DNA of 64,000 nucleotides, from assembly GCA_963921795.1 (NCBI GenBank), contig OY997647.1:55365003-55429002 (forward strand), read 5' to 3'. Position 1 is the stretch's first letter. Every line of letters starts with the position of its first letter. This DNA is from Nannobrachium achirus. Taxonomy: Eukaryota > Chordata > Actinopteri > Myctophiformes > Myctophidae. The notes below the pieces were generated by a model. It was not told the origin of the DNA. It did not search any database and was given only the letters and a program-made list of their open reading frames with translations. A program made the position numbers and the translations under genes. This document shows positions 1 through 64,000 of this stretch, in pieces.

Positions 1-54
1 ACTGGCTATTTTTACAGAATGTTCACCCCAGAATAGGGATGTGGTGGTTAAATC
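1..54. repeat. Right end of a TTAA-type hairpin repeat in a scinderin intron
   Basis: The first bases (ctggctattttt) match the outer right arm of the recurring hairpin. They are followed by AATAGGGATG and a GGTTAAATC end, the same order of motifs seen at 31419-31457. The left part lies outside the window, so this is a partial copy inside the intron before the first visible scinderin exon. Confidence 0.4.
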
Positions 55-89
55 TCCATCATTGTGACGTTTTCTTGTTTGTATTGCAG

Positions 90-2207
90 CTGATTTCTGG
101 GCAGCGTTAGGGGGTAAAAAAGACTACCAGACATCAGCCGGTCTGGAGAGTCAGAACATGTCTCAACCACCTCGTCTGTTTGGCTGTTCCAACAAAACTG
201 GCAGGTTCACCGTAAGTACCGTCATGTCGCCAGACAAAAAAACACTTCACATACCGTCATTTCATCATAAGCAGACTTAAATGTATGTTTATTCTTCTTT
301 TTTATTATTCTTGTTTATGCCCAAAATGATTGGATGTACAGGCTTTGTAGCAATTAGCCTATAGAAATATTAGACCTTAATTGTGTCAATCATGTATACT
401 TTACATGGATATATACAAATATGCAAATAGTTTTACATTTTGATCCGAATAGTTAATAGACAATCCTGTGTCCCTTTGAAAATGTAATCCTGTACATTAG
501 ATATAAGTTGCAACCTAAAGTACTGTAATTAGTTTACAGTAATACTTTCTGTGCTAAGTAATATGTTATTTATTATTATTCATTTGTTATGTTTGCAAAA
601 CATTTCCTTCACATAACAGTAAATGTAATAAATATTACCCCAGTATTGAAATAAGTTATTGTGTTATTATTATGTGAGTTAATTAACACTGGTGCTCTGC
701 AGGTTGAAGAGGTTCCTGGAGAGTTTACTCAGGCTGACCTGGCAGAAGATGACGTGATGCTGTTAGATGTTTGGGACCAGGTAAAAACCCATACAGAACA
801 TAAATCTCTGAGAGTTCTCAGAGTTTCAAATGCTTAAATTAACACTACTGTGTGTTATATAGCATGTTTCAAAATATGCCAAATGAATGTCAATATGAAG
901 TAAAGGTGAAATATATGAGACATACGTATGGGTGTATTGTATTGGGTGAGCATGGGAAGTCAACCAAACTTCCAGAGGGACTACAGTGGTTCTCAACCTG
1001 TGGGTCAAGATCCACAGGGGGTTCCCCACATGATTTTAACGGGGTCCCCAGATGACAGTGAAGTGAAAATTTTAGGACTTTTAAGAGCTTTTTAATACCT
1101 AAAAAAAGAAAGAGAAGAAAAAAAGAAAAAGACCATTACTGCATCAAAATTAATCAACCAACTATACTATAAAAGCTGGTCAAACATTAGCCAAATTGTC
1201 ACATAATATAAGAAATTAGCCGATCTACAAGCTCAGAAGTCTTGCAACGCGAGGCATTACAAGCCTATATATCTGCTATTTTCAAAATATTGATTTGTGG
1301 AACCAAGTCAAAATTGAATGCTTCAACTCCTACATTCAGAGTGCTTGTCAGGGTGGGGGTTCCCCAATTAAAATATGATTATTTTGGGGGCTCACGACCT
1401 AGAAAGGTTGAGAACCACACATTCAAACTAATAGTGTCCATATGTGTCTCTTTTCTTGTAGGTGTTTGTCTGGATTGGCCAGGATGCCAATGAGATTGAG
1501 AGAACAGAATCTGTCAAAGCGGGTGAGTCACTTGTCCCTCATGTGTACAAGGTTTTTACTTTTTGTTTTGTTTTATTATATTTTCCTTAAACATAAAACA
1601 AAATATGAGAGTGCTTGGCCTCATCAAACTGAACCAAAAATTAAAGGCATCAATGTTACTGAGAGTTTACAGTTGTAGCTGTATTTTAATAACTATATTT
1701 TACCCAATCTATATGTATCAGTAAAGGTCTCTATATGTCTCCCTATACTCACTTATAGATTTAGACCCTTTCCAATCCAGGATAGGACATGAACTTTACA
1801 TAATGCAGACTTTAAGAAATGTTCTAAAGCACAATGGTAGCTGAACTCATTGTTCATAGACCACATAATAATCGCCATGTCTGTGGTGCAGTTGACCCAT
1901 GTTCTGCCCTAGTTTCCAGTTACCTCTACACTGTCCTCTCTAAAAAACTATCTTCATACATAGCCCAATCTCTGAGCTCCTGTGCTACAGGATGCATTTA
2001 TCTCCTGTTGATCTTCTTTGAGACTTTATTTTTTCCCTTGCAGCCAAGCAGTACATTGAGACAGACCCAGGCGGTCGTGACAAACGGACTCCGGTGGTGA
2101 TCATCCAGCAGAATTATGAACCCCCCACATTTACCGGCTGGTTCCTGGGATGGGACCCCTCCTACTGGAGCCCAGAGGCCGCAAATATGAGGGCACTCAA
2201 ACTTTAG
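90..2207 (+). CDS. scin: Scinderin (adseverin), C-terminal coding exons, partial gene
   Basis: Four coding exons are visible: 90-211, 703-780, 1462-1522 and 2044-2207, each with AG acceptor and GT donor (gtaagt, gtaaaa, gtgagt). They join in frame to give about 140 residues ending at TAG 2205-2207. The frame carries [56 protein letters not shown] and [12 protein letters not shown], the sixth gelsolin-like repeat of the gelsolin/villin superfamily. Family members are Ca2+-dependent actin-severing and capping proteins of the cytosol. The wording is closer to scinderin than to gelsolin, and the adjacent ARL4A gene fits the SCIN locus. The tail after GWDPSYW is longer than the mammalian scinderin end and resembles gelsolin there. 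The 5' part of the gene is outside the window. A MITE occupies the intron between exons 703-780 and 1462-1522. Confidence 0.9.
984..1420. mobile_element. hAT-like MITE, family C (CAGTGGTTCTCAACC ends), intronic
   Basis: Left terminus CAGTGGTTCTCAACC and right terminus GGTTGAGAACCAC form inverted repeats, with a GGGGTCC-rich subterminal region like the copy at 50558-50961. No clean 8-bp target duplication remains, so it is older than that copy. A diverged hairpin module lies at 1216-1281 (TTAGCCGATCTACAAGC ... ATCTGCTATTT). It sits in a scinderin intron about 40 bp before exon 1462-1522. Confidence 0.8.
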
Positions 2208-2830
2208 GGACTTTGTTTTCTCGATCATAAATTATGAATGCAGACTGAGATTCATCTTTTCCATCTAATTAACACACAGAAAACTGAAAATATCAAATTA
2301 AGTCATGTGCAGGAAATGTTTTTTTTTTTGCATTTGTATTTTTTTTTCAGCTGTTTCATTTCATGCATGCAGAACTCTTTTGTGTGTTTTACAAATGGCT
2401 TTCACAGCAATTAAAACGGTGCTTATTTGTCTTTTTATTTTACTGTGATGTATTTTAATGCTTACAGAACTATTTTTATGTTTTCATATGATTTTGTTTT
2501 ATTTTTTTACTCTGATGTATTAAACTGAAGTACATTGTATTATATATAGTGCAGCTTTTTAGCCACGAGGTGGTGCTCAAGTAACATGAATTGTAACGGA
2601 TTCGAGGTCGTAAGCCTAAATAAATAACTGTAATCCCCCGGTGGTTTGTCTTGAGGTGGGGGAATCTGAAATAAGAAGCTGGCTGTTTTGTACTTTGAAT
2701 ATCGACAATATTATTAAACAATATTGTTAACTTTTTTTTTCACTCACCCTCACGTTTTTATTTTATTTGATCTATTCTATCCAGTTGTTAAAACCTTCAC
2801 TTGCAATAAAGTGTTGTAGACAGAGTGTCC
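2208..2830 (+). other. scin: Scinderin 3' UTR
   Basis: T-rich, non-repetitive sequence follows the stop codon. Candidate polyadenylation signals are ATTAAA (about 2410 and 2519) and a consensus AATAAA at 2805-2810; the last is the strongest. The 3' end is inferred, not measured. Confidence 0.55.
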
Positions 2831-3309
2831 ATGTGTATTACGGTCAATGGCCCGATTTCCTAGGTGATTGTTATCAAACACTTGTAAATTAAGACTGACG
2901 TCATCTGCAATCCGACCTGAATCAACACCCATCCTCTTAGTGAATTATGCATAGGCCTATCAATGTACATAAGCGCTCAAAGTGCTGGCGTTCAATGGGT
3001 AATCAACACCAACGTACTGTAGTACTGTAGAGGGTTTCTTTCATGTCAACTTTAATATGACTTTTAGTCTTCACAATTAAATAGGTACTTTGAAATGGGG
3101 GTGGTCCAGGGCCTTATAAAAGTAAAATATTTTATTTTATTGCTTTCATTTAGCCTACTTATTTATGAAATTATGGGGTGGGGATAAAAATAAAAATAAA
3201 ACGTTTGTCAAAACGTTAGGCTACATCTTTCACCATAGGTTTTTAGCAGAGCAATCTAATCTACATTCCATCATTCCTTGCATTGCCTAGGCCTACTAAA
3301 TTACTATAC
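2831..3309. other. Intergenic sequence, nothing recognised
   Basis: AT-rich spacer between scinderin and arl4a with no convincing frame or repeat. Confidence 0.5.
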
Positions 3310-3516
3310 CAGTGGTGGAAAGTAACTAAGTACATTTACCTAAATACTGTAGCTGTAGGCTACTTAAGAACAATTTTGAGGTATTTATGTGTACTTTAAT
3401 TGAGTGTTTCCAATTTATTTATTTTAACTTTATTTTAACTTGTAACCGATCGAGTATTTCTACATTGCAGTATTGATACTTTTAAGTAAAACATTTGAGT
3501 ACTTTTTCCACCACTG
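3310..3516. mobile_element. Small MITE of the AAGTACTTT type (CAGTGGTGGAAAG ends)
   Basis: CAGTGGTGGAAAGTAACTAA at the left pairs with AGTACTTTTTCCACCACTG at the right. The interior is rich in AAGTACA and AAGTAAA motifs. This arrangement is common in fish genomes. The flanking 8-mers (tactatac and aaagttca) do not match, so the duplication has decayed. Related fragments lie at 10078-10212 and 33290-33640. Confidence 0.75.
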
Positions 3517-3539
3517 AAAGTTCATGAGTGACAGAAAAC

Positions 3540-3993
3540 AGGTGGTGTTGTGGGTGTGTCGTTATGACAGACGACCGGCGTTTCTCTCCTCCAATCAGAC
3601 GCCCCACACGCTAACGTGCGCCGTGGCGATTCAGCCAATCACCGGACTGAGGGTGGGTGGGGCTAAACGCTTTTTAAACGACACTTCGCCGTGTGACGGT
3701 GTCGCGCACCGAACACCGCAGATCTACAAGCCCTTGACACGACAATGACGCGACGCGTCGACGCCTTGTAGATCTGCGGTGTTCGGCGTTGGCCCCTCCC
3801 CTCCGGTTGCTGGGAATGGAGAGGGAAGCCACAACACAACGGACACGCCAGACGCACTTTATCTCGCTGGATGAGTGGAAGTGGATGACAATCGCTTGAG
3901 GATACATTACAATTTACATTACCTGCTGCTGCTGCAACGTTCACTGTTTCTGCTGTTTTTTTTATTAAACCAGATGATCAAATTAATTAACAG
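3540..3993 (+). promoter_or_regulatory. arl4a: arl4a promoter and noncoding exon 1
   Basis: A CpG-rich stretch carries two CCAAT boxes (3591-3595 and 3635-3639, both CCAATCA) and then a segment ending in a splice donor, CAG|GTAAGA, at 3993/3994. The coding exon starts with an acceptor about 700 bp downstream, so this is best read as promoter plus untranslated first exon. The transcription start is not visible; the region between 3640 and 3720 is likely. The hairpin at 3710-3785 falls at or just after the start region. Confidence 0.6.
3710..3785. repeat. Hairpin module at the arl4a start region
   Basis: Arms 3710-3730 and 3765-3785 are perfect 21-bp inverted repeats containing GCAGATCTACAAG and CTTGTAGATCTGC, around a 34-bp GC-rich loop that includes GACGCGACGCGTC. 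The GATCTACAAG core is the one shared by hairpins across the window, but here the outer stem is CGAACACC instead of AAAATAGC. In RNA it would give a stable 5' UTR stem-loop if transcribed. Confidence 0.85.
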
Positions 3994-4706
3994 GTAAGAA
4001 CGAAGATGCATTTATAATTATCTAGTAGCAACGTGCACGCAAAACACTGTAAATGTTTCGCTGCCTGCTTATAATTTGACAGTTTAATATTGTTGTGTAA
4101 TGTAATTGGGGGTTTTAGTTGTAGTTCGTGTGTCAGATTAACCAGTGACAGACCCTAATTTATGCCAACCGTTTATTTTCGAACACTTGTTGAAATATTC
4201 GGCTAAAAACCAAGCACCGTATGTGGGTATGTTGCTGAGCAACATCTTTCCCTTTTTATTTTTTCCTCCCTGCTTTTGGATCACATCTACAGAAGAGCGG
4301 TTGAATGTTAAAGGTTTTAGACTAAACCGTTAAACCGCTCCAAACTTCTGATATCGGTATGTTACTGTAAAAAAGGATAAGAAAATTGAAACCTCGACCT
4401 GGGTGGAATTAAAGAGGCGTCCTGTTGACTTGAGTCTACCCAGTGAATAGGAATTAGCGTATCAAATCCCTGTTGGCTGCCGTGGCGCTACATGTGCAAA
4501 TAGGCTCCCATACGCCCCGCTGCTTTATTTCTCATTCATCCCCTGCTACCGAATAACGCCTAGATTGCTTTCAGGATGTGTAGTGTTCTAGAATGATAAT
4601 GGGAGATGGTACTTTCATCCAATTCTCTGATTATAAAAGCAATATAGAGTGCTGTAGTTGTGTGTTTTTACAGTTGCTTTCAGTGAAACCTCTTTTATTT
4701 GTCCAG
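3994..4706 (+). other. arl4a: arl4a 5' UTR intron
   Basis: Starts GTAAGAAC and ends in a pyrimidine-rich tract with TTTGTCCAG at 4700-4706; a second possible acceptor CTGCTGCAG ends at 4719. No repeat recognised inside. One 5' UTR intron before an intronless coding exon fits ARL4-family genes. Confidence 0.5.
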
Positions 4707-4810
4707 GTTCCTGCTGCAGCCCCCTGGGATTAAGAGCAGCTTTGGGAATATCTGGTGAAAGTAGAGAGACCTCCCTTGGCTCCTGTGTCCTCATACGCCG
4801 TCGTATCAAG

Positions 4811-5416
4811 ATGGGGAACGGATTATCGGACCAGAGTGCCCTCTTTTCCTGTCTCCCGTCATTCCAGGCCCTCCACATTGTCATTCTAGGACTGGACTGT
4901 GCGGGAAAGACCACTGTGTTGTACCGCCTACGCTTCAACGAATTTGTGAACACTGTCCCAACGAAAGGATTTAACACGGAGAAGATCAAAATGTCGCTGG
5001 GTCCTAGCCGGCGGACGGCATCTTTTCACTTCTGGGATGTAGGCGGTCAGGAGAAGCTACGGCCTCTGTGGCGATCATACACTCGCTGTGCGGACGGCAT
5101 CGTGTTCGTGGTGGACTCGGTGGATGCCGAGCGCATCGAGGAGGCCAAGACGGAGCTCCACAAGATCACACGGCTGGCAGAGAACCAGGGAGTGCCGGTT
5201 CTGGTGGTCGCCAACAAGCAGGACCTCAGGAACTCTCTTAGCCTGGCTGAGATGGAACAGATGTTGGCCCTGAACGAGCTGGGCGCTTCCACGCCCTGGC
5301 ACCTGCAGCCCACCTGTGCCATCATCGGAGAAGGTCTGCCGGAAGGGCTGGAGAAGCTCCATGCCATGATCATGAAGAGGAGAAAGGTGCTTCGGCAGCA
5401 GAAGAAAAAGAGATGA
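4811..5416 (+). CDS. arl4a: ADP-ribosylation factor-like protein 4A, small GTPase
   Basis: A 201-residue intronless coding region, against about 200 in mammalian ARL4A. The start is the ATG of MGNGLSDQ, since Gly2 is the N-myristoylation site of the family; the frame is open upstream but that part is 5' UTR. GTPase motifs are P-loop GLDCAGKT (27-34), switch I Thr51, WDVGGQEK (75-82) with Gln80, NKQD (135-138) and TCA (168-170). The extended switch I-II spacing and the basic tail [13 protein letters not shown] are typical of ARL4. Family proteins act at the plasma membrane and nucleus, recruiting cytohesin/ARNO to control ARF6 and actin. The scinderin neighbour supports the 4A assignment over 4C or 4D. 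No damage seen. Confidence 0.95.
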
Positions 5417-6550
5417 TTTACACCCACAGGAAGGCGCTCAATAAGAGCGGTCTGAGGACTGAAATGGGTGGTGGAGCCAAGTGAATGCCCCACAAGTGGC
5501 CCGGCCTTGAGCCAACACAGCTGACTTCCCTGGGAAGTCTGTATCGGTGGCTGATTGATGAGTTTGATCAGTCCGTTTGGAACTGTTTGTTCAGGGTTAT
5601 TACGATGTTGCTGTCGCCGGGGCCAGCGCGATTGATTTTGCCGCGTGGACTTTGGATAATGACAATCCAGTGTCAGTATAGGAACACTAATGTTGTTAAA
5701 GGAAGTATTACGCCATACTGCCGCCCTCAACAAAGATCACAACAAACAATCAATACTGGACTATGGACTCCAACAAGACGATTGACTCATGTTTGTGTAG
5801 CCTACCTGCTGTTCTGCAGTTTTACTGATAAAAAGTAAAGGAAACAGTGTATTGTTTTGTTTACCAAAGCTAGTGTTGAGATTCCAGGTAGAGACATGGA
5901 TTAGAGAGAGCGCTCAAATTAGCAGACGTCAATCTTTTTAAATATAACGACAGATAGTCCTGAGTATTTTGTCTCCATGTTGCACAATGGGAAGAGGGTC
6001 CACAGACGTTTACATTAGATTTGATGAAATACCAAGTTAAGAATGCACAGATGGGGCTTCTTCCTATATCATATAAATGGTTTGTCTGTCATGGAGTTTA
6101 AACATTTACAGCGACTGTGTGACTATCAGCCTTGCTCACAGTGGATGCGTCTTGTGTAATTCTGTTGAGTGACAGAGTCTGTTGCTTCAGCAGGAATATT
6201 CATTGGCTGCCATGTCAAATCTCCATCCTCATACGAAGCAGGGCTGGCGTCAGAGCCAACATGTCTAAAAGACGAGTGTTCAATCAAGACAAGAGTCAAA
6301 ATGCACTTTATCGGTCCTTTTCTTGACCTTCAAGCTTACACGAACAACATTTTTATATGAAGTTTATGAGACTAGATGAAGAGAAATATGGCTTCAAAAG
6401 AAGTGGGGGAGGGGATTTGTTTGTACTTTAAAGAGAGGTTCTGTTACATGTGTCAGCCTTTCACTCTGTCTTTGTTTCGCAGGGTGTTTATATGAATGTG
6501 TTTGATCCAATTTGTTCACTTTGAATAAAGAAACTGTGGCACAATTATAC
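5417..6550 (+). other. arl4a: arl4a 3' UTR
   Basis: Long non-repetitive sequence after the TGA with AATAAA at 6524-6529, the likely polyadenylation signal. Short ATG-led frames inside are not convincing. Confidence 0.6.
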
Positions 6551-6674
6551 AACATTATACTACAGCACAGCCTGTTTCTTTATCTTGTCACAGCACAGGT
6601 TACTTGGCACACCAGTGGAAAATTGCATTGCTCCTTCACCTCCACTTGTCTGTGTAGCAAATGTACAAGCTTAG

Positions 6675-6745
6675 AAAAATAGCAGACCGACAAGCTGACA
6701 GCGCCTTGCACTGTGTCATGTGAGCTTTGTAGATCAGCAATGTTT
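6675..6745. repeat. Hairpin module, diverged standalone copy
   Basis: AAAAATAGCAGACCGACAAGC on the left pairs with GAGCTTTGTAGATCAGCAAT on the right. The arms have several mismatches and the loop is altered, so it is an old copy. Confidence 0.65.
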
Positions 6746-6794
6746 GCCTATTTGTTCTGCCGTTTTAACATTTAAATATAATATTTATTTACAT

Positions 6795-7125
6795 CAGGGG
6801 TCTTCAACAGGGGGTCCTCAGAGTTACTATAGGGGGTTCTCCAAAGATAGAAACTTTTCTTCTCTTTTAAATGAACCCTAGTGTCCTTAAGCCAAAAATA
6901 GCCGATCTACAAGCTCACAACGCCTCTCGGGCCTGCATGGCGTTGTGAGCTTGTGGATTGGCTATTTTTGTCAAAGAGGTTTGGTGTAGAGGGGAAAAAG
7001 CAGACTAATTACAGAGTGAAAACAATGAAACTATATGTAATCTATGAAAAGGTTGTGGGGGGGGTCCCTGCTTCATCTCTCTCTCGACTAAGGGGTCCTT
7101 GGCCTGAAAACGTTAAAGACCCCTG
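6795..7125. mobile_element. hAT-like MITE, family A, copy 1, with hairpin module
   Basis: Ends CAGGGGTCTTCAAC and GTTAAAGACCCCTG are inverted repeats. The 8-bp duplication ATTTACAT flanks it exactly (6787-6794 and 7126-7133). Subterminal GGGGTCCTC and TAAGGGGTCCTTGG blocks are shared with the copy at 12933-13368. The hairpin module lies at 6895-6968 with one arm altered (GTGGATTGGC). No coding capacity. Confidence 0.92.
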
Positions 7126-7133
7126 ATTTACAT

Positions 7134-7918
7134 TATTTTGGCATGCCCAAAATGGGGATGCCAGGTTATTAAGCTGCACACAACACAGTGTAAACACAGA
7201 GAAAGGGTTAGGGGTTATGGTTATGTTTTCAGAAGAAAAGGTTACAGGGCTCCTCCTGGCCCTGAAACAGCTTGAACAGATGGAGTCAGTCATGTGTTTT
7301 TTTACATGGGTAGTGGGTACTACCTTACATTACATCACTGTGTATTTACTTCCAGCTAACACCCATCCACTGCTCTCATGGTTTCTCACTGAAAGCAGCT
7401 CAAGTTAAACTGTGACAGCTAGAGGTTAAGTAGCTACTGTAGGGAGCGAGTCTGCACGCTCATGAATATTCCCAATGAATAATGTCAACGGGACCTTTTT
7501 TCTATTTCTGGATTGCAGCTGGCCCTTTCAAGTCATTAGCTGATACAGCTAAAACAGATTCACCAAAAAAAATGCATTTGTAACAGTCAAACATTTTTAG
7601 AAATAGTTTGAATATTTCTGGGTTGCTTTGCGATAACCGGTGTGTAAATACTAAGAGCCCCTTCAGATTTTGGCGTGTTTTATTTGAGAGTTCCATTTAT
7701 TTTAGATGTTTATCCTGTGGACTGGCTCCTGTTGTACTAGGATGTTGGTTTTGGGAGCTGTGGGTGTTTTGAGAAGAGTGGGCAGTCTGGGCACGGCCAG
7801 TTCTGGCCCAGGACATGTTCCTTCTCCTGGAACAATAACAGACATGGAGGAGGGGGCACTGGTCAGAGCAGAGATGACCGCTTAACCATGTGACGTGAAC
7901 ACTATTTCAACATTCCGT
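7134..7918. other. Intergenic, no gene recognised
   Basis: Mostly unique sequence. A fragment at about 7141-7165 (CATGCCCAAAATGGGGATGCC) resembles the edge motif of the TTAA-type hairpin repeats. Confidence 0.5.
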
Positions 7919-7999
7919 CAAAATAGTGGATCTACAAGCTAACAACGTGCCGCAATGCGACGTGCCGACAGTACCGGTATATAGGGTTGAAGTGGTTAA
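7919..7999. repeat. Half hairpin module joined to a GTGGTTAA end
   Basis: AAAATAGTGGATCTACAAGC and a short GTGCCGCAATGCGACGTGCC stem remain, then GGTTGAAGTGGTTAA. The right outer arm is lost. Confidence 0.6.
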
Positions 8000-10077
8000 G
8001 GAGCCACAAAGAAATAACTTTCAAGACAAAACTAAAATATTATTTGCACACAATGATAAAGGATTTACAAAGAATGTTAGAAATGTGCAGGAATAAGAAA
8101 CCCAAGTGGGCTTATTTCAATAATATATTGTGATGTGAAAAATTGGAAAATAAACAGTGAAGAGACATTCAAGAAATACAACAATTAAAAAAGGTTTGGA
8201 TATACAGTAACTATCATTGAGTCTGAAAGCCAAATTATTTACCTTTTAATGGTGTTCAGGCAGGTTGTTCCAGAGGCATGGTATCAAACTTTAAATTGAC
8301 CATGAGTAGTCCCAGAACAAGTAATAATAAAATAGTGGAGCTCAGAAGAGAATCCAGTATTATAATTGTGTTAAAATATTAGCCTAATATTTTTTGAGAA
8401 TGTATGTGATGGGAGTGGGGAGGTTTAACGCATGCAAACACCCCCCAAATGATGTACTATTCTCTTTTTACAAAATTCAAAGTATCAAACCTTGCATGCA
8501 GATCGGGATAATCAAAGTGAATATGATGGTAACATTATAATAGGCTCAGAGGCTCCAGTAGACTATGCAAGCAGATTGGGTGCCCAGCATGCACACACAG
8601 GCAATGTACTCCCAGAAACCCTGGTGCTGTTTGTGATGCCAAGGCTCCCAGTCCACTAACTCAAAAGAGAATTCAAAATGTGGAGTAAAATATGCAGCCT
8701 TCTAATAAGTTCACAGCAGCTTTTCGAAAACTTGGCAACCACTTTGAGGGTGAACGCAAATATAAAACTCTAATGTGTTATTTGCTGAAGGAGCATTGCA
8801 TTTTTAACATAAAGATAACATTTCCTTAAGGTACAGTAGCATAGAACCAGTGCATACAGGGGTTTGACTACATGTTTTTATATGGCAGTGGTGCTATAAC
8901 CTAAGCCATGCCACAGGAGTACCACCGTTTTTGTGTGCGTGTACAGTATTTCCATTACAGACGGCTCATGCTGGGCAGGATGGCATGGCAGGTTAAAACG
9001 CTCCCAGTTCCCATGCCCCTGGCTGAGAGAAGCCAACCCAGTTCATCAAAGTGACGGAGGCTGCCGCAGGGTTCAGTTGTTCCCATACCATCGTATCATC
9101 CCCTCTTCTCCTTCCTGCAGCAGCGCAAAATCCTGTCCCAACTCTTTCCCTTTGATCCAGTCTAGTAATTATCAAGAGATTAGTCCACTAGCACTAGTAC
9201 TAGTGGGCCTATAGAACAGCCACTTTGCTGTGGGCTTAACCACTGGCCCGTAACACACTGCGTCGAGTCAAAACCTTGTAGAGCCCTCCCTCACATGTCC
9301 ACACTGGCTCCAGGCTCGCCCATGCTGTGTGTATAGTATTGCACACTAGCTGTGGTCATAAATGTTGGAGCTCCCTGTAATAAACAAGCGGTGCACATGG
9401 TCATTAATGACTTCCCAGAAGGAATGTGGGGCATACAGTATATCTGGAGGGTTAACCTTTTCATGCACAACAGGCCTTAAATGGAAGCTCTTCCTGTTCT
9501 CCCTCAAACAGTACATACCGTACCTTCTTCTAACATCGTCTGTTACCTGTCACACAACTGAGGCAGCATCGCTGCGTCAATGCCAGAACAAACGACCTGT
9601 TGTGTGTTAGTGGTCGTTTATGAAGTCAAGTATTAAGTTTCACACTTCACTGGTTCTCAATGTGAGAGACCAAGGGATCCTTGGTCTTTTTTGGATCATT
9701 TATCAAAGTTACAGGTCTGTAACTCCAACCTGTACACCGTTGGATCTACATAGTAGATTGGAGTCGCAGAGTCAAAAGCCTGTCTGCAACGACAGTCTGG
9801 GTAGTTCTCCAAATGGGTGTGAACGCCTAAAAGTTGTACATGCTGAATGGTGATGTGTGTGTGAACTAACTGCTGATCTGGGCCTTTTTCGCCTCCCCGC
9901 CCTCCTCCTGATGGGTGTGAATTGTACAGGGTGTGGACTGGACTGGACCGTATCGTCGTCAGAGCAGGGAGGAAGACATAATAGTGATAAGAAAGAGGAA
10001 GAGCCGCTCCCTGTGCCCTGGTCATGGCTTCCTGACCAGAATAAAACCTACTAATACTATACTACTACTCACCTCCA
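8000..10077. other. Intergenic, no gene recognised
   Basis: Largely unique AT-rich sequence. Around 9650-9690 a GGTTCTCAATGTGAGAGACC segment resembles a hAT-type terminus. A short inverted repeat TTGGATCTACATAGTAGATTGGA lies near 9740. No frame here looks coding. Confidence 0.5.
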
Positions 10078-10212
10078 GTGGGTGAAAGCAACTTAACTAT
10101 GTTCATTTACTAAGTACTGTTTTAATTCAGACAAGTTTTAATTCAGTCATTTTTGAGATACTTTATTTGAGTTTTTTTGTAATACTATAGCCTACTTCAG
10201 GCAAATATTGCA
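10078..10212. mobile_element. AAGTACTTT-type MITE fragment
   Basis: CAGTGGGTGAAAGCAACTTAA followed by ACTAAGTACTG and TTTGAGATACTTTATTTGAG matches the left half of the element at 3310-3516. The right terminus is missing. Confidence 0.55.
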
Positions 10213-10922
10213 GTTGTGTTTACCTTACAAACTTTAGTTACAAGTGACTTCGTAGATTTATGTTATGTTATTTTTACAGAACACGCAGTAACCAAACCAA
10301 ACAAGCCCAATTGTATACTTCAAAATAGCTATTCAGCTCACAAGGTGTCACACTGTGACACGTGGGCTTGTAGATCCGTTATTTTTAAGGGGTTTCTAGG
10401 GTTTTGAAAAGATTGCGTACATTTACTTTGGCACTGTAAGTATATTTGGAGCCAATTTCACCCTGGTAAAATTTTGAATACCGGTGTTTTACTTGTAACA
10501 GGGTATTTTCTGTTACTTTTAGTGAAATCCACCACATGCTCGCCCCATTGGCCCACTCCCCCCCCCCCCCACCCACCATGCTGGCCCAGAGATCAGGAAG
10601 CATCAGTCCTTTTCACACTTTGTGGAAGTATGGGATCATTCTTTTCTCCCACCCCGGCCCTATCTTTTATTTATGTTTTCTTTTGTTTTGTTCTTTTATC
10701 TGATAAATACATTTTGTTCTAGAGCAATATTATTTAAAGGGTGTTTTCCCCTATTGTATGGCATTAATCCAAAATGACATATCAGTCTTAATGTGACTGA
10801 AATGCTGAGTAGCTGACTTGTTCAAAAGGAAGAATAGGAAAAGAAAAGAAAAAACATGCATGCCATGGTAGACATTAACAATAGAGATTGTAGCGAATAG
10901 CATAATATGAGTCAGTGTAGCA

Positions 10923-10924
<2 letters not shown>
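10213..10924. other. Intergenic with one variant hairpin and a poly-C run
   Basis: A hairpin variant occupies 10322-10386: AAAATAGCTATTCAGCTCAC with a GTGTCACACTGTGACAC centre and GGGCTTGTAGATCCGTTATTTTT on the right. A run of C lies at about 10558-10570. The rest is unremarkable. Confidence 0.6.

Positions 10925-10995
<71 letters not shown>
10925..10995. repeat. (TG)n microsatellite
   Basis: About 35 uninterrupted TG dinucleotides. Confidence 0.97.
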
Positions 10996-10996
<1 letters not shown>

Positions 10997-12932
10997 GCGC
11001 ACAATTATTGAATGGGTGGCTTTTATTGTAGTGTATAAACTCAGGAAGAAATAGATCTGATCATTTATGACTCATTCAGCTGAACAACACAAAAGCTTTT
11101 GTTCTTTTGGGCTTCAATGTAGCTGCTCATGTATTGGGATGACAATAGGCCTATAGCTTCAAAAGGGACACCATTCAAGTTTAGAAACTTTTTATAAAAT
11201 GTTGTAAAATGGACATACTATGCTCATTGACATAGAACATCAGCATCTGTAGCATAAACATGACCTTTGTAGGGGTACAGAAATGTCTGACACATACTCA
11301 ACCATTACGGGAGAACAGCAACTGAAACTTAACCACTTAAAGTTTAACAGAGGTTAATTCCCGCTGCAGTTCAAAAGCTAAACCTTGGTTGCCCAGGGTC
11401 CCCTGGGGCCTGGGGGTGGCTCTGCTATGCCCCCTCTCCCCTAAACAAACAAACAAACAAGGCACCCAGAAAGGATAAATAAGTTCTTGGGCTTTTTTCT
11501 GTGTTTTATCACTTTGACAGATATGCACAAATAGTGTTCCTATAGGCCTATGCATTTGGTCAATACAAATGTCCATGGGTTCACGTAGAAGCATGGCATC
11601 ATCTGAACTTAATTTGTTTTTATATTGTGTTTACAACACTTGCTGCCTGCAACATCACTTCACTGCTGGAAAAGATGCTTAACTGGCAACCTTCCACCCG
11701 CGAGCTGTCCATCGACTGATCTACGATGCTGTTGGATGGAGTCGCGTTCATTGCAAGTTCCAGAACATGTTTAGGCCTACGTTTACAATTTAAACATGTT
11801 GAAGAACAACAAGGCACAAGAGAAATGGACACAGGAGGGACCCATGCACTACAGGCAAGAGGTTTGCTTGTTTTGTGTGACAATAATCACGTTTGTGTTC
11901 ATATTCAATCCATTTAGCTAAGCTGTCATAAACGTCAAAGTTAGCTAGGTTGAAGGCAACTGTAGCAGAAGTTGCAGTGGTTGTAGGCCTATCCGTTATT
12001 TAGTTACTGAAAGAGAAATTTACTAAAACAGGGTTGTGAAAGAACAAATTAATTGGTTGGCTAACATAATGACTAAACGTGTAATTTTGGTATTAGCTTA
12101 GCTATTGGCTATTGAATAGACTACTATAGCCAATAGCAAATTTAATTTGGACCACACCATGATATTTTTGGCATGAAATCTACAGTTGACCTAATTGCTA
12201 ATACATAGACTAAACATGGCATTTATAATGACAATTTACATTGTATTCTATGTATTTCCATAGCTAGAGAGCATGCAGCTGAAGCTAAGGACACATGACA
12301 TCTGCACTGATTCAAAACCATGGAGACATCCTGGCTGGTAGGTTTAAAAAATACATAGTATTTTTTTAAATGTGATTATACTAATTTAGTTTTTAAATAT
12401 AAGGTTGAACAATAGCTTTCCCACTAATTTTGTCTGGGTGGCATAACAAACTTTCAGAATACCTCTATTTTTGTTTAGTTTGTTTACTCAGAGGGCTCTA
12501 TTTTTTGCTTGTGGCACCCCATACAGAAAAGTCAAGACCTGCTTCAAAAGATTTTGCAATTTGGCATCTGTATTTTGGGCATGTCATAATGTCAAAATCG
12601 CTTCATAAGCCAACAAACCACTGTATTGACATTATGTTGAAACTACAACAGATTTGAAACATGGCAGTAAACTGCACAATGTCTGTGTGTGTTGGTTTTA
12701 GTTGTGCCCATAGCCTTATGCAAGCATAGACAGTGTTGACACACCTAAATCTAACACACCCAGATTAATTTGATTTGAATAGCCGCAGCTGTGTTGATTG
12801 CATCATGTGGACACATTCCTTATTTAAGGACAGTCATATCTGCCATATGTTTTCAACCTGTTGTAGGTTTTAACTTAAAAAAGCAAGCTACAATATCAAT
12901 GTCAACCTAGCCGAGGGGTTCACTCCTTAAGG
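10996..12932. other. Intergenic, no gene recognised
   Basis: Mostly unique AT-rich sequence. About 11390-11450 is a GGGTCCCCTGGGGCC segment resembling hAT subterminal sequence, followed by (AAAC)n. A TTTTGGGCATGTCATAAT motif at about 12572-12590 belongs to the TTAA-type repeats. Confidence 0.5.
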
Positions 12933-13368
12933 CAGGGGTCTTCAACAGGGGGTTCGGGACCTCTAGGGGGTCCTCAGAGTTAACACAGGGGGTCCTCCAA
13001 ATCTTTGTTTGATAGAAAGATTCTTTTTTCCTGAGAACTTAAGCCAATAATAGCAGATCTACAAGCTCACAACGCCTCGCAGCGCGAGGCGTTGTGAGCT
13101 TGTAGATCGGCTATTTTAGGAAAAGGGGTTTAGTGCAAAGGGGGAAAAGAGCAGACTAAGCACAGAGTGAAAGGTCAAGTTTATTAAGTATTGACGGTTC
13201 AAGTGGTTAAATATCTGAAAACACAAATTGACATGAATCCAAAATACACTGATGATCGTGCTGTCAAACGATGAAACTATATGGAATCTATGAACAGGTT
13301 GTGGGGGTCCCTGCTTCATCTCTCTCTCAACTAAGGGGTCCTTGGCCTGAAAACGTTGAAGACCCCTG
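12933..13368. mobile_element. hAT-like MITE, family A, copy 2, with perfect hairpin module
   Basis: Ends CAGGGGTCTTCAAC and GTTGAAGACCCCTG are perfect inverted repeats, flanked by the 8-bp duplication CCTTAAGG (12925-12932 and 13369-13376). The hairpin module at 13050-13114 has arms that pair with one mismatch around a 3-base loop. Non-coding. About 100 bp longer than copy 1 because of interior sequence containing GTTCAAGTGGTTAA. Confidence 0.94.
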
Positions 13369-13376
13369 CCTTAAGG

Positions 13377-14077
13377 GGTGAGTGTCTCTCATTGATACTG
13401 AACATCTCTAAACAAAAGAGATGAAATGAAACATTGTTGCATAATCATGACCTTTCTAGTAGGACGTTCCAGCAGTGTTTCTATCTTTTGCCAGCAATTT
13501 GAATCAAAGGCCTTTTGAATGTTTGCAGAAGACTTTGATCATTTTACTCAAACAAATTTCAGTCTTTTAATGCTTTCGTGGCCCACAAATTCTGTTGAAT
13601 AACATTGTCCCTTTTGTGGCTAGCTCTGACTTTTTCAGCTTGAGACCCATTATAAATTAATAATTATTTTCCCAAATCAGCAAATATAGCTCACATGTCA
13701 CAGCCAACAATGCATCATGCATACGTCACGTAGTGAGCTTGTAGATAGTCTACCTTCACTCATGTTGAATTATTATTGTTATTATAGCTATATAGGCTAT
13801 ATATTTCATATTAAGAAAATCCTTTGAAATTGTTTTGAAAAATGTGTGACCAATTAAAAACAGGTCCACAGCCCCTGGGAACCACTTTCGTAGAGGAAAG
13901 CTGGTTTCCCTCTCTGGGTCAAAGGGAAGAGGGTGGTGTCTTTCTATGGCTGGGGATTTATTTCCATGGTCAGGGGCACATGAAAGCTGGCACACTGATG
14001 GCCTTGAGAGAAGAGTTTCTGCAGAGGGTCACACCGTTCAGGAAGCCGGGTTATACACCACCTTGTTCTGTTCTATA
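13377..14077. other. Intergenic with one decayed hairpin
   Basis: A decayed hairpin lies at about 13678-13748 (ATAGCTCACATGTCACAGCC ... GTAGTGAGCTTGTAGATAGTC). The remainder is unique with no convincing frame. Confidence 0.5.
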
Positions 14078-14085
14078 GCTGTAGC

Positions 14086-14475
14086 TAGGGCTGTCACAAT
14101 TGTTACATAATCGTCTAATCGCCATTATTTGACATAATCGTGATTATTTTTCATAATCGTCATAATTTCCATGTAAGAAATTGTCGAAATAGCAGATCTA
14201 CAAGCTCACAACGCGTCGCATCGTGACGCGTTGTGAGCTTGTAGATCGGCCATTTCCACTATCAATGTTCTTTTTTAAGTATGAAGTTGTCAAATATGTC
14301 AGTAATTTCTTTGTATATTTAGGTTATGTGTCATATCTACCATGTGCAACTTCAAAGCCTAAAAGCCAAACAGAAATGTAATTGTCAACGACAAAACACA
14401 ATTAAATCGTTAATCGCAATTATTTGAGTGACAATTAATCGTGTAATGTAAAATGTCATAATCGTGACAGCTCTA
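14086..14475. mobile_element. hAT-like MITE, family B, copy 1
   Basis: TAGGGCTGTCACAATTGTTAC at the left and TCGTGACAGCTCTA at the right, flanked by the perfect 8-bp duplication GCTGTAGC (14078-14085, 14476-14483). The subterminal zones are full of AATCG and CGATTA motifs. The hairpin module is at 14186-14257 with a GCGTCGCATCGTGACGC centre. Non-coding, 390 bp. Confidence 0.95.
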
Positions 14476-14483
14476 GCTGTAGC

Positions 14484-14928
14484 CATGTTTTATCTTAGTC
14501 ACTCTCACAATCTCTCTCTCTCTCTCACTCTGCTTTGTTTGCGGCTGAGCCCTACTTCAAAGACATCTGTACGTGCAACTGGACATGTTTGGTTTAAACA
14601 TCTATCAGATGTGTCATTGCCAAAAATAACCATGGCTGCCTTTATAGCTAATTTGACCCCAGAAACTTCACTGTGTAAACTCAGCTAACAAACTCTGATG
14701 GGCAAGTTTGATTTCAAGGTGTGTAATCTCTTCAAAGTGATTTATTCTTTATATTCCTTGTTGATACTGAACCAGGAAGGTTCAGTATGGGTCCAAAAGG
14801 GATTGCACAATAGTTGTACACACAATACTTCTATTATAAATCAATGTCTGTGTGGGTGCACACGTGTGTGGTGTGTTTTTGGTGTGTAGAGCCAAAACAA
14901 ATGAGCTTGAACAAACCAATGCAATGCA
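14484..14928. other. Intergenic, nothing recognised
   Basis: Short CT-rich run at 14510-14530; otherwise unique. Confidence 0.45.
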
Positions 14929-14936
14929 GTCAGCAC

Positions 14937-15328
14937 TAGGGCTGTCACAATTATTACATAATCGTCTAATCGCAATTATTTTTCATAATCACGATTATTT
15001 TTCATAATCGTCATAATCGTGAATGTTGAAAATGTTTCATATATTTTTTTTAAAGTAAAAAATTGTGGAAATAGCAGATCTACAAGCTCACAACGCGTCC
15101 CATCGCGACGCGTTGTGAGCTTGTAGATCTGCTATTTCCACTATCAATGTTATTTTTTTAAGTAGAAAGTTGTCAAATATGTCCATAATTTGTGCCATGT
15201 GCAACTTCAAAGCCTAAAAGCCACACAGAAATGTAATTGTCAACGACAAAAACACAATTAAATCGTTAATCGCAATTATTTGAGTGACAATTAATCGTCA
15301 TGTAAAATGTCATATCGTGACAGCCCTA
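14937..15328. mobile_element. hAT-like MITE, family B, copy 2
   Basis: TAGGGCTGTCACAATT and TCGTGACAGCCCTA termini with perfect duplication GTCAGCAC (14929-14936 and 15329-15336). The hairpin arms 15066-15099 and 15107-15140 pair perfectly over 34 bp around the 7-base loop CCATCGC. 392 bp. Confidence 0.96.
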
Positions 15329-15336
15329 GTCAGCAC

Positions 15337-16194
15337 TCTGCAGTGATTCAAGCACAAAATGTTGTATATTTTCAGCAATATTTACACTTCATTTCAAATC
15401 GAACAAAACAGCAAAATATATAGACTTTATCAAAACTAATATCGGATTGGAATGAATGTAGCATAGAATCCTATATGTACAGAATGCTCTGTCTAGTTGG
15501 TTGGCTGTGGATTAGTGACGGCGGTGGGCATTGCACCATTCTGTATAGAGTCAGTGAGGAAGTGTGTGTTCTGTTTTGTCTGATGGGGCTTTGTTAACTT
15601 AAAGGGTGGGAACATCTTGGGTTTCCTGCCCCAGTCCGTGACTCCTCTCGCCGTGCCGGGTTGTCCTGCTCTGTCCTGTCCTGTCCTGCTCTGTCCTGTC
15701 CTGGGGTTCAGGGGTGTTTTCTTTCTCAAAGCGAGAGTAGGGTAGTCTCCCAAGATGGCAGTCAGGATGTTTCCACTTCCTCCACAAAAGTTTTGATTTA
15801 TTATGATTGCATTGCATTCAAAGCAAGATACTTATACAATTAACCACATTAACCCTGGCGTACCTGTCTTGAGCATGTTATTATAGGCCACACAACAGCG
15901 TTTTCTTTAGGCCTATTTATTTATTTTCCAATATTGACATTTTTTACCAACATTTCGGGGGGAAAAAAACCCCCAGCAAGAATAGAAAATAAAATAGACA
16001 ACTGGCTAATGGGCGGGCGGGCTGATGGACTACGTTGTCACGCTCATGTGACTCAATACCATATAAGGTAAGGTGTTCCCAATGCAGCTATGCCCAAATA
16101 TGGAGTGTGTTGTTCAACCGCTTCATGGCATTAGGCCATCAACTCTTCATGGCATCAGGCCCAAACAAATCAGTCTGTTTTTAGGTACATATGT
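15337..16194. other. Intergenic with TGTCC short repeats
   Basis: A short tandem of TGTCC/TGCTC units lies at about 15663-15702. A TTAACCCTGGCG motif near 15850 resembles a TTAA-repeat edge. No gene. Confidence 0.5.
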
Positions 16195-16204
16195 CCATAT
16201 ATGG
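16195..16204. promoter_or_regulatory. CArG box CCATATATGG
   Basis: Exact SRF-type CArG sequence in the repeated context CCATATATGGGCATA; another exact copy is at 16715-16724. Both belong to the small repeat described at 20681-20905. Confidence 0.5.
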
Positions 16205-16259
16205 GCATATACTTATGACATCAGTTATTTATTCATTATTATCTCCATACCTTTACGTG

Positions 16260-16672
16260 TTGTGCCCTGCACTTCCCCTCAGCGCCCCCTGTCGTTTTCC
16301 CCCCCTACTGACTTGGTTTGGGCCATTGACTCTGTTTCTACACACAGCCTGACGGTCGCTTATCTCCCGATTAGGGAGTCTTACTGGTGTTTGCTACTTA
16401 AGTTGCCCTGAGTGTTTCACAGTTTGCTTTTGCATTGTCCATTAAGACCCTGGCTCTTTGGGCTCCACCTGTTATATGCCCTGCGAGGCTTTAAGTTACC
16501 TGTTATGTACCACTGCCCTGTGAGGCGAACCTCGTTTTGTTCCTGTTTTATCTACTGTAAGTCTGGCCCTGATTTATGTTGTTTTAAGTAAAGTTTTGTT
16601 TGTTGCCACCAATACCTCCTCCGCATCATAATTCTGCGCTCATTCTAGCCTCTGGGTTCCCATGCTTAACAT
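16260..16672 (+). mobile_element. Probable solo LTR or LTR fragment (Ty3/Gypsy-like)
   Basis: The 3' part (AAGTAAAGTTTTGTTTGTTG, then CCACCAATACCTCCTC, ending near CCATGCTTAACA) has the look of fish Gypsy LTR ends. A segment at 16349-16385 (CCTGACGGTCGCTTATCTCC) recurs in inverted orientation at 59878-59925, confirming a repeat family. No internal coding part adjoins. The left edge is uncertain. Confidence 0.4.
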
Positions 16673-16724
16673 TACGGGCATAAAAGGAACAAGGAATGAC
16701 AGATACAGAGATCTCCATATATGG

Positions 16725-17237
16725 GCATATTTCTCAGATCATCAGTGTGACATAGGTTGTGTTAGGTCTGTGTAGCGGCCCGAACTACACAAGTAAAAGT
16801 AAAATCACGTGGCATCAACATGATGCCCAAAATAGGGACAGCGGATGAAAGTCATTAAGATAATACAGGAATTCTCCTTAAATATTACAAAGCAGCACCT
16901 CATTAGTGCATTGGTGTTCAAGAGGAATTAAATCATGATTAGCAAATTCTCCCATTCACTTTCTTATGTAACCTCTTCCTAATTTTGAATGTAGTCTGTC
17001 TCTCTCATACCTCTGCTGTTTTACACAATCATAGAAATCCATACCGTGGGCTCGTGAGTCCACTGAACCTTATGTCATCTTTATTTATCACGCCACCATT
17101 GCAGTGTTTGAATATTTTAATAGAGTGACAGATAGATATATGCACTCAGCTAAAGTGCTTTTTAATGTTTCGCTCCTGCCCACAACCGCCAATTTACCTC
17201 AGATGCCATCTCTCCTCCAATTCTGTGCTGCTTTGAC
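16725..17237. other. Intergenic, nothing recognised
   Basis: Unique sequence; CCCAAAATAGGGACAGC at 16825 resembles the TTAA-repeat edge motif. Confidence 0.45.
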
Positions 17238-17530
17238 TTAACCAACTACCTAAAGCTCACACCACGTTGCCACACTACGTGGCGAGCTTGTGGATCAGCT
17301 AATTTCACTATTTGTATGACAAAATGGTCAAGCACTATATTTTGTTGTATGGTGAATAGCAAAAACCGATCTACAAGTTCACAATGTGTGGCGATGTGAT
17401 GTGTTGTGAACTTGTGGATTGGTTGGTTTATCAAATTACGAAAGTGTTGAATTCCAGAGTTTTAATTTATTGAAGTTTTTGAAAATGTCGCACACGGCCA
17501 AAACTGGAACGCCAAGGTGAAAGTGGTTAA
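17238..17530. mobile_element. TTAA-bounded MITE (family G) with two diverged hairpins
   Basis: Begins TTAACCAACTACC and ends GAAAGTGGTTAA, so TTAA lies at both edges (17238-17241, 17527-17530), as expected for piggyBac- or Kolobok-type insertion. The right subterminal has CACGGCCAAAACTGGAACGCC. Two hairpin relatives lie inside: 17248-17302 and 17356-17430. Non-coding. Confidence 0.55.
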
Positions 17531-17845
17531 AGTCTGCCCGGCAACAACGATCAAGGCAGATGGCCTTTTATGTCATTCTGTCACAGATGCACTTGCGCGC
17601 ACTATCCATGTTTCATTGCTTCTAACACAGTATGGAAATTATTTATAAGTGAGGGATAAATTGTTATATATTTAGCCTTGGCTGGCTCCATACTCCTGTG
17701 ACCATCTGGTGAACCCTGGTGAAAAACAACAGGGATGTGTACAACATGCAGTCAATACACCCCAGCACCACCTGGCCAATCACAGTGGGGAAAATACTGT
17801 CCCAGCACGCTGGCGAATGATTGACAGCTGTCATGTATCGAGAAG

Positions 17846-17849
<4 letters not shown>
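17531..17849. other. Intergenic, nothing recognised
   Basis: Unique sequence without repeat or gene signal. Confidence 0.4.
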
Positions 17850-17880
<31 letters not shown>

Positions 17881-17912
17881 CGTGCGTGCGTGTGTGTGTG
17901 TGTGTGTGTGCG
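17850..17912. repeat. (TG)n/(CGTG)n microsatellite
   Basis: TG runs interrupted by a CGTG block. Confidence 0.95.
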
Positions 17913-18537
17913 CTTGCGAGTGTACCGACATGCATGGGGGAAAGGGTTGTTGACAGGAGGGTGTTTACTGAGGTGAACCAACAGGATTATGTTCTCAGCA
18001 GGTAGCAGGGAGCCATCGTGACGCTTAATTAGCGCCTCTGATTGACACACACAAGGGGCCTCGTGGCTGATAAAAGCCTCTCGAGTTGCTCCTCCTGCAT
18101 CAGCAGATTGAGACGTCTCTCACCCCCTCCTTTCCTCCTCCGTTTTCAAAGGCAAACAAAACACACCTGGGAAAGCTTAGCGCACGTCTTGAAAAGTCAC
18201 AGCGCTGACACAAACCCCCGCAATCAGTTCCTTGTTTCTCGCCCATCCTGGTTCCTGAATGACAGCCGCTGTGTTTCGTCGCGGGTTTATGGGAATACGG
18301 CAGGAAGACGGTTGGGTGTAGACACCACTGCATGGGCGGGGGAGGCAACATTCACTCCTCTGCTTTTGATATAACCCCCACTCACCCCCTACCGCCCCCC
18401 GCCCTGGTCTTTAATTCCTATGGCCTGTGGGGAGCATAATTCCCTGCTTCTGGTCAGACTGAGTTGACTACGAGCATTTCCTTTGGGAAATGTAGCCTGC
18501 CTGATGTTTGGTAATTAACAATTTAATAAAAAATGTG
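17913..18537. other. GC-richer unique block
   Basis: Non-repetitive, GC-richer than its surroundings; no splice-bounded frame recognised. It could be a conserved noncoding element, but that needs cross-species alignment. Confidence 0.35.
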
Positions 18538-18539
18538 GG

Positions 18540-18655
18540 CCTTTTTCTGCCTTTATTTATAGTGGAAATGGACAGGAAACAGGGAGAGAGAGAGATGGGG
18601 AGAGACATGCGGTAAAGATCGTCAGGATCGGGACTCGAACCTGCGATGCCTTGTC
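18540..18655 (-). mobile_element. tRNA-derived SINE, copy 1
   Basis: Read on the minus strand, a box B GGTTCGAGTCC (complement of 18631-18641) is followed by the body CATGTCTCTCCCC and CCTGTTTCCTGTCC. Box A is lost to truncation. The same body and tail style occurs at 31072-31215 and 61310-61441. Confidence 0.7.
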
Positions 18656-18739
18656 AGGCTACTTTATAGCTTTTCTTTTTTTTTTGTTTTTACTAATTGA
18701 ACCCTGGTTTCATGAGATTTTGGCTATTTTCTCAATAGA

Positions 18740-18865
18740 GCTGTGTTATACAAAATGTAATGCCTCAACTCTTAGTGCTCGTCAGGGTGGGGGGTCCCCA
18801 CTCCCCAGTTAAAATATGATTATTTGGGGGGTCACGGCCTGAAAAGGTTGAAAACCACTGAGGTA
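18740..18865. mobile_element. Family C MITE fragment (right half)
   Basis: Contains TATACAAAATGTAATGCCTC, GGTGGGGGGTCCCC and the terminus GGTTGAAAACCACTG as in the family C copies. The left half and hairpin are missing. Confidence 0.7.
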
Positions 18866-19290
18866 GAGGGTCGAGTGCATGGGTCTGAGGGAGGCAGCAG
18901 CGATGGCAAGGGGAACGGCGGCGCTATCTGCAGCCGAGCAGATTACGTGCAAATTCTGGGAAATGTTGCTCTTTGGTGGCGTGCCTCGGCAAACGCTTGA
19001 GCGTGTTCCAACAGGAGGCACCTGTTTAGCTGCGAGATAGGCCTCGAGGCCGTCCAAGTGCCTCTTGGCGCTGATGAAGCCGCTCTCTCTCTGCCTTTAA
19101 GCATGCGGGAGCTGTGAGGAATAATATTTTGGACAGCTTGAGCACTTCTCACGCCACGTTTAGACAAAATGTGTTGCTCTTGGCTGCATTATGTGTCTCC
19201 CGGTGAACAACAAGTCATCATAATGTGCTGCTAAATGCGACCCTGATATTATCCACAAGAGCAAGAGATCACATTTGTTTACTAAAATAA
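18866..19290. other. Unique GC-rich block
   Basis: No repeat or splice-bounded frame recognised; contains several CpGs. Confidence 0.35.
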
Positions 19291-19295
19291 TATTT

Positions 19296-19560
19296 TATCG
19301 TTGTCAGGTGGAAACCTACCTTGTATGTCCAAAACTCACGTTTTGGCATTTATCATTTTAAAAATGATTTAAACTAGTGAAAACAGCCGATCTACAAGCA
19401 CACAACGCCTCGCGGTGCGAGGCGTTGTGTGCTTGTAGATCTGCTGTTTTCACTACCTTCGTGCAAGGGCCTTGTATGATGAAGCAGGGCTTTACTTTGC
19501 GAAAAAACGTACAAATTTGAAACTTGGAGATACGAGGTTTCTGCCCGACAGTGACGATAT
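19296..19560. mobile_element. K module: TIR element centred on the hairpin
   Basis: Left edge ATCGTTGTCAGGTGGAAACC and right edge GGTTTCTGCCCGACAGTGAC are imperfect inverted repeats. The centre is the hairpin GAAAACAGCCGATCTACAAG ... CTTGTAGATCTGCTGTTTTC (19379-19450) with the CACACAACGCCTCGC arm variant. The same module is found inside MITE families D (29304-29512), E (34083-34327, 44886-45136) and M (30668-30847, 46630-46908). This copy appears free-standing. Confidence 0.75.
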
Positions 19561-20680
19561 GATATGATGACATTTCAGAAGCTTTTTTCTTCCTCCATGA
19601 GAACCTGGTGGAAGACGCTGAGAACACATCAACAGTCAACACTGAGATGCAAATTAGGGCCAAAGCCTCTCGAGGGTTCCTTGCTTACCCACAACACTTA
19701 GCTTATACACGACTACAGTAAACACCGGCATATGAAACTTGGTTAAACTTTTAACCACTCGAACCCTAACATCCATATTCTGGGCATGTCATAATATTCT
19801 CATTCAGAGAAAGTAGGCAAACATTTGCAGAAAATAATCAATGTATAACTCAACACGTAGAAACGTGACACATTGTGAGCTATTCCCTCATCAGGCAAAT
19901 TTACGGCTGGTGAAAAAATACCTAAATTAAACCGTTGCTAGGGACCACCACTCCTGGAACCCCATCAAGTGCCCCTAAGGGTCCCCCAGATCCCACTTTA
20001 AGAACCACTGCTTTTCGCTTTTAATCCATAAAACAAATGTTGTCCAACTTTAAGCCGCTAATCAAATGATAACGTCACAATGCATCTCCGGGCTTCCACA
20101 GGAAGAAGCACAGTTCCTTGACCCTTCCTCTGTAGTGTCCTGTAAGTCTCCCCCCCGGGCTGTGTAGTGTGTTCATGCTAATGTCCTCAGTGTGAAGAGA
20201 ACAATGGAAAGACGGGGATGGGGTTTCCTCCGCAGAGAGAGGGTGCTGACAGGCCCCAGTCATGGTACAAACCGCTTGTCATTCCCAACCCAATTTATGG
20301 GATGAAGCGCTTTTTTGTAGTAGTGCAGTATTCCTAAATCTACTTTGGTTTGTGCTACTTCTAATCCCTGTCCATTATTGTTAATAACTCATTTGTGTCA
20401 CAGCAACCACACTTGCAATTTCCCGGAATTGCATCTTTCTAGTTAGTAGTCCTGGGGAAATGTATTTATTCTAGATATATAAACTTTATTTGTGAATGGG
20501 TTTTTACCTTGAATCAATAGTCCATTGAGTTCAATGGGGGAGTGGTGCTAGCTTGAGGATTGGTCAGGATTGGTCAAGTTTCACATGGCTATCCAGACAA
20601 TAAATGGGCAACCACACTTGCAATTTCCAATTGCACCTTTCTAGTAGTTATCGCAGTTTACTATCAGAACCGTCACAGCT
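19561..20680. other. Intergenic with small repeat fragments
   Basis: TTTTAACCACTCGAACCC at 19748-19765 with TCTGGGCATGTCATAATA at about 19776 is a TTAA-family edge. About 19935-20015 ends in TTTAAGAACCACTGC, a hAT-type right terminus. No gene. Confidence 0.5.
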
Positions 20681-20905
20681 TGACCGTATTATCCATCGGG
20701 TAACACCTGACACTGTGGTTCCCCCGACACATCACTGTGACATCACAGGTGATATCATAGTGGCATTACACAGATACTCAGAGCAGGGATCTCCATATAT
20801 GGGCATAAACAGGTGACATCACAGTGATGTCAGATACTCAGTGCAGGGATCTCCATATATGGGCATAAAAGGGATTCTGTTAGGGATCTCCATATATGGG
20901 CATAA
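20681..20905. repeat. Tandem CArG-bearing repeat
   Basis: Three units carry GGGATCTCCATATATGGGCA, giving exact CCATATATGG boxes at 20793-20802, 20853-20862 and 20890-20899. Between the first two, a unit with GATACTCAG(A/T)GCAGGGATC is repeated at a 60-bp spacing. GTGACATCAC palindromes lie in the linkers. Confidence 0.7.
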
Positions 20906-22418
20906 AAGGGATTGTATCCCAGATGATGCCCTGTCACCAGGGTTCAACCACACTAACAGAATCTAAATATGGCCAAGACAGATGGCGCGACCTTGTTCGC
21001 TTTTCGCCCTTAGGCGTCTTACTGTTATTAATTATTATCAAATGTAATGGAGTTATAAATGGGTAAATGAACACTGAATATTTGACTGTGTATGTTTGAG
21101 CCCAGGGTTTAATTACCGTTATCTCTGCAATCTGTAAGACTAGCTAACAAGAGTGTCATTTGTTCTCATTCATCAGCCTGATCCGCACAGCAAAGATATT
21201 CTGTGTGATATGTGTTAAAATATGCAACATGCTCATACATACGCACTATGAGCTTCACTTTAATAGATAATACATTACATTGACTGTATGTGTGTGTATG
21301 TGCTATTACAGTACAGTACATGCTGGGTATAGATATATTTATATTTATTGAAGTGTGTTGTGTGTTTGTCCTTTTTATAATATATTAATTAGCCTATATA
21401 CCTTTTTGAATATAGTCAAAATAAATGTTGAACTATATATCTGAAGTGTATTTACAATTATATTATAGGGCCTATACTCTGGAATAATGTAAGGTCGGGA
21501 AGAAGTTGCAAATGCATGACCCACACAGTTGCAATACTCGTTGGACCCGTTGTCAGAGCATCCGGCATACCTGTCTGTCTGTCTGTCTGTCCCTTTTAAG
21601 CCCATATCGGTATCTCGAATTCCATGTCAGAAATGCCCAAAAATGGAGTCTAGGCCAGTCTGTGGTGTGATTTTGATGACATCAGTGTACTCCATATCCA
21701 TTTTTGGAGCGGTGAAAGCGCTCCCAATAGACAGGTATGTCCGTGGGTATGTCCGTGGGTGGGTGGGTGGGTGGCTGGCTGGGTGGCTGGCTGGCCGTGT
21801 CCGTAGCCTGGCAATACCTTGAGTGGCCACACACAACACACTAGTTAAAGGAGGGGCGCTGTTTTGTGCAGGCCAGGCACACTCACCACTCACTCACGGG
21901 CACAGTTTACTCACTCACTCACTCACATAGGGTACAGCTGCTCAAATTCACCGCTCCACTTCGAACCGAGGTTTGATTTTTTTGTAATATTCTTTGGAGA
22001 TCCGATGATCTGACCAACTTCCCACTTGATGCATCACACCCTCAGGTCTTCGTCGATAGCCTACGCATGCCGAGTTTGAAGTTGGTCGGTCCTGATCTGG
22101 CATAGCAGTCAGATCAGCTGTTCTGGACAAACCGCCTAAGTAACCGACCGACTTGATACCGGACACGGCACTGCGACATCCTAGTATGCAATCAATTGAT
22201 ATTCTTTCTCAGCTTTTGTTGTGAAGTACACCTGTGTGGTGATGAAGCACCATGTCAGAGAACAAGATGACAGCTAAAGGTAGTGTCACACAGCATGTTC
22301 TGAAGTTTATTAATCACATTAATAATAGAGATTATATCCAATAGCAGAGGTCATATACACGTGGCCGAATGATATGAGTCATCATCATGACTGATTGAGA
22401 GTAAGCCAAACTAGGCAG
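20906..22418. other. Intergenic with simple repeats
   Basis: (TGTC)n at about 21571-21592, GGGT/GGCT repeats at about 21743-21797 and (CTCA)n at about 21895-21927. No gene. Confidence 0.6.
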
Positions 22419-22605
22419 CGCAGGAACAGACAGATGCAGTACAAACGTTACGTTGGGCAATGATGGGCATACTGTTCTGCGATAAAGAGAGAAATATACT
22501 GTATGTGCGATTACGCGGCAGGACAGGAACAAACAGATGCGGTACAAACTGTGTGTTGGACATACACGTTTGTGATAGAGGAAAATACGCAAGCACATTA
22601 TCTAA
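22419..22605. repeat. Direct duplication, about 103-bp period
   Basis: CAGGAACAGACAGATGCAGT at 22421 recurs as CAGGAACAAACAGATGCGGT at 22524, with related following sequence. Two diverged copies. Confidence 0.65.
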
Positions 22606-22622
22606 ATTATATGATTACACTG

Positions 22623-22720
22623 CTTAACCACAGGGTTCCTGGTGTCCCTTTTCGGGCATGTCATAATTGGTGAAAATGGCTCTACAAGCTCACAACAACG
22701 CTGCTAAGAGATTTGGTGTA
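22623..22720. mobile_element. TTAA-family element, left part with half hairpin
   Basis: TTAACCACAGGGTTCCTGG, then TTTCGGGCATGTCATAATTG, then AAAATGGCTCTACAAGCTCA. The right half is not recognisable. Confidence 0.5.
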
Positions 22721-24587
<1,867 letters not shown>

Positions 24588-24595
24588 GTTGTTCA

Positions 24596-24983
24596 TAGGG
24601 CTGTCACAATTATTACATAATCGTCTAATCGTGATTATTTGACATTATCGCAATTATTTTGTCATAATCGTCATAATCGTGAATGTTGAAAAATGTCCGA
24701 AATAGTGGAAATAGCAGATCTATAAGCTCGATGCGACGCGTTGTGAGCTTGTAGATCGGCTATTTCCACTATCAAAGTTATTTTTTAAGTAGTAAGGTGT
24801 CAAATATGTCAGTAATTTCTTTGTATATTTAGGTTATGTGTCATATCTACCATGTACAACTTCAAAGCCTAAAAGCCAAACAGAAATGTAATTATCAACG
24901 ACAAAAACACAATTAAATCGTTAATCGCCAATTATTTGAGTGACAATTAATCGTCATGTAAAATGTCATATCGTGACAGCCTA
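24596..24983. mobile_element. hAT-like MITE, family B, copy 3
   Basis: TAGGGCTGTCACAATTATTAC to TCGTGACAGCCTA, flanked by perfect GTTGTTCA duplications (24588-24595, 24984-24991). The hairpin at 24713-24770 has lost part of its left inner arm (CAGATCTATAAGCTCGATGCG) while the right arm is intact. 388 bp. Confidence 0.95.
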
Positions 24984-24991
24984 GTTGTTCA

Positions 24992-26029
24992 TACTCTGCT
25001 CAGTACATGTTTGTGCATATGCTCACTAAACATGCTGGCATGCGTGTGTAGAAGAAGAGAGATGTTATGGATGGTTGAAGTACTTGGTGTTAAATAAGAG
25101 ACTGTTCCTTGTGATTTGATCTCACAGTTATATAACTCCTATCGGCTGTGTTGCAGCGTCAAGGGAACCCAGACCTTTTTTTCTTTTTTGTCGCACAAGT
25201 AATCCCCATCCCCAAGGTGTTGGTGCAAAGCTCATCAAACATTAAACACTAGAGAACCAAAGATTCAGTAATTAAAGGAGAGATTTTGTTTCAAAGCGGT
25301 TAATCTCAGCATTTCTTTATTTCGGTTTTATTGGACTGCTTTAAAATTGGCTTGATTTAACGTTACATCTAAATCTCATCTAAACTCAAATGTACTTGTG
25401 TGGTCCAAAGCTTTCATATGCATGAACTCTAATTAACTTGTTTGGCCCAACCCTTTTTAGATGCATGAGTCTTGTGTTGTTGTTTTTTGCGAGACTATGT
25501 GATTACTGTTTTTACTGCATAACTGCTGCTCAACCAATTGTCCCTCTGGGGCTTTGCTTTCACAGCAAAGGTCCCTCTGGAGCCTTATTTTACCTTAATC
25601 TGTTCACAACAGATTGCTCAATTTAAGGCAGTACTGTTTTGGAGTTACACATTAACCCGCTCACTATCTCTCACTGGAAACATGGTCACACTTACAGTTA
25701 AACATTAAGCAGCCACTTTGTGCATGGCGCTGTGTCTTATTGACAATGCGAGTTTGATAACAATCTTGCATCTGTCTCTGCCTTCAAGGATTGAATCAAA
25801 AGTCTCCTACACGATGTCTGTAATTATTCATCTAGTTTTCTCCTTACTTAAAAAAAAAGAAAAAGTTCTTGTCCTTTTTTTGTGCGATTTGTCCTATTCT
25901 CGCAATTTGGTTAATATGCTAATTCCCTGATTCCCAGTCATTTGTGTAATCTTGTCACTGCTGACTCCTACTAGTTGGTGCCAAGGATGGTATTGAAACT
26001 GTGTGCCTTCTCTGATACAAATGAAACCT
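24992..26029. other. Intergenic, nothing recognised
   Basis: AT-rich unique sequence. Confidence 0.4.
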
Positions 26030-26400
26030 GCTGCCGCTTCTTTTTACCAGCCAGGAAGTAGCGCGTGTGGAGGAACACCCCATTTCCTCACAATTCAACC
26101 CCCCCTGCTGACAGGCGCTTTGACAAACCTGTGGAGTCGCTGGTGCAGTAAGGGACAAAGATTGCCCTTCCCTCCCACAAATAATGGCCAGTTGTGCTCT
26201 TATGGATGCCCTGCCAACCCCAGGGCAGTGCAGAGGACTAAAGCATCTGTGGTGGTTTGCAGGAACCCTGTGCCACCCAAGCACCCAATGTTCTCTATTT
26301 TAATGTCTTGTTTTTGCCATGTGGCCCGGGTCATTATTGTAAATGAGAACTGGTTCTAAATTAATTTAGCTGGTTAAATACAGGCAAAAATAAATAAACA
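26030..26400 (+). mobile_element. LINE/SINE 3' tail-like fragment
   Basis: The end (ATTGTAAATGAGAACTGGTT, then TTAGCTGGTTAAATACAGG and A-rich AAATAAATAAAC) matches a widespread fish retroposon tail of the form TTGTAAATAAGAA...TTAAATAAAGG (from memory). The upstream portion is not assignable. Confidence 0.45.
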
Positions 26401-27069
26401 AATATATATTTTTTTGTGTCAGGAGATACACAAATAAGTAAAGGTTATCAAGGCTGTGCATAACAATACAGAGGGAGTAGTGTTATGCTCGGATTATTCT
26501 TGATATGTTGACAGAAAACAATTGCCTTACTTAACCATCTCTGCCCACGCCTTCATTTCACCCTTCTGCCACAAAGTGAATAATGACATAATTGCCGTGT
26601 CTCGCTGGAGGAGGACTGTAAAACCTGGTGGTTTCCCTGCCAGTGCCTCCTGTTTATGATATATAATGATTAAATGACACCTCCTAACATACAGATGTTT
26701 CTGAGCCTCTTGTGTGAGCAGAGCAGAGCACAGCCACAAAACATTCATCTCTGCAGCTGAGATTATCCCACATGTTTTATCTACAGGAGGTGGGGGACAC
26801 AGTCTGGTTCAAGAAAGTAATTTGAAGTTGTTTGTTTAATGTACTGTCTGTGCCGTACATCACAGCTTAAAGAGCTCAAACTTGAGGATGCAAATCCTCT
26901 TATAAGACAAGAGTGTAGGCCCCTGAAATAATCACCCGAAAATACCTCTCGGAAACATATGTTCACAGACACAAAAACAAAGAGTTATTTTTACTCTTCA
27001 GCCTGTAGCGCTCTATCCTGTGTGACGAGTGTGTTTTGGCTGTTTATCACATGTGTGCGGTGTGTGTAT
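26401..27069. other. Unique block, possible conserved noncoding DNA
   Basis: Non-repetitive with homeodomain-like AT motifs (GAATAATGACATAATTGCC near 26578). No frame with splice signals. Function unknown. Confidence 0.3.
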
Positions 27070-27100
<31 letters not shown>

Positions 27101-27102
27101 CA

Positions 27103-27134
<32 letters not shown>
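27070..27134. repeat. (ACGC)n/(AC)n microsatellite
   Basis: CACG tetranucleotides grade into CA dinucleotides. Confidence 0.95.
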
Positions 27135-28134
27135 GCTTGTTTGTGTGCGTGCGTCTAATTCCTAGCTGAAATGATGGAGAGGAAGGCAGTGAGAAGCATT
27201 CATCTCTGCAGTGCTTTGGGCCTGCATCTGCTCCTCCCTGATAAAGATTCAGCGCTAATTATCTTCTAGCCTACTCCAGCAATCTGCTCTGCTTTTGATT
27301 ATTATTCACATCAAATCATCCAAGCCACGAGAAGCCAGTAGTTCTCAAACTTTGTCATGTCAAGGAACCCCAAAAGTGTTTATCAAAAGGTGCTTGGCAC
27401 ACCGGTCGAGGTGCCAGCCAACGGAACAAACACTAAATAATAAAAGAGTAAAGCCGCACACTCGTATAGCTACCGATGCAAACTTTATTGGAACACACCG
27501 AGAAGGACCCTAAATTAACACATATTTGGCAGCAGAGCTGCATCTGAAAATATTTTTGTCAGGAATCCCCATACAATATTTGTGTTCAAAATCTTGTGTG
27601 TGTGTGCGCGTGCACACATATATGTTGTGTATTAGCGTTCTTGTGTTCGTCCACCACCCACTGGCTGCCACCCGTACCGAAGATGTCTCTATAAATGAAG
27701 GTCTGGATGGTAGCCAGGTGGCTTACAAGAAGGAGGAGGAGTCCTTCTAAGGCCCGGGTACAGAATAGGTCTCATCTCTCTGCCACTGGCCCAGAGCAGA
27801 GCCCCTCTGTGCCCATGCATAGTAGTGGCGGCCCAGGCTCCCTGCCAGCACACAGAAGCCATGTGGCCTACGTCCCAAATCAACTTTCTATTCAACCCTT
27901 CAGTCTGTGGCACTGCCCACCATGACTGTTAGCCTCCTCTCTAACCAATCAGACCCCTTTTCATTTTCAAAAATATAGATACTCTCAATTCATAACAAAT
28001 GATTTTCATTTCCACAGCTTGCATCTGTAATATTGGGACTGTAATAATTTGCAACAGTTAAAAAGTCAATTTAATTACCTTTCATTTGACGATTTATTTC
28101 AACACTGCTGTTCAGGGAATGGGTTGGTTGACTC
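27135..28134. other. Intergenic with a hAT-type fragment
   Basis: About 27336-27400 begins AGTAGTTCTCAAACTTTGTC and continues CAAGGAACCCCAAAAG, resembling family F at 47647. The block at 27170-27300 is unique. No gene. Confidence 0.5.
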
Positions 28135-28142
28135 ATACTGTA

Positions 28143-28549
28143 CAGGCACGTGCACACATAGACATAAGGGGGCTTGAGACCCTGCCCTTTTATCTGTCTG
28201 TTAAAAGTGCCCTCTCCAGACGAATGCAGTTTTTACTATGGTGAAAGGAATACAAATGCCCTCTTTCCAAGCCATACCTGAAGGCAGCATTCAAGAGAAT
28301 TGCCTTGTCCAAACTCTCCTGAACTTGAATGCAGCATCTTTATGTTTAAAAATGTGCCCTCTTTGTGTAGAAATCCATGCCGTAGGCCACATCTACAGTA
28401 TTGATTTGATTATGCTTATAGTTCAAGCACTGAAAATAGCCAACCTCCAAGCTTGTGAGCTTGGAGGTCTGCTATTTTTGATATTTTCACCAAAAGGCCC
28501 TTTTAGAAATTTCAGCCCCTGCCTCTCTAACATTCTCTGCACGTCCCTG
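28143..28549. mobile_element. hAT-like MITE, family L, copy 1
   Basis: Ends CAGGCACGTGCAC and CTGCACGTCCCTG pair as inverted repeats; the 8-bp duplication ATACTGTA is perfect (28135-28142, 28550-28557). The central hairpin 28434-28482 is a shortened variant, AAAATAGCCAACCTCCAAGC paired with GCTTGGAGGTCTGCTATTTT. Homologous, in opposite orientation, to 46054-46396. Confidence 0.94.
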
Positions 28550-28557
28550 ATACTGTA

Positions 28558-29180
28558 TTATGGAAGAGATGCAGAAAGAGAGCTGGGTGTGGAGCCCAGA
28601 GCACCGGCTCCATAAATACAGCCAATAAATTGGGAGAGATGGCTATTCTTGGGGAACTCTGCTTCTCCAGTTTCCCGTTTCAGCAACATCACAAATCCCT
28701 ATCTATCTATCAATCTGCTGACTCTCCATCCTTCTCTCTGTGTGAAAAGGTTTATAAATAAAATTATATTTATATACAACTGCTATCGCTCTGCAGTGTT
28801 TCTCAACGATGCAAGACAGACACATGCTGCTCTGCTACCCTCCATGAATAAAGGACATTCCTGACACTATCGTCAGACATTGACGAGACCCTCTCAAGTT
28901 CCCTGGCATGACAGAGAGAGTGAGAGAGCTGAGAGATATCCCTTGTATATCTGCTTATTTCAGTCTATTGTGTGTGTCCACACTGTAGTCATTAATTCAG
29001 CACAATAATAACCATAACCCAAATCTTCTCTTTGTTCATCAGTACGTCCTAGTCACGAATCACGGTGCAGAGAAAGACAACACACCAAACAGCAAAACTA
29101 GGCACTGTCAGTATCTATCTGTGATCCACAACTGTTCTGTTCATCTGTAGATCACACTATTCCACGGACTCTGTGGGTTC
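28558..29180. other. Intergenic, nothing recognised
   Basis: Unique sequence with small GAGA runs. Confidence 0.4.
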
Positions 29181-29188
29181 CTTTAGGG

Positions 29189-29617
29189 CAGGGTTCCCCA
29201 ATAGGCGGCACGCGGGCCATTTGCGGCCCGTGGGGGGCTACTGTCTGGCCCCCACCAACCCCAGTAATAATGGTGGTATAAGAGCAGCAACAACACTAGT
29301 ATATCGTCGTTGTCGGGTGGCAATCTCGTATCTCCAAATGTGTACGTTCTTTCGCAAATCATACAAGGCCGTCGCACAAAAGTAGTGAAAACAGCAGATC
29401 TACGATCGGCTGTTTTCACTAGTTTAAATCATTTTTAAAATGATAAATGCAAAACGAACGTTTTTTGGACATACAAGATTTTCACCCGACAACAACGATA
29501 TCTGAACTGTCGCTGGAGTAGCGGGAACGCCGCCGTCGACCCCTGCAATGTTGTGGCCCTCGGCTTGGTACCCTGGACATAATTCGGCCCTTGGGGATAA
29601 CTAATTGGGGAACCCTG
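29189..29617. mobile_element. hAT-like MITE, family D, containing a K module
   Basis: CAGGGTTCCCCAATAGG at the left and ATTGGGGAACCCTG at the right, with perfect duplication CTTTAGGG (29181-29188, 29618-29625). Subterminal GCGGCCCGTGG and TTCGGCCCTTGG resemble Charlie-type hAT elements. A K module at 29304-29512 (reverse) holds a shortened hairpin 29385-29422 in which only GATCTACGATC is left at the tip. Confidence 0.94.
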
Positions 29618-29632
29618 CTTTAGGGGGCTCTA

Positions 29633-29765
29633 AATTGACCCATACAAGTCCGTAACTCAGCCAGTGTACAAATGGAACCAAATGGACCCTAAACCATGTG
29701 GTTCCATTTGTACACTGTCAGAGTTAAGGGGAAACCTTGAAATGTAAAAGTTTGAGAAACACTGC
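29633..29765. mobile_element. Family J MITE fragment
   Basis: CCCATACAAGTCCGTAACTC, GTACAAATGGAACC and the terminus AGTTTGAGAAACACTGC match the interior and terminus of 61638-62375. It contains its own short palindrome around GGTTCCATTTGTACACTG. Confidence 0.65.
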
Positions 29766-30596
29766 ACTAGACGGTGTACCGAGTGTACCGACGTATGATT
29801 TTTGAAGTCATATTCAAATGGACACACAGAGATAGAGAGAATGCTGTTGACCCCACTGCTTCTTTTGATCATCACAAGTCAACTTCAGTGCTCATGAACA
29901 AAAGGTTGCGGGGGGACATTTCTTTTTGTATTTCGTGTTTTTGTCCTGTCTATTGCAATTATTCGAAATCCAATTATTATTATTAAACCGTGTTTCGCTT
30001 CAGCGAAAAGTATACATGCAAAAGCATGCATGAGGCTTAATCTTGACTACCTTTGCCCTAGACTCATGCCCACTGAGGTATGTGTCAGGATTTGTTTCAA
30101 CTGGCACGGGGACATTTATATTACGAGACCATGTGTATAGATAGAACAGTTATCAGGGTCCACTGACATGCAGTCTGGCCAACAAACCCGTTGCCCTGAG
30201 CTAATTTAAATAAATACTGCATCATTCACACATCCTATGCATGGATTTCAAGGAACTCTCAAAATGAACTTCCTGACAACTGCAAGGGGGGGAGGGGAGG
30301 GGGGGGTCTGTTATTCTTATCTGAACACTCCACCACCACCACTTAATGCATTATATGCAATGCATTCATACCAAAAAATAGTATTGTGTCGCATGTACGG
30401 TATTGTAACTAAATAGTTGTTATTGGCGTATTTTCTACTCTACGTTTACACATACGTAGAATTCGTCCTCTGCATTTACCCATCCTAACTAACTATTAGG
30501 AGCAGTGGCTGTCACTAATATGGCACCCAGGGAGCAGTTAGGCTTTAAGTGTCTCTTTCGACACATAGACAGGGCAGGCCTGGGGGAGAACTGGTG
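29766..30596. other. Intergenic, nothing recognised
   Basis: Unique apart from a G-rich run at 30287-30307. Confidence 0.4.
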
Positions 30597-30604
30597 GCCT
30601 CTCC

Positions 30605-31009
30605 CAGGGACGTGCTGGCCATTGGGAAAAGCGGGACAACTCCCGAACGGCCGGTTCATTACCGGATAAAAGTGAAAACAGCAGAAAGTGAAAACAGCAG
30701 ATCTACAAACACACAACGCCTCGCGGGGCGAGGCGTTGTGTGCTTGTAGATCGTCTGTTTTCACTAGTTTAAATCATTTTTAAAATGATAAATACAAAAC
30801 AAACGGTTTTGGACATACAAGGTTTCCAGCCGACAACAACGAAATATAACTCATGTAATTGGCCCACTGGCTTGTCACTTGTCATGATCTGAAATGGCAA
30901 ATCTTTGAGTAGCAGCAGTGCTATAGAGAGATCTCTCTCTCTACAGCGCGCAATGAGGGCCTCTCCAACTCTTTTTCCCGGGCTGAATCAGGGGCCCAGC
31001 ATGTCCCTG
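30605..31009. mobile_element. hAT-like MITE, family M, copy 1, containing a K module
   Basis: CAGGGACGTGCTGGCCATTG to CCCAGCATGTCCCTG. Flanking 8-mers GCCTCTCC and GCCTCTCT differ by one base. A truncated K module spans 30668-30847 with its hairpin at 30691-30765. The right subterminal holds the palindrome AGAGAGATCTCTCTCT. Confidence 0.85.
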
Positions 31010-31071
31010 GCCTCTCTACCTACTCTGCCGTCACCATGTACTGTAGCGATCCTGACATTAAGTTAAACTGT

Positions 31072-31215
31072 AATTCCTGGGCTGTGCCTGTAGCAGACAA
31101 GGTAGTGTGTCGACATCATAAATGCAACATTCCTCGTTTGATCCCGGCTGCAGTGTAGACCTGTGTTGCATGTCCTTCCCCTTATGCCTGCCCTCACTTT
31201 CCTGTCTCTCATTTC
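31072..31215 (+). mobile_element. tRNA-derived SINE, copy 2
   Basis: A box-B-like CGTTTGATCCC at 31135-31145 follows a tRNA-like head, then a pyrimidine-rich body ending TTCCTGTCTCTCATTTCC and an A-rich tail (AAAATAAAAGAAAAC). Confidence 0.6.
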
Positions 31216-31294
31216 CTTTCAAAATAAAAGAAAACAAACACTAATTCCTACAGGCTAATAATACGATTTAGAACTGCACTCACACCCACTGTCC

Positions 31295-31455
31295 TTAACT
31301 AAAACCACTTAAATCATATTATGAAGTGTGAAAATAGTGGTACAAGATTGTTGTTGCAGAGTAATGGGTATTATTGAGCTTATGTAGATCTTCTATTCTT
31401 TTTAGAAATGTATTTAATTGCCCAAAATAGGGATGCCAAGGTTGAAAGTGGTTAA
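31295..31455. mobile_element. TTAA-family element with decayed hairpin
   Basis: The right end is CCCAAAATAGGGATGCC, then GTTGAAAGTGGTTAA. The hairpin remnant at 31334-31402 (AAAATAGTGGTACAAG ... TTATGTAGATCTTCTATT) is heavily mutated. The left edge TTAACTAAAACCACTT is tentative. Confidence 0.4.
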
Positions 31456-31524
31456 ATCAATGTTCTTGCTTTGGATCACACAGATTCTACTACATTTTGG
31501 CTGCAGTTCCTAAATTGATATGTA

Positions 31525-31768
31525 CAGTATTTGGCTGGGGACCTCCATCCGAAATGATTTGTGCCAGCGACAGCATTTGTAATAAAAAAAATAAAAATAA
31601 CGTCGCAATAGCTTGTAAATCAATAGCTTAAATAGCCAAAGTATAAATTGATATAAAAAAGTATATCATTGATTGTGATGCTATATATTAACTACATTTG
31701 CTGGAGACACCCTAGAATCCCTTCAAGGACCCCAGGGAGGGTCCCCGGAGCCAGTTTGAGAACCCCTG
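31525..31768. mobile_element. Family F hAT-type fragment, reverse
   Basis: GGGGACCTCCATCCGAAAT through GGACCCCAGGGAGGGTCCCC to AGTTTGAGAACCCCTGAT; it matches the arrangement at 47647-47900 read backwards. Its interior is AT-rich with a weak hairpin relative (GCTTGTAAATCAATAGC). Confidence 0.5.
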
Positions 31769-31932
31769 ATATATAGCGACTTGTCTGAAAAGAGCTGTAC
31801 TGTTGTAGAAAAAAGGCCTGGCGGGAGACCAAAAATAAGAGTTGAATAGACGGAAAGAGACCAGTGCACAGACAGGAAGCCTATCAGCCTGCAGGAAACA
31901 TGCGGACATACACAGCAGTAGGGATAACATAG

Positions 31933-32012
<80 letters not shown>

Positions 32013-32100
32013 TGTGCGTGTGCGTGTGCGTGTGTGTGTTGGTGTGTGTGCGCGTGTGTGTGTGTTTATGTTGGTGTGTGTGTGTGTATGTAGGTGTTGG
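31933..32100. repeat. (TG)n microsatellite, compound
   Basis: A pure TG run to about 32010, then mixed GCGTGT/GGTGTG variants. Confidence 0.95.
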
Positions 32101-32294
32101 TGTGTGCGCGTACATCATCCTATGCATTCAGATATGACTGTTGCCAGTCTGTTCAACCATGTGAACTAAATGTGGACGCCGTGTTTCAATTATTTAGTCC
32201 TGTCTTACACCATCCATCTCCTCGATGTAAACTTTTACCCTCACCTCAGTGTCACTACGCTTCTGCCACGAGTGACAGGGAAAGCTGGAGATGC

Positions 32295-32306
32295 ACACGC
32301 ACGCAC

Positions 32307-32345
<39 letters not shown>
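32295..32345. repeat. (AC)n microsatellite
   Basis: ACGC units then AC dinucleotides. Confidence 0.93.
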
Positions 32346-32449
32346 GGCTTTAGGCTTCAGGAAATGTCAGTGCGTGGTTTTCTAGGACCTAGTAGCAGTC
32401 CTGCACTGTGTGACTGTGTGACAAAAGTCCTATATATATATATATACAC

Positions 32450-33060
32450 AGTGACGTCATTACGTGCGCGTCCCGCGTCTCTGACGCATTCACGTTGCCT
32501 AGAGACGCATTCACGTCATTGCCCTGGGGTCCCACGGACGCATCCACGTTAAAATAATTTACCACGTCGCGAAAAAATATATATTTTAAAAAGTCCACAG
32601 ACGCCACCATTATTCATGGGTGAAGGCATGTTACTTTACCCTACGTTAACACAAATGAAATCCGCGTAGAAAGTCTTAAAACAGACGATAGAACTAACAA
32701 CAGTGCGTTCTATCGTCCACCGACGCCATTCTGTGCGCCCATAGATGGTCACAGAATTCAATGGGTGCCTGAGTTTTAGCGTAGCACCGGGCCGCTCTCT
32801 GATCATAGTGGCACAGCATGTTAGGTGATACACCAAAAGGGGTTCCCCCACAGAACGTGTGCAACTGACGGCGCAGAAACGTGACGTCTCTACACTGGCA
32901 AAACAACAGCGTCGCGGTCAGGGTCCCTGCGGAATGAACGTGTCGCAAACAGCATTTCGTTTCATTAATATCCTCGCCAGAAACTGCCTGCCGTCTGTCT
33001 GTCTCTTTCTGCATGCAGCGGAGCCACCGCACTCTGCACTGCAGCAGCATGAATGAACGT
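32450..33060. other. CpG-rich block with CRE and GACGCATTCACGT repeats
   Basis: Starts right after a TA repeat with the palindromic CRE TGACGTCA (32452-32459). GACGCATTCACGT occurs twice and GACGCATCCACGT once between 32480 and 32550. CpG is much denser than in the flanks. No splice-bounded frame is recognised; open stretches on the minus strand are not assignable. Confidence 0.4.
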
Positions 33061-33289
33061 GCTCTCTCTGTCACTCTGATGTGATGCTGCTACGTTTAGC
33101 TACATGCAAAAGCTACTGCCGTGGCTGCTCTCTGGCACAGTCAGTGAGGCTGGCAGAGGGTCATAAACTCATTAAGTCATAAAAAGACGTCTGATTTTCA
33201 AAGCGGAGAAACTAATTATCTGTGATTTACAACAGCAGTTCTCCGGAGCGCTCCACTTTCTCATAGTATTACGTCGAGTGGTCTCTCCA

Positions 33290-33640
33290 TACACAGAAGA
33301 ATACTCAAATGTTTTACTTAAGTAAAAGTATCTTCTACTGCAAGTTAAAAGTCCGGAATTCAAAATGTACTTGAGTAAAAGTATAGGCTACACTTTAGGA
33401 CTAAAAGTACTCATTATGCACAATTATTCTGTATCACATGTTACCAAATAATATCCTTTGAAAATAGCCATGGCTGAAGTGGTTATGTAGGCTATACTTT
33501 TCAAAGTAACTAGTAAAGTTTTCAAGTAATTGTAGTGGAATAAGTACAATATTTGCCTCTGAGATGTAGTGGAGTAGAAGTAAAAGTAATGAAAATTGGA
33601 AATACTCCAGTAAAGTAAAAGTACCTTAAATTGTACTTAT
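33290..33640. mobile_element. AAGTACTTT-type MITE, diverged copy
   Basis: Dense AAGTAAAAGTA and TACTTGAGTAAAAGT motifs as in 3310-3516, including GTGGAGTAGAAGTAAAAGT. Termini are not clear. Confidence 0.6.
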
Positions 33641-33905
33641 AAGTTACCTTTTTATTACCTCAAGAAAAGAAAAAAAAAGAACATTATTGCACCAAAGTAA
33701 TCAACAAGCTAAAACTATACTATCAAAAATGTCCAAACATTAGCCTAATTGTAAAATAATATAAGATAGAGGCAAATATAAATAGCCGATCTAAAAGCTC
33801 ACAATGCAAAAAATAAATAAAATGGGGACCCAAATTGGGGACCCATAATTTTTTTCTGGGACTCATTCGAATGACCACCTGTGGGTCCCGGGACCCATTA
33901 CTTTG
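33641..33905. mobile_element. Family C fragment with half hairpin
   Basis: TTTTATTACCTCAAGAAAAG through CAAACATTAGCC matches the left half of the copy at 984-1420. A half hairpin AAATAGCCGATCTAAAAGC lies at 33780-33807, then GGGACCC-rich sequence. Confidence 0.6.
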
Positions 33906-34002
33906 AAAACCTATTAACATCACTGTATACATATACCTGTGTATATATATATATACCGTAGTTGAAGGCACTTCATCCAGGGCATGGATGATGTACGTAG
34001 CC

Positions 34003-34868
34003 CAGGGGTTCCCAAACCTTTTTGTCACAGGGCACCCCATGAATATTCTTTTAATCCGAGGCACCCCTACATTATATATTTTTTTCCTTGTATGTCCAAA
34101 ACCGTTCTTTTTGTATTTATCATCTATAAAATGTACTAAACTAGTGAAAACAGCCGATCTACAAGCACACAACGCCTCGCATCGCGAGGCGTTGTGTGCT
34201 TGTAGATCGGCTGTTTTCACTAGTTTTGTGTGACAGTCTTGTATGATGAAGCAGGGCTTTGCTTTACCAAAAGACGTGCACATTTGAAACTTGGAGATAC
34301 GAGGTTTCTGCCCGACAGTGACGATACATTAGTGATTAAGTTGCGAGGAAAACGTTGAGATAATGGCCATTTTGGTTAGAACTGACTGAAAATAACTTAT
34401 CTCGCGGCACCCCTGGACTGCCGTCGCGGCACCCCAGGTAGGGCTGTCACGATATGACATTTTACATGACGATTAATTGTCACTCAAATAATTGGCGATT
34501 AACGATTTAATTGTGTTTTTGTCGTTGATAATTAAATTTCTGTTTGGCTTTTAGGCTTTGAAGTTGTACATGGTAGATATGACACATAACCTAAATATAC
34601 AAAGAAATTACTGACATATTTGACAACTTACTACTTAAAAAATAACTTTGATAGTGGAAATAGCCGATCTACAAGCTCACAACGCGCCGCGATGCGACGC
34701 GTTGTGAGCTTGTAGATCTGCTATTTCCACTATTTCGGAATTTTTTCAACATTCACGATTATGACAAAATAATTGCGATAATGTCAAATAATCACGATTA
34801 GACAATTATGTAATAATTGTGACAGCCCTAACCCCAGGGTGCCCCGTCACCCACTTTGAAAACCCCTG
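34003..34868. mobile_element. hAT-like MITE, family E, carrying a K module and a nested family B element
   Basis: CAGGGGTTCCCAAACC and TTTGAAAACCCCTG termini with perfect ACGTAGCC duplication (33995-34002, 34869-34876). The K module (34083-34327) has the best hairpin of the window: arms 34140-34180 and 34184-34224 pair perfectly over 41 bp around a 3-base loop. A complete family B copy sits at 34439-34830. Without that insert the element would be about 470 bp. Confidence 0.95.
34439..34830. mobile_element. hAT-like MITE, family B, copy 4, nested in family E
   Basis: Inverted relative to copies 1-3: TAGGGCTGTCACGATATGAC to AATAATTGTGACAGCCCTA. The 8-bp duplication ACCCCAGG is perfect (34431-34438, 34831-34838) and derives from family E sequence, proving insertion after E. 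The hairpin is at 34656-34733. Confidence 0.96.
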
Positions 34869-35009
34869 ACGTAGCCTACAGTACAGCATGTCTCTCCAGC
34901 TGAACACAGGTCTAGACACAGCCTGCAGGTGTGTTTGGGTTTAATAGACACCCCATCCACTGTCAACAGCCAAGCAACTTTCTCTGGGAGCAGGCTGGAG
35001 CGTGTCTCT

Positions 35010-35012
<3 letters not shown>

Positions 35013-35067
<55 letters not shown>

Positions 35068-35112
35068 AATGTGCATGTGTGTGTGTGCAATGTGCATGTG
35101 TGTGTGTGTGTT
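35013..35112. repeat. (TG)n microsatellite with GCAATG interruptions
   Basis: TG run followed by two GTGCAATGTGCATG interruptions. Confidence 0.95.
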
Positions 35113-35234
35113 TGAGAGACAGATATACAGAGAGAAAAAATCAGGTAGAAGGCGATATAGAGACAAATTGTCAACATTCACTGTCGGCATGCGCTGTCAA
35201 AACAAGTTGTGCTTTTTAGGGGTTGGCAGTGGCT

Positions 35235-35322
35235 GGTGCGTGCGCGCGCGCGTGCGTGCGCGCGTGCGTGCGCGCGTGCGTGCGTGCGTGCGTGCGTGCG
35301 TGTGTGTGTGTGTGTGTGTGTG
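35235..35322. repeat. (GC/GTGC)n/(TG)n microsatellite
   Basis: GTGCGCGC units grade into CGTG and TG. Alternating purine-pyrimidine throughout, so Z-DNA is possible. Confidence 0.93.
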
Positions 35323-36045
35323 GCTTCTGTGTCGACAAGTACAGTCCAGACCAGGATGAAGGCGTGCGAGGCTGACAGACAGTGTTTGCTGCTTGACAAG
35401 GCCATGCAGCAAAAAAACACCGGTGTAATAGTCAGGTCACGCTCTCTCATCAGAGATGAACACATGCCATCGTGCCCACGTTTGCTATACTTCTAAGGAC
35501 ATAAACATTAGGGCAGCAATTTTTGAAGCGACACGTTGTGAGCTTGTGTGCAACAATGGCAAGCAACTGCACTAAGTATAAATAATATAATACGTTTTAA
35601 CCTCCATACCCAACTCATAAACATAATCTCCAAATGCCTAATCATGTCTGTCTGTTATTGTAAGGAATGAGAGAAATGGAACACTTTAGGGTGCTTTAAT
35701 AATATCCAACTGAGAAATAACATGTCAATATTAATTGATATGTCAAGATATGACGGTTATCTGTTGGACATGATGAGACATAGGCATACAGTGATTCAGT
35801 GTGCCATATGCCATCTCTTCTTTCAATGTCATGTTTTGGCATGCAACTTTTGTTTCACCCACATTTTCCTGACATCTAAATCATCACATTATTAATGCTG
35901 CTTAAGCTCGCGTGTTTTCACTTCATGCGCATGCATTCCTGAATCCCAGGTATGACATGGTTTCGTCGTTACTGTAGAATAGCATTATCTCCACCACTTA
36001 GGACTGCGCCTCGCGCTAAGCGCAGCCTAGTTCTTGAAGGTGATG
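35323..36045. other. Intergenic with a half hairpin
   Basis: Half hairpin GCGACACGTTGTGAGCTTGTG at about 35528-35549. Otherwise unique. Confidence 0.45.
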
Positions 36046-39000
36046 GCACTATAGCCCCTTTTCCACAGGCCCGACACCACACCACTCCACACCACACCGC
36101 CCACTTGTGCCAGGTTTTCCACTACAAGGAACTGGGTAGAGTGGTGTGAAGGTGTTACTAAACGTGGTACTAAAAAGTATCCACTCTAGAGTAGGTCTGA
36201 GCTAGGCCAAACGGGGCCAAACACTTCATAATGACTGATCACTCACTGACTTTTCATTTAGACCACCAGGATATAGTTGTAATACATGATAATAGGTTCT
36301 ATTGAGTTGTGACCACTATTATAATATATTATAGTGAATTATAATTATCATAGTAATACATTAATACTTTAAAGTGTATTATAATCACAGTTATAATCCA
36401 TTATAGTGTATTATAATTTAGGATAGTTGTAATGGCTCATAGGAATAGACTATGTGACAACCAGGAATAGTTTGGTGACCACCGGAGACTCGGTTGACGG
36501 CCGGAATTTAGACGGCACCCGGGAGCAGGTTGGGTTAGCGCCCCAGCCTGTGTCTTCCGTGAGGAAGAAGCCCAACAAATCCACGGTGAGGCCTTTAGGA
36601 GGGCCATTCAACTGCAGCAGCTGAATGGAATGTTTGGATTGGGGTCTGGTGCAACGCACAGGTTCTGAACCTGGTGAGAGCAGGAGAGGACCTGGTAAGA
36701 CGTAGGAGGAGCCCGGCCAGGAGTCAACCCATAGAGCCTAGTTATTCCACGCGCCAGAATGGCTCCCCAATCCTGGCAGAGTAGTTCCGGTGCTGCACAT
36801 TGAGTGACCCTGTCTTTCCCTAATAGGACTGATCGTGGATAGCTACTGGGACGTAAGTCGGGACTTGATCAACCCCGGCTGGGTCACCTGGGCGAGGGTG
36901 TATGATGTTGCGAGACCCGAAACACCCGTCGACCCCAGGCTACATCACTGATGATACGTCCCAGCTGCATCCTTGTGATGTTTTTTTACACTATTAGTTC
37001 TATTTATAGTGGCTCATAGGAATAGACTATGTGACAACCAGGAATAGTTTGGTGACCACCGGAGACTCGGTTGACGGCCGGAATTTAGACGGCACCCGGG
37101 AGCAGGTTGGGTTAGCGCCCCAGCCTGTGTCTTCCGTGAGGAAGAAGCCCAACAAATCCACGGTGAGGCCTTTAGGAGGGCCATTCAACTGCAGCAGCTG
37201 AATGGAATGTTTGGATTGGGGTCTGGTGCAACGCACAGGTTCTGAACCTGGTGAGAGCAGGAGAGGACCTGGTAACACGTAGGAGGAGCCCGGCCAGGAG
37301 TCAACCCATAGAGCCTAGTTATTCCACGCGCCAGAATGGCTCCCCAATCCTGGCAGAGTAGTTCCGGTGCTGCACATTGAGTGACCCTGTCTTTCCCTAA
37401 TAGGACTGATCGTGGATAGCTACTGGGACGTAAGTCGGGACTTGATCAACCCCGGCTGGGTCACCTGGGCGAGGGTGTATGATGTTGCGAGACCCGAAAC
37501 ACCCGTCGACCCCAGGCTACATCACTGATGATACGTCCCAGCTGCATCCTTGTGATGTTTTTTTACACTATTAGTTCTATTTATAGTGGCTCATAGGAAT
37601 AGACTATGTGACAACCAGGAATAGTTTGGTGACCACCGGAGACTCGGTTGACGGCCGGAATTTAGACGGCACCCGGGAGCAGGTTGGGTTAGCGCCCCAG
37701 CCTGTGTCTTCCGTGAGGAAGAAGCCCAACAAATCCACGGTGAGGCCTTTAGGAGGGCCATTCAACTGCAGCAGCTGAATGGAATGTTTGGATTGGGGTC
37801 TGGTGCAACGCACAGGTTCTGAACCTGGTGAGAGCAGGAGAGGACCTGGTAAGACGTAGGAGGAGCCCGGCCAGGAGTCAACCCATAGAGCCTAGTTATT
37901 CCACGCGCCAGAATGGCTCCCCAATCCTGGCAGAGTAGTTCCGGTGCTGCACATTGAGTGACCCTGTCTTTCCCTAATAGGACTGATCGTGGATAGCTAC
38001 TGGGACGTAAGTCGGGACTTGATCAACCCCGGCTGGGTCACCTGGGCGAGGGTGTATGATGTTGCGAGACCCGAAACACCCGTCGACCCCAGGCTACATC
38101 ACTGATGATACGTCCCAGCTGCATCCTTGTGATGTTTTTTTACACTATTAGTTCTATTTATAGTGGCTCATAGGAATAGACTATGTGACAACCAGGAATA
38201 GTTTGGTGACCACCGGAGACTCGGTTGACGGCCGGAATTTAGACGGCACCCGGGAGCAGGTTGGGTTAGCGCCCCAGCCTGTGTCTTCCGTGAGGAAGAA
38301 GCCCAACAAATCCACGGTGAGGCCTTTAGGAGGGCCATTCAACTGCAGCAGCTGAATGGAATGTTTGGATTGGGGTCTGGTGCAACGCACAGGTTCTGAA
38401 CCTGGTGAGAGCAGGAGAGGACCTGGTAAGACGTAGGAGGAGCCCGGCCAGGAGTCAACCCATAGAGCCTAGTTATTCCACGCGCCAGAATGGCTCCCCA
38501 ATCCTGGCAGAGTAGTTCCGGTGCTGCACATTGAGTGACCCTGTCTTTCCCTAATAGGACTGATCGTGGATAGCTACTGGGACGTAAGTCGGGACTTGAT
38601 CAACCCCGGCTGGGTCACCTGGGCGAGGGTGTATGATGTTGCGAGACCCGAAACACCCGTCGACCCCAGGCTACATCACTGATGATACGTCCCAGCTGCA
38701 TCCTTGTGATGTTTTTTTACACTATTAGTTCTATTTATAGTGGCTCATAGGAATAGACTATGTGACAACCAGGAATAGTTTGGTGACCACCGGAGACTCG
38801 GTTGACGGCCGGAATTTAGACGGCACCCGGGAGCAGGTTGGGTTAGCGCCCCAGCCTGTGTCTTCCGTGAGGAAGAAGCCCAACAAATCCACGGTGAGGC
38901 CTTTAGGAGGGCCATTCAACTGCAGCAGCTGAATGGAATGTTTGGATTGGGGTCTGGTGCAACGCACAGGTTCTGAACCTGGTGAGAGCAGGAGAGGACC

Positions 39001-41199
39001 TGGTAAGACGTAGGAGGAGCCCGGCCAGGAGTCAACCCATAGAGCCTAGTTATTCCACGCGCCAGAATGGCTCCCCAATCCTGGCAGAGTAGTTCCGGTG
39101 CTGCACATTGAGTGACCCTGTCTTTCCCTAATAGGACTGATCGTGGATAGCTACTGGGACGTAAGTCGGGACTTGATCAACCCCGGCTGGGTCACCTGGG
39201 CGAGGGTGTATGATGTTGCGAGACCCGAAACACCCGTCGACCCCAGGCTACATCACTGATGATACGTCCCAGCTGCATCCTTGTGATGTTTTTTTACACT
39301 ATTAGTTCTATTTATAGTGGCTCATAGGAATAGACTATGTGACAACCAGGAATAGTTTGGTGACCACCGGAGACTCGGTTGACGGCCGGAATTTAGACGG
39401 CACCCGGGAGCAGGTTGGGTTAGCGCCCCAGCCTGTGTCTTCCGTGAGGAAGAAGCCCAACAAATCCACGGTGAGGCCTTTAGGAGGGCCATTCAACTGC
39501 AGCAGCTGAATGGAATGTTTGGATTGGGGTCTGGTGCAACGCACAGGTTCTGAACCTGGTGAGAGCAGGAGAGGACCTGGTAAGACGTAGGAGGAGCCCG
39601 GCCAGGAGTCAACCCATAGAGCCTAGTTATTCCACGCGCCAGAATGGCTCCCCAATCCTGGCAGAGTAGTTCCGGTGCTGCACATTGAGTGACCCTGTCT
39701 TTCCCTAATAGGACTGATCGTGGATAGCTACTGGGACGTAAGTCGGGACTTGATCAACCCCGGCTGGGTCACCTGGGCGAGGGTGTATGATGTTGCGAGA
39801 CCCGAAACACCCGTCGACCCCAGGCTACATCACTGATGATACGTCCCAGCTGCATCCTTGTGATGTTTTTTTACACTATTAGTTCTATTTATAGTGGCTC
39901 ATAGGAATAGACTATGTGACAACCAGGAATAGTTTGGTGACCACCGGAGACTCGGTTGACGGCCGGAATTTAGACGGCACCCGGGAGCAGGTTGGGTTAG
40001 CGCCCCAGCCTGTGTCTTCCGTGAGGAAGAAGCCCAACAAATCCACGGTGAGGCCTTTAGGAGGGCCATTCAACTGCAGCAGCTGAATGGAATGTTTGGA
40101 TTGGGGTCTGGTGCAACGCACAGGTTCTGAACCTGGTGAGAGCAGGAGAGGACCTGGTAAGACGTAGGAGGAGCCCGGCCAGGAGTCAACCCATAGAGCC
40201 TAGTTATTCCACGCGCCAGAATGGCTCCCCAATCCTGGCAGAGTAGTTCCGGTGCTGCACATTGAGTGACCCTGTCTTTCCCTAATAGGACTGATCGTGG
40301 ATAGCTACTGGGACGTAAGTCGGGACTTGATCAACCCCGGCTGGGTCACCTGGGCGAGGGTGTATGATGTTGCGAGACCCGAAACACCCGTCGACCCCAG
40401 GCTACATCACTGATGATACGTCCCAGCTGCATCCTTGTGATGTTTTTTTACACTATTAGTTCTATTTATAGTGGCTCATAGGAATAGACTATGTGACAAC
40501 CAGGAATAGTTTGGTGACCACCGGAGACTCGGTTGACGGCCGGAATTTAGACGGCACCCGGGAGCAGGTTGGGTTAGCGCCCCAGCCTGTGTCTTCCGTG
40601 AGGAAGAAGCCCAACAAATCCACGGTGAGGCCTTTAGGAGGGCCATTCAACTGCAGCAGCTGAATGGAATGTTTGGATTGGGGTCTGGTGCAACGCACAG
40701 GTTCTGAACCTGGTGAGAGCAGGAGAGGACCTGGTAAGACGTAGGAGGAGCCCGGCCAGGAGTCAACCCATAGAGCCTAGTTATTCCACGCGCCAGAATG
40801 GCTCCCCAATCCTGGCAGAGTAGTTCCGGTGCTGCACATTGAGTGACCCTGTCTTTCCCTAATAGGACTGATCGTGGATAGCTACTGGGACGTAAGTCGG
40901 GACTTGATCAACCCCGGCTGGGTCACCTGGGCGAGGGTGTATGATGTTGCGAGACCCGAAACACCCGTCGACCCCAGGCTACATCACTGATGATACGTCC
41001 CAGCTGCATCCTTGTGATGTTTTTTTTACACTAATACAAATTTATATTGTATTATAATCACAGTTAAAAGGGTCAATTTGTTTCTTACCGATAGGGGTAC
41101 TTTTGTGTAATGGAAAATGTAGATATTTTTATGCGGTGTGGTGTGGTGTAGTGTGGTGTGGTGTGGTGTGGTGCTAAAGCTGCAGTCGAAAAGGGGCTT
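36046..41199. mobile_element. TIR-bounded segment holding the 577-bp array
   Basis: ATAGCCCCTTTTC at 36051-36063 is answered by GAAAAGGGGCTTAT at 41186-41199, and both ends have (CCACAC)-type subterminal repeats in inverted sense (CACCACACCACTCCACACC at the left, GGTGTGGTGTGGTG at the right). GTGATG follows each side (36040-36045 and 41200-41205), a possible degraded target duplication. Next to the array, GTATTATAATCACAGTTA is directly repeated (36376-36393 and 41049-41066). It reads as a MITE whose centre was filled by satellite expansion. Confidence 0.5.
36433..41033. repeat. Tandem satellite, eight copies of a 577-bp unit
   Basis: Unit starts at 36433, 37010, 37587, 38164, 38741, 39318, 39895 and 40472, exactly 577 bp apart. 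By eye the copies are almost identical: one substitution is seen in unit 2 (AACACG for AAGACG near 37274) and one extra T in the last unit. The unit is GC-richer than its surroundings and ends in a T run. Each contains a 69-codon minus-strand frame and a 41-codon plus-strand frame after an acceptor-like tract. 577 is not divisible by 3, so no frame runs through the array. Confidence 0.97.
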
Positions 41200-41256
41200 A
41201 TGTGATGCTCCGAGCCCACATAACATTTAGCTACCTATAGCACCATAGCGCTGGAC

Positions 41257-41424
41257 GGTTACACCCTGCCACTCCGACATGTCTCCTTTCCGACATGTCT
41301 CCATTCTGACACTAACCCTATCTCTAACCCTTACCCTAAACTTAACCCCTATGGAAATGTCGCCACTCCGACAATAAGAAGTCAATTTCGGAGTGGCGAC
41401 ATGTCGGAATGGAGAGAGACACCC
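41257..41424. mobile_element. Small TIR element with telomere-like core, copy 1
   Basis: Flanked by a perfect 9-bp duplication GCGCTGGAC (41248-41256 and 41425-41433). Its 27-bp ends share ..CC..TCCGACATGTC in inverted orientation. The centre reads CTAACCCTATCTCTAACCC and TTACCCTAAACTTAACCCC, a degenerate CCCTAA tract. CCACTCCGACATGTC-type blocks repeat inside. Confidence 0.7.
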
Positions 41425-41433
41425 GCGCTGGAC

Positions 41434-42479
41434 ACACCCTCACGGCGCAAGTTAAGACCGTGCACCTTGAACACAAGTTCCACCGTCAAAATAGGGCCCT
41501 CAGTCTGGTAATGAAGGAGGAGCGTTGACATTCGTTTGAAGCTATCAGCACTGGGAGGTGCAGACCAGAGCATTTCAATTGTGGGTTTTTCAATGTCAAG
41601 TTCCATTAGGATTTTGTAGTGGAATATGAGTATGAATAATGAGCCTGCTGTTGGTGTTATTTGTATGTGGTGGTTGAGCCCAGAGCTTGGTGTATGTCGG
41701 CAGTATCGTGTGGAGAAGCCACACAGCAGCTTGTTGACACGTCACATGCATCATGACATGAACACTGTCTCACTTTACAAGTAGGTCACACTGCTGTTAT
41801 TAATAGCACAGAAGCAATGACCACTTTGTGATAGTTGTTATATTAATATCTGCTGATTAAACCCTGCCTCGAGCTTTGGTTTGCTGTGAAGCTAGTGAAA
41901 CTAACGATGTTATGGTTTTGTGTATACCGGTATGGAGGCCTATGTACTGTCTGTAGTATGTACTGTATACAACTGTCCAGATATAACTGCTTGTGTTGGA
42001 AGTGTACTTTCATGTATTCAGGCGCTATAGACTGGAAAAAAAGCTATTGAGCTAATCTAGCAAGATTAATTTTAAAATGAGGGCCCAAATATGGCTTCTG
42101 GAAAGTGTGTCTCTGTAAGCACATTGCGTTGCTGCATAGTTTGCATTTATGTTGTTTTTTGGTAGACTAGTAGTACTGCCTGAAGCTAATTCAGGCATCA
42201 TGCCTGAATTGTTTGTTTGCCTACGCAGTATGCACCTGCTCCTAAAGTTTTTATTCTATATGTGTGAAAGTTTTTCTTCTAATGTATGCTAAACAGTTGA
42301 CTAACCAATGATTTGGTCACCACCAAATCACAGCAAAAGCCCATGGAACGTCATATTAGGGAGCCTACTGGTTGTTTGTTTAAGTTGGACAAAATGTGGA
42401 CAAAATATTTTCCCAAATGGATATGACTGACGTCTGACATCATAGATGTTATAGACCACATGAGACTCATACAATATGT
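41434..42479. other. Intergenic, nothing recognised
   Basis: Unique sequence. GTAGTACTGCCTGAAGCTAA at 42170-42189 recurs at 44379-44398, on the other side of the RPLP0 retrocopy. Confidence 0.4.
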
Positions 42480-42789
42480 CCATATATGGGCATTCCAAGC
42501 TCTGGGCTTAATATTGATTATATCAGGGTTCTCCATACTGTATATGGGCATACAGGGGACAAGAAGGGAATTAATTTGCTAGTGGGACTCGTGTCGCGGC
42601 AGCCACACTGGTTAGATTGACTAGAATGTATATATATTGGCATTCCCAGATATGGGCTTAATATTGATAACATCAGGGATCTCCATATACCGGTATGAAC
42701 ATGTCAGAACAGGTCAGCTATAGACATTGAGGCATTTGTAATTCTGATAATAATTCTATCTTGGCCATATATGGAGCGTCCATATATGG
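42480..42789. promoter_or_regulatory. CArG-box cluster upstream of the RPLP0 retrocopy
   Basis: Exact CCATATATGG at 42480-42489, 42765-42774 and 42780-42789, in the same GGGCAT-flanked repeat seen at 16.2 and 20.8 kb, with degenerate units at about 42530 and 42680. The nearest box is about 90 bp before the retrocopy's inferred mRNA start. SRF binding is only inferred. Confidence 0.45.
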
Positions 42790-42880
42790 GTATTACCAAA
42801 TATGGGTCAACAATGTGATGTCACAACAGGTCAGCTATAGATATTAAGGCGTTAAGTTGCCTTGGTCATTAGGTCAATAA

Positions 42881-43967
42881 CTTCTTTCACGCGATCCTAA
42901 CGTGAGATAACGATTGTCTTTAAACCAACTGCTAAGCGATCCTTGGAAGCACTGCAAAGATGCCCAGGGAAGACAAGGCCGCACGGAAGTCCAACTACTT
43001 CATGAAAATCATCCAACTGCTGGATGATTTTCCCAAGTGCTTCATTGTCGGGGCTGACAATGTGGGTTCCAAGCAAATGCAAACCATCCGCATGTCTCTG
43101 CGTGGCAAGGCTGTGGTGCTGATGGGTAAAAACACCATGATGCGCAAAGCCATCCGTGACCACCTGGAAAACAACCCCGCCCTGGAGAAGCTGCTGCTCC
43201 ACATTAAAGGAAATGTGGGCTTTGTCTTCACCAGGGAGGATCTTGCTGAAATCAGGGAGCTGCTCTTATCCAACAAGGTGCCAGCTGCTGCCCGTGCTGG
43301 AGCCATTGCCCCTTGTGACGTAATCATTTCAGCCCAGAACACTGGCTTGGGTCCCGAGAAGACCTCTTTCTTCCAGGCTTTGGGCATCACCACCAAGATC
43401 TCAAGAGGAACCATTGAAATCTTGAGTGACGTTGGATTGATCAAGACTGGAGACAAGGTCGGTGCCAGCGAAGCCACGCTCCTCAACATGCTGAACATCT
43501 CGCCCTTCTCGTTCGGTCTGATCATCCAGCAGGTCTACGACAAGGGCAGTGTGTACAGCCCTGATGTGCTGGACATCACCGAGGAGGCTCTACAAGCCAG
43601 GTTCTTGGAGAGTGTGAGGAACATTGCAAGCGTGTGTCTGGAGATTGGCTACCCTACTCTTGCTTCCATCCCCCATTCCATCGTCAATGGCTACAAGAGA
43701 GTCCTTGCGGTGGCCATGGAGACGGACTACTCCTTCCCCCTGGCAGATAAGGTTAAAGAATTCCTGGCTGATCCATCTGCCTTTGCAGTTGCAGCTCCTG
43801 TTGCAACAGCAGAAACTGCTGCTTCTGCCAGGGAGGAGGAGAAGGAGGTAGCGGTAATCGAGTCGGAAGAGAGTTCAGATGACGACATGGGCTTTGGTCT
43901 GTTCGACTAACTTCATAGTACAGCGAACAGAATACTTTGACGACTCAAAAAAAAAAAAACTAAAAAA
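42881..43967 (+). mobile_element. Processed RPLP0 retrocopy, whole insertion
   Basis: Extends from the TOP-like start at 42881 through 5' UTR, CDS and 3' UTR to the A-tract. No short exact target duplication is found directly at the edges. A longer similarity, AACAGGTCAGCT in an ATGTGATGT context, lies at 42818-42837 and 43968-43992 but also at 42710, so it is a local repeat. Confidence 0.75.
42960..43910 (+). CDS. rplp0-like: RPLP0 retrocopy, 60S acidic ribosomal stalk protein P0, intact ORF
   Basis: A 316-residue intronless frame starts [14 protein letters not shown] and keeps the full P0 layout: the L10-like rRNA-binding domain, the conserved [11 protein letters not shown] and GKNTMMRKA motifs, the central insertion domain, the P1/P2-binding helices, an Ala-rich hinge and the terminal MGFGLFD peptide that contacts elongation factors. 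The normal gene has introns. Here none are present and an A-rich tract follows the short 3' UTR (43947-43967). The inferred mRNA start at 42881 (CTTCTTTC) is a TOP-like pyrimidine start, so the copy is full length. Several conservative differences from the family consensus and a shortened hinge show it is not brand new, yet no stop or frameshift occurs. It may be a functional retrogene. The polyA signal appears mutated (AATACT). Confidence 0.92.
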
Positions 43968-43992
43968 ACAATGTGATGTTATAACAGGTCAG

Positions 43993-44775
43993 CTGAGCTG
44001 AGGCATCTACCTACCTACCTACTTGCTGACGGTCAGGATCTCCCGGGTTTGATAGTAAATGCTCCCTACGGTCTCAATTGTCTTGTTCAGGGACACTTGG
44101 ACACATAGACTGGGGGAAAAAACATGCCCATTCAACTATAACCACTCCTGGGAATTTGGTTATCATTTGGTTATTATTTTGTACACACAAGTTAGATCAA
44201 TGTCTTGATTCCGTTAATCAAAGTGCCATGGGCTCAGTTCCCTGAAAGAACCTCAAACCTCAAGATGATGATGGCCATGTGCTGCACAACTTGTTTTAAT
44301 GAATACAACGTTATTGTATGTTAATACAATATAACTAATTAAACCCTGTTGTTGGGTAGGACACCTTCTGGTTGACAAGTAGTACTGCCTGAAGCTAATA
44401 TCTCCCCTGACTACGGTAAGTGGGGATTGCCTCATGGAGGAGCAGTTCAGCCCAGAAACTTACAGACAGAAGCTTTAACTCTGGGGGGCCCTATTTTCGT
44501 CCATGCTAAACATCGACACGTTGTGAACGTGTAGATCAGCTAAAAAAAAAAAAAATAGTAAAAAACGCAAAAAGATGTTTAGGGATAAGGGGTTTAGACT
44601 ATATATAGTGTGAACTCATTTGCAAAATAAAAATAAAAAAACACTTTTGGACAGTATTTGTGTCGCATCGCTGTTAATGTTGTAATTGCTGTCGCTCACC
44701 AGAAAAACCTGAGCATTTTTCTGTCTTTCTGTTTTCATGATGCATTGCGGTCAAAGATGAGTCCACTGTGTAGGG
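43993..44775. other. Intergenic with a half hairpin
   Basis: (CTAC)n at about 44019-44033. Half hairpin GACACGTTGTGAACGTGTAG at 44515-44534 then ATCAGCTAAAAA. No gene. Confidence 0.5.
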
Positions 44776-45295
44776 CAGGGGTTCCCAAACATTTTTGTCT
44801 CAGGGCACCCCATAAATATTGTTTTTAATCCGAGGCACCCCTACATTATAATTTTCACTCCCAGCACCTTATATTTATAGCATATTGTCGTTGTCGGGTG
44901 GAAACCTTGTATGTCCAAAACCATTCGTTTTGTATTTATCATCTATACAATGTACTAAACAGCAGATCTACAAGCACACAACGTCTCGCATCGCGAGGCG
45001 TTGTATGCTTGTAGATCGGCTGTTTTCACTAGTTTTGTGCGACAGTCTTGTATGATGAAGCAGGGCTTTACTTTACCAAAAGACATACACATTTGAAACA
45101 TGGAGATACAAGGTTTCTGCCCGACAGTGACGATATTTTAGTCATTATGTTGCGAGGAAAACGTTGAGATAATAGCCATTTTGGTTAGAACTTACTGAGA
45201 ATAACTTTGTACTTCCAAATATTATCAAATGATCTCGCGGCACCCCTGGACTGCCGTCACGGCACCCCAGGGTGCCCCGTCACCCACTTTGAAAA
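44776..45295. mobile_element. Family E MITE, copy 2, right terminus lost
   Basis: CAGGGGTTCCCAAACATTTT and CAGGGCACCCCATAAATATT match 34003 onward; the right side reaches CACCCACTTTGAAAA but the final CCCCTG is replaced. The K module at 44886-45136 has a hairpin at 44956-45033 with one mutated arm base pair (GTTGTATGCTTG). No nested family B here. Confidence 0.85.
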
Positions 45296-45380
45296 AGGGG
45301 ATACTATTCATCACTAGCCTTTTTACACTCGGACACATAATCCGATAGCATAATCACTATAGTGCACATGCACTATATAG

Positions 45381-45882
45381 TTAAAGGTATATTCAGTGAT
45401 TGTATTTCATTCAAATAAAAATATAATTGGTACATTTTCCAGTCATTCTCCTCACTAGAATGTGTGCTGACCATATAAGGACTTCCACCATGGCCCGTGT
45501 TGCGAGCATAGCTAGATTCGGGTTTCAGAGGTGGCCAGCCAGTCCTCGACCAATCAGAGTATGGCCGTAGTTATGTTATGATGTTTGGTTATGATGGTCA
45601 AAATAAAAGTTTTGAGAACCACAGTCGCTCTGAATTAAGAACGTCTGCTAAATGCCTAGATTGTAAACTACTGAACTCATAAAATGCCACAATAAATCAG
45701 TATCATACATATCCTGAAGCTGGAGATGTAGGCCTACCGATATTCAGTGATTGGGTCTAATGATCAAAACGAGAACATTATAATGGTGTAAAAAAAATAT
45801 ATAAAAAAAATTCCACGCTGTAAGGCCAGTAAGGGACAAGATGACCCCCGGCCACTTTCATTATCACTGAATACACCTTTAA
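45381..45882. mobile_element. TTAA-bounded MITE with TTAAAGGTATATTCAGTG ends
   Basis: TTAAAGGTATATTCAGTGAT at the left pairs with ATCACTGAATACACCTTTAA at the right; TTAA is present at both edges. Common fish MITE architecture (Kolobok/piggyBac-type target). An L2-type tail fragment AACGTCTGCTAAATGCC lies at about 45640-45656. Confidence 0.75.
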
Positions 45883-46045
45883 GTGAGTAGGGAGTGATTT
45901 GGGTCGGGACACAGCTTTGTGTTTTTAAAGGGGTTTGCTCTCCCATGAGGTTACTGGCACCTGAGAGAACCAGGAGGTTGAGGGCTGCACACACAGATTG
46001 TTGGTGTCACGTCCGCCTGCATGGACAAAACAGCCTCATGACGGA
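45883..46045. other. Spacer, nothing recognised
   Basis: Short unique spacer between two MITEs. Confidence 0.4.
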
Positions 46046-46053
46046 ATGGCAAC

Positions 46054-46396
46054 CAGGTACGTGCAGGGAATGTTAGAGAGGCAGGGGCCCAAATTGCGAA
46101 AAGGGCGTTTGGTGAACATTTTGAAAATAGCAGACCTCCAAGCTCACAATGCATTTCGCTGCGCCGCGTTGTGAGCTTGGAGGTCGGCTATTTTCGGTAC
46201 TTGATAAACTATAAGCATAATCAAGTCGAGACAATTCTCTTGAATGCTGCCTTCAGGTATGGCATGGAAAGGGGGAATTTGCATTTCTTTCACCATAGTG
46301 AAAATGGCATTCATGGTCTGGAGAGGACACTTTTTACAGACAGGTAAAAGGGTAGGGGCTCAAGCCCCCTTTGATGTCTATGTGTGCACGTGCCTG
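46054..46396. mobile_element. hAT-like MITE, family L, copy 2
   Basis: CAGGTACGTGCAGGGAATG to GTGCACGTGCCTG with perfect ATGGCAAC duplication (46046-46053, 46397-46404). The hairpin 46125-46195 keeps the CCTCCAAGC/GCTTGGAGG arm variant of family L but with a longer tip than copy 1. Opposite orientation to 28143-28549. Confidence 0.94.
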
Positions 46397-46404
46397 ATGG
46401 CAAC

Positions 46405-46544
46405 CAACTCATTTGAGATGCACATCCATCCTCTGGCCTTTACCCACAATGCCATGTGTCAGGGTCCTGCGGGACAGTCATCAGTGTGCAGGGCGAGGGC
46501 GCTTGTTCAGCCTTCGTTTTACAGCCTGATGATGAGGACCCTCT
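46405..46544. other. Spacer, nothing recognised
   Basis: Short unique sequence between MITEs. Confidence 0.4.
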
Positions 46545-46552
46545 AGACCGGG

Positions 46553-47065
46553 CAGGGACGTGCTGGCCATTGGGAAAAGCGGGACAACTCCCGAACGGCT
46601 GGTTCATTCCCTGGCCGGTCCAGGCCGGCCATTTGGAATAAATTAAAAATAATATGTCGGCCTTCGTTCCAGTCTCGGATCTCCAAGTTTCAAATTTGTA
46701 GTTTTTTCTCGCAAAGCAAAGCCCTGCTTCATCATACAAGGCCGTCGCACAAAAGTAGTGAAAACAGCAGATCTACAAACACACAACGCCTCGCGGTGCG
46801 AGGCGTTGTGTGCTTGTAGATCGTCTGTTTTCATTAGTTTAAATCATTTTTAAAATGATAAATACAAAACATACAAGGTTTCCACCCGACAACGACAAAA
46901 TATAACTCATGTAATTGGCCCACTGGCTTGTCACTTGTCACGATCTGAAATGGCAAATCTTTGAGTAGCAGCAGCGCTATAGAGAGAGATCTCTCTCTAT
47001 AGCGCGCAATGAGGGCCTCTCCAACTCTTTTTCCCGGGCTGAATCAGGGGCCCAGCATGTCCCTG
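46553..47065. mobile_element. hAT-like MITE, family M, copy 2, containing a K module
   Basis: CAGGGACGTGCTGGCCATTG to CCCAGCATGTCCCTG; flanks AGACCGGG and AGACTGGG differ at one base. The K module 46630-46908 is longer than in copy 1 and has its hairpin at 46764-46838. The palindrome AGAGAGATCTCTCTCT is again present near the right end. Confidence 0.87.
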
Positions 47066-47492
47066 AGACTGGGGATGTTGACATTTTGTATTAAATAAAA
47101 GATGTTTTGGGGGACATTGTTGGGTGCTTGGCAGGGTTTCAGCTTGATTGTTGATGAGTTGCTGGACACTAGCAGTCCTAGCACTTCTTTCCCGAAGCAC
47201 TGTCCATTTCTCGAGTTATACGCTATCATTCTATTTCTAAGTTTGGTGCTATACACCTTTTATTCATATTTACACAAATAGTTGTGTAATGTTGCTTCTT
47301 TCGGAGGTGCTACCAATGATATTAATCAAGGCTCTGTTATTTATTGGAGCACAGAGCCTTTCAAGTGAGCCATTTGGCACAATAGCAGCACCCTGACTCT
47401 GTTTGACTTCAACAAAACACAACCTTAACCCAAGACCGGGATTTGTGTCTGGATTTTAACCACCTTAATCATTATTTTATACTCTGGCTATT
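47066..47492. other. Intergenic, nothing recognised
   Basis: Unique sequence. Confidence 0.4.
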
Positions 47493-47543
47493 GAAAAATA
47501 GCAGATCTACAAGCTCTACGAGTTTGTAGATCTGTTATTTTTT
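47493..47543. repeat. Hairpin module, short standalone copy
   Basis: Arms GAAAAATAGCAGATCTACAA and TTGTAGATCTGTTATTTTTT around an 11-base tip; the inner CTCACAACGC stem is absent. Confidence 0.85.
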
Positions 47544-47646
47544 AGAAATCGAGGCAATTTGTTTAAGAGTTTGAATATATTGACCCGATTCTATAAATGT
47601 ATTCTAAATACTTCTAAGGTTTTTGAACAACGCATGTTTCTATGTC

Positions 47647-47900
47647 AGTGGTTCTCAAACCTTTTCATGTCAAGGAAACCCCTAGAATGACATAATGTAT
47701 TTGGCCGCTGACCCCCATCTCGAAATATTATGTATCAGGGACCCCCAGAAGAAAATATGCTTTAAAAATATATATATTCAAAGATTTGCAAAGAAACTAC
47801 ATTTTTCAAAAATAGCAGATCTACAAGCTCACAGCGTGGCACTCGTAGATCTGCACTATTTTAATAGTTAAACCATAAAATAATGGTTAAAGTGGTTAAA
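47647..47900. mobile_element. Family F hAT-type MITE, right end lost, with hairpin
   Basis: CAGTGGTTCTCAAACC terminus, then CAAGGAAACCCCTAG and CAGGGACCCCCAG. The hairpin at 47809-47863 has a normal left arm and a shortened right arm. It ends in GGTTAAAGTGGTTAA, resembling the TTAA family edge. Confidence 0.65.
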
Positions 47901-48570
47901 ACGTTCCACCTGCCACCATCTGCTGGGTTTACTCACCTCATGGCGGCACGTTTACCTACACATCTGAATATGATGCTATTCTAAACATCTTTAACCTGCT
48001 ACTTACTACCTATAATTTTTTATTTCATTTTTATCCTGTGTTTTTCTCATACACATATAGGCCTAACTATAACGATAACAAAAACTATAGTGTTCACCAT
48101 AGTTGTGGTGCGGACTCCACTCTACCTATTTTATAGGTTATAGTTGCAATGCTCTTTGTGAACGGCCTTTAAATAGTTCTACCCTCCCTTCCCACGAAAA
48201 AACTACAAATGATGGAGTGCACACAGAATTTTACACCTGTAAAATGTGACAATAAAGTTGATTCTGATTCTAACCAAAACCAATTCTCTTCAATTCTGGT
48301 TTCACATTCACCTCCAGTTTGCTCTTGTTGTCCATGTTTATCTGGAAGGGCTTTGAGACCCGTTGCCATCACCACAATGGAGAGGACATCTGTTCCTCCT
48401 TTCAAGACAGACATCATCCTCCCATCCTCAGCCACCTGGCCTGGTATTCCCTCAGCTTCTCCCTGAAGAAGATGTTGAAGGGGAGCGGTAGAGCGGGGGT
48501 GGTCTCTGGCCTGGGAGGACTGATGCTTATCTGTTTTCATTTCCCCTCTGCCGCTCACTCTTCATCCTAC
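47901..48570. other. Intergenic, no gene recognised
   Basis: Unique sequence. The open stretches on both strands at 48170-48610 have no recognisable domain. Confidence 0.4.
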
Positions 48571-48642
48571 AAAGACAGCCAATCTACAAGCGTACAACAC
48601 GTCGCATAACAATGCGTTGTGAGCTTGTAAATCTGCTATTTT
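48571..48642. repeat. Hairpin module, diverged standalone copy
   Basis: AAAGACAGCCAATCTACAAG on the left, GAGCTTGTAAATCTGCTATT on the right, with a partly broken CGTCGC/GCG tip. Confidence 0.75.
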
Positions 48643-48844
48643 CTGCGTGCAACAATTAGGTGAAGCAGGTCCTAGTTTTTCCCGCTGCCCCAAATCCACT
48701 TACTTAAGCATGCAAGCAGACTTAAGTAGGTCAATACCGAATGTGCGACTGATGGACGCATCTCACACTATGAATGAATTGATAGGGAACAAGTATTTTT
48801 TCCCCTTCTTCTCTGTCACAAAACACCATCCAGTTTCTACTGCG

Positions 48845-48946
48845 ACAGTATGTAACCTGGCTGTGATTTCAGTGGTTAATGCATGTAGCAGTCCTACAGT
48901 ATGTAACCTGGCTGTGATTTCAGTGGTTAATGCATGTAGCAGTCCT
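48845..48946. repeat. Direct tandem duplication, 51-bp unit
   Basis: Two exact-looking copies starting ACAGTATGTAACCTGGCTGT at 48845 and 48896. Confidence 0.95.
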
Positions 48947-49266
48947 GGACGGTAGTGGTATGGAGACACAGGAAGGAAGGTTCTCAGACACACAGCCCAC
49001 GCTTCCTAACACTGTGACACCTGTCTCTGTCAGACCAGATATATAATAAACACATTACGCCACACTGCAGGACTGTGCGCGTGCGTGTATTCCGGTATGT
49101 GTGCATGCGTGCGTATTTCACTTTAGTTTGTTTGCTTTTTGTCTTTTACTGTTTCTTTATTTTTCTGCATTTTTTTTGTAAAGCACTTTGGTCGAACTTA
49201 GTTGTTTTTAAATGTTCTCTATAAAAGACTGTTTGAATTGTGTGTGAGAACTCAAAGTCAAAGTTT
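48947..49266. other. Intergenic, nothing recognised
   Basis: Unique; small GCGTGT run near 49078. Confidence 0.4.
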
Positions 49267-49275
49267 AAACCCCAT

Positions 49276-49425
49276 GGGGTCCGCTCAATATGCAGACGGG
49301 CCGCTGTTCCGACTAGTGTCGGCAGGCTAGTTACTCGTCACGGTTACTGAGGTTAGGGTTAGGGTTAGGGTTAGGGTTAGTTTTAGTGTCGGCATACCGG
49401 CCCGTCGGCATATTGATGCGGACCC
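49276..49425. mobile_element. Small TIR element with telomere core, copy 2
   Basis: GGGTCCGCTCAATATGCAGA at the left pairs with CGGCATATTGATGCGGACCC at the right. Flanking 9-mers AAACCCCAT are identical (49267-49275 and 49426-49434). The core is an exact TTAGGG array, about five units in 49351-49380, followed by a degenerate one. 150 bp. Confidence 0.75.
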
Positions 49426-49513
49426 AAACCCCATAATACTTCATTCGCCCGTGGTCCCTCAGGGGTCTATATTTTATCCCCTCCTTTTTTCCCCTCTACA
49501 ATAATCTCTTCTG

Positions 49514-49570
49514 CAAAAATAGCCGATCTACAAGCTTGTTGTGAATTTGTTTGTAGATCGTCTATTTTTG
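49514..49570. repeat. Hairpin module, short standalone copy
   Basis: CAAAAATAGCCGATCTACAA pairs with TTGTAGATCGTCTATTTTTG with one mismatch; the 17-base tip is AT-rich. Confidence 0.85.
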
Positions 49571-49626
49571 CTGAATGTTTGCATATTGTCCCAGCCAGCA
49601 CGCCCACATGGGTCCCGCATGGGTAC

Positions 49627-50340
49627 AGGGTGGGCTTCCCTACATGGGCCCCATGTGGGAATGTCCGCGGTTTCCACAAGGGTCCCTTGTGGGTTAGCCC
49701 ACGTGGGCTCTGTGTGGGTTCTACATGGGCCCGGGGTGGGCCCCACCTCGGCTAATTTATATGGGACCCAGGTGGGAACCACTTGGGCTAGCCCACGTGG
49801 GCTCAACGTGGGTTCTACATGGGCGCTGGGTGGGCCCCACCTCGGCAAATTTTAATGGGACCCATGTGGGAACCGCCTGGGCTAGCCCACGTGGGTTCTA
49901 TGTGGGAATGTCCGCGGTTTCCACAAGGGTCCCTCGTGGGTTAGCCCACGTGGGCTTAACGTGGGTTCTACATGGGCGCTGGGTGGGCCCCACCTCGGCT
50001 AATTTATATGGGACCCAGGTGGGAACCACTTGGGCTAGCCCACGTGGGCTCTGGGTGGGTTCTGCATGGGTCCTGGGTGGGCCCCACCTCGGCAAATGTA
50101 TATGGGACCCAGGTGGGAGCCGCTTGGGCTAGCCTGTGTGGGCTCTAGGTGGGTTCTACATGGGCCCTGGTTGGGCCCCACCTCTGCAAATCTGTATGGG
50201 ACCCAGGTGGGAGCCGCTTGGGCTAGCCTGTGTGGGCTCTAGGTGGGTTCTACATAGGCCCTGGTTGGGCCCCACCTAGGCAATTCTATGCGGGAACCAT
50301 AGGGGATAAACGTGGGATCCAAGTGGGTTCAACCTTGCTC
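49627..50340. repeat. Left minisatellite array, about 94-bp period
   Basis: Units of TATGGGACCCAGGTGGGAGC, GCTAGCCCACGTGGGCTC and GGTGGGCCCCACCTCGGC recur about every 94 bp, roughly three 31-bp subunits. Many units contain the E-box CACGTG. Confidence 0.9.
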
Positions 50341-50557
50341 CTAGGAAGATTTTAATGGTAGACTAAAACAGTGTTTGACATGAACTGTGTTAATTATTGA
50401 AACACCTGAAATACATTTTGGATGAAAATAGACAATATACTGTATATTTGACAACGTTTATTACAAAAATAAACAAGATAATAAAATACGATATAGATAA
50501 AGATAGCAGCAGCATGAAGGCAAACAGATCAAATGTGCAAGTGTACATACAGTACAT

Positions 50558-50961
50558 CAGTGGTTCTCAACCTGTGGGTCGGGACCATAGACTGTGGTCG
50601 GGACCCCCAGGGGGGTCCCCAAATTATTTTGGGGGGGTCCCCAGATGATTAACTTAATGTGCAACATTGTTTTCTCACTCAACAGTAAACAATCCAACAT
50701 GAAATGTAAGTGTATAGAGGGCATATGCACATTTCTAAAGTGACAATTTAGGACTTTTTAATACCTCTAGAGGCAAGAATTGTGAAAATAGCCGATCTAC
50801 ATGCTCACAACGCCTCAGGTTGCGAGGCGTTGTGAGCAATGTAGATCTGCTATTTTCACAATAGAACCGTGTATATACAAAAAAAAAGAATTTTACTGGG
50901 GGTCCCCAGTTCAAATATGATTATTTTGGGGGTCTTGACCAGAAAAGGTTGAGAACCACGG
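50558..50961. mobile_element. hAT-like MITE, family C, complete copy
   Basis: CAGTGGTTCTCAACCTGTGG to GGTTGAGAACCACGG with perfect CAGTACAT duplication (50550-50557 and 50962-50969). The hairpin is at 50784-50860 (GAAAATAGCCGATCTACATG ... ATGTAGATCTGCTATTTTC); both arms changed CAAG to CATG together. Confidence 0.95.
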
Positions 50962-51229
50962 CAGTACATTAAAGAAAACACTTGAAATGCAAAAAGAGAT
51001 ATTGCTCCACAGATTGCTAACAGAACAAAATAAAGGATAAACATTTTCCAAAAACATAAATTGCGTAAGAGGTGCATCAAAATCTTGAATTTTGTAACAA
51101 AACTGTTTTAGGGCATAGGTTTTCTGGAATCCAGTGTTCATTCATGTTGCATTCATCATCTGGGTCCGTTGTGCTTGTGGGTGTTTTTTTTTAGCCAACC
51201 ACAGGGGAGGGAGAGAGAGAGTTTGTCTA

Positions 51230-51620
51230 TTGGGGTGTATAGTCCTTACACTTGGTTGCAGCAATCCAGTCGAGTGTGTCATTGTCTAGGTCATGATCAT
51301 TCTCGGCCATGATCACCATTCAGTGGCTGGTATATAGGGAAGCTGATCATCACATGCTCCACAGTCTGTGATGGATCCTGTGCTGCACTGAAACGTCCTA
51401 CACCTGTCCTCAGCTGATTGAGGGTTGTCCACTCCTTACAGGGGAGGTGCTGGTCAGGAACATCTGTGAGATCCTTGATGAATTGGTGAAGCCTGGATGG
51501 TTCTGCTGCCTTCCACTGTTCTGTCCATCTTGCCTTCACCCAGGAAGCCTTAACCTTAGATATCTCCGACATGGCAATTCCTGATTTTATGACAAAAGTC
51601 AAAGAAAGGAAAAGCCACAA
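51230..51620 (-). pseudogene. Non-LTR retrotransposon ORF2 C-terminal remnant
   Basis: The minus-strand frame includes WTEQWKAAEPSRLHQFIKD, then LPCKEWTTLNQLRTGVGRF and a VEHVMISFPIYQP segment. LNRLRTGVGR followed by H..CP is the C-terminal zone of Jockey/CR1/Nimb-type ORF2 proteins, but the CCHC zinc knuckle between them is missing or deleted. The rest of ORF2 is absent. Confidence 0.6.
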
Positions 51621-52067
51621 GATATGAATGTAAAGTAGTAGTCATTCTATCTTTAAACACACTTACACTGGCGTCACCAGGAATGAGATTTTAGTAGGCG
51701 AAATGCCAGCCGAAATGCCAGTGAAGTGAGCTTGTAGATCGGCTATTTTCAAATGGACAAAATGTATAGGGCTGAAGAGATTAATGTAGGCCTATGTTTT
51801 ATAGCCTAATAATATTCTAAATAAGTAACTAGTAACTAAAGTCCAATAGTGTAGTATACAGGAGGAGACATCATTTGGTGAGTGTGTGCACATTTGATTC
51901 TTTGTAAAGCCAGGTGACGATGACCCAAAGTAAACCCCCGTCACCCAATGGAAACAATAGCAAGAATTTGCATCTCTATAAGCAAGTTGAGTAGGCTATC
52001 AGCTGGCTACTGTCTACGTGCCTGCTGACTGTGGACAAACTTGTTTTGAATTCTCAATGTTTACAGG
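51621..52067. other. Intergenic with a half hairpin
   Basis: The right arm only, GTGAGCTTGTAGATCGGCTA, at about 51726-51745. Rest unique. Confidence 0.5.
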
Positions 52068-52372
52068 CCAAGGACCCCTAGTTGAGAGAGATGAAGCAGG
52101 GACCAACACCTTTTCCTTGCTTCCATATAGTTTCATCATGACAGGAAAATCATCATTGTATTTTGGATCCATGTCAATTTGTGTTTCAGATATTTAACCA
52201 CTTGAACAGTCAATACTTAATAAAGTTGACATTTCACTCGGCACTTGGTCTGCTCTTTTCCCTCTCTATAAAACCTCTTTGCCCAAATGTCTGATCTACA
52301 AGCCTTGCACTGCGAGGCGTTGTGAGCTTGTAGATCTGCTATTTTTGGCTCAAGTTCTTCAACAAATCTGCC
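52068..52372. mobile_element. Family A MITE, reverse, both ends lost, with hairpin
   Basis: GGCCAAGGACCCCTAGTTGA and GATGAAGCAGGGACC match the right subterminal of 12933-13368 read backwards, followed by its interior (GACTGTTCAAG-like segment). The hairpin 52288-52345 has a shortened left arm. Confidence 0.75.
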
Positions 52373-53744
52373 CCTTCCACTAGTTAGCTGCAGCTATATG
52401 CTGTCACATTCAACTTCAGTTTTTTCCACACAACATTTAAGTTAGCCAAGCATTATGTAAGTTTATATTACCATTGTCACTTATGGGGTACTTCATTGTC
52501 TGTCTGTAGTTCGAAGCCTCTGCTTTTCAGGTTTGTGTTGAGCACATTTTCTTCATGAAAGAGGGAACAAAAGAGATTTAAAAAGTTAAAGCAATGTAAA
52601 TGTCAATGTAGGCCTACACATATTTGAGGAGGGGAAAAAAGTTATGTTCTGGCCCACCTTTAAGCATCTGGCTGCACTAAATACTTAACTGCTCTGCACA
52701 CAACTCTGACAAAACATTGCCAATTTACAAGCTCATAACATATGTGTTGTGATGCTTCATTAGCTAGTAGAACTGCTATTTTTGTGGGTTTGCCCAGAAT
52801 AGGTACACTATAGGGTACATTAACCAACATATACAGTAGGCTACATTAAAACATAATATATAACAATATTGGCCTGTCTAAATCCATGGTTTGAAATAAT
52901 TGGTTGCAATGTGATAACTAGAGCATAAAACATGTAACTTGTTGTTTAAAGATAATGTCCTTATAGTTAAGTTGACAAAAACAACAAACCTTGAGTTAAA
53001 ACTAGGCTAGTCTCTAGGCTAGTTTGATAAGATTTTAGAATATAGATTAGATAATGAGGTTACTTACCACATACTTTTGGATTTTTTTAAGGTCCATTCG
53101 TGGAACCTCTCATGAAGTTCCTCACTCTCAAATGACAAAGAAAAAGAGATTCAGTTTGAAAAAGTCTGGGAAGGACAGTGATTGGCTAGACGGTCAATAG
53201 CACCTACATGTGAAATCACCCTGTATTCACATGGTAATGAGAGTCTTGGTTTGGTCTACTCACTGTGCCTGCCTGCCTGCCTGCCTGCCTGCCTGCCCCT
53301 GCCTTTTTGAACAAAATGAATCAAGTAGAATGTGGTGTTGTAGCCTAGCGTAGCGAGACTATATACTAATGCAGCTAACTAAATGCAATATTAGGTGGAT
53401 TGTTTAGCTCTGCTAGGCTATTGGTGTTGTACAAAGCAGCTATAACTAGCAGCACATAAAGCAAAGTCCAAAGTCTGGCCAATCGTGGAACACCGACAGA
53501 TTGTGTATGGCCTGAGGCTTTTCTCCTAAAATGTTTATAACCACACATAATAACTACAGTTTTGCAGTGGAATGCGTTGTGATCTTGTAGATTGGCATAT
53601 TTGAGTGTGGATTTGACCAGGAGTCTGCTTAACTTATTTTAATGAATATAATGTAATTTTGTCGAATGTTGTTTTAGGAGCATATGAACAAAATAGAAGT
53701 AATGAAATTAATGTTTTTCATACTACCACCAGACAGGTTAAAAG
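52373..53744. other. Intergenic with decayed hairpins
   Basis: A decayed hairpin at about 52715-52785 (GCCAATTTACAAGCTCATAAC ... AGAACTGCTATTTTT) followed by TTGCCCAGAATAGG; (TGCC)n at about 53268-53297; half hairpin GCGTTGTGATCTTGTAGATT at 53573-53592. No gene. Confidence 0.5.
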
Positions 53745-53852
<108 letters not shown>

Positions 53853-54114
53853 ACCAGTGGTCCTTTATTATTATTATTATTACCCTTATTAATATTATGA
53901 ATAACCTGTGTATAGATATTTTGGTCAAGCTGTTGTTAATAACTAGGCTACTCTTGGTTGGTCCATAAGGAAATATGTAAAGGAAATATGTTTTTCCCCC
54001 ACTGCCTAAGCCAAAATTCACAGCAAAAGAAAATTAAACTGGGTAATGATAAAAAAAATACACCAATGTAGGAACTGCAGGGATTGAAGCTTGAAGTGTA
54101 TGAAAATGTATGTA

Positions 54115-55113
54115 GACCAATGTGGGAACCACGTGAGCCAGCCCACTTCCATCCCATGCACAGTTATCCCACATGTAGCCCATGTGGAAACCATGTGGGC
54201 CAGCCCACTTCCAACCCATGCCCAGTTAGCCCACATGTAGCCCATGCAGGAACCATGTGGGCCAGCCCAATTCCACCCCATGCCCAGTTAGCCCACATGT
54301 AGCCCATGCGGGAACCATGTGGGCCAGCCCATGTCCATCCCATGCCCAGTTAGCCCACATGTAGCCCATGCGGGAAACACGTGGGCCAGCCCACTTACAT
54401 CCCATGCCCAGTTAGCCCACATGTAGCCCACGTGGGAACCACCTGGGCCAGCCCACTTACATCCCATGCCCAGTTAGCACACATGTAGCCCATGCGGGAA
54501 CGACGTGGGCCAGCCCACGTCCATCCCAGGTCGTTAGCCCACATGTAGCCCATGCGGGAACCATGTGGGCCAGCCCATGTCCATCCCATGCCCGGTTAGC
54601 CCACATGTAGCCCATGCGGGAAACACGTGGCCCAGCCCACTTCCATCCCATGCCCACTTAGCCCACATGTAGCCCATGCAGGAACCACGTGGGCCAGCCC
54701 ATGTCCATCCCATGCCCAGTTAGCCCACATGTAGCCCATGCGGGAACCACGTGGGCCAGCCCATGTCCATCCCATGCCCAGTTAGCCCACATGTAGCCCA
54801 TGCGGGAACCATGTGGGCCAGCCCATGTCCATCCCATGCCCAGTTAGCCCACATGTAGCCCATGTGGGAACCACTTGGGCCAGCCCACGTCCATCCCATG
54901 CCCAGTTATCCCACACGTAGCCCACGTGGGAACCACTTGGGCCAGCCCATGTCCATCCCATGCCCAGTTAGCCCACACGTAGCCCATGTGGGAACCATGT
55001 GGGAAAGCCCACTTCCAACCCATGCCCAGGTATCCCACATGTATCCCACGTGGGACCCATGTAATTTGCCCACATCAAGCCCATGCCCACGTGGTACCCA
55101 AGTAGCCCAACTC
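54115..55113. repeat. Right minisatellite array, 62-bp period
   Basis: About 16 units of CCCATGCGGGAACCATGTGG, GCCAGCCCATGTCCATCCCA and TGCCCAGTTAGCCCACATGT. The period of 62 bp is twice a 31-bp subunit. CACGTG and CATGTG E-box forms recur. Confidence 0.95.
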
Positions 55114-55150
55114 GTACCCATGCGGGACCCATGTGGGCGTGCTGGCTGGG

Positions 55151-56221
55151 GTGACATGCCGTTAGGGATGCCAGGGTTCATGTGGTTAAAATGGCCTATA
55201 AATGGTCCCTGAAGCCTGAAATATATTTTCTTATGACACAATACAGACTGCTGTTCAGAAAGCTCATAAATCTTCACCTCACATGTGACAAATTCAATAT
55301 GGTGTTGATTATATTAAACCATTACATTGTCATCTGCAGTTGCATAATTATACAGTATACACTATTTATCACTCTCTAAACATGCACACTTCAGTTAATT
55401 GTTCTTTGGCAGGCTTGCAAATACCTAATGATAAAAATGTGACGTCTTAAAATACCTCTAGCTCTTTCGATGCAATGTTTGGCTTTACTTTGATATCCTT
55501 GTGTGCTCATAAACAAACATTCCTGGTGACACGAAAAAGCTAACTCGAATTTGAACTAACTACTACTACTACTACTTTTTGGGTCATCGTTCCCTCATCT
55601 GTACTCAACTTACTTTTCACTAACGATCGACTTATTGGCTTCTCAGAGAGCCTTTTTTTCCTTTCTTTTTTTTGTTTTTGAATGTTAGAAACTTTGTCAT
55701 TGCTTTGAAGATATGATACTCGCCTGTGGATAGGAGAGGAGCTGTGGAGTGAATATACTGTAGATGCGATAGATGTATTTATTTATTTAATAAATAATGT
55801 AATATTCTTGCAGCAAAGCCGTACATTCATAGATCAAAACAAATGCAATCCCTGGGATGTAGCAGAAATCTTTCTCTTAAGGGGCTCAAGGCGATGTCTG
55901 CTGAACATCGCACACGTGTTTTGTTCTCATAACCAACATGAGCCAATGTTTTTGTTTCATTTTGTCTACCAGTGACTTTATCTTACAAAAGTCGCTGGTA
56001 CCGTGTGGGCAAACCTGTTTGTTATGAGCGCATTACACACATGTTACACTGTGGTTACACAGTAAAGAGCTGCATGTCCCACCTTTTACTGATGTGTGGT
56101 TAAGTACAGTATATGGACGTCCAAGAACATACAGCTTTATCAGTATTCAGTGAGTGTTGCTTTGAGATGAACTAAACAAAAATGGTGGACCTTTGTCAAA
56201 TGGTGCTATATTGCAGAACCA
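55151..56221. other. Intergenic, nothing recognised
   Basis: GGATGCCAGGGTTCATGTGGTTAA at 55166-55189 is a TTAA-family edge. The rest is unique AT-rich sequence. Confidence 0.45.
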
Positions 56222-57185
56222 TTAGAGTTTACAGTTTACAGTTTAGGCATTTAGCAGACGCTTTTAATCCAAAGCAACTTACAATCAGCAGATAACATCA
56301 CAATAATAAACAAGATAATATGTCAGTATAAATGCAAAAGGATATCTATCTAGAAAAACACCATATAATCAAAGTTCTAAAAAACATAAAAAACAAAACA
56401 AATGCTAACTAGCTTCATGTATTCATTGATTTTTCTGTAGTGCTAAGGGTTTAGGTGGAGTCTGAAAAGGTGAGTCTTCAGTCCACGGCGAAAGCTAGCG
56501 AGTGAGTCCGTTGTTCTAAGTGCGACAGGGAGTTTATTCCACAACTTGGGGGCCAGGAGGGCAAACTGTCTCGGACGAGTGGATTTTTGCCCTGGAGTTT
56601 TTAGCGAGGGTTCTGTCAGCATCCCTGTGTTGGCTGATCTAAGTGACCGGGTGGGGGTGTAGGGGTTGATCAGCTTCTGGAGGTATGGAGGAGCCATACC
56701 TTTGGCTGCTTTGAAGGTCAGCATCAGTGTTTTGTATTCAGTGCGGGCCGCAACCGGGAGCCAGTGGAGGCTGCGGAGAAGGGGAGAGACATGTGAGAAC
56801 TTAGGCTGGTTGAAGACCAGTCGTGCCGCGGCATTTTGGATCAGTTGGAGAGGTTTAAGTGCACATGCCGGGAGACCAGTGAGGAGAGAGTTACAATAGT
56901 CAAGCTTTGATATGACAGATGTCTGAATGAGGAGCTGGGCTGCCTCCTGGGTGAGGAAGGGTCTGATTTTACGGATGTTATAGAGTGTGAACCTACATGA
57001 CCGGGTGACTGATGCAATGTGTGCCTTGAATGATAGCTGGCTGTCCAGGACCACACCAAGGTTTCTAGCAGTAGGAACTGAAGTCACAAATGCATTATCT
57101 ATGGAAATAGTGAGATCTTGCATGGGGCAAGACTTAGCTGGGAAGAAGAGTAGCTCCGTCTTGTCCGGTGCCATAAACTAAAGTA
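56222..57185 (-). mobile_element. 5'-truncated LINE (CR1/L2-like), ORF2 C-terminal part and 3' tail
   Basis: The minus-strand frame 57174-56443 (243 residues) has NLGVVLDSQLSF, KLDYCNSLLTGLP, QNAAARLVFNQPK, SLHWLPVAARTEYK, APPYLQKLI and LWNKLPVALR, the region after the reverse-transcriptase fingers in CR1/L2-clade elements. The 3' tail (complement of 56226-56285) contains GCTTTGGATTAAAAGCGTC and TGCTAAATGCC, the usual fish L2-type tail. The frame is open but starts mid-domain, so this is a dead 5'-truncated copy. Confidence 0.85.
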
Positions 57186-58511
57186 CCATGCATAGTAGTA
57201 CATAAGGACCGCAGGAATACACAAGAAACGGAGGGGGAGAGTGATTTAATCCGGTTGCTCCGTAGATCCGTACCTAATTGTCTCTGTCCGCAACCTTACG
57301 GACAACACTCAACCCGACGGATTAAAACCGATAAAGACGTACGTACACTTGAACTACCCGTGGCGAACCTTTGTCAACCGTGGCAGTAGTGAGGAAAATT
57401 ACTTATGACAGCGGTTCTGAAACAATGTGTCCCAACAAGAAATATAATTTAGCAAGAAATGGGAAAAAAGGAACGTCATTGCAATCACTGAAGAGGACGT
57501 CTGGACTCCTCACAGGCTCAAACGGCTTTATTGGCATGAGAAGACATACACACAAACGCGCGCGCGCACACACACTCACACCGCCCGTCCTCCAACAGCG
57601 AGACGGGTGCAGTGCACTGTGTTTTGTTATAATTACTCAGTCCGGGTGGTTAATCTGTACCTCGGTCCCTCGCGGAGTTGCATTTACCGCGATAAGGTTG
57701 CCGACAGACAAACATCACGTCGGTCGTCGGGTCAAGTGGTTATACATATTTTGGCTAAAACCACCTCCATGTGGCACGCGGTCCCAACAGGAGCAGAATT
57801 GGAGTGGAGAGTGGGTCGGCACGTAAATAACGTAGAGAGGAACTATGCATGTCGACGGATCTACCGTACGTACTCTCTCACCCAAAAACGTACACAAAAT
57901 CACGCATACGTAACTATAAACGGCGAAGAATCAGTAGACAACTAAAGAAACATACAGGGGCTTATTGAGTTCTTTGTATGGCAGCGGTGCTATACAAAGA
58001 ACCGCTTACAAACTACTGAAGAACAACAATCTTTATGTGTGTGCAGGAAGGATGGAAATATCTGCGCATTCCAATCTTTAATTCTTTGTTTGTGACTTAC
58101 TTGTATTCTGTCAGTGATCAGTGTCACTAAGCATTTCTAGACCCCAAGAAAGAGGCAGATGTGGGGAGGTGCTGCAGGTTGTCGCCACTTTTGTTGAACA
58201 TGAATGAACATTGTAAGAACATTTTGGATTGATCGTCAGGGTAGCAGGCCATAGGATCGAACATTTGAATCAAATAGATCAGAGATGTTATGGAACAAAG
58301 GCTTAAGGTCATACCCATCTTCTCACCCTACAGGGGAGGGCACCCCCTGGGCCTTTTGGGAACCCCTGCAACGCCCTGCCCCCCAACCATCCCCTTGCAG
58401 TGGGGTGTGTGCCTGCTAATGGACTGATAGCATGAGGTCAAGAGGTGAGGACACCCTGCAGTGAGCATGTACCAACAGGCCAAGTGTCAGAGTGATGATC
58501 TGTTGTCTTAA
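57186..58511. other. CpG-rich intergenic block, then unique sequence
   Basis: 57190-57960 is unusually rich in CpG for this window and in open frames, but none matches a domain I know. GGCTTTATTGGCATGAGAAG at 57522-57541 recurs as GCTTTATTGGCATGAGAAAA at 63754, a retroposon-tail-like segment. About 58330-58370 ends TTTTGGGAACCCCTGC, a hAT terminus. Confidence 0.4.
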
Positions 58512-59056
58512 CAGGGGCGTCAATTGGGTATGGCAGGGGTATGTACTATGCAGCTGCCATACCCTGGGTCCAGGGGGGAAAATAAAAGTTACTTTTAAAT
58601 ATAAATCCATGAATGTCTCTTTGTCTGCGCTGGTTATTATGTTGTTAAATTACAGTAAAATAACTACAAATGCAAAATTTGACAAAATGGTCACTTTAAC
58701 AAGGTATTATAATTATTCTCCACATCTTGACAAGATGGTATATTCCCAGGTTCCGCAGTTCAGCTGCACACACAGGTGCAATGCATTATTGTTAATTGTG
58801 GCACGTTTACTAACATGCCAAGTTTAGCTGCACTTGAACAACCGTTCCAGGCTGCCATATCCAGCCCAAGAAACCGTAGAAACCTGTGTAAAAAACTGTC
58901 AAAACGTCATTTTTTTCAGACATTGTGAAAATAGCCGATCTAAATGCTCACAACGCCTCGCAGCGCGAGAACCGTGTTATACAAAATGTAATGCCTCTTT
59001 GCCACGAGGACTCCCATCTTTGCCATACCCTAGCTTTTGCTGAACTGACGCCTCTG
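58512..59056. mobile_element. hAT-like MITE, family H, with half hairpin
   Basis: CAGGGGCGTCAATTGGGTAT to GAACTGACGCCTCTG with perfect TGTCTTAA duplication (58504-58511 and 59057-59064). The hairpin at 58925-58975 has its left arm and tip, then passes directly into TATACAAAATGTAATGCCTC, which belongs to family C interiors. Confidence 0.94.
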
Positions 59057-59064
59057 TGTCTTAA

Positions 59065-60289
59065 GTGGACGAGGAAGGTGTGACCTGTCCTGACCCCTTG
59101 AACTTATCACCACCAGGCCGCAGAATAAAGCCATGTTATTGTTATTGACCTTAGCAGTCCGTGCGCAGATGGCTTGATCAGACATTACCACTCTGTTTTG
59201 TCGCTCCTGCATCAGCTTTTGTTGCTCTTCTGCACGTGCATTTTTCTTTCTTTTTTTTCACTTCCCTCTGCTAGTTCCTTGGCAGGAAAGGAGCAACAGT
59301 GTCTTTTCTCACTCTGTGTTTAATAAAAACTTAATGCATTCCAAGTTTAATGCATTAAAACCATACCATGTCAGTGGCCCCTTAGACTATGCAGGCCATG
59401 ATTGAATGGAACCCTCTGAAGGTTTATGGTTATCTAACTCAACCCCTTTAAATCAACGTAATCTGATTATGGTCTCAGTGGCTGGCCATAGAGCTTTCAC
59501 CGCAATATGGTTTAAATGGACGGCCTGGCCTGAACCATAAATCATTTGAACCAAGAACCACAGGCCGCTTTGTAGGGTCCCTAAATTGGGTCTCCTCTCT
59601 GCTTATAGACCCCCACAGCATTGATTCTGTATTATTGTAGTTGTTGAGGTCTTGGTGAAATGCTGGGAATGATTGAGGCCAGGTCAAAGGGTGAACTTGG
59701 TGAGGTTTTGGGTCACGACCGTCACCACCACTATCACCACCGATATAATTCTAGTCAGCTTGAATAATGTGACCTTGACTCCAAGTCACCATTCTAAACA
59801 TAACATAATTATCATGATTGCGTAGCACTTCAACTAAACTTTATATCCTCAGACACTTACTGTATATCTTAGAACCAGTAAGACTTCCTAATCGGGAGAT
59901 AAGCGTCCGTCAGGTCACATTTATACACAAAAGCCTTTAAGTGCCATTGGTTCCTGGTTGTAGGGGGATGTGCCTGGCAAATGTATTGCTTAGGTAGGGC
60001 CAGAGAATGAGGGGCCTGATGGTGGCGCTAAATGGGAAAGATCCATGTTGATGCCATGACTCTAGACATAATGTGTTACATGTGTACCGCTTTGCGTGTT
60101 TCTAGGGCAAAATGTGCAGGAGCAGTGTCCAAAAATGTGTTTTGCAAGAATCGGCCTCATGGTGTTGCTAGAAGAGGGGCATGTGAGAAATCAGGGGTGG
60201 AGGTTGTGGTTTGCCAGCCAAGGAGTGTACCGTATGTGCAAAGTTTGGGTAAATTATTAATTTTTTTGAGCGTTGGTAAACCGCTCCTA
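59065..60289. other. Intergenic with an LTR fragment
   Basis: 59878-59925 (CCTAATCGGGAGATAAGCG) is the inverted match to 16349-16385. No gene. Confidence 0.5.
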
Positions 60290-60310
60290 AGAGTGGCTGT
60301 GCGTGTGTCT

Positions 60311-60690
60311 GTAGCCACTTTTCCTCAGCGTTTTGCCATACATAGCAATGTGTTTTCCTCAGCGTTTTGCCATAGCGATATGTGTGTGTGTGTGTGTGTG
60401 TGTAGCCATATTACATCACATTACATCACCAATTAGCTGTAGCCACTATCTGTAGCCACCTTTCCTCAGTGTTTTGCCATAGCAATGTGTTTTTCTCAGC
60501 GTTTTGCCATAGCAATATGTGTGTGTGTGTGTGTGTGTGTGTAGCCATATTACATCACATTACATCACCAATTAGCTGTAGCCACTATCTGTAGCCACTT
60601 TTCCTCAACGTTTTGCCATAGCAATGTGTTTTCCTCAGCGTTTTGCCATAGCAATATGTGTGTGTGTGTGTGTGTAGCCATATTACATCA
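60311..60690. repeat. Tandem repeat, about 140-bp period, with embedded TG runs
   Basis: Units start GTAGCCACTTTTCCTCAGCG near 60311, 60452 and 60591. Each contains CGTTTTGCCATAGCAATGTG, a short TG run and CATTACATCACCAATTAGC. Confidence 0.9.
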
Positions 60691-60739
60691 CCAATTACAT
60701 GATCCTAGACCTATATCCTAGTCTTTTTCCTCAACGTAG

Positions 60740-61309
<570 letters not shown>

Positions 61310-61441
61310 TGTTTTTGGGGAGAGAGATAGGGAGTGACACGCAGCCAAGGTCGTCGGGCACAGGACTCAAACCCACGACACCCTGTCAGGCATCAGAGCC
61401 TGTGTGGTGTGCGCCTGGATCGCTAGGCCAGCAGGCACCCC
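61310..61441 (-). mobile_element. tRNA-derived SINE, copy 3, with box A and box B
   Basis: On the minus strand: box A TGGCCTAGCGATCC (complement of 61417-61430) and box B GGTTTGAGTCC (complement of 61363-61373), then GTGTCACTCCCTATCTCTC. Head complete, tail short. Confidence 0.8.
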
Positions 61442-61637
61442 AAAGCTTTTTGTTAGAACCAAAGAATATCACTTAAACTAAGTTTTATCTACATTTATCT
61501 CACGCCCTTTGTTGCTTTATAGTACAGTCAGTGTACCTCTATGCATCCTTTATGTATTGAATATTTACTATAACAAGAATACTATGGATTCTAAATGCAT
61601 TACATTGGGGTTGTTAAAAGCCAAATATGTGTTACAG

Positions 61638-62375
61638 CAGTGTTTCTCAAATGGGGGTACGTGTACCCCTAGGGCAGTGGTTCTCAAACTTTTTGGGCTT
61701 CAGTACCCCCTTTTCCTGATTGCTGAATCCAAGTACCCCCTTTAATCCAGTGACCCATACAAGTCTGTAACTCTGACGTTGTACAAATGGAACCATTTGT
61801 ACACTGTCAGAGTTAAGGGGAGACCTTGAAATTTGGTAGTTTGAGAAACACTGCTCTAATCGACAACATTTTGAATAGAAAATTTCCATTTTCTCTCAAG
61901 TACCCCCTGTAGTACCTCCGTGTACCCCTAGGGGTACACGTACCCCCATTTGAGAAACACTGCCCTAGGGGTACACGGAGGTACTACAGGGGGTACTTGA
62001 GAGAAAATGGAAACAATTATTTTACTGTTATGTTTAATGATAAAATATTGACAAATGTATGTGAACGTGCTGCTCTGTATACAGTATGTAGCTTTAAACC
62101 AAAATAAGTATGCATTTTACTGTAACTGAATAGAAAACAGAATTACTTTTATTTTCAACATATTGACATAAAAACTGGACTTTTGATGTCAGTATTTTCT
62201 ATTCAAAATGTTGTCGATTAGAGCAGTGTTTCTCAAACTACCAAATTTCAAGGTCTCCCCTTAACTCTGACAGTCAGAGTTACAGTCTTGTATGGGTCAC
62301 TGGATTAAAGGGGGTACTTGGATTCAGCAATCAGGAAAAGGGGGTACTGAAGCCCAAAAAGTTTGAGAACCACTG
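61638..62375. mobile_element. hAT-like element, family J, with a long internal inverted repeat
   Basis: CAGTGTTTCTCAAATGGGGG to GTTTGAGAACCACTG, with perfect TGTTACAG duplication (61630-61637 and 62376-62383). Inside, about 61676-61880 is answered in inverted order by about 62195-62373 (GCTTCAGTACCCCC, CTGATTGCTGAATCC, GGTCTCCCCTTAAC). A second palindrome spans 61887-62011, centred on CACTGCCCTAGG. No GATCTACAAG hairpin. Confidence 0.93.
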
Positions 62376-62383
62376 TGTTACAG

Positions 62384-63105
62384 CATCACAGAAAGGGGAA
62401 AGATGGAGCACACGTCTGGAATTCATCAGTGTAGCCAGCTGCGATTTTGGTACATTTTGTCCAATACAGAGCATTTGTAATGTGTCCTGTCTCCTGACAG
62501 TAATGTCATGTTGTTAATTGTCGGCATTGTATTTCCACCTAGACCGCCAGTGAAAGCTGTTCAGAATGGATTAAACTGTGGGTTGTCCACTAATGAAGCT
62601 CCAATGAAATCTGAGTCTGTGGGCTTCCAGATATGAGACCTTTACATCCATTTTTCAGCTTCACTCACACTGGTAAGTGGAAACCTGCTATTGCCAGATT
62701 CTGGATCTCTGTTTTCCCTGATTACACAGTTAGTTTGGAGAGTTGCATAACATGCATACTGATCCCAGACCAGGACATAAAATACAAGGATTTCTCCATA
62801 GAGTAAACACATTCTCAGGCAGCCCACAAAGTCCACAGGCCAGCGCCCATGTGCTCTCTCTCTCTTAACTGGTGTGTGTTAACTTAAACTCTCACGCTGC
62901 GATTAGAGTGGTACACATCTCCGAGGCCACCCACGCTTTGGGTAAAGCCACCGCTCAGTTTCCTACGCCATGCAGTAACCCATAAGTCTGTGCTTAAACA
63001 AACGTGTGACCACATAAGCTGTAGCTCCAGCAGACCCTGCTATGGAGGTCACGGATTCACACGGTGAGATGTGCGGTTGAAGTCGTGCACATGGCTTTCA
63101 TAAAA
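62384..63105. other. Intergenic, nothing recognised
   Basis: Unique sequence. Confidence 0.4.
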
Positions 63106-63215
63106 GTGGTGTGTGTGCGTGTGTGTGTGCGTGTGTGCGTGCGTGCGTGCGTGCGTGCGTGTGTGTGTGTGCAGTGCGCGCACACATGTGCGAGTGTGCG
63201 CACACATGTGCGTGC
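63106..63215. repeat. (TG)n/(CGTG)n microsatellite with CGCACACATGTGCG palindromes
   Basis: Mixed TG and CGTG units, then two GCGCACACATGTGCG segments. Confidence 0.92.
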
Positions 63216-64000
63216 ATGTGATAATAGGACCGTGCTGAATTGGAGGCAGCTCATATTTCTGAGCAAACAGAACTGGGTTGGGTTAGATCGGCTTTTGATA
63301 TACGTGTAAGAGAAGCAAACTGTGGTGGGGTTATTGTAAACACAGCACAGGCATGGGAATGACCTGGATTCTGAAGTTGTGTAATGCGCCACAAACACAC
63401 CACTACTATGTTAAAAACATTACTTCTGGTCTAGTTTGCACGGGGATTGATCCTAACAACTGTGAAATGAGCCACGCCAGGCACCACGCAGCTCTGCATG
63501 AATAATCCAGCATACGTTGTTTGAATGAAAGAGTGTACAGATCTGCCATTGATTAGAACATTCTTTTTTTCCCCCACCATCACTGTATTCTTGCCGTGGC
63601 GTGCCAGTTTTAAACAGTAATAACATTACACACTAAAACCAAAGTATACAAAAATGGAACCATTTATTCCATTTGTACACAGTTCGGAGAACACAACACT
63701 GCCTCTATCCAACTGTCTCACGTTAGCATACAATTCAATTTTCAATTCAAAGGAGCTTTATTGGCATGAGAAAACATACGTTTACATTGCCAAAGCAAGT
63801 ATCACAAATACAATAAAAACAGTTGAAAATGGGGAACATATACTGTATACAGTTGGAGGGGGTACAGCATTGTGTAAACAGAGCTATGTCACATTGTGAC
63901 ATTTTATACATACTGTATACAGGGTACAAATAGCAGCATTATTTTCCTCAAAATACATTTAAAGGTATCAGCTCTGTTTCATACTGTATGTGCAGTAGGT
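63216..64000. other. Intergenic with retroposon-tail-like segment
   Basis: 63735-63800 (CAATTCAAAGGAGCTTTATT then GGCATGAGAAAACATACG) resembles a common fish retroposon end. GGAACCATTTATTCCATTTG at 63656-63675 echoes family J interior. No gene. Confidence 0.45.

Follow-up and report, generated by a model that had tools for sequence, protein, structure and literature searches.

A palindromic hairpin module carried within several different, putatively transposable hosts in Nannobrachium achirus

A 64-kb stretch of the Nannobrachium achirus genome (64,000 nucleotides, analysed whole and hereafter called the window) is crowded with copies of one short palindromic hairpin, which raises the question of whether this hairpin is an element in its own right or a part of other elements. 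The core palindrome is 65 bp long, with 31-bp arms and a 3-nt loop (71 bp with the A/T ends), and it carries a standing C.T mismatch at core pair 6/60. When the window was searched with the arm AAAATAGCCGATCTACAAGC at up to three mismatches, 44 matches were found, as compared with a mean of 0.00 and a maximum of 0 in 100 dinucleotide-preserving shuffles of the window, and the 13-mer ATAGCCGATCTAC at up to two mismatches gave 46 matches where 0.67 were expected. Folding of four copies as DNA gave -38.2 to -57.8 kcal/mol (z -13.7 to -17.2). A sequence-only reading was right that one hairpin module recurs here at high density and with near-perfect stems. The CACAACGC...GCGTTGTG stem that it named forms the inner half of this one stem and is no second one.

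The number of copies depends on how they are counted. Inverted copies with both arms lie at 18 places when up to three mismatches in 17 are allowed; relaxing this to four adds those at 1216, 3715, 6679 (overlapping a start at 6654) and 50788, and a scan at 65 bp adds 17362. Both arms are then present at about 23 places, and the earlier figure of about 35 copies in 64 kb is reached only by counting half copies. Both arms were found at the previously listed positions 13050, 14186, 15066, 19379, 34140, 24713, 28434, 30691, 34656, 44956, 46125, 46764, 47493, 48571, 49514, 52288 and 6895, and in more diverged form at 1216, 3710, 6675, 17356 and 50784. The copies proposed at 7919, 10322, 47809 and 58925 have one good arm but not the second, and 29385 proved to be a family B element in which the hairpin is mostly deleted. 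Among 59 listed two-arm copies, a set that contains repeats because L006-L008 overlap, 30 have the exact 65-bp span from ATAG to CTAT.

The density in the window is indeed very high, but it is no peculiarity of the window. An exact 20-mer of the arm occurs 47,546 times in the 1.66-Gb genome, and extrapolation from a 188-kb sample gives 0.5-0.9 million modules per genome, or about 0.7 million, so the total is perhaps half a million or more. Searches with one 24-letter module pattern gave no exact match in either the prokaryote or the viral contig collections, and Rfam gave no match above gathering score within the window. Four 19-letter arm pieces matched no text in the set of papers searched, and term searches there listed no title on such a module.

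The sequence-only reading had treated the module as a single element; instead, it is an internal part of several different, apparently non-autonomous transposons. We surveyed the window and 20 random 10-kb stretches for target duplications, and perfect 8-bp duplications (8/8 identical) flank 12 module-bearing hosts (three of family A, two of C, four of D and three of F), while other pairs of terminal inverted repeats (TIRs) in the same survey have 0-6 matching bases between their flanks. Hosts A, C, D and F have short TIRs of four different kinds, and by these TIRs and the 8-bp duplications we class them, from sequence features, as putative non-autonomous hAT-type transposons. Comparison of flanks suggests that B, H, J, K and others, not fully delimited, are hosts as well. 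The features of the window are as follows, with the strand where one is assigned.

12933..13368, + strand: host D, putative non-autonomous hAT element; TIR CAGGGGTCTTCAACAGG / GTTGAAGACCCCTG, 8-bp duplication CCTTAAGG on both sides
13050..13114: module core of 65 bp within host D, mismatch at core pair 6/60
6795..7125, + strand: host D copy; 8-bp duplication ATTTACAT, core 6898-6965
14086..14475, + strand: host A, putative hAT element; TIR TAGGGCTGTCACAATTA, 8-bp duplication GCTGTAGC, core 14189-14253
14937..15328, + strand: host A copy; 8-bp duplication GTCAGCAC, core 15071-15135 with pair 6/60 matched
34439..34830, - strand: host A copy; 8-bp duplication ACCCCAGG, core 34660-34724
24711..24763: core shortened to 53 bp, in a host A copy (about 24590-24990)
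19383..19447: core in host B (about 19293-19560); arm variant GCACAC in both arms
34150..34214: core in host B; all core pairs matched including 6/60, stem reaching ~10 bp into both collars
30694..30758: core in host B
44959..45023: core in host B
46764..46828: core in host B
29274..29494 (approximate ends), - strand: host B copy, hairpin mostly deleted
28143..28549, + strand: host F, putative hAT element; TIR CAGGCACGTGCACA, 8-bp duplication ATACTGTA, shortened core 28436-28475 with GACCTCC-type arms
46054..46396, - strand: host F copy; 8-bp duplication GTTGCCAT, core 46127-46191
50558..50961: host C, putative hAT element; TIR CAGTGGTTCTCAACCT, 8-bp duplication CAGTACAT, core 50788-50853 with ACATGC arms
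1216..1279: diverged module, family C-like flank
6679..6741: diverged module, both arms only with four mismatches
17362..17426: diverged module
47498..47538: module shortened to 41 bp, flank group G
48575..48639: diverged module, flanks occurring once
49519..49565: module shortened to 47 bp, flanks occurring once
52287..52342: module shortened to 56 bp, D-type flank at one side
52716..52779: strongly diverged module
58931..58970 (approximate end), + strand: half module, tip joined to family C right flank

The 8-bp duplications around module-bearing hosts show that the module is multiplied by host transposition. Three further elements with D-type or C/G-type TIRs have 8-bp duplications and no module; beyond their ends they have nothing in common with the hosts, and they do not represent empty sites. 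The module is therefore dispensable for host movement, and its role as a required host part is rejected for these two types of TIR. The same elements bear on the idea that one ancestral hairpin-centred element gave rise to all hosts, its ends having been exchanged or having diverged beyond recognition. Several collars (the segments adjoining the core) are alike, with TAGTG-, TATTGTG- or GTGG- preceding AAATAG, and some host families have one side in common, as a common ancestor would predict. Against these resemblances stand the module-free elements, the different TIRs of A, C, D and F and the distance of the module from the host ends, which varies among these four hosts, and we regard a single ancestor as unlikely.

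Comparison of 101 modules showed unrelated flanks, with 24 side clusters of at least two members and 62 sides that occur once. Some clusters occur with two partners, as flank exchange would give: side cluster 0 is paired with cluster 1 (17 modules) and with cluster 18 (2), and cluster 3 with cluster 7 (5) and cluster 21 (2).

Our preferred reading, at a probability of roughly 0.45 and so tentative, is that the module is a passenger hairpin that is multiplied by its hosts, is moved between hosts through template switching and has its pairing renewed in those lineages that amplify. The ancestor, a nearly perfect palindrome but for a single standing C.T mismatch, would have settled inside several non-autonomous, mostly hAT-type transposons, and its copy number rises as they transpose, as the duplications around module-bearing hosts show. 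Entry into new hosts would take place by hairpin-provoked template switching or recombination with no transposase of its own, a process that would also yield families with one flank in common and the other different.

We used joined-flank or gapped searches for module-less and shortened hosts in five families, A, B, C, H and J. Many host copies have lost the hairpin wholly or partly. The short forms have mostly many different junctions and no fixed one, and the joint frequently falls at a brief motif, GATC or TA for instance. Hosts without the module mostly look like ragged internal deletions. Family B gave 136 short forms, of which the first 100 were examined. For family C, a search that allowed inserts of at most 12 bases gave 79 short forms, all listed, and their largest class, 21 of 79, has AAAATATTTT, which is the junction expected from a TA-duplicating insertion. 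A second search gave 539 sites; in the first 50, the joint is GATC or a single-change variant of it in 20 and AAAATATTTT in 4. The GATC-joined forms had been missed in the first search because the insert was limited to 12 bases. Twenty loci were examined from 40 scored in each of families H and J. Nineteen of the H loci are short (4 keep one arm) and one is filled, and the GAAAATATTTTC junction occurs in 0 of the 19, the query having been joined elsewhere, which lowers the chance of finding it; all 20 J loci are short, 4 keep one arm and 4 have the AAAATATTTT junction.

In family A, an exact gapped pattern search gave nothing, and a predicted-empty query gave 40 scored candidates, of which five were examined (L139-L143). 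One retains parts of both imperfect direct repeats (L139), one a piece of the hairpin tip (L140) and one an arm (L141), and another is filled (L143). The fifth, L142, has no module letters and has a TA junction adjoining an 8-bp tandem repeat (TATCAATG twice), which is what removal of everything from TA to TA, collar included, would leave; it may be an empty site flanked by TA or the product of a deletion.

These junctions bear on whether the module is a tiny MITE in its own right, about 65-80 bp long, moved into TA by some other transposase and nested in hAT and other elements. The module does have terminal inverted repeats, is short and non-coding and is present in high copy number, and most families would formally allow a TA duplication (AAAA-TA-GCC...GGC-TA-TTTT). 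The AAAATATTTT junctions of families C and J would fit such insertions. The collars are palindromic but specific to each family, and in A, B and L049 the palindrome plus a TAGTG(A/G) collar is bounded by TA at both sides, to which the TA junction of L142 corresponds. However, because TA equals its own reverse complement, it could also serve as a direct repeat in slippage deletion, and in the second C search the GATC-joined forms are five times commoner than AAAATATTTT. At the inner place family B shows CA/TG instead, in C, D, H, J and K the collar is not bounded by TA on both sides, and the short H copies have many junctions. As for a target duplication of the module's own, the flanks adjoining the core are inverted rather than direct repeats, and TA junctions occur in the 21 C forms and in L142, with no fixed junction in most short forms. 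We consider a tiny MITE rather unlikely.

Some observations count against the passenger reading too. Family-specific palindromic collars would also be expected from insertion into pre-existing palindromes; the AAAATATTTT and L142 junctions and the TA-bounded collars of A, B and L049 likewise weigh against the passenger reading. No module insertion event was caught among the copies compared, so the route into a new host is inferred.

The arms of the module change in step. In 49 of the 54 copies from the 65-bp scan, 25 of 41 pairs with two-sided changes are matched, as compared with 15.4 (sd 1.6) in shuffles, none of 500 of which was as high; counted by cells, the figures are 162 versus 78.2. 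Columns 16/70 (core pair 6/60) are unpaired in 39 of the 49 copies, and all other core pairs are mostly paired. Where 6/60 has changed, pairing is restored in 10 of 14 copies, and in 6 of 8 among copies not picked by the exact arm. The mismatch is nevertheless retained in 18 of 26 copies not so picked, and this counts against strong correction because such a process should have removed it.

In the collars, changes at unpaired places restore pairing in 8 of 9 and 12 of 16 cases in family J (among the first 100 of 3,560 sites) and in 33 of 34 in family B (among the first 100 of 24,334). These counts can be due to subfamily ancestry, and the ancestral state was taken from the majority alone. In family C, neither of the two changes in the first 100 of 6,988 sites restores pairing, and one of the three collar tests thus failed. 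Changes within families comprise 74 on a single arm versus 4 matched; arm correction is therefore infrequent in resident copies, and a frequent one is unsupported by these changes and by the C collar.

A covarying stem with one conserved mismatch could also mean that selection keeps the hairpin structure, as a small-RNA precursor or a protein-bound DNA hairpin in which the fixed mismatch is part of the signal. With no Rfam match in the window, resident copies that decay and a hairpin that is lost from many copies, we find this improbable. On the passenger reading, amplifying lineages would re-match their arms, whether one arm serves as template for the other or a good match between the arms favours amplification, and single resident copies would afterwards decay, mostly through unpaired changes. 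A more specific proposal is a cassette that spreads between unrelated transposon families with no transposase of its own, gains new transposon ends by hairpin-induced template switching and so founds MITE families, its arms being re-copied from each other in the lineages where it amplifies; this is possible, though we doubt it.

This genome provides a very large natural collection of a single hairpin in varied surroundings, with many shortened alleles whose junctions can be read, arms that change together and a fixed mismatch that can serve as an internal marker. It thus allows tests of whether a mutational mechanism or selection keeps palindromes matched, and of where the internal sequence of new MITE families comes from. 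Hosts A, C, D and F match hAT-type MITEs in their TIRs and perfect 8-bp duplications; unlike in plain hAT-type MITEs, the recurrent part is an internal hairpin common to hosts with unrelated ends.

The Angel elements of zebrafish are said to have been described by Izsvak et al. in 1999, in J Mol Evol 48:13-21. As described in PMC2579443 and PMC3636048, they resemble the module as short inverted-repeat DNA of fish with a stable hairpin and a high copy number, and inverted repeats with a stable hairpin are what the DNA folding of our four copies gave. PMC2579443 puts Angel at 1,000-10,000 copies, whereas the module has about 0.7 million by extrapolation and lies in several different hosts. Two Angel copies in zebrafish lncRNAs have compensatory substitutions, which PMC3636048 reads as selection on RNA structure. 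If the cassette proposal were true, matched ("compensatory") substitutions in hairpin repeats would be a by-product of DNA replication and alone would not suffice for the selection inferred there. Covariation in hairpin repeats should be taken as weak evidence of RNA function.

Bacterial REP sequences are short scattered palindromic repeats without a gene of their own, and both they and Rickettsia palindromic elements are bacterial and have far fewer copies. The module is like both in being a short scattered palindrome with no gene and unlike both in lying inside transposons of a large genome of eukaryotic size. The Rickettsia elements, which PMC6649704 mentions, are likewise short palindromic repeats in many contexts with no gene of their own. 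PMC6649704 also reports that coding palindromes of hairworm mitochondria keep their arms matched in evolution, with conversion discussed as a cause; unlike the module, these lie in mitochondrial coding genes, have longer arms and form no repeat family. Human PATRR palindromes, reviewed in PMC7999016, form hairpins or cruciforms that lead to breaks, template switching and joined flanks; they differ from the module in being few, long, AT-rich and at single loci.

The module is built on a 65-bp core running from ATAG to CTAT, with two 31-bp arms around a 3-nt loop, and this exact length is found in 30 of the 59 two-arm copies listed, the remainder being mostly shorter. In most copies AAAA and TTTT lie beyond the core, bringing the total to 71 bp. 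Four copies folded as DNA gave -38.2 to -57.8 kcal/mol (z -13.7 to -17.2), and all arm pairs are complementary in most of the 54 copies of 65 bp with the sole exception of core pair 6/60, so the near-perfect stems described in the sequence-only reading hold. Pair 6/60 is C.T (A.G on the other strand) in 40 of these 54 copies, and among the 26 of them that were not selected by an exact arm it is mismatched in 18, matched in 6 and otherwise in 2.

A 20-mer from the core arm, searched with up to 3 mismatches, matched the window, at G000:C10:55365003-55429002, 44 times versus 0 in 100 shuffles, confirming that the hairpin recurs there. In the whole genome (1,658,514,493 bases in 564 contigs) the exact 20-mer occurs 23,814 + 23,732 times and its reversed control 0 times. 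A random sample of twenty 10-kb stretches, taken at position 20,000,001 of contigs C1-C20 (188,050 bases without N), held 79 modules, some of them single arms, 109 arms (17-mer, at most 3 mismatches; reversed control 0) and 2 exact 20-mers. Extrapolation from this sample puts the genome-wide number at ~697,000 modules (bootstrap 503,000-935,000). The density is not peculiar to the window, the repeat being abundant throughout the sampled stretches. Two places on contig C1 resemble arrays: at G000:C1:26710-34576 four family K copies (L001-L004) with near-identical flanks lie 2-3 kb apart, like a tandem array, and at G000:C1:2317914-2600436 exact arms mostly ~8 kb apart form a + strand run and then a - strand run, as two tandem arrays in inverted arrangement would.

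Comparison of flanks places the module in many different repeats. Searching the window and the 20 random stretches for paired terminal inverted repeats (TIRs) with a perfect 8-bp duplication, we found the following module-bearing elements.

Module-bearing elements with a perfect 8-bp duplication (A, n = 3; C, n = 2; D, n = 4; F, n = 3); L-numbers are sampled loci, other coordinates are in the window
14086-14475, host A
14937-15328, host A
34439-34830, host A
50558-50961, host C
L016:6645-7122, host C
6795-7125, host D
12933-13368, host D
L016:4462-4872, host D
L018:3615-4054, host D
28143-28549, host F
46054-46396, host F
L010:7142-7732, host F

Other TIR pairs from the same search have 0-6 matching duplication bases; these could be diverged or nested, or else mispaired. 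Three elements without the module also have perfect duplications; two with D-type ends match D at the ends only, and one with C/G-type ends shares 20 bp with C. The family B element is ~260-270 bp long with ends of type ATCGTCGTTGTCGGG, and its collar and arm, as one 31-mer pattern, have 24,334 genome copies, the most among the three contexts counted (C, 6,988; J, as a 28-mer, 3,560). Families D, J, K, H and others occur among 60 exact-arm loci on C1, a non-random set lying entirely within its first 4.2 Mb. It can most safely be said that several non-autonomous hAT elements, along with other short transposons, carry the module and multiply it.

The window also contains other open reading frames (ORFs).

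Other ORFs in the window
42936-43910 (+): uninterrupted 324-aa ORF matching the ribosomal L10, L10P insertion and 60S acidic protein domains, apparently a ribosomal P0 gene copy that lacks introns
4658-5416 (+): one-piece ORF with an Arf domain match, similar to an ARL4-type gene
56443-57177 (-): ORF without a Pfam match at E 0.001, which to us reads like a LINE reverse transcriptase end
49523-50132 (+) and 54859-55313: ORFs of repeated GPTWV/PRG-like units; a Pfam search of 49523-49852 gave no match

The sequences immediately flanking ATAG and CTAT are themselves complementary across 59 copies, at 0.88 and 0.93 for positions 1-2 and 0.61, 0.47 and 0.54 for positions seven to nine, falling to about background past position ~twelve. 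Past the shared AAA/TTT, the collars are family-specific (e.g., TAGTG, ATTGTG, ATAGTGG, GCATGCTG and AAGAAGC), and therefore each family has its own palindromic collar. The 101 modules with both flanks gave 24 side clusters of at least 2, one of which is a single place read twice (6654/6679), and 62 sides seen once. Cluster 0 is partnered with both 1 and 18, and cluster 3 with both 7 and 21, which suggests that flanks are exchanged at the hairpin. In the host A element at 14937-15328, the left module flank resembles sequence immediately to the right of the module (21 bp, 86%, direct orientation), perhaps the remains of an old duplication that surrounds it.

Hosts with the hairpin wholly or partly missing are common in several families. 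Family B has 136 such short forms (100 of them listed), 19 of 20 fetched family H loci are short and 1 is filled, and all 20 fetched family J loci are short, 4 with GAAAATATTTTC. A second family C search with symmetric ends gave 539 distinct sites (1,078 matches, both strands per site); among the 50 listed, which are not all independent, the joint is GATC or differs from it by one change in 20, and 4 have AAAATATTTT. Eight of these 50 lie within 0.29 Mb at G000:C1:6405271-6691329 (6.405-6.692 Mb), as two sequence types of four each, and this cluster is a local duplication. For family A, an exact gapped pattern found 0 short forms, and of 5 loci fetched from a predicted-empty query 1 is filled, 1 keeps an arm and 1 keeps a tip piece; one further locus retains parts of two imperfect direct repeats, and the fifth is L142, described below. 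GATC, TA and GC are their own reverse complements and are therefore present in each arm in the same direction, where they can act as deletion joints. Such losses fit hairpin-driven slippage.

The module could instead be a tiny MITE in its own right that duplicates TA. In its favor, 21 of 79 family C short forms with inserts of at most 12 bases are AAAATATTTT, and L142, a family A locus (G000:C15:14663450-14663920), contains no letters of the module and is joined at TA. Both sides of the collar end at TA in A, B and L049; the collars of C, D, H, J and K do not. L142 also has an 8-bp tandem repeat at the module place (TATCAATG twice), perhaps the footprint of an excision, perhaps a duplication by chance. 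Hairpins provoke template switching; because of this, the palindromic collars and the sharing of a single flank by some families, we favor capture of the module by new hosts through template switching, after which host transposition would amplify it. The AAAATATTTT count, the joint in L142 and the collars ending at TA weaken this reading, to which we give a probability of about 0.45 as the best explanation, and strengthen the TA-duplicating MITE, which we still regard as unlikely.

Arm covariation was scored in 49 of the 54 copies with 10-bp collars, omitting the array copies L002-L004, which resemble L001, as well as L093 and L098, which resemble L091. Changes on both sides occur in 25 of 41 pairs (shuffled 15.4, sd 1.6; 0/500 as high), with 162 both-side-changed cells versus 78.2 in shuffles and a covariation score of 0.230 versus 0.117, where the shuffles ignore relatedness of copies and the signal is partly between families and of few events (e.g., columns 28/58, which go from T-A to A-T in 10 copies). 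Shifting the partner by 1-3 columns lowered pairing from 88.1% to 31-43%. Within families, compared with the family majority and leaving aside pair 6/60 and the 9 of 54 copies not assigned to a family, 74 changes affect a single arm, whereas double changes number 4 matched and 1 unmatched. Because single-arm changes so outnumber matched ones, arm matching seems to belong to family-founding lineages rather than to resident copies.

Changes at unpaired positions differ among families. At core 6/60, 14 copies are altered and 10 of them pair (P 0.004 against an expectation of one third, a value affected by shared ancestry and by a bias of the exact-arm sample towards matched copies). Among 100 listed of 3,560 J collars, position C changed to A, restoring pairing, in 8, to T in 1 and to G in 0, and position A changed to G, restoring pairing, in 12, to T in 4 and to C in 0. 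Among 100 listed of 24,334 B collars, 66 have G, 33 C (paired), 1 T and 0 A, and the paired collar is associated with a CC arm (20, 13, 18, 48; Fisher P 0.002). The J and B counts are consistent with arm-templated copying but may reflect subfamilies. Among 100 listed of 6,988 C collars, 98 are unchanged and 2 have transitions, with 0 restoring pairing, which does not support such copying.

Palindromes are linked to stalling, breaks and template switching in a review (PMC7999016). Angel elements number 1,000-10,000 copies in zebrafish, according to PMC2579443, which cites Izsvak et al. 1999, and compensatory substitutions in two of them in zebrafish lncRNAs are read as selection on RNA structure in PMC3636048. 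Arm-matched changes in a hairpin repeat of transposon DNA offer a mutational or amplification-level alternative to that reading. Hairworm mitochondrial palindromes, as described in PMC6649704, have matched arms, and the arms of the module likewise change in step.
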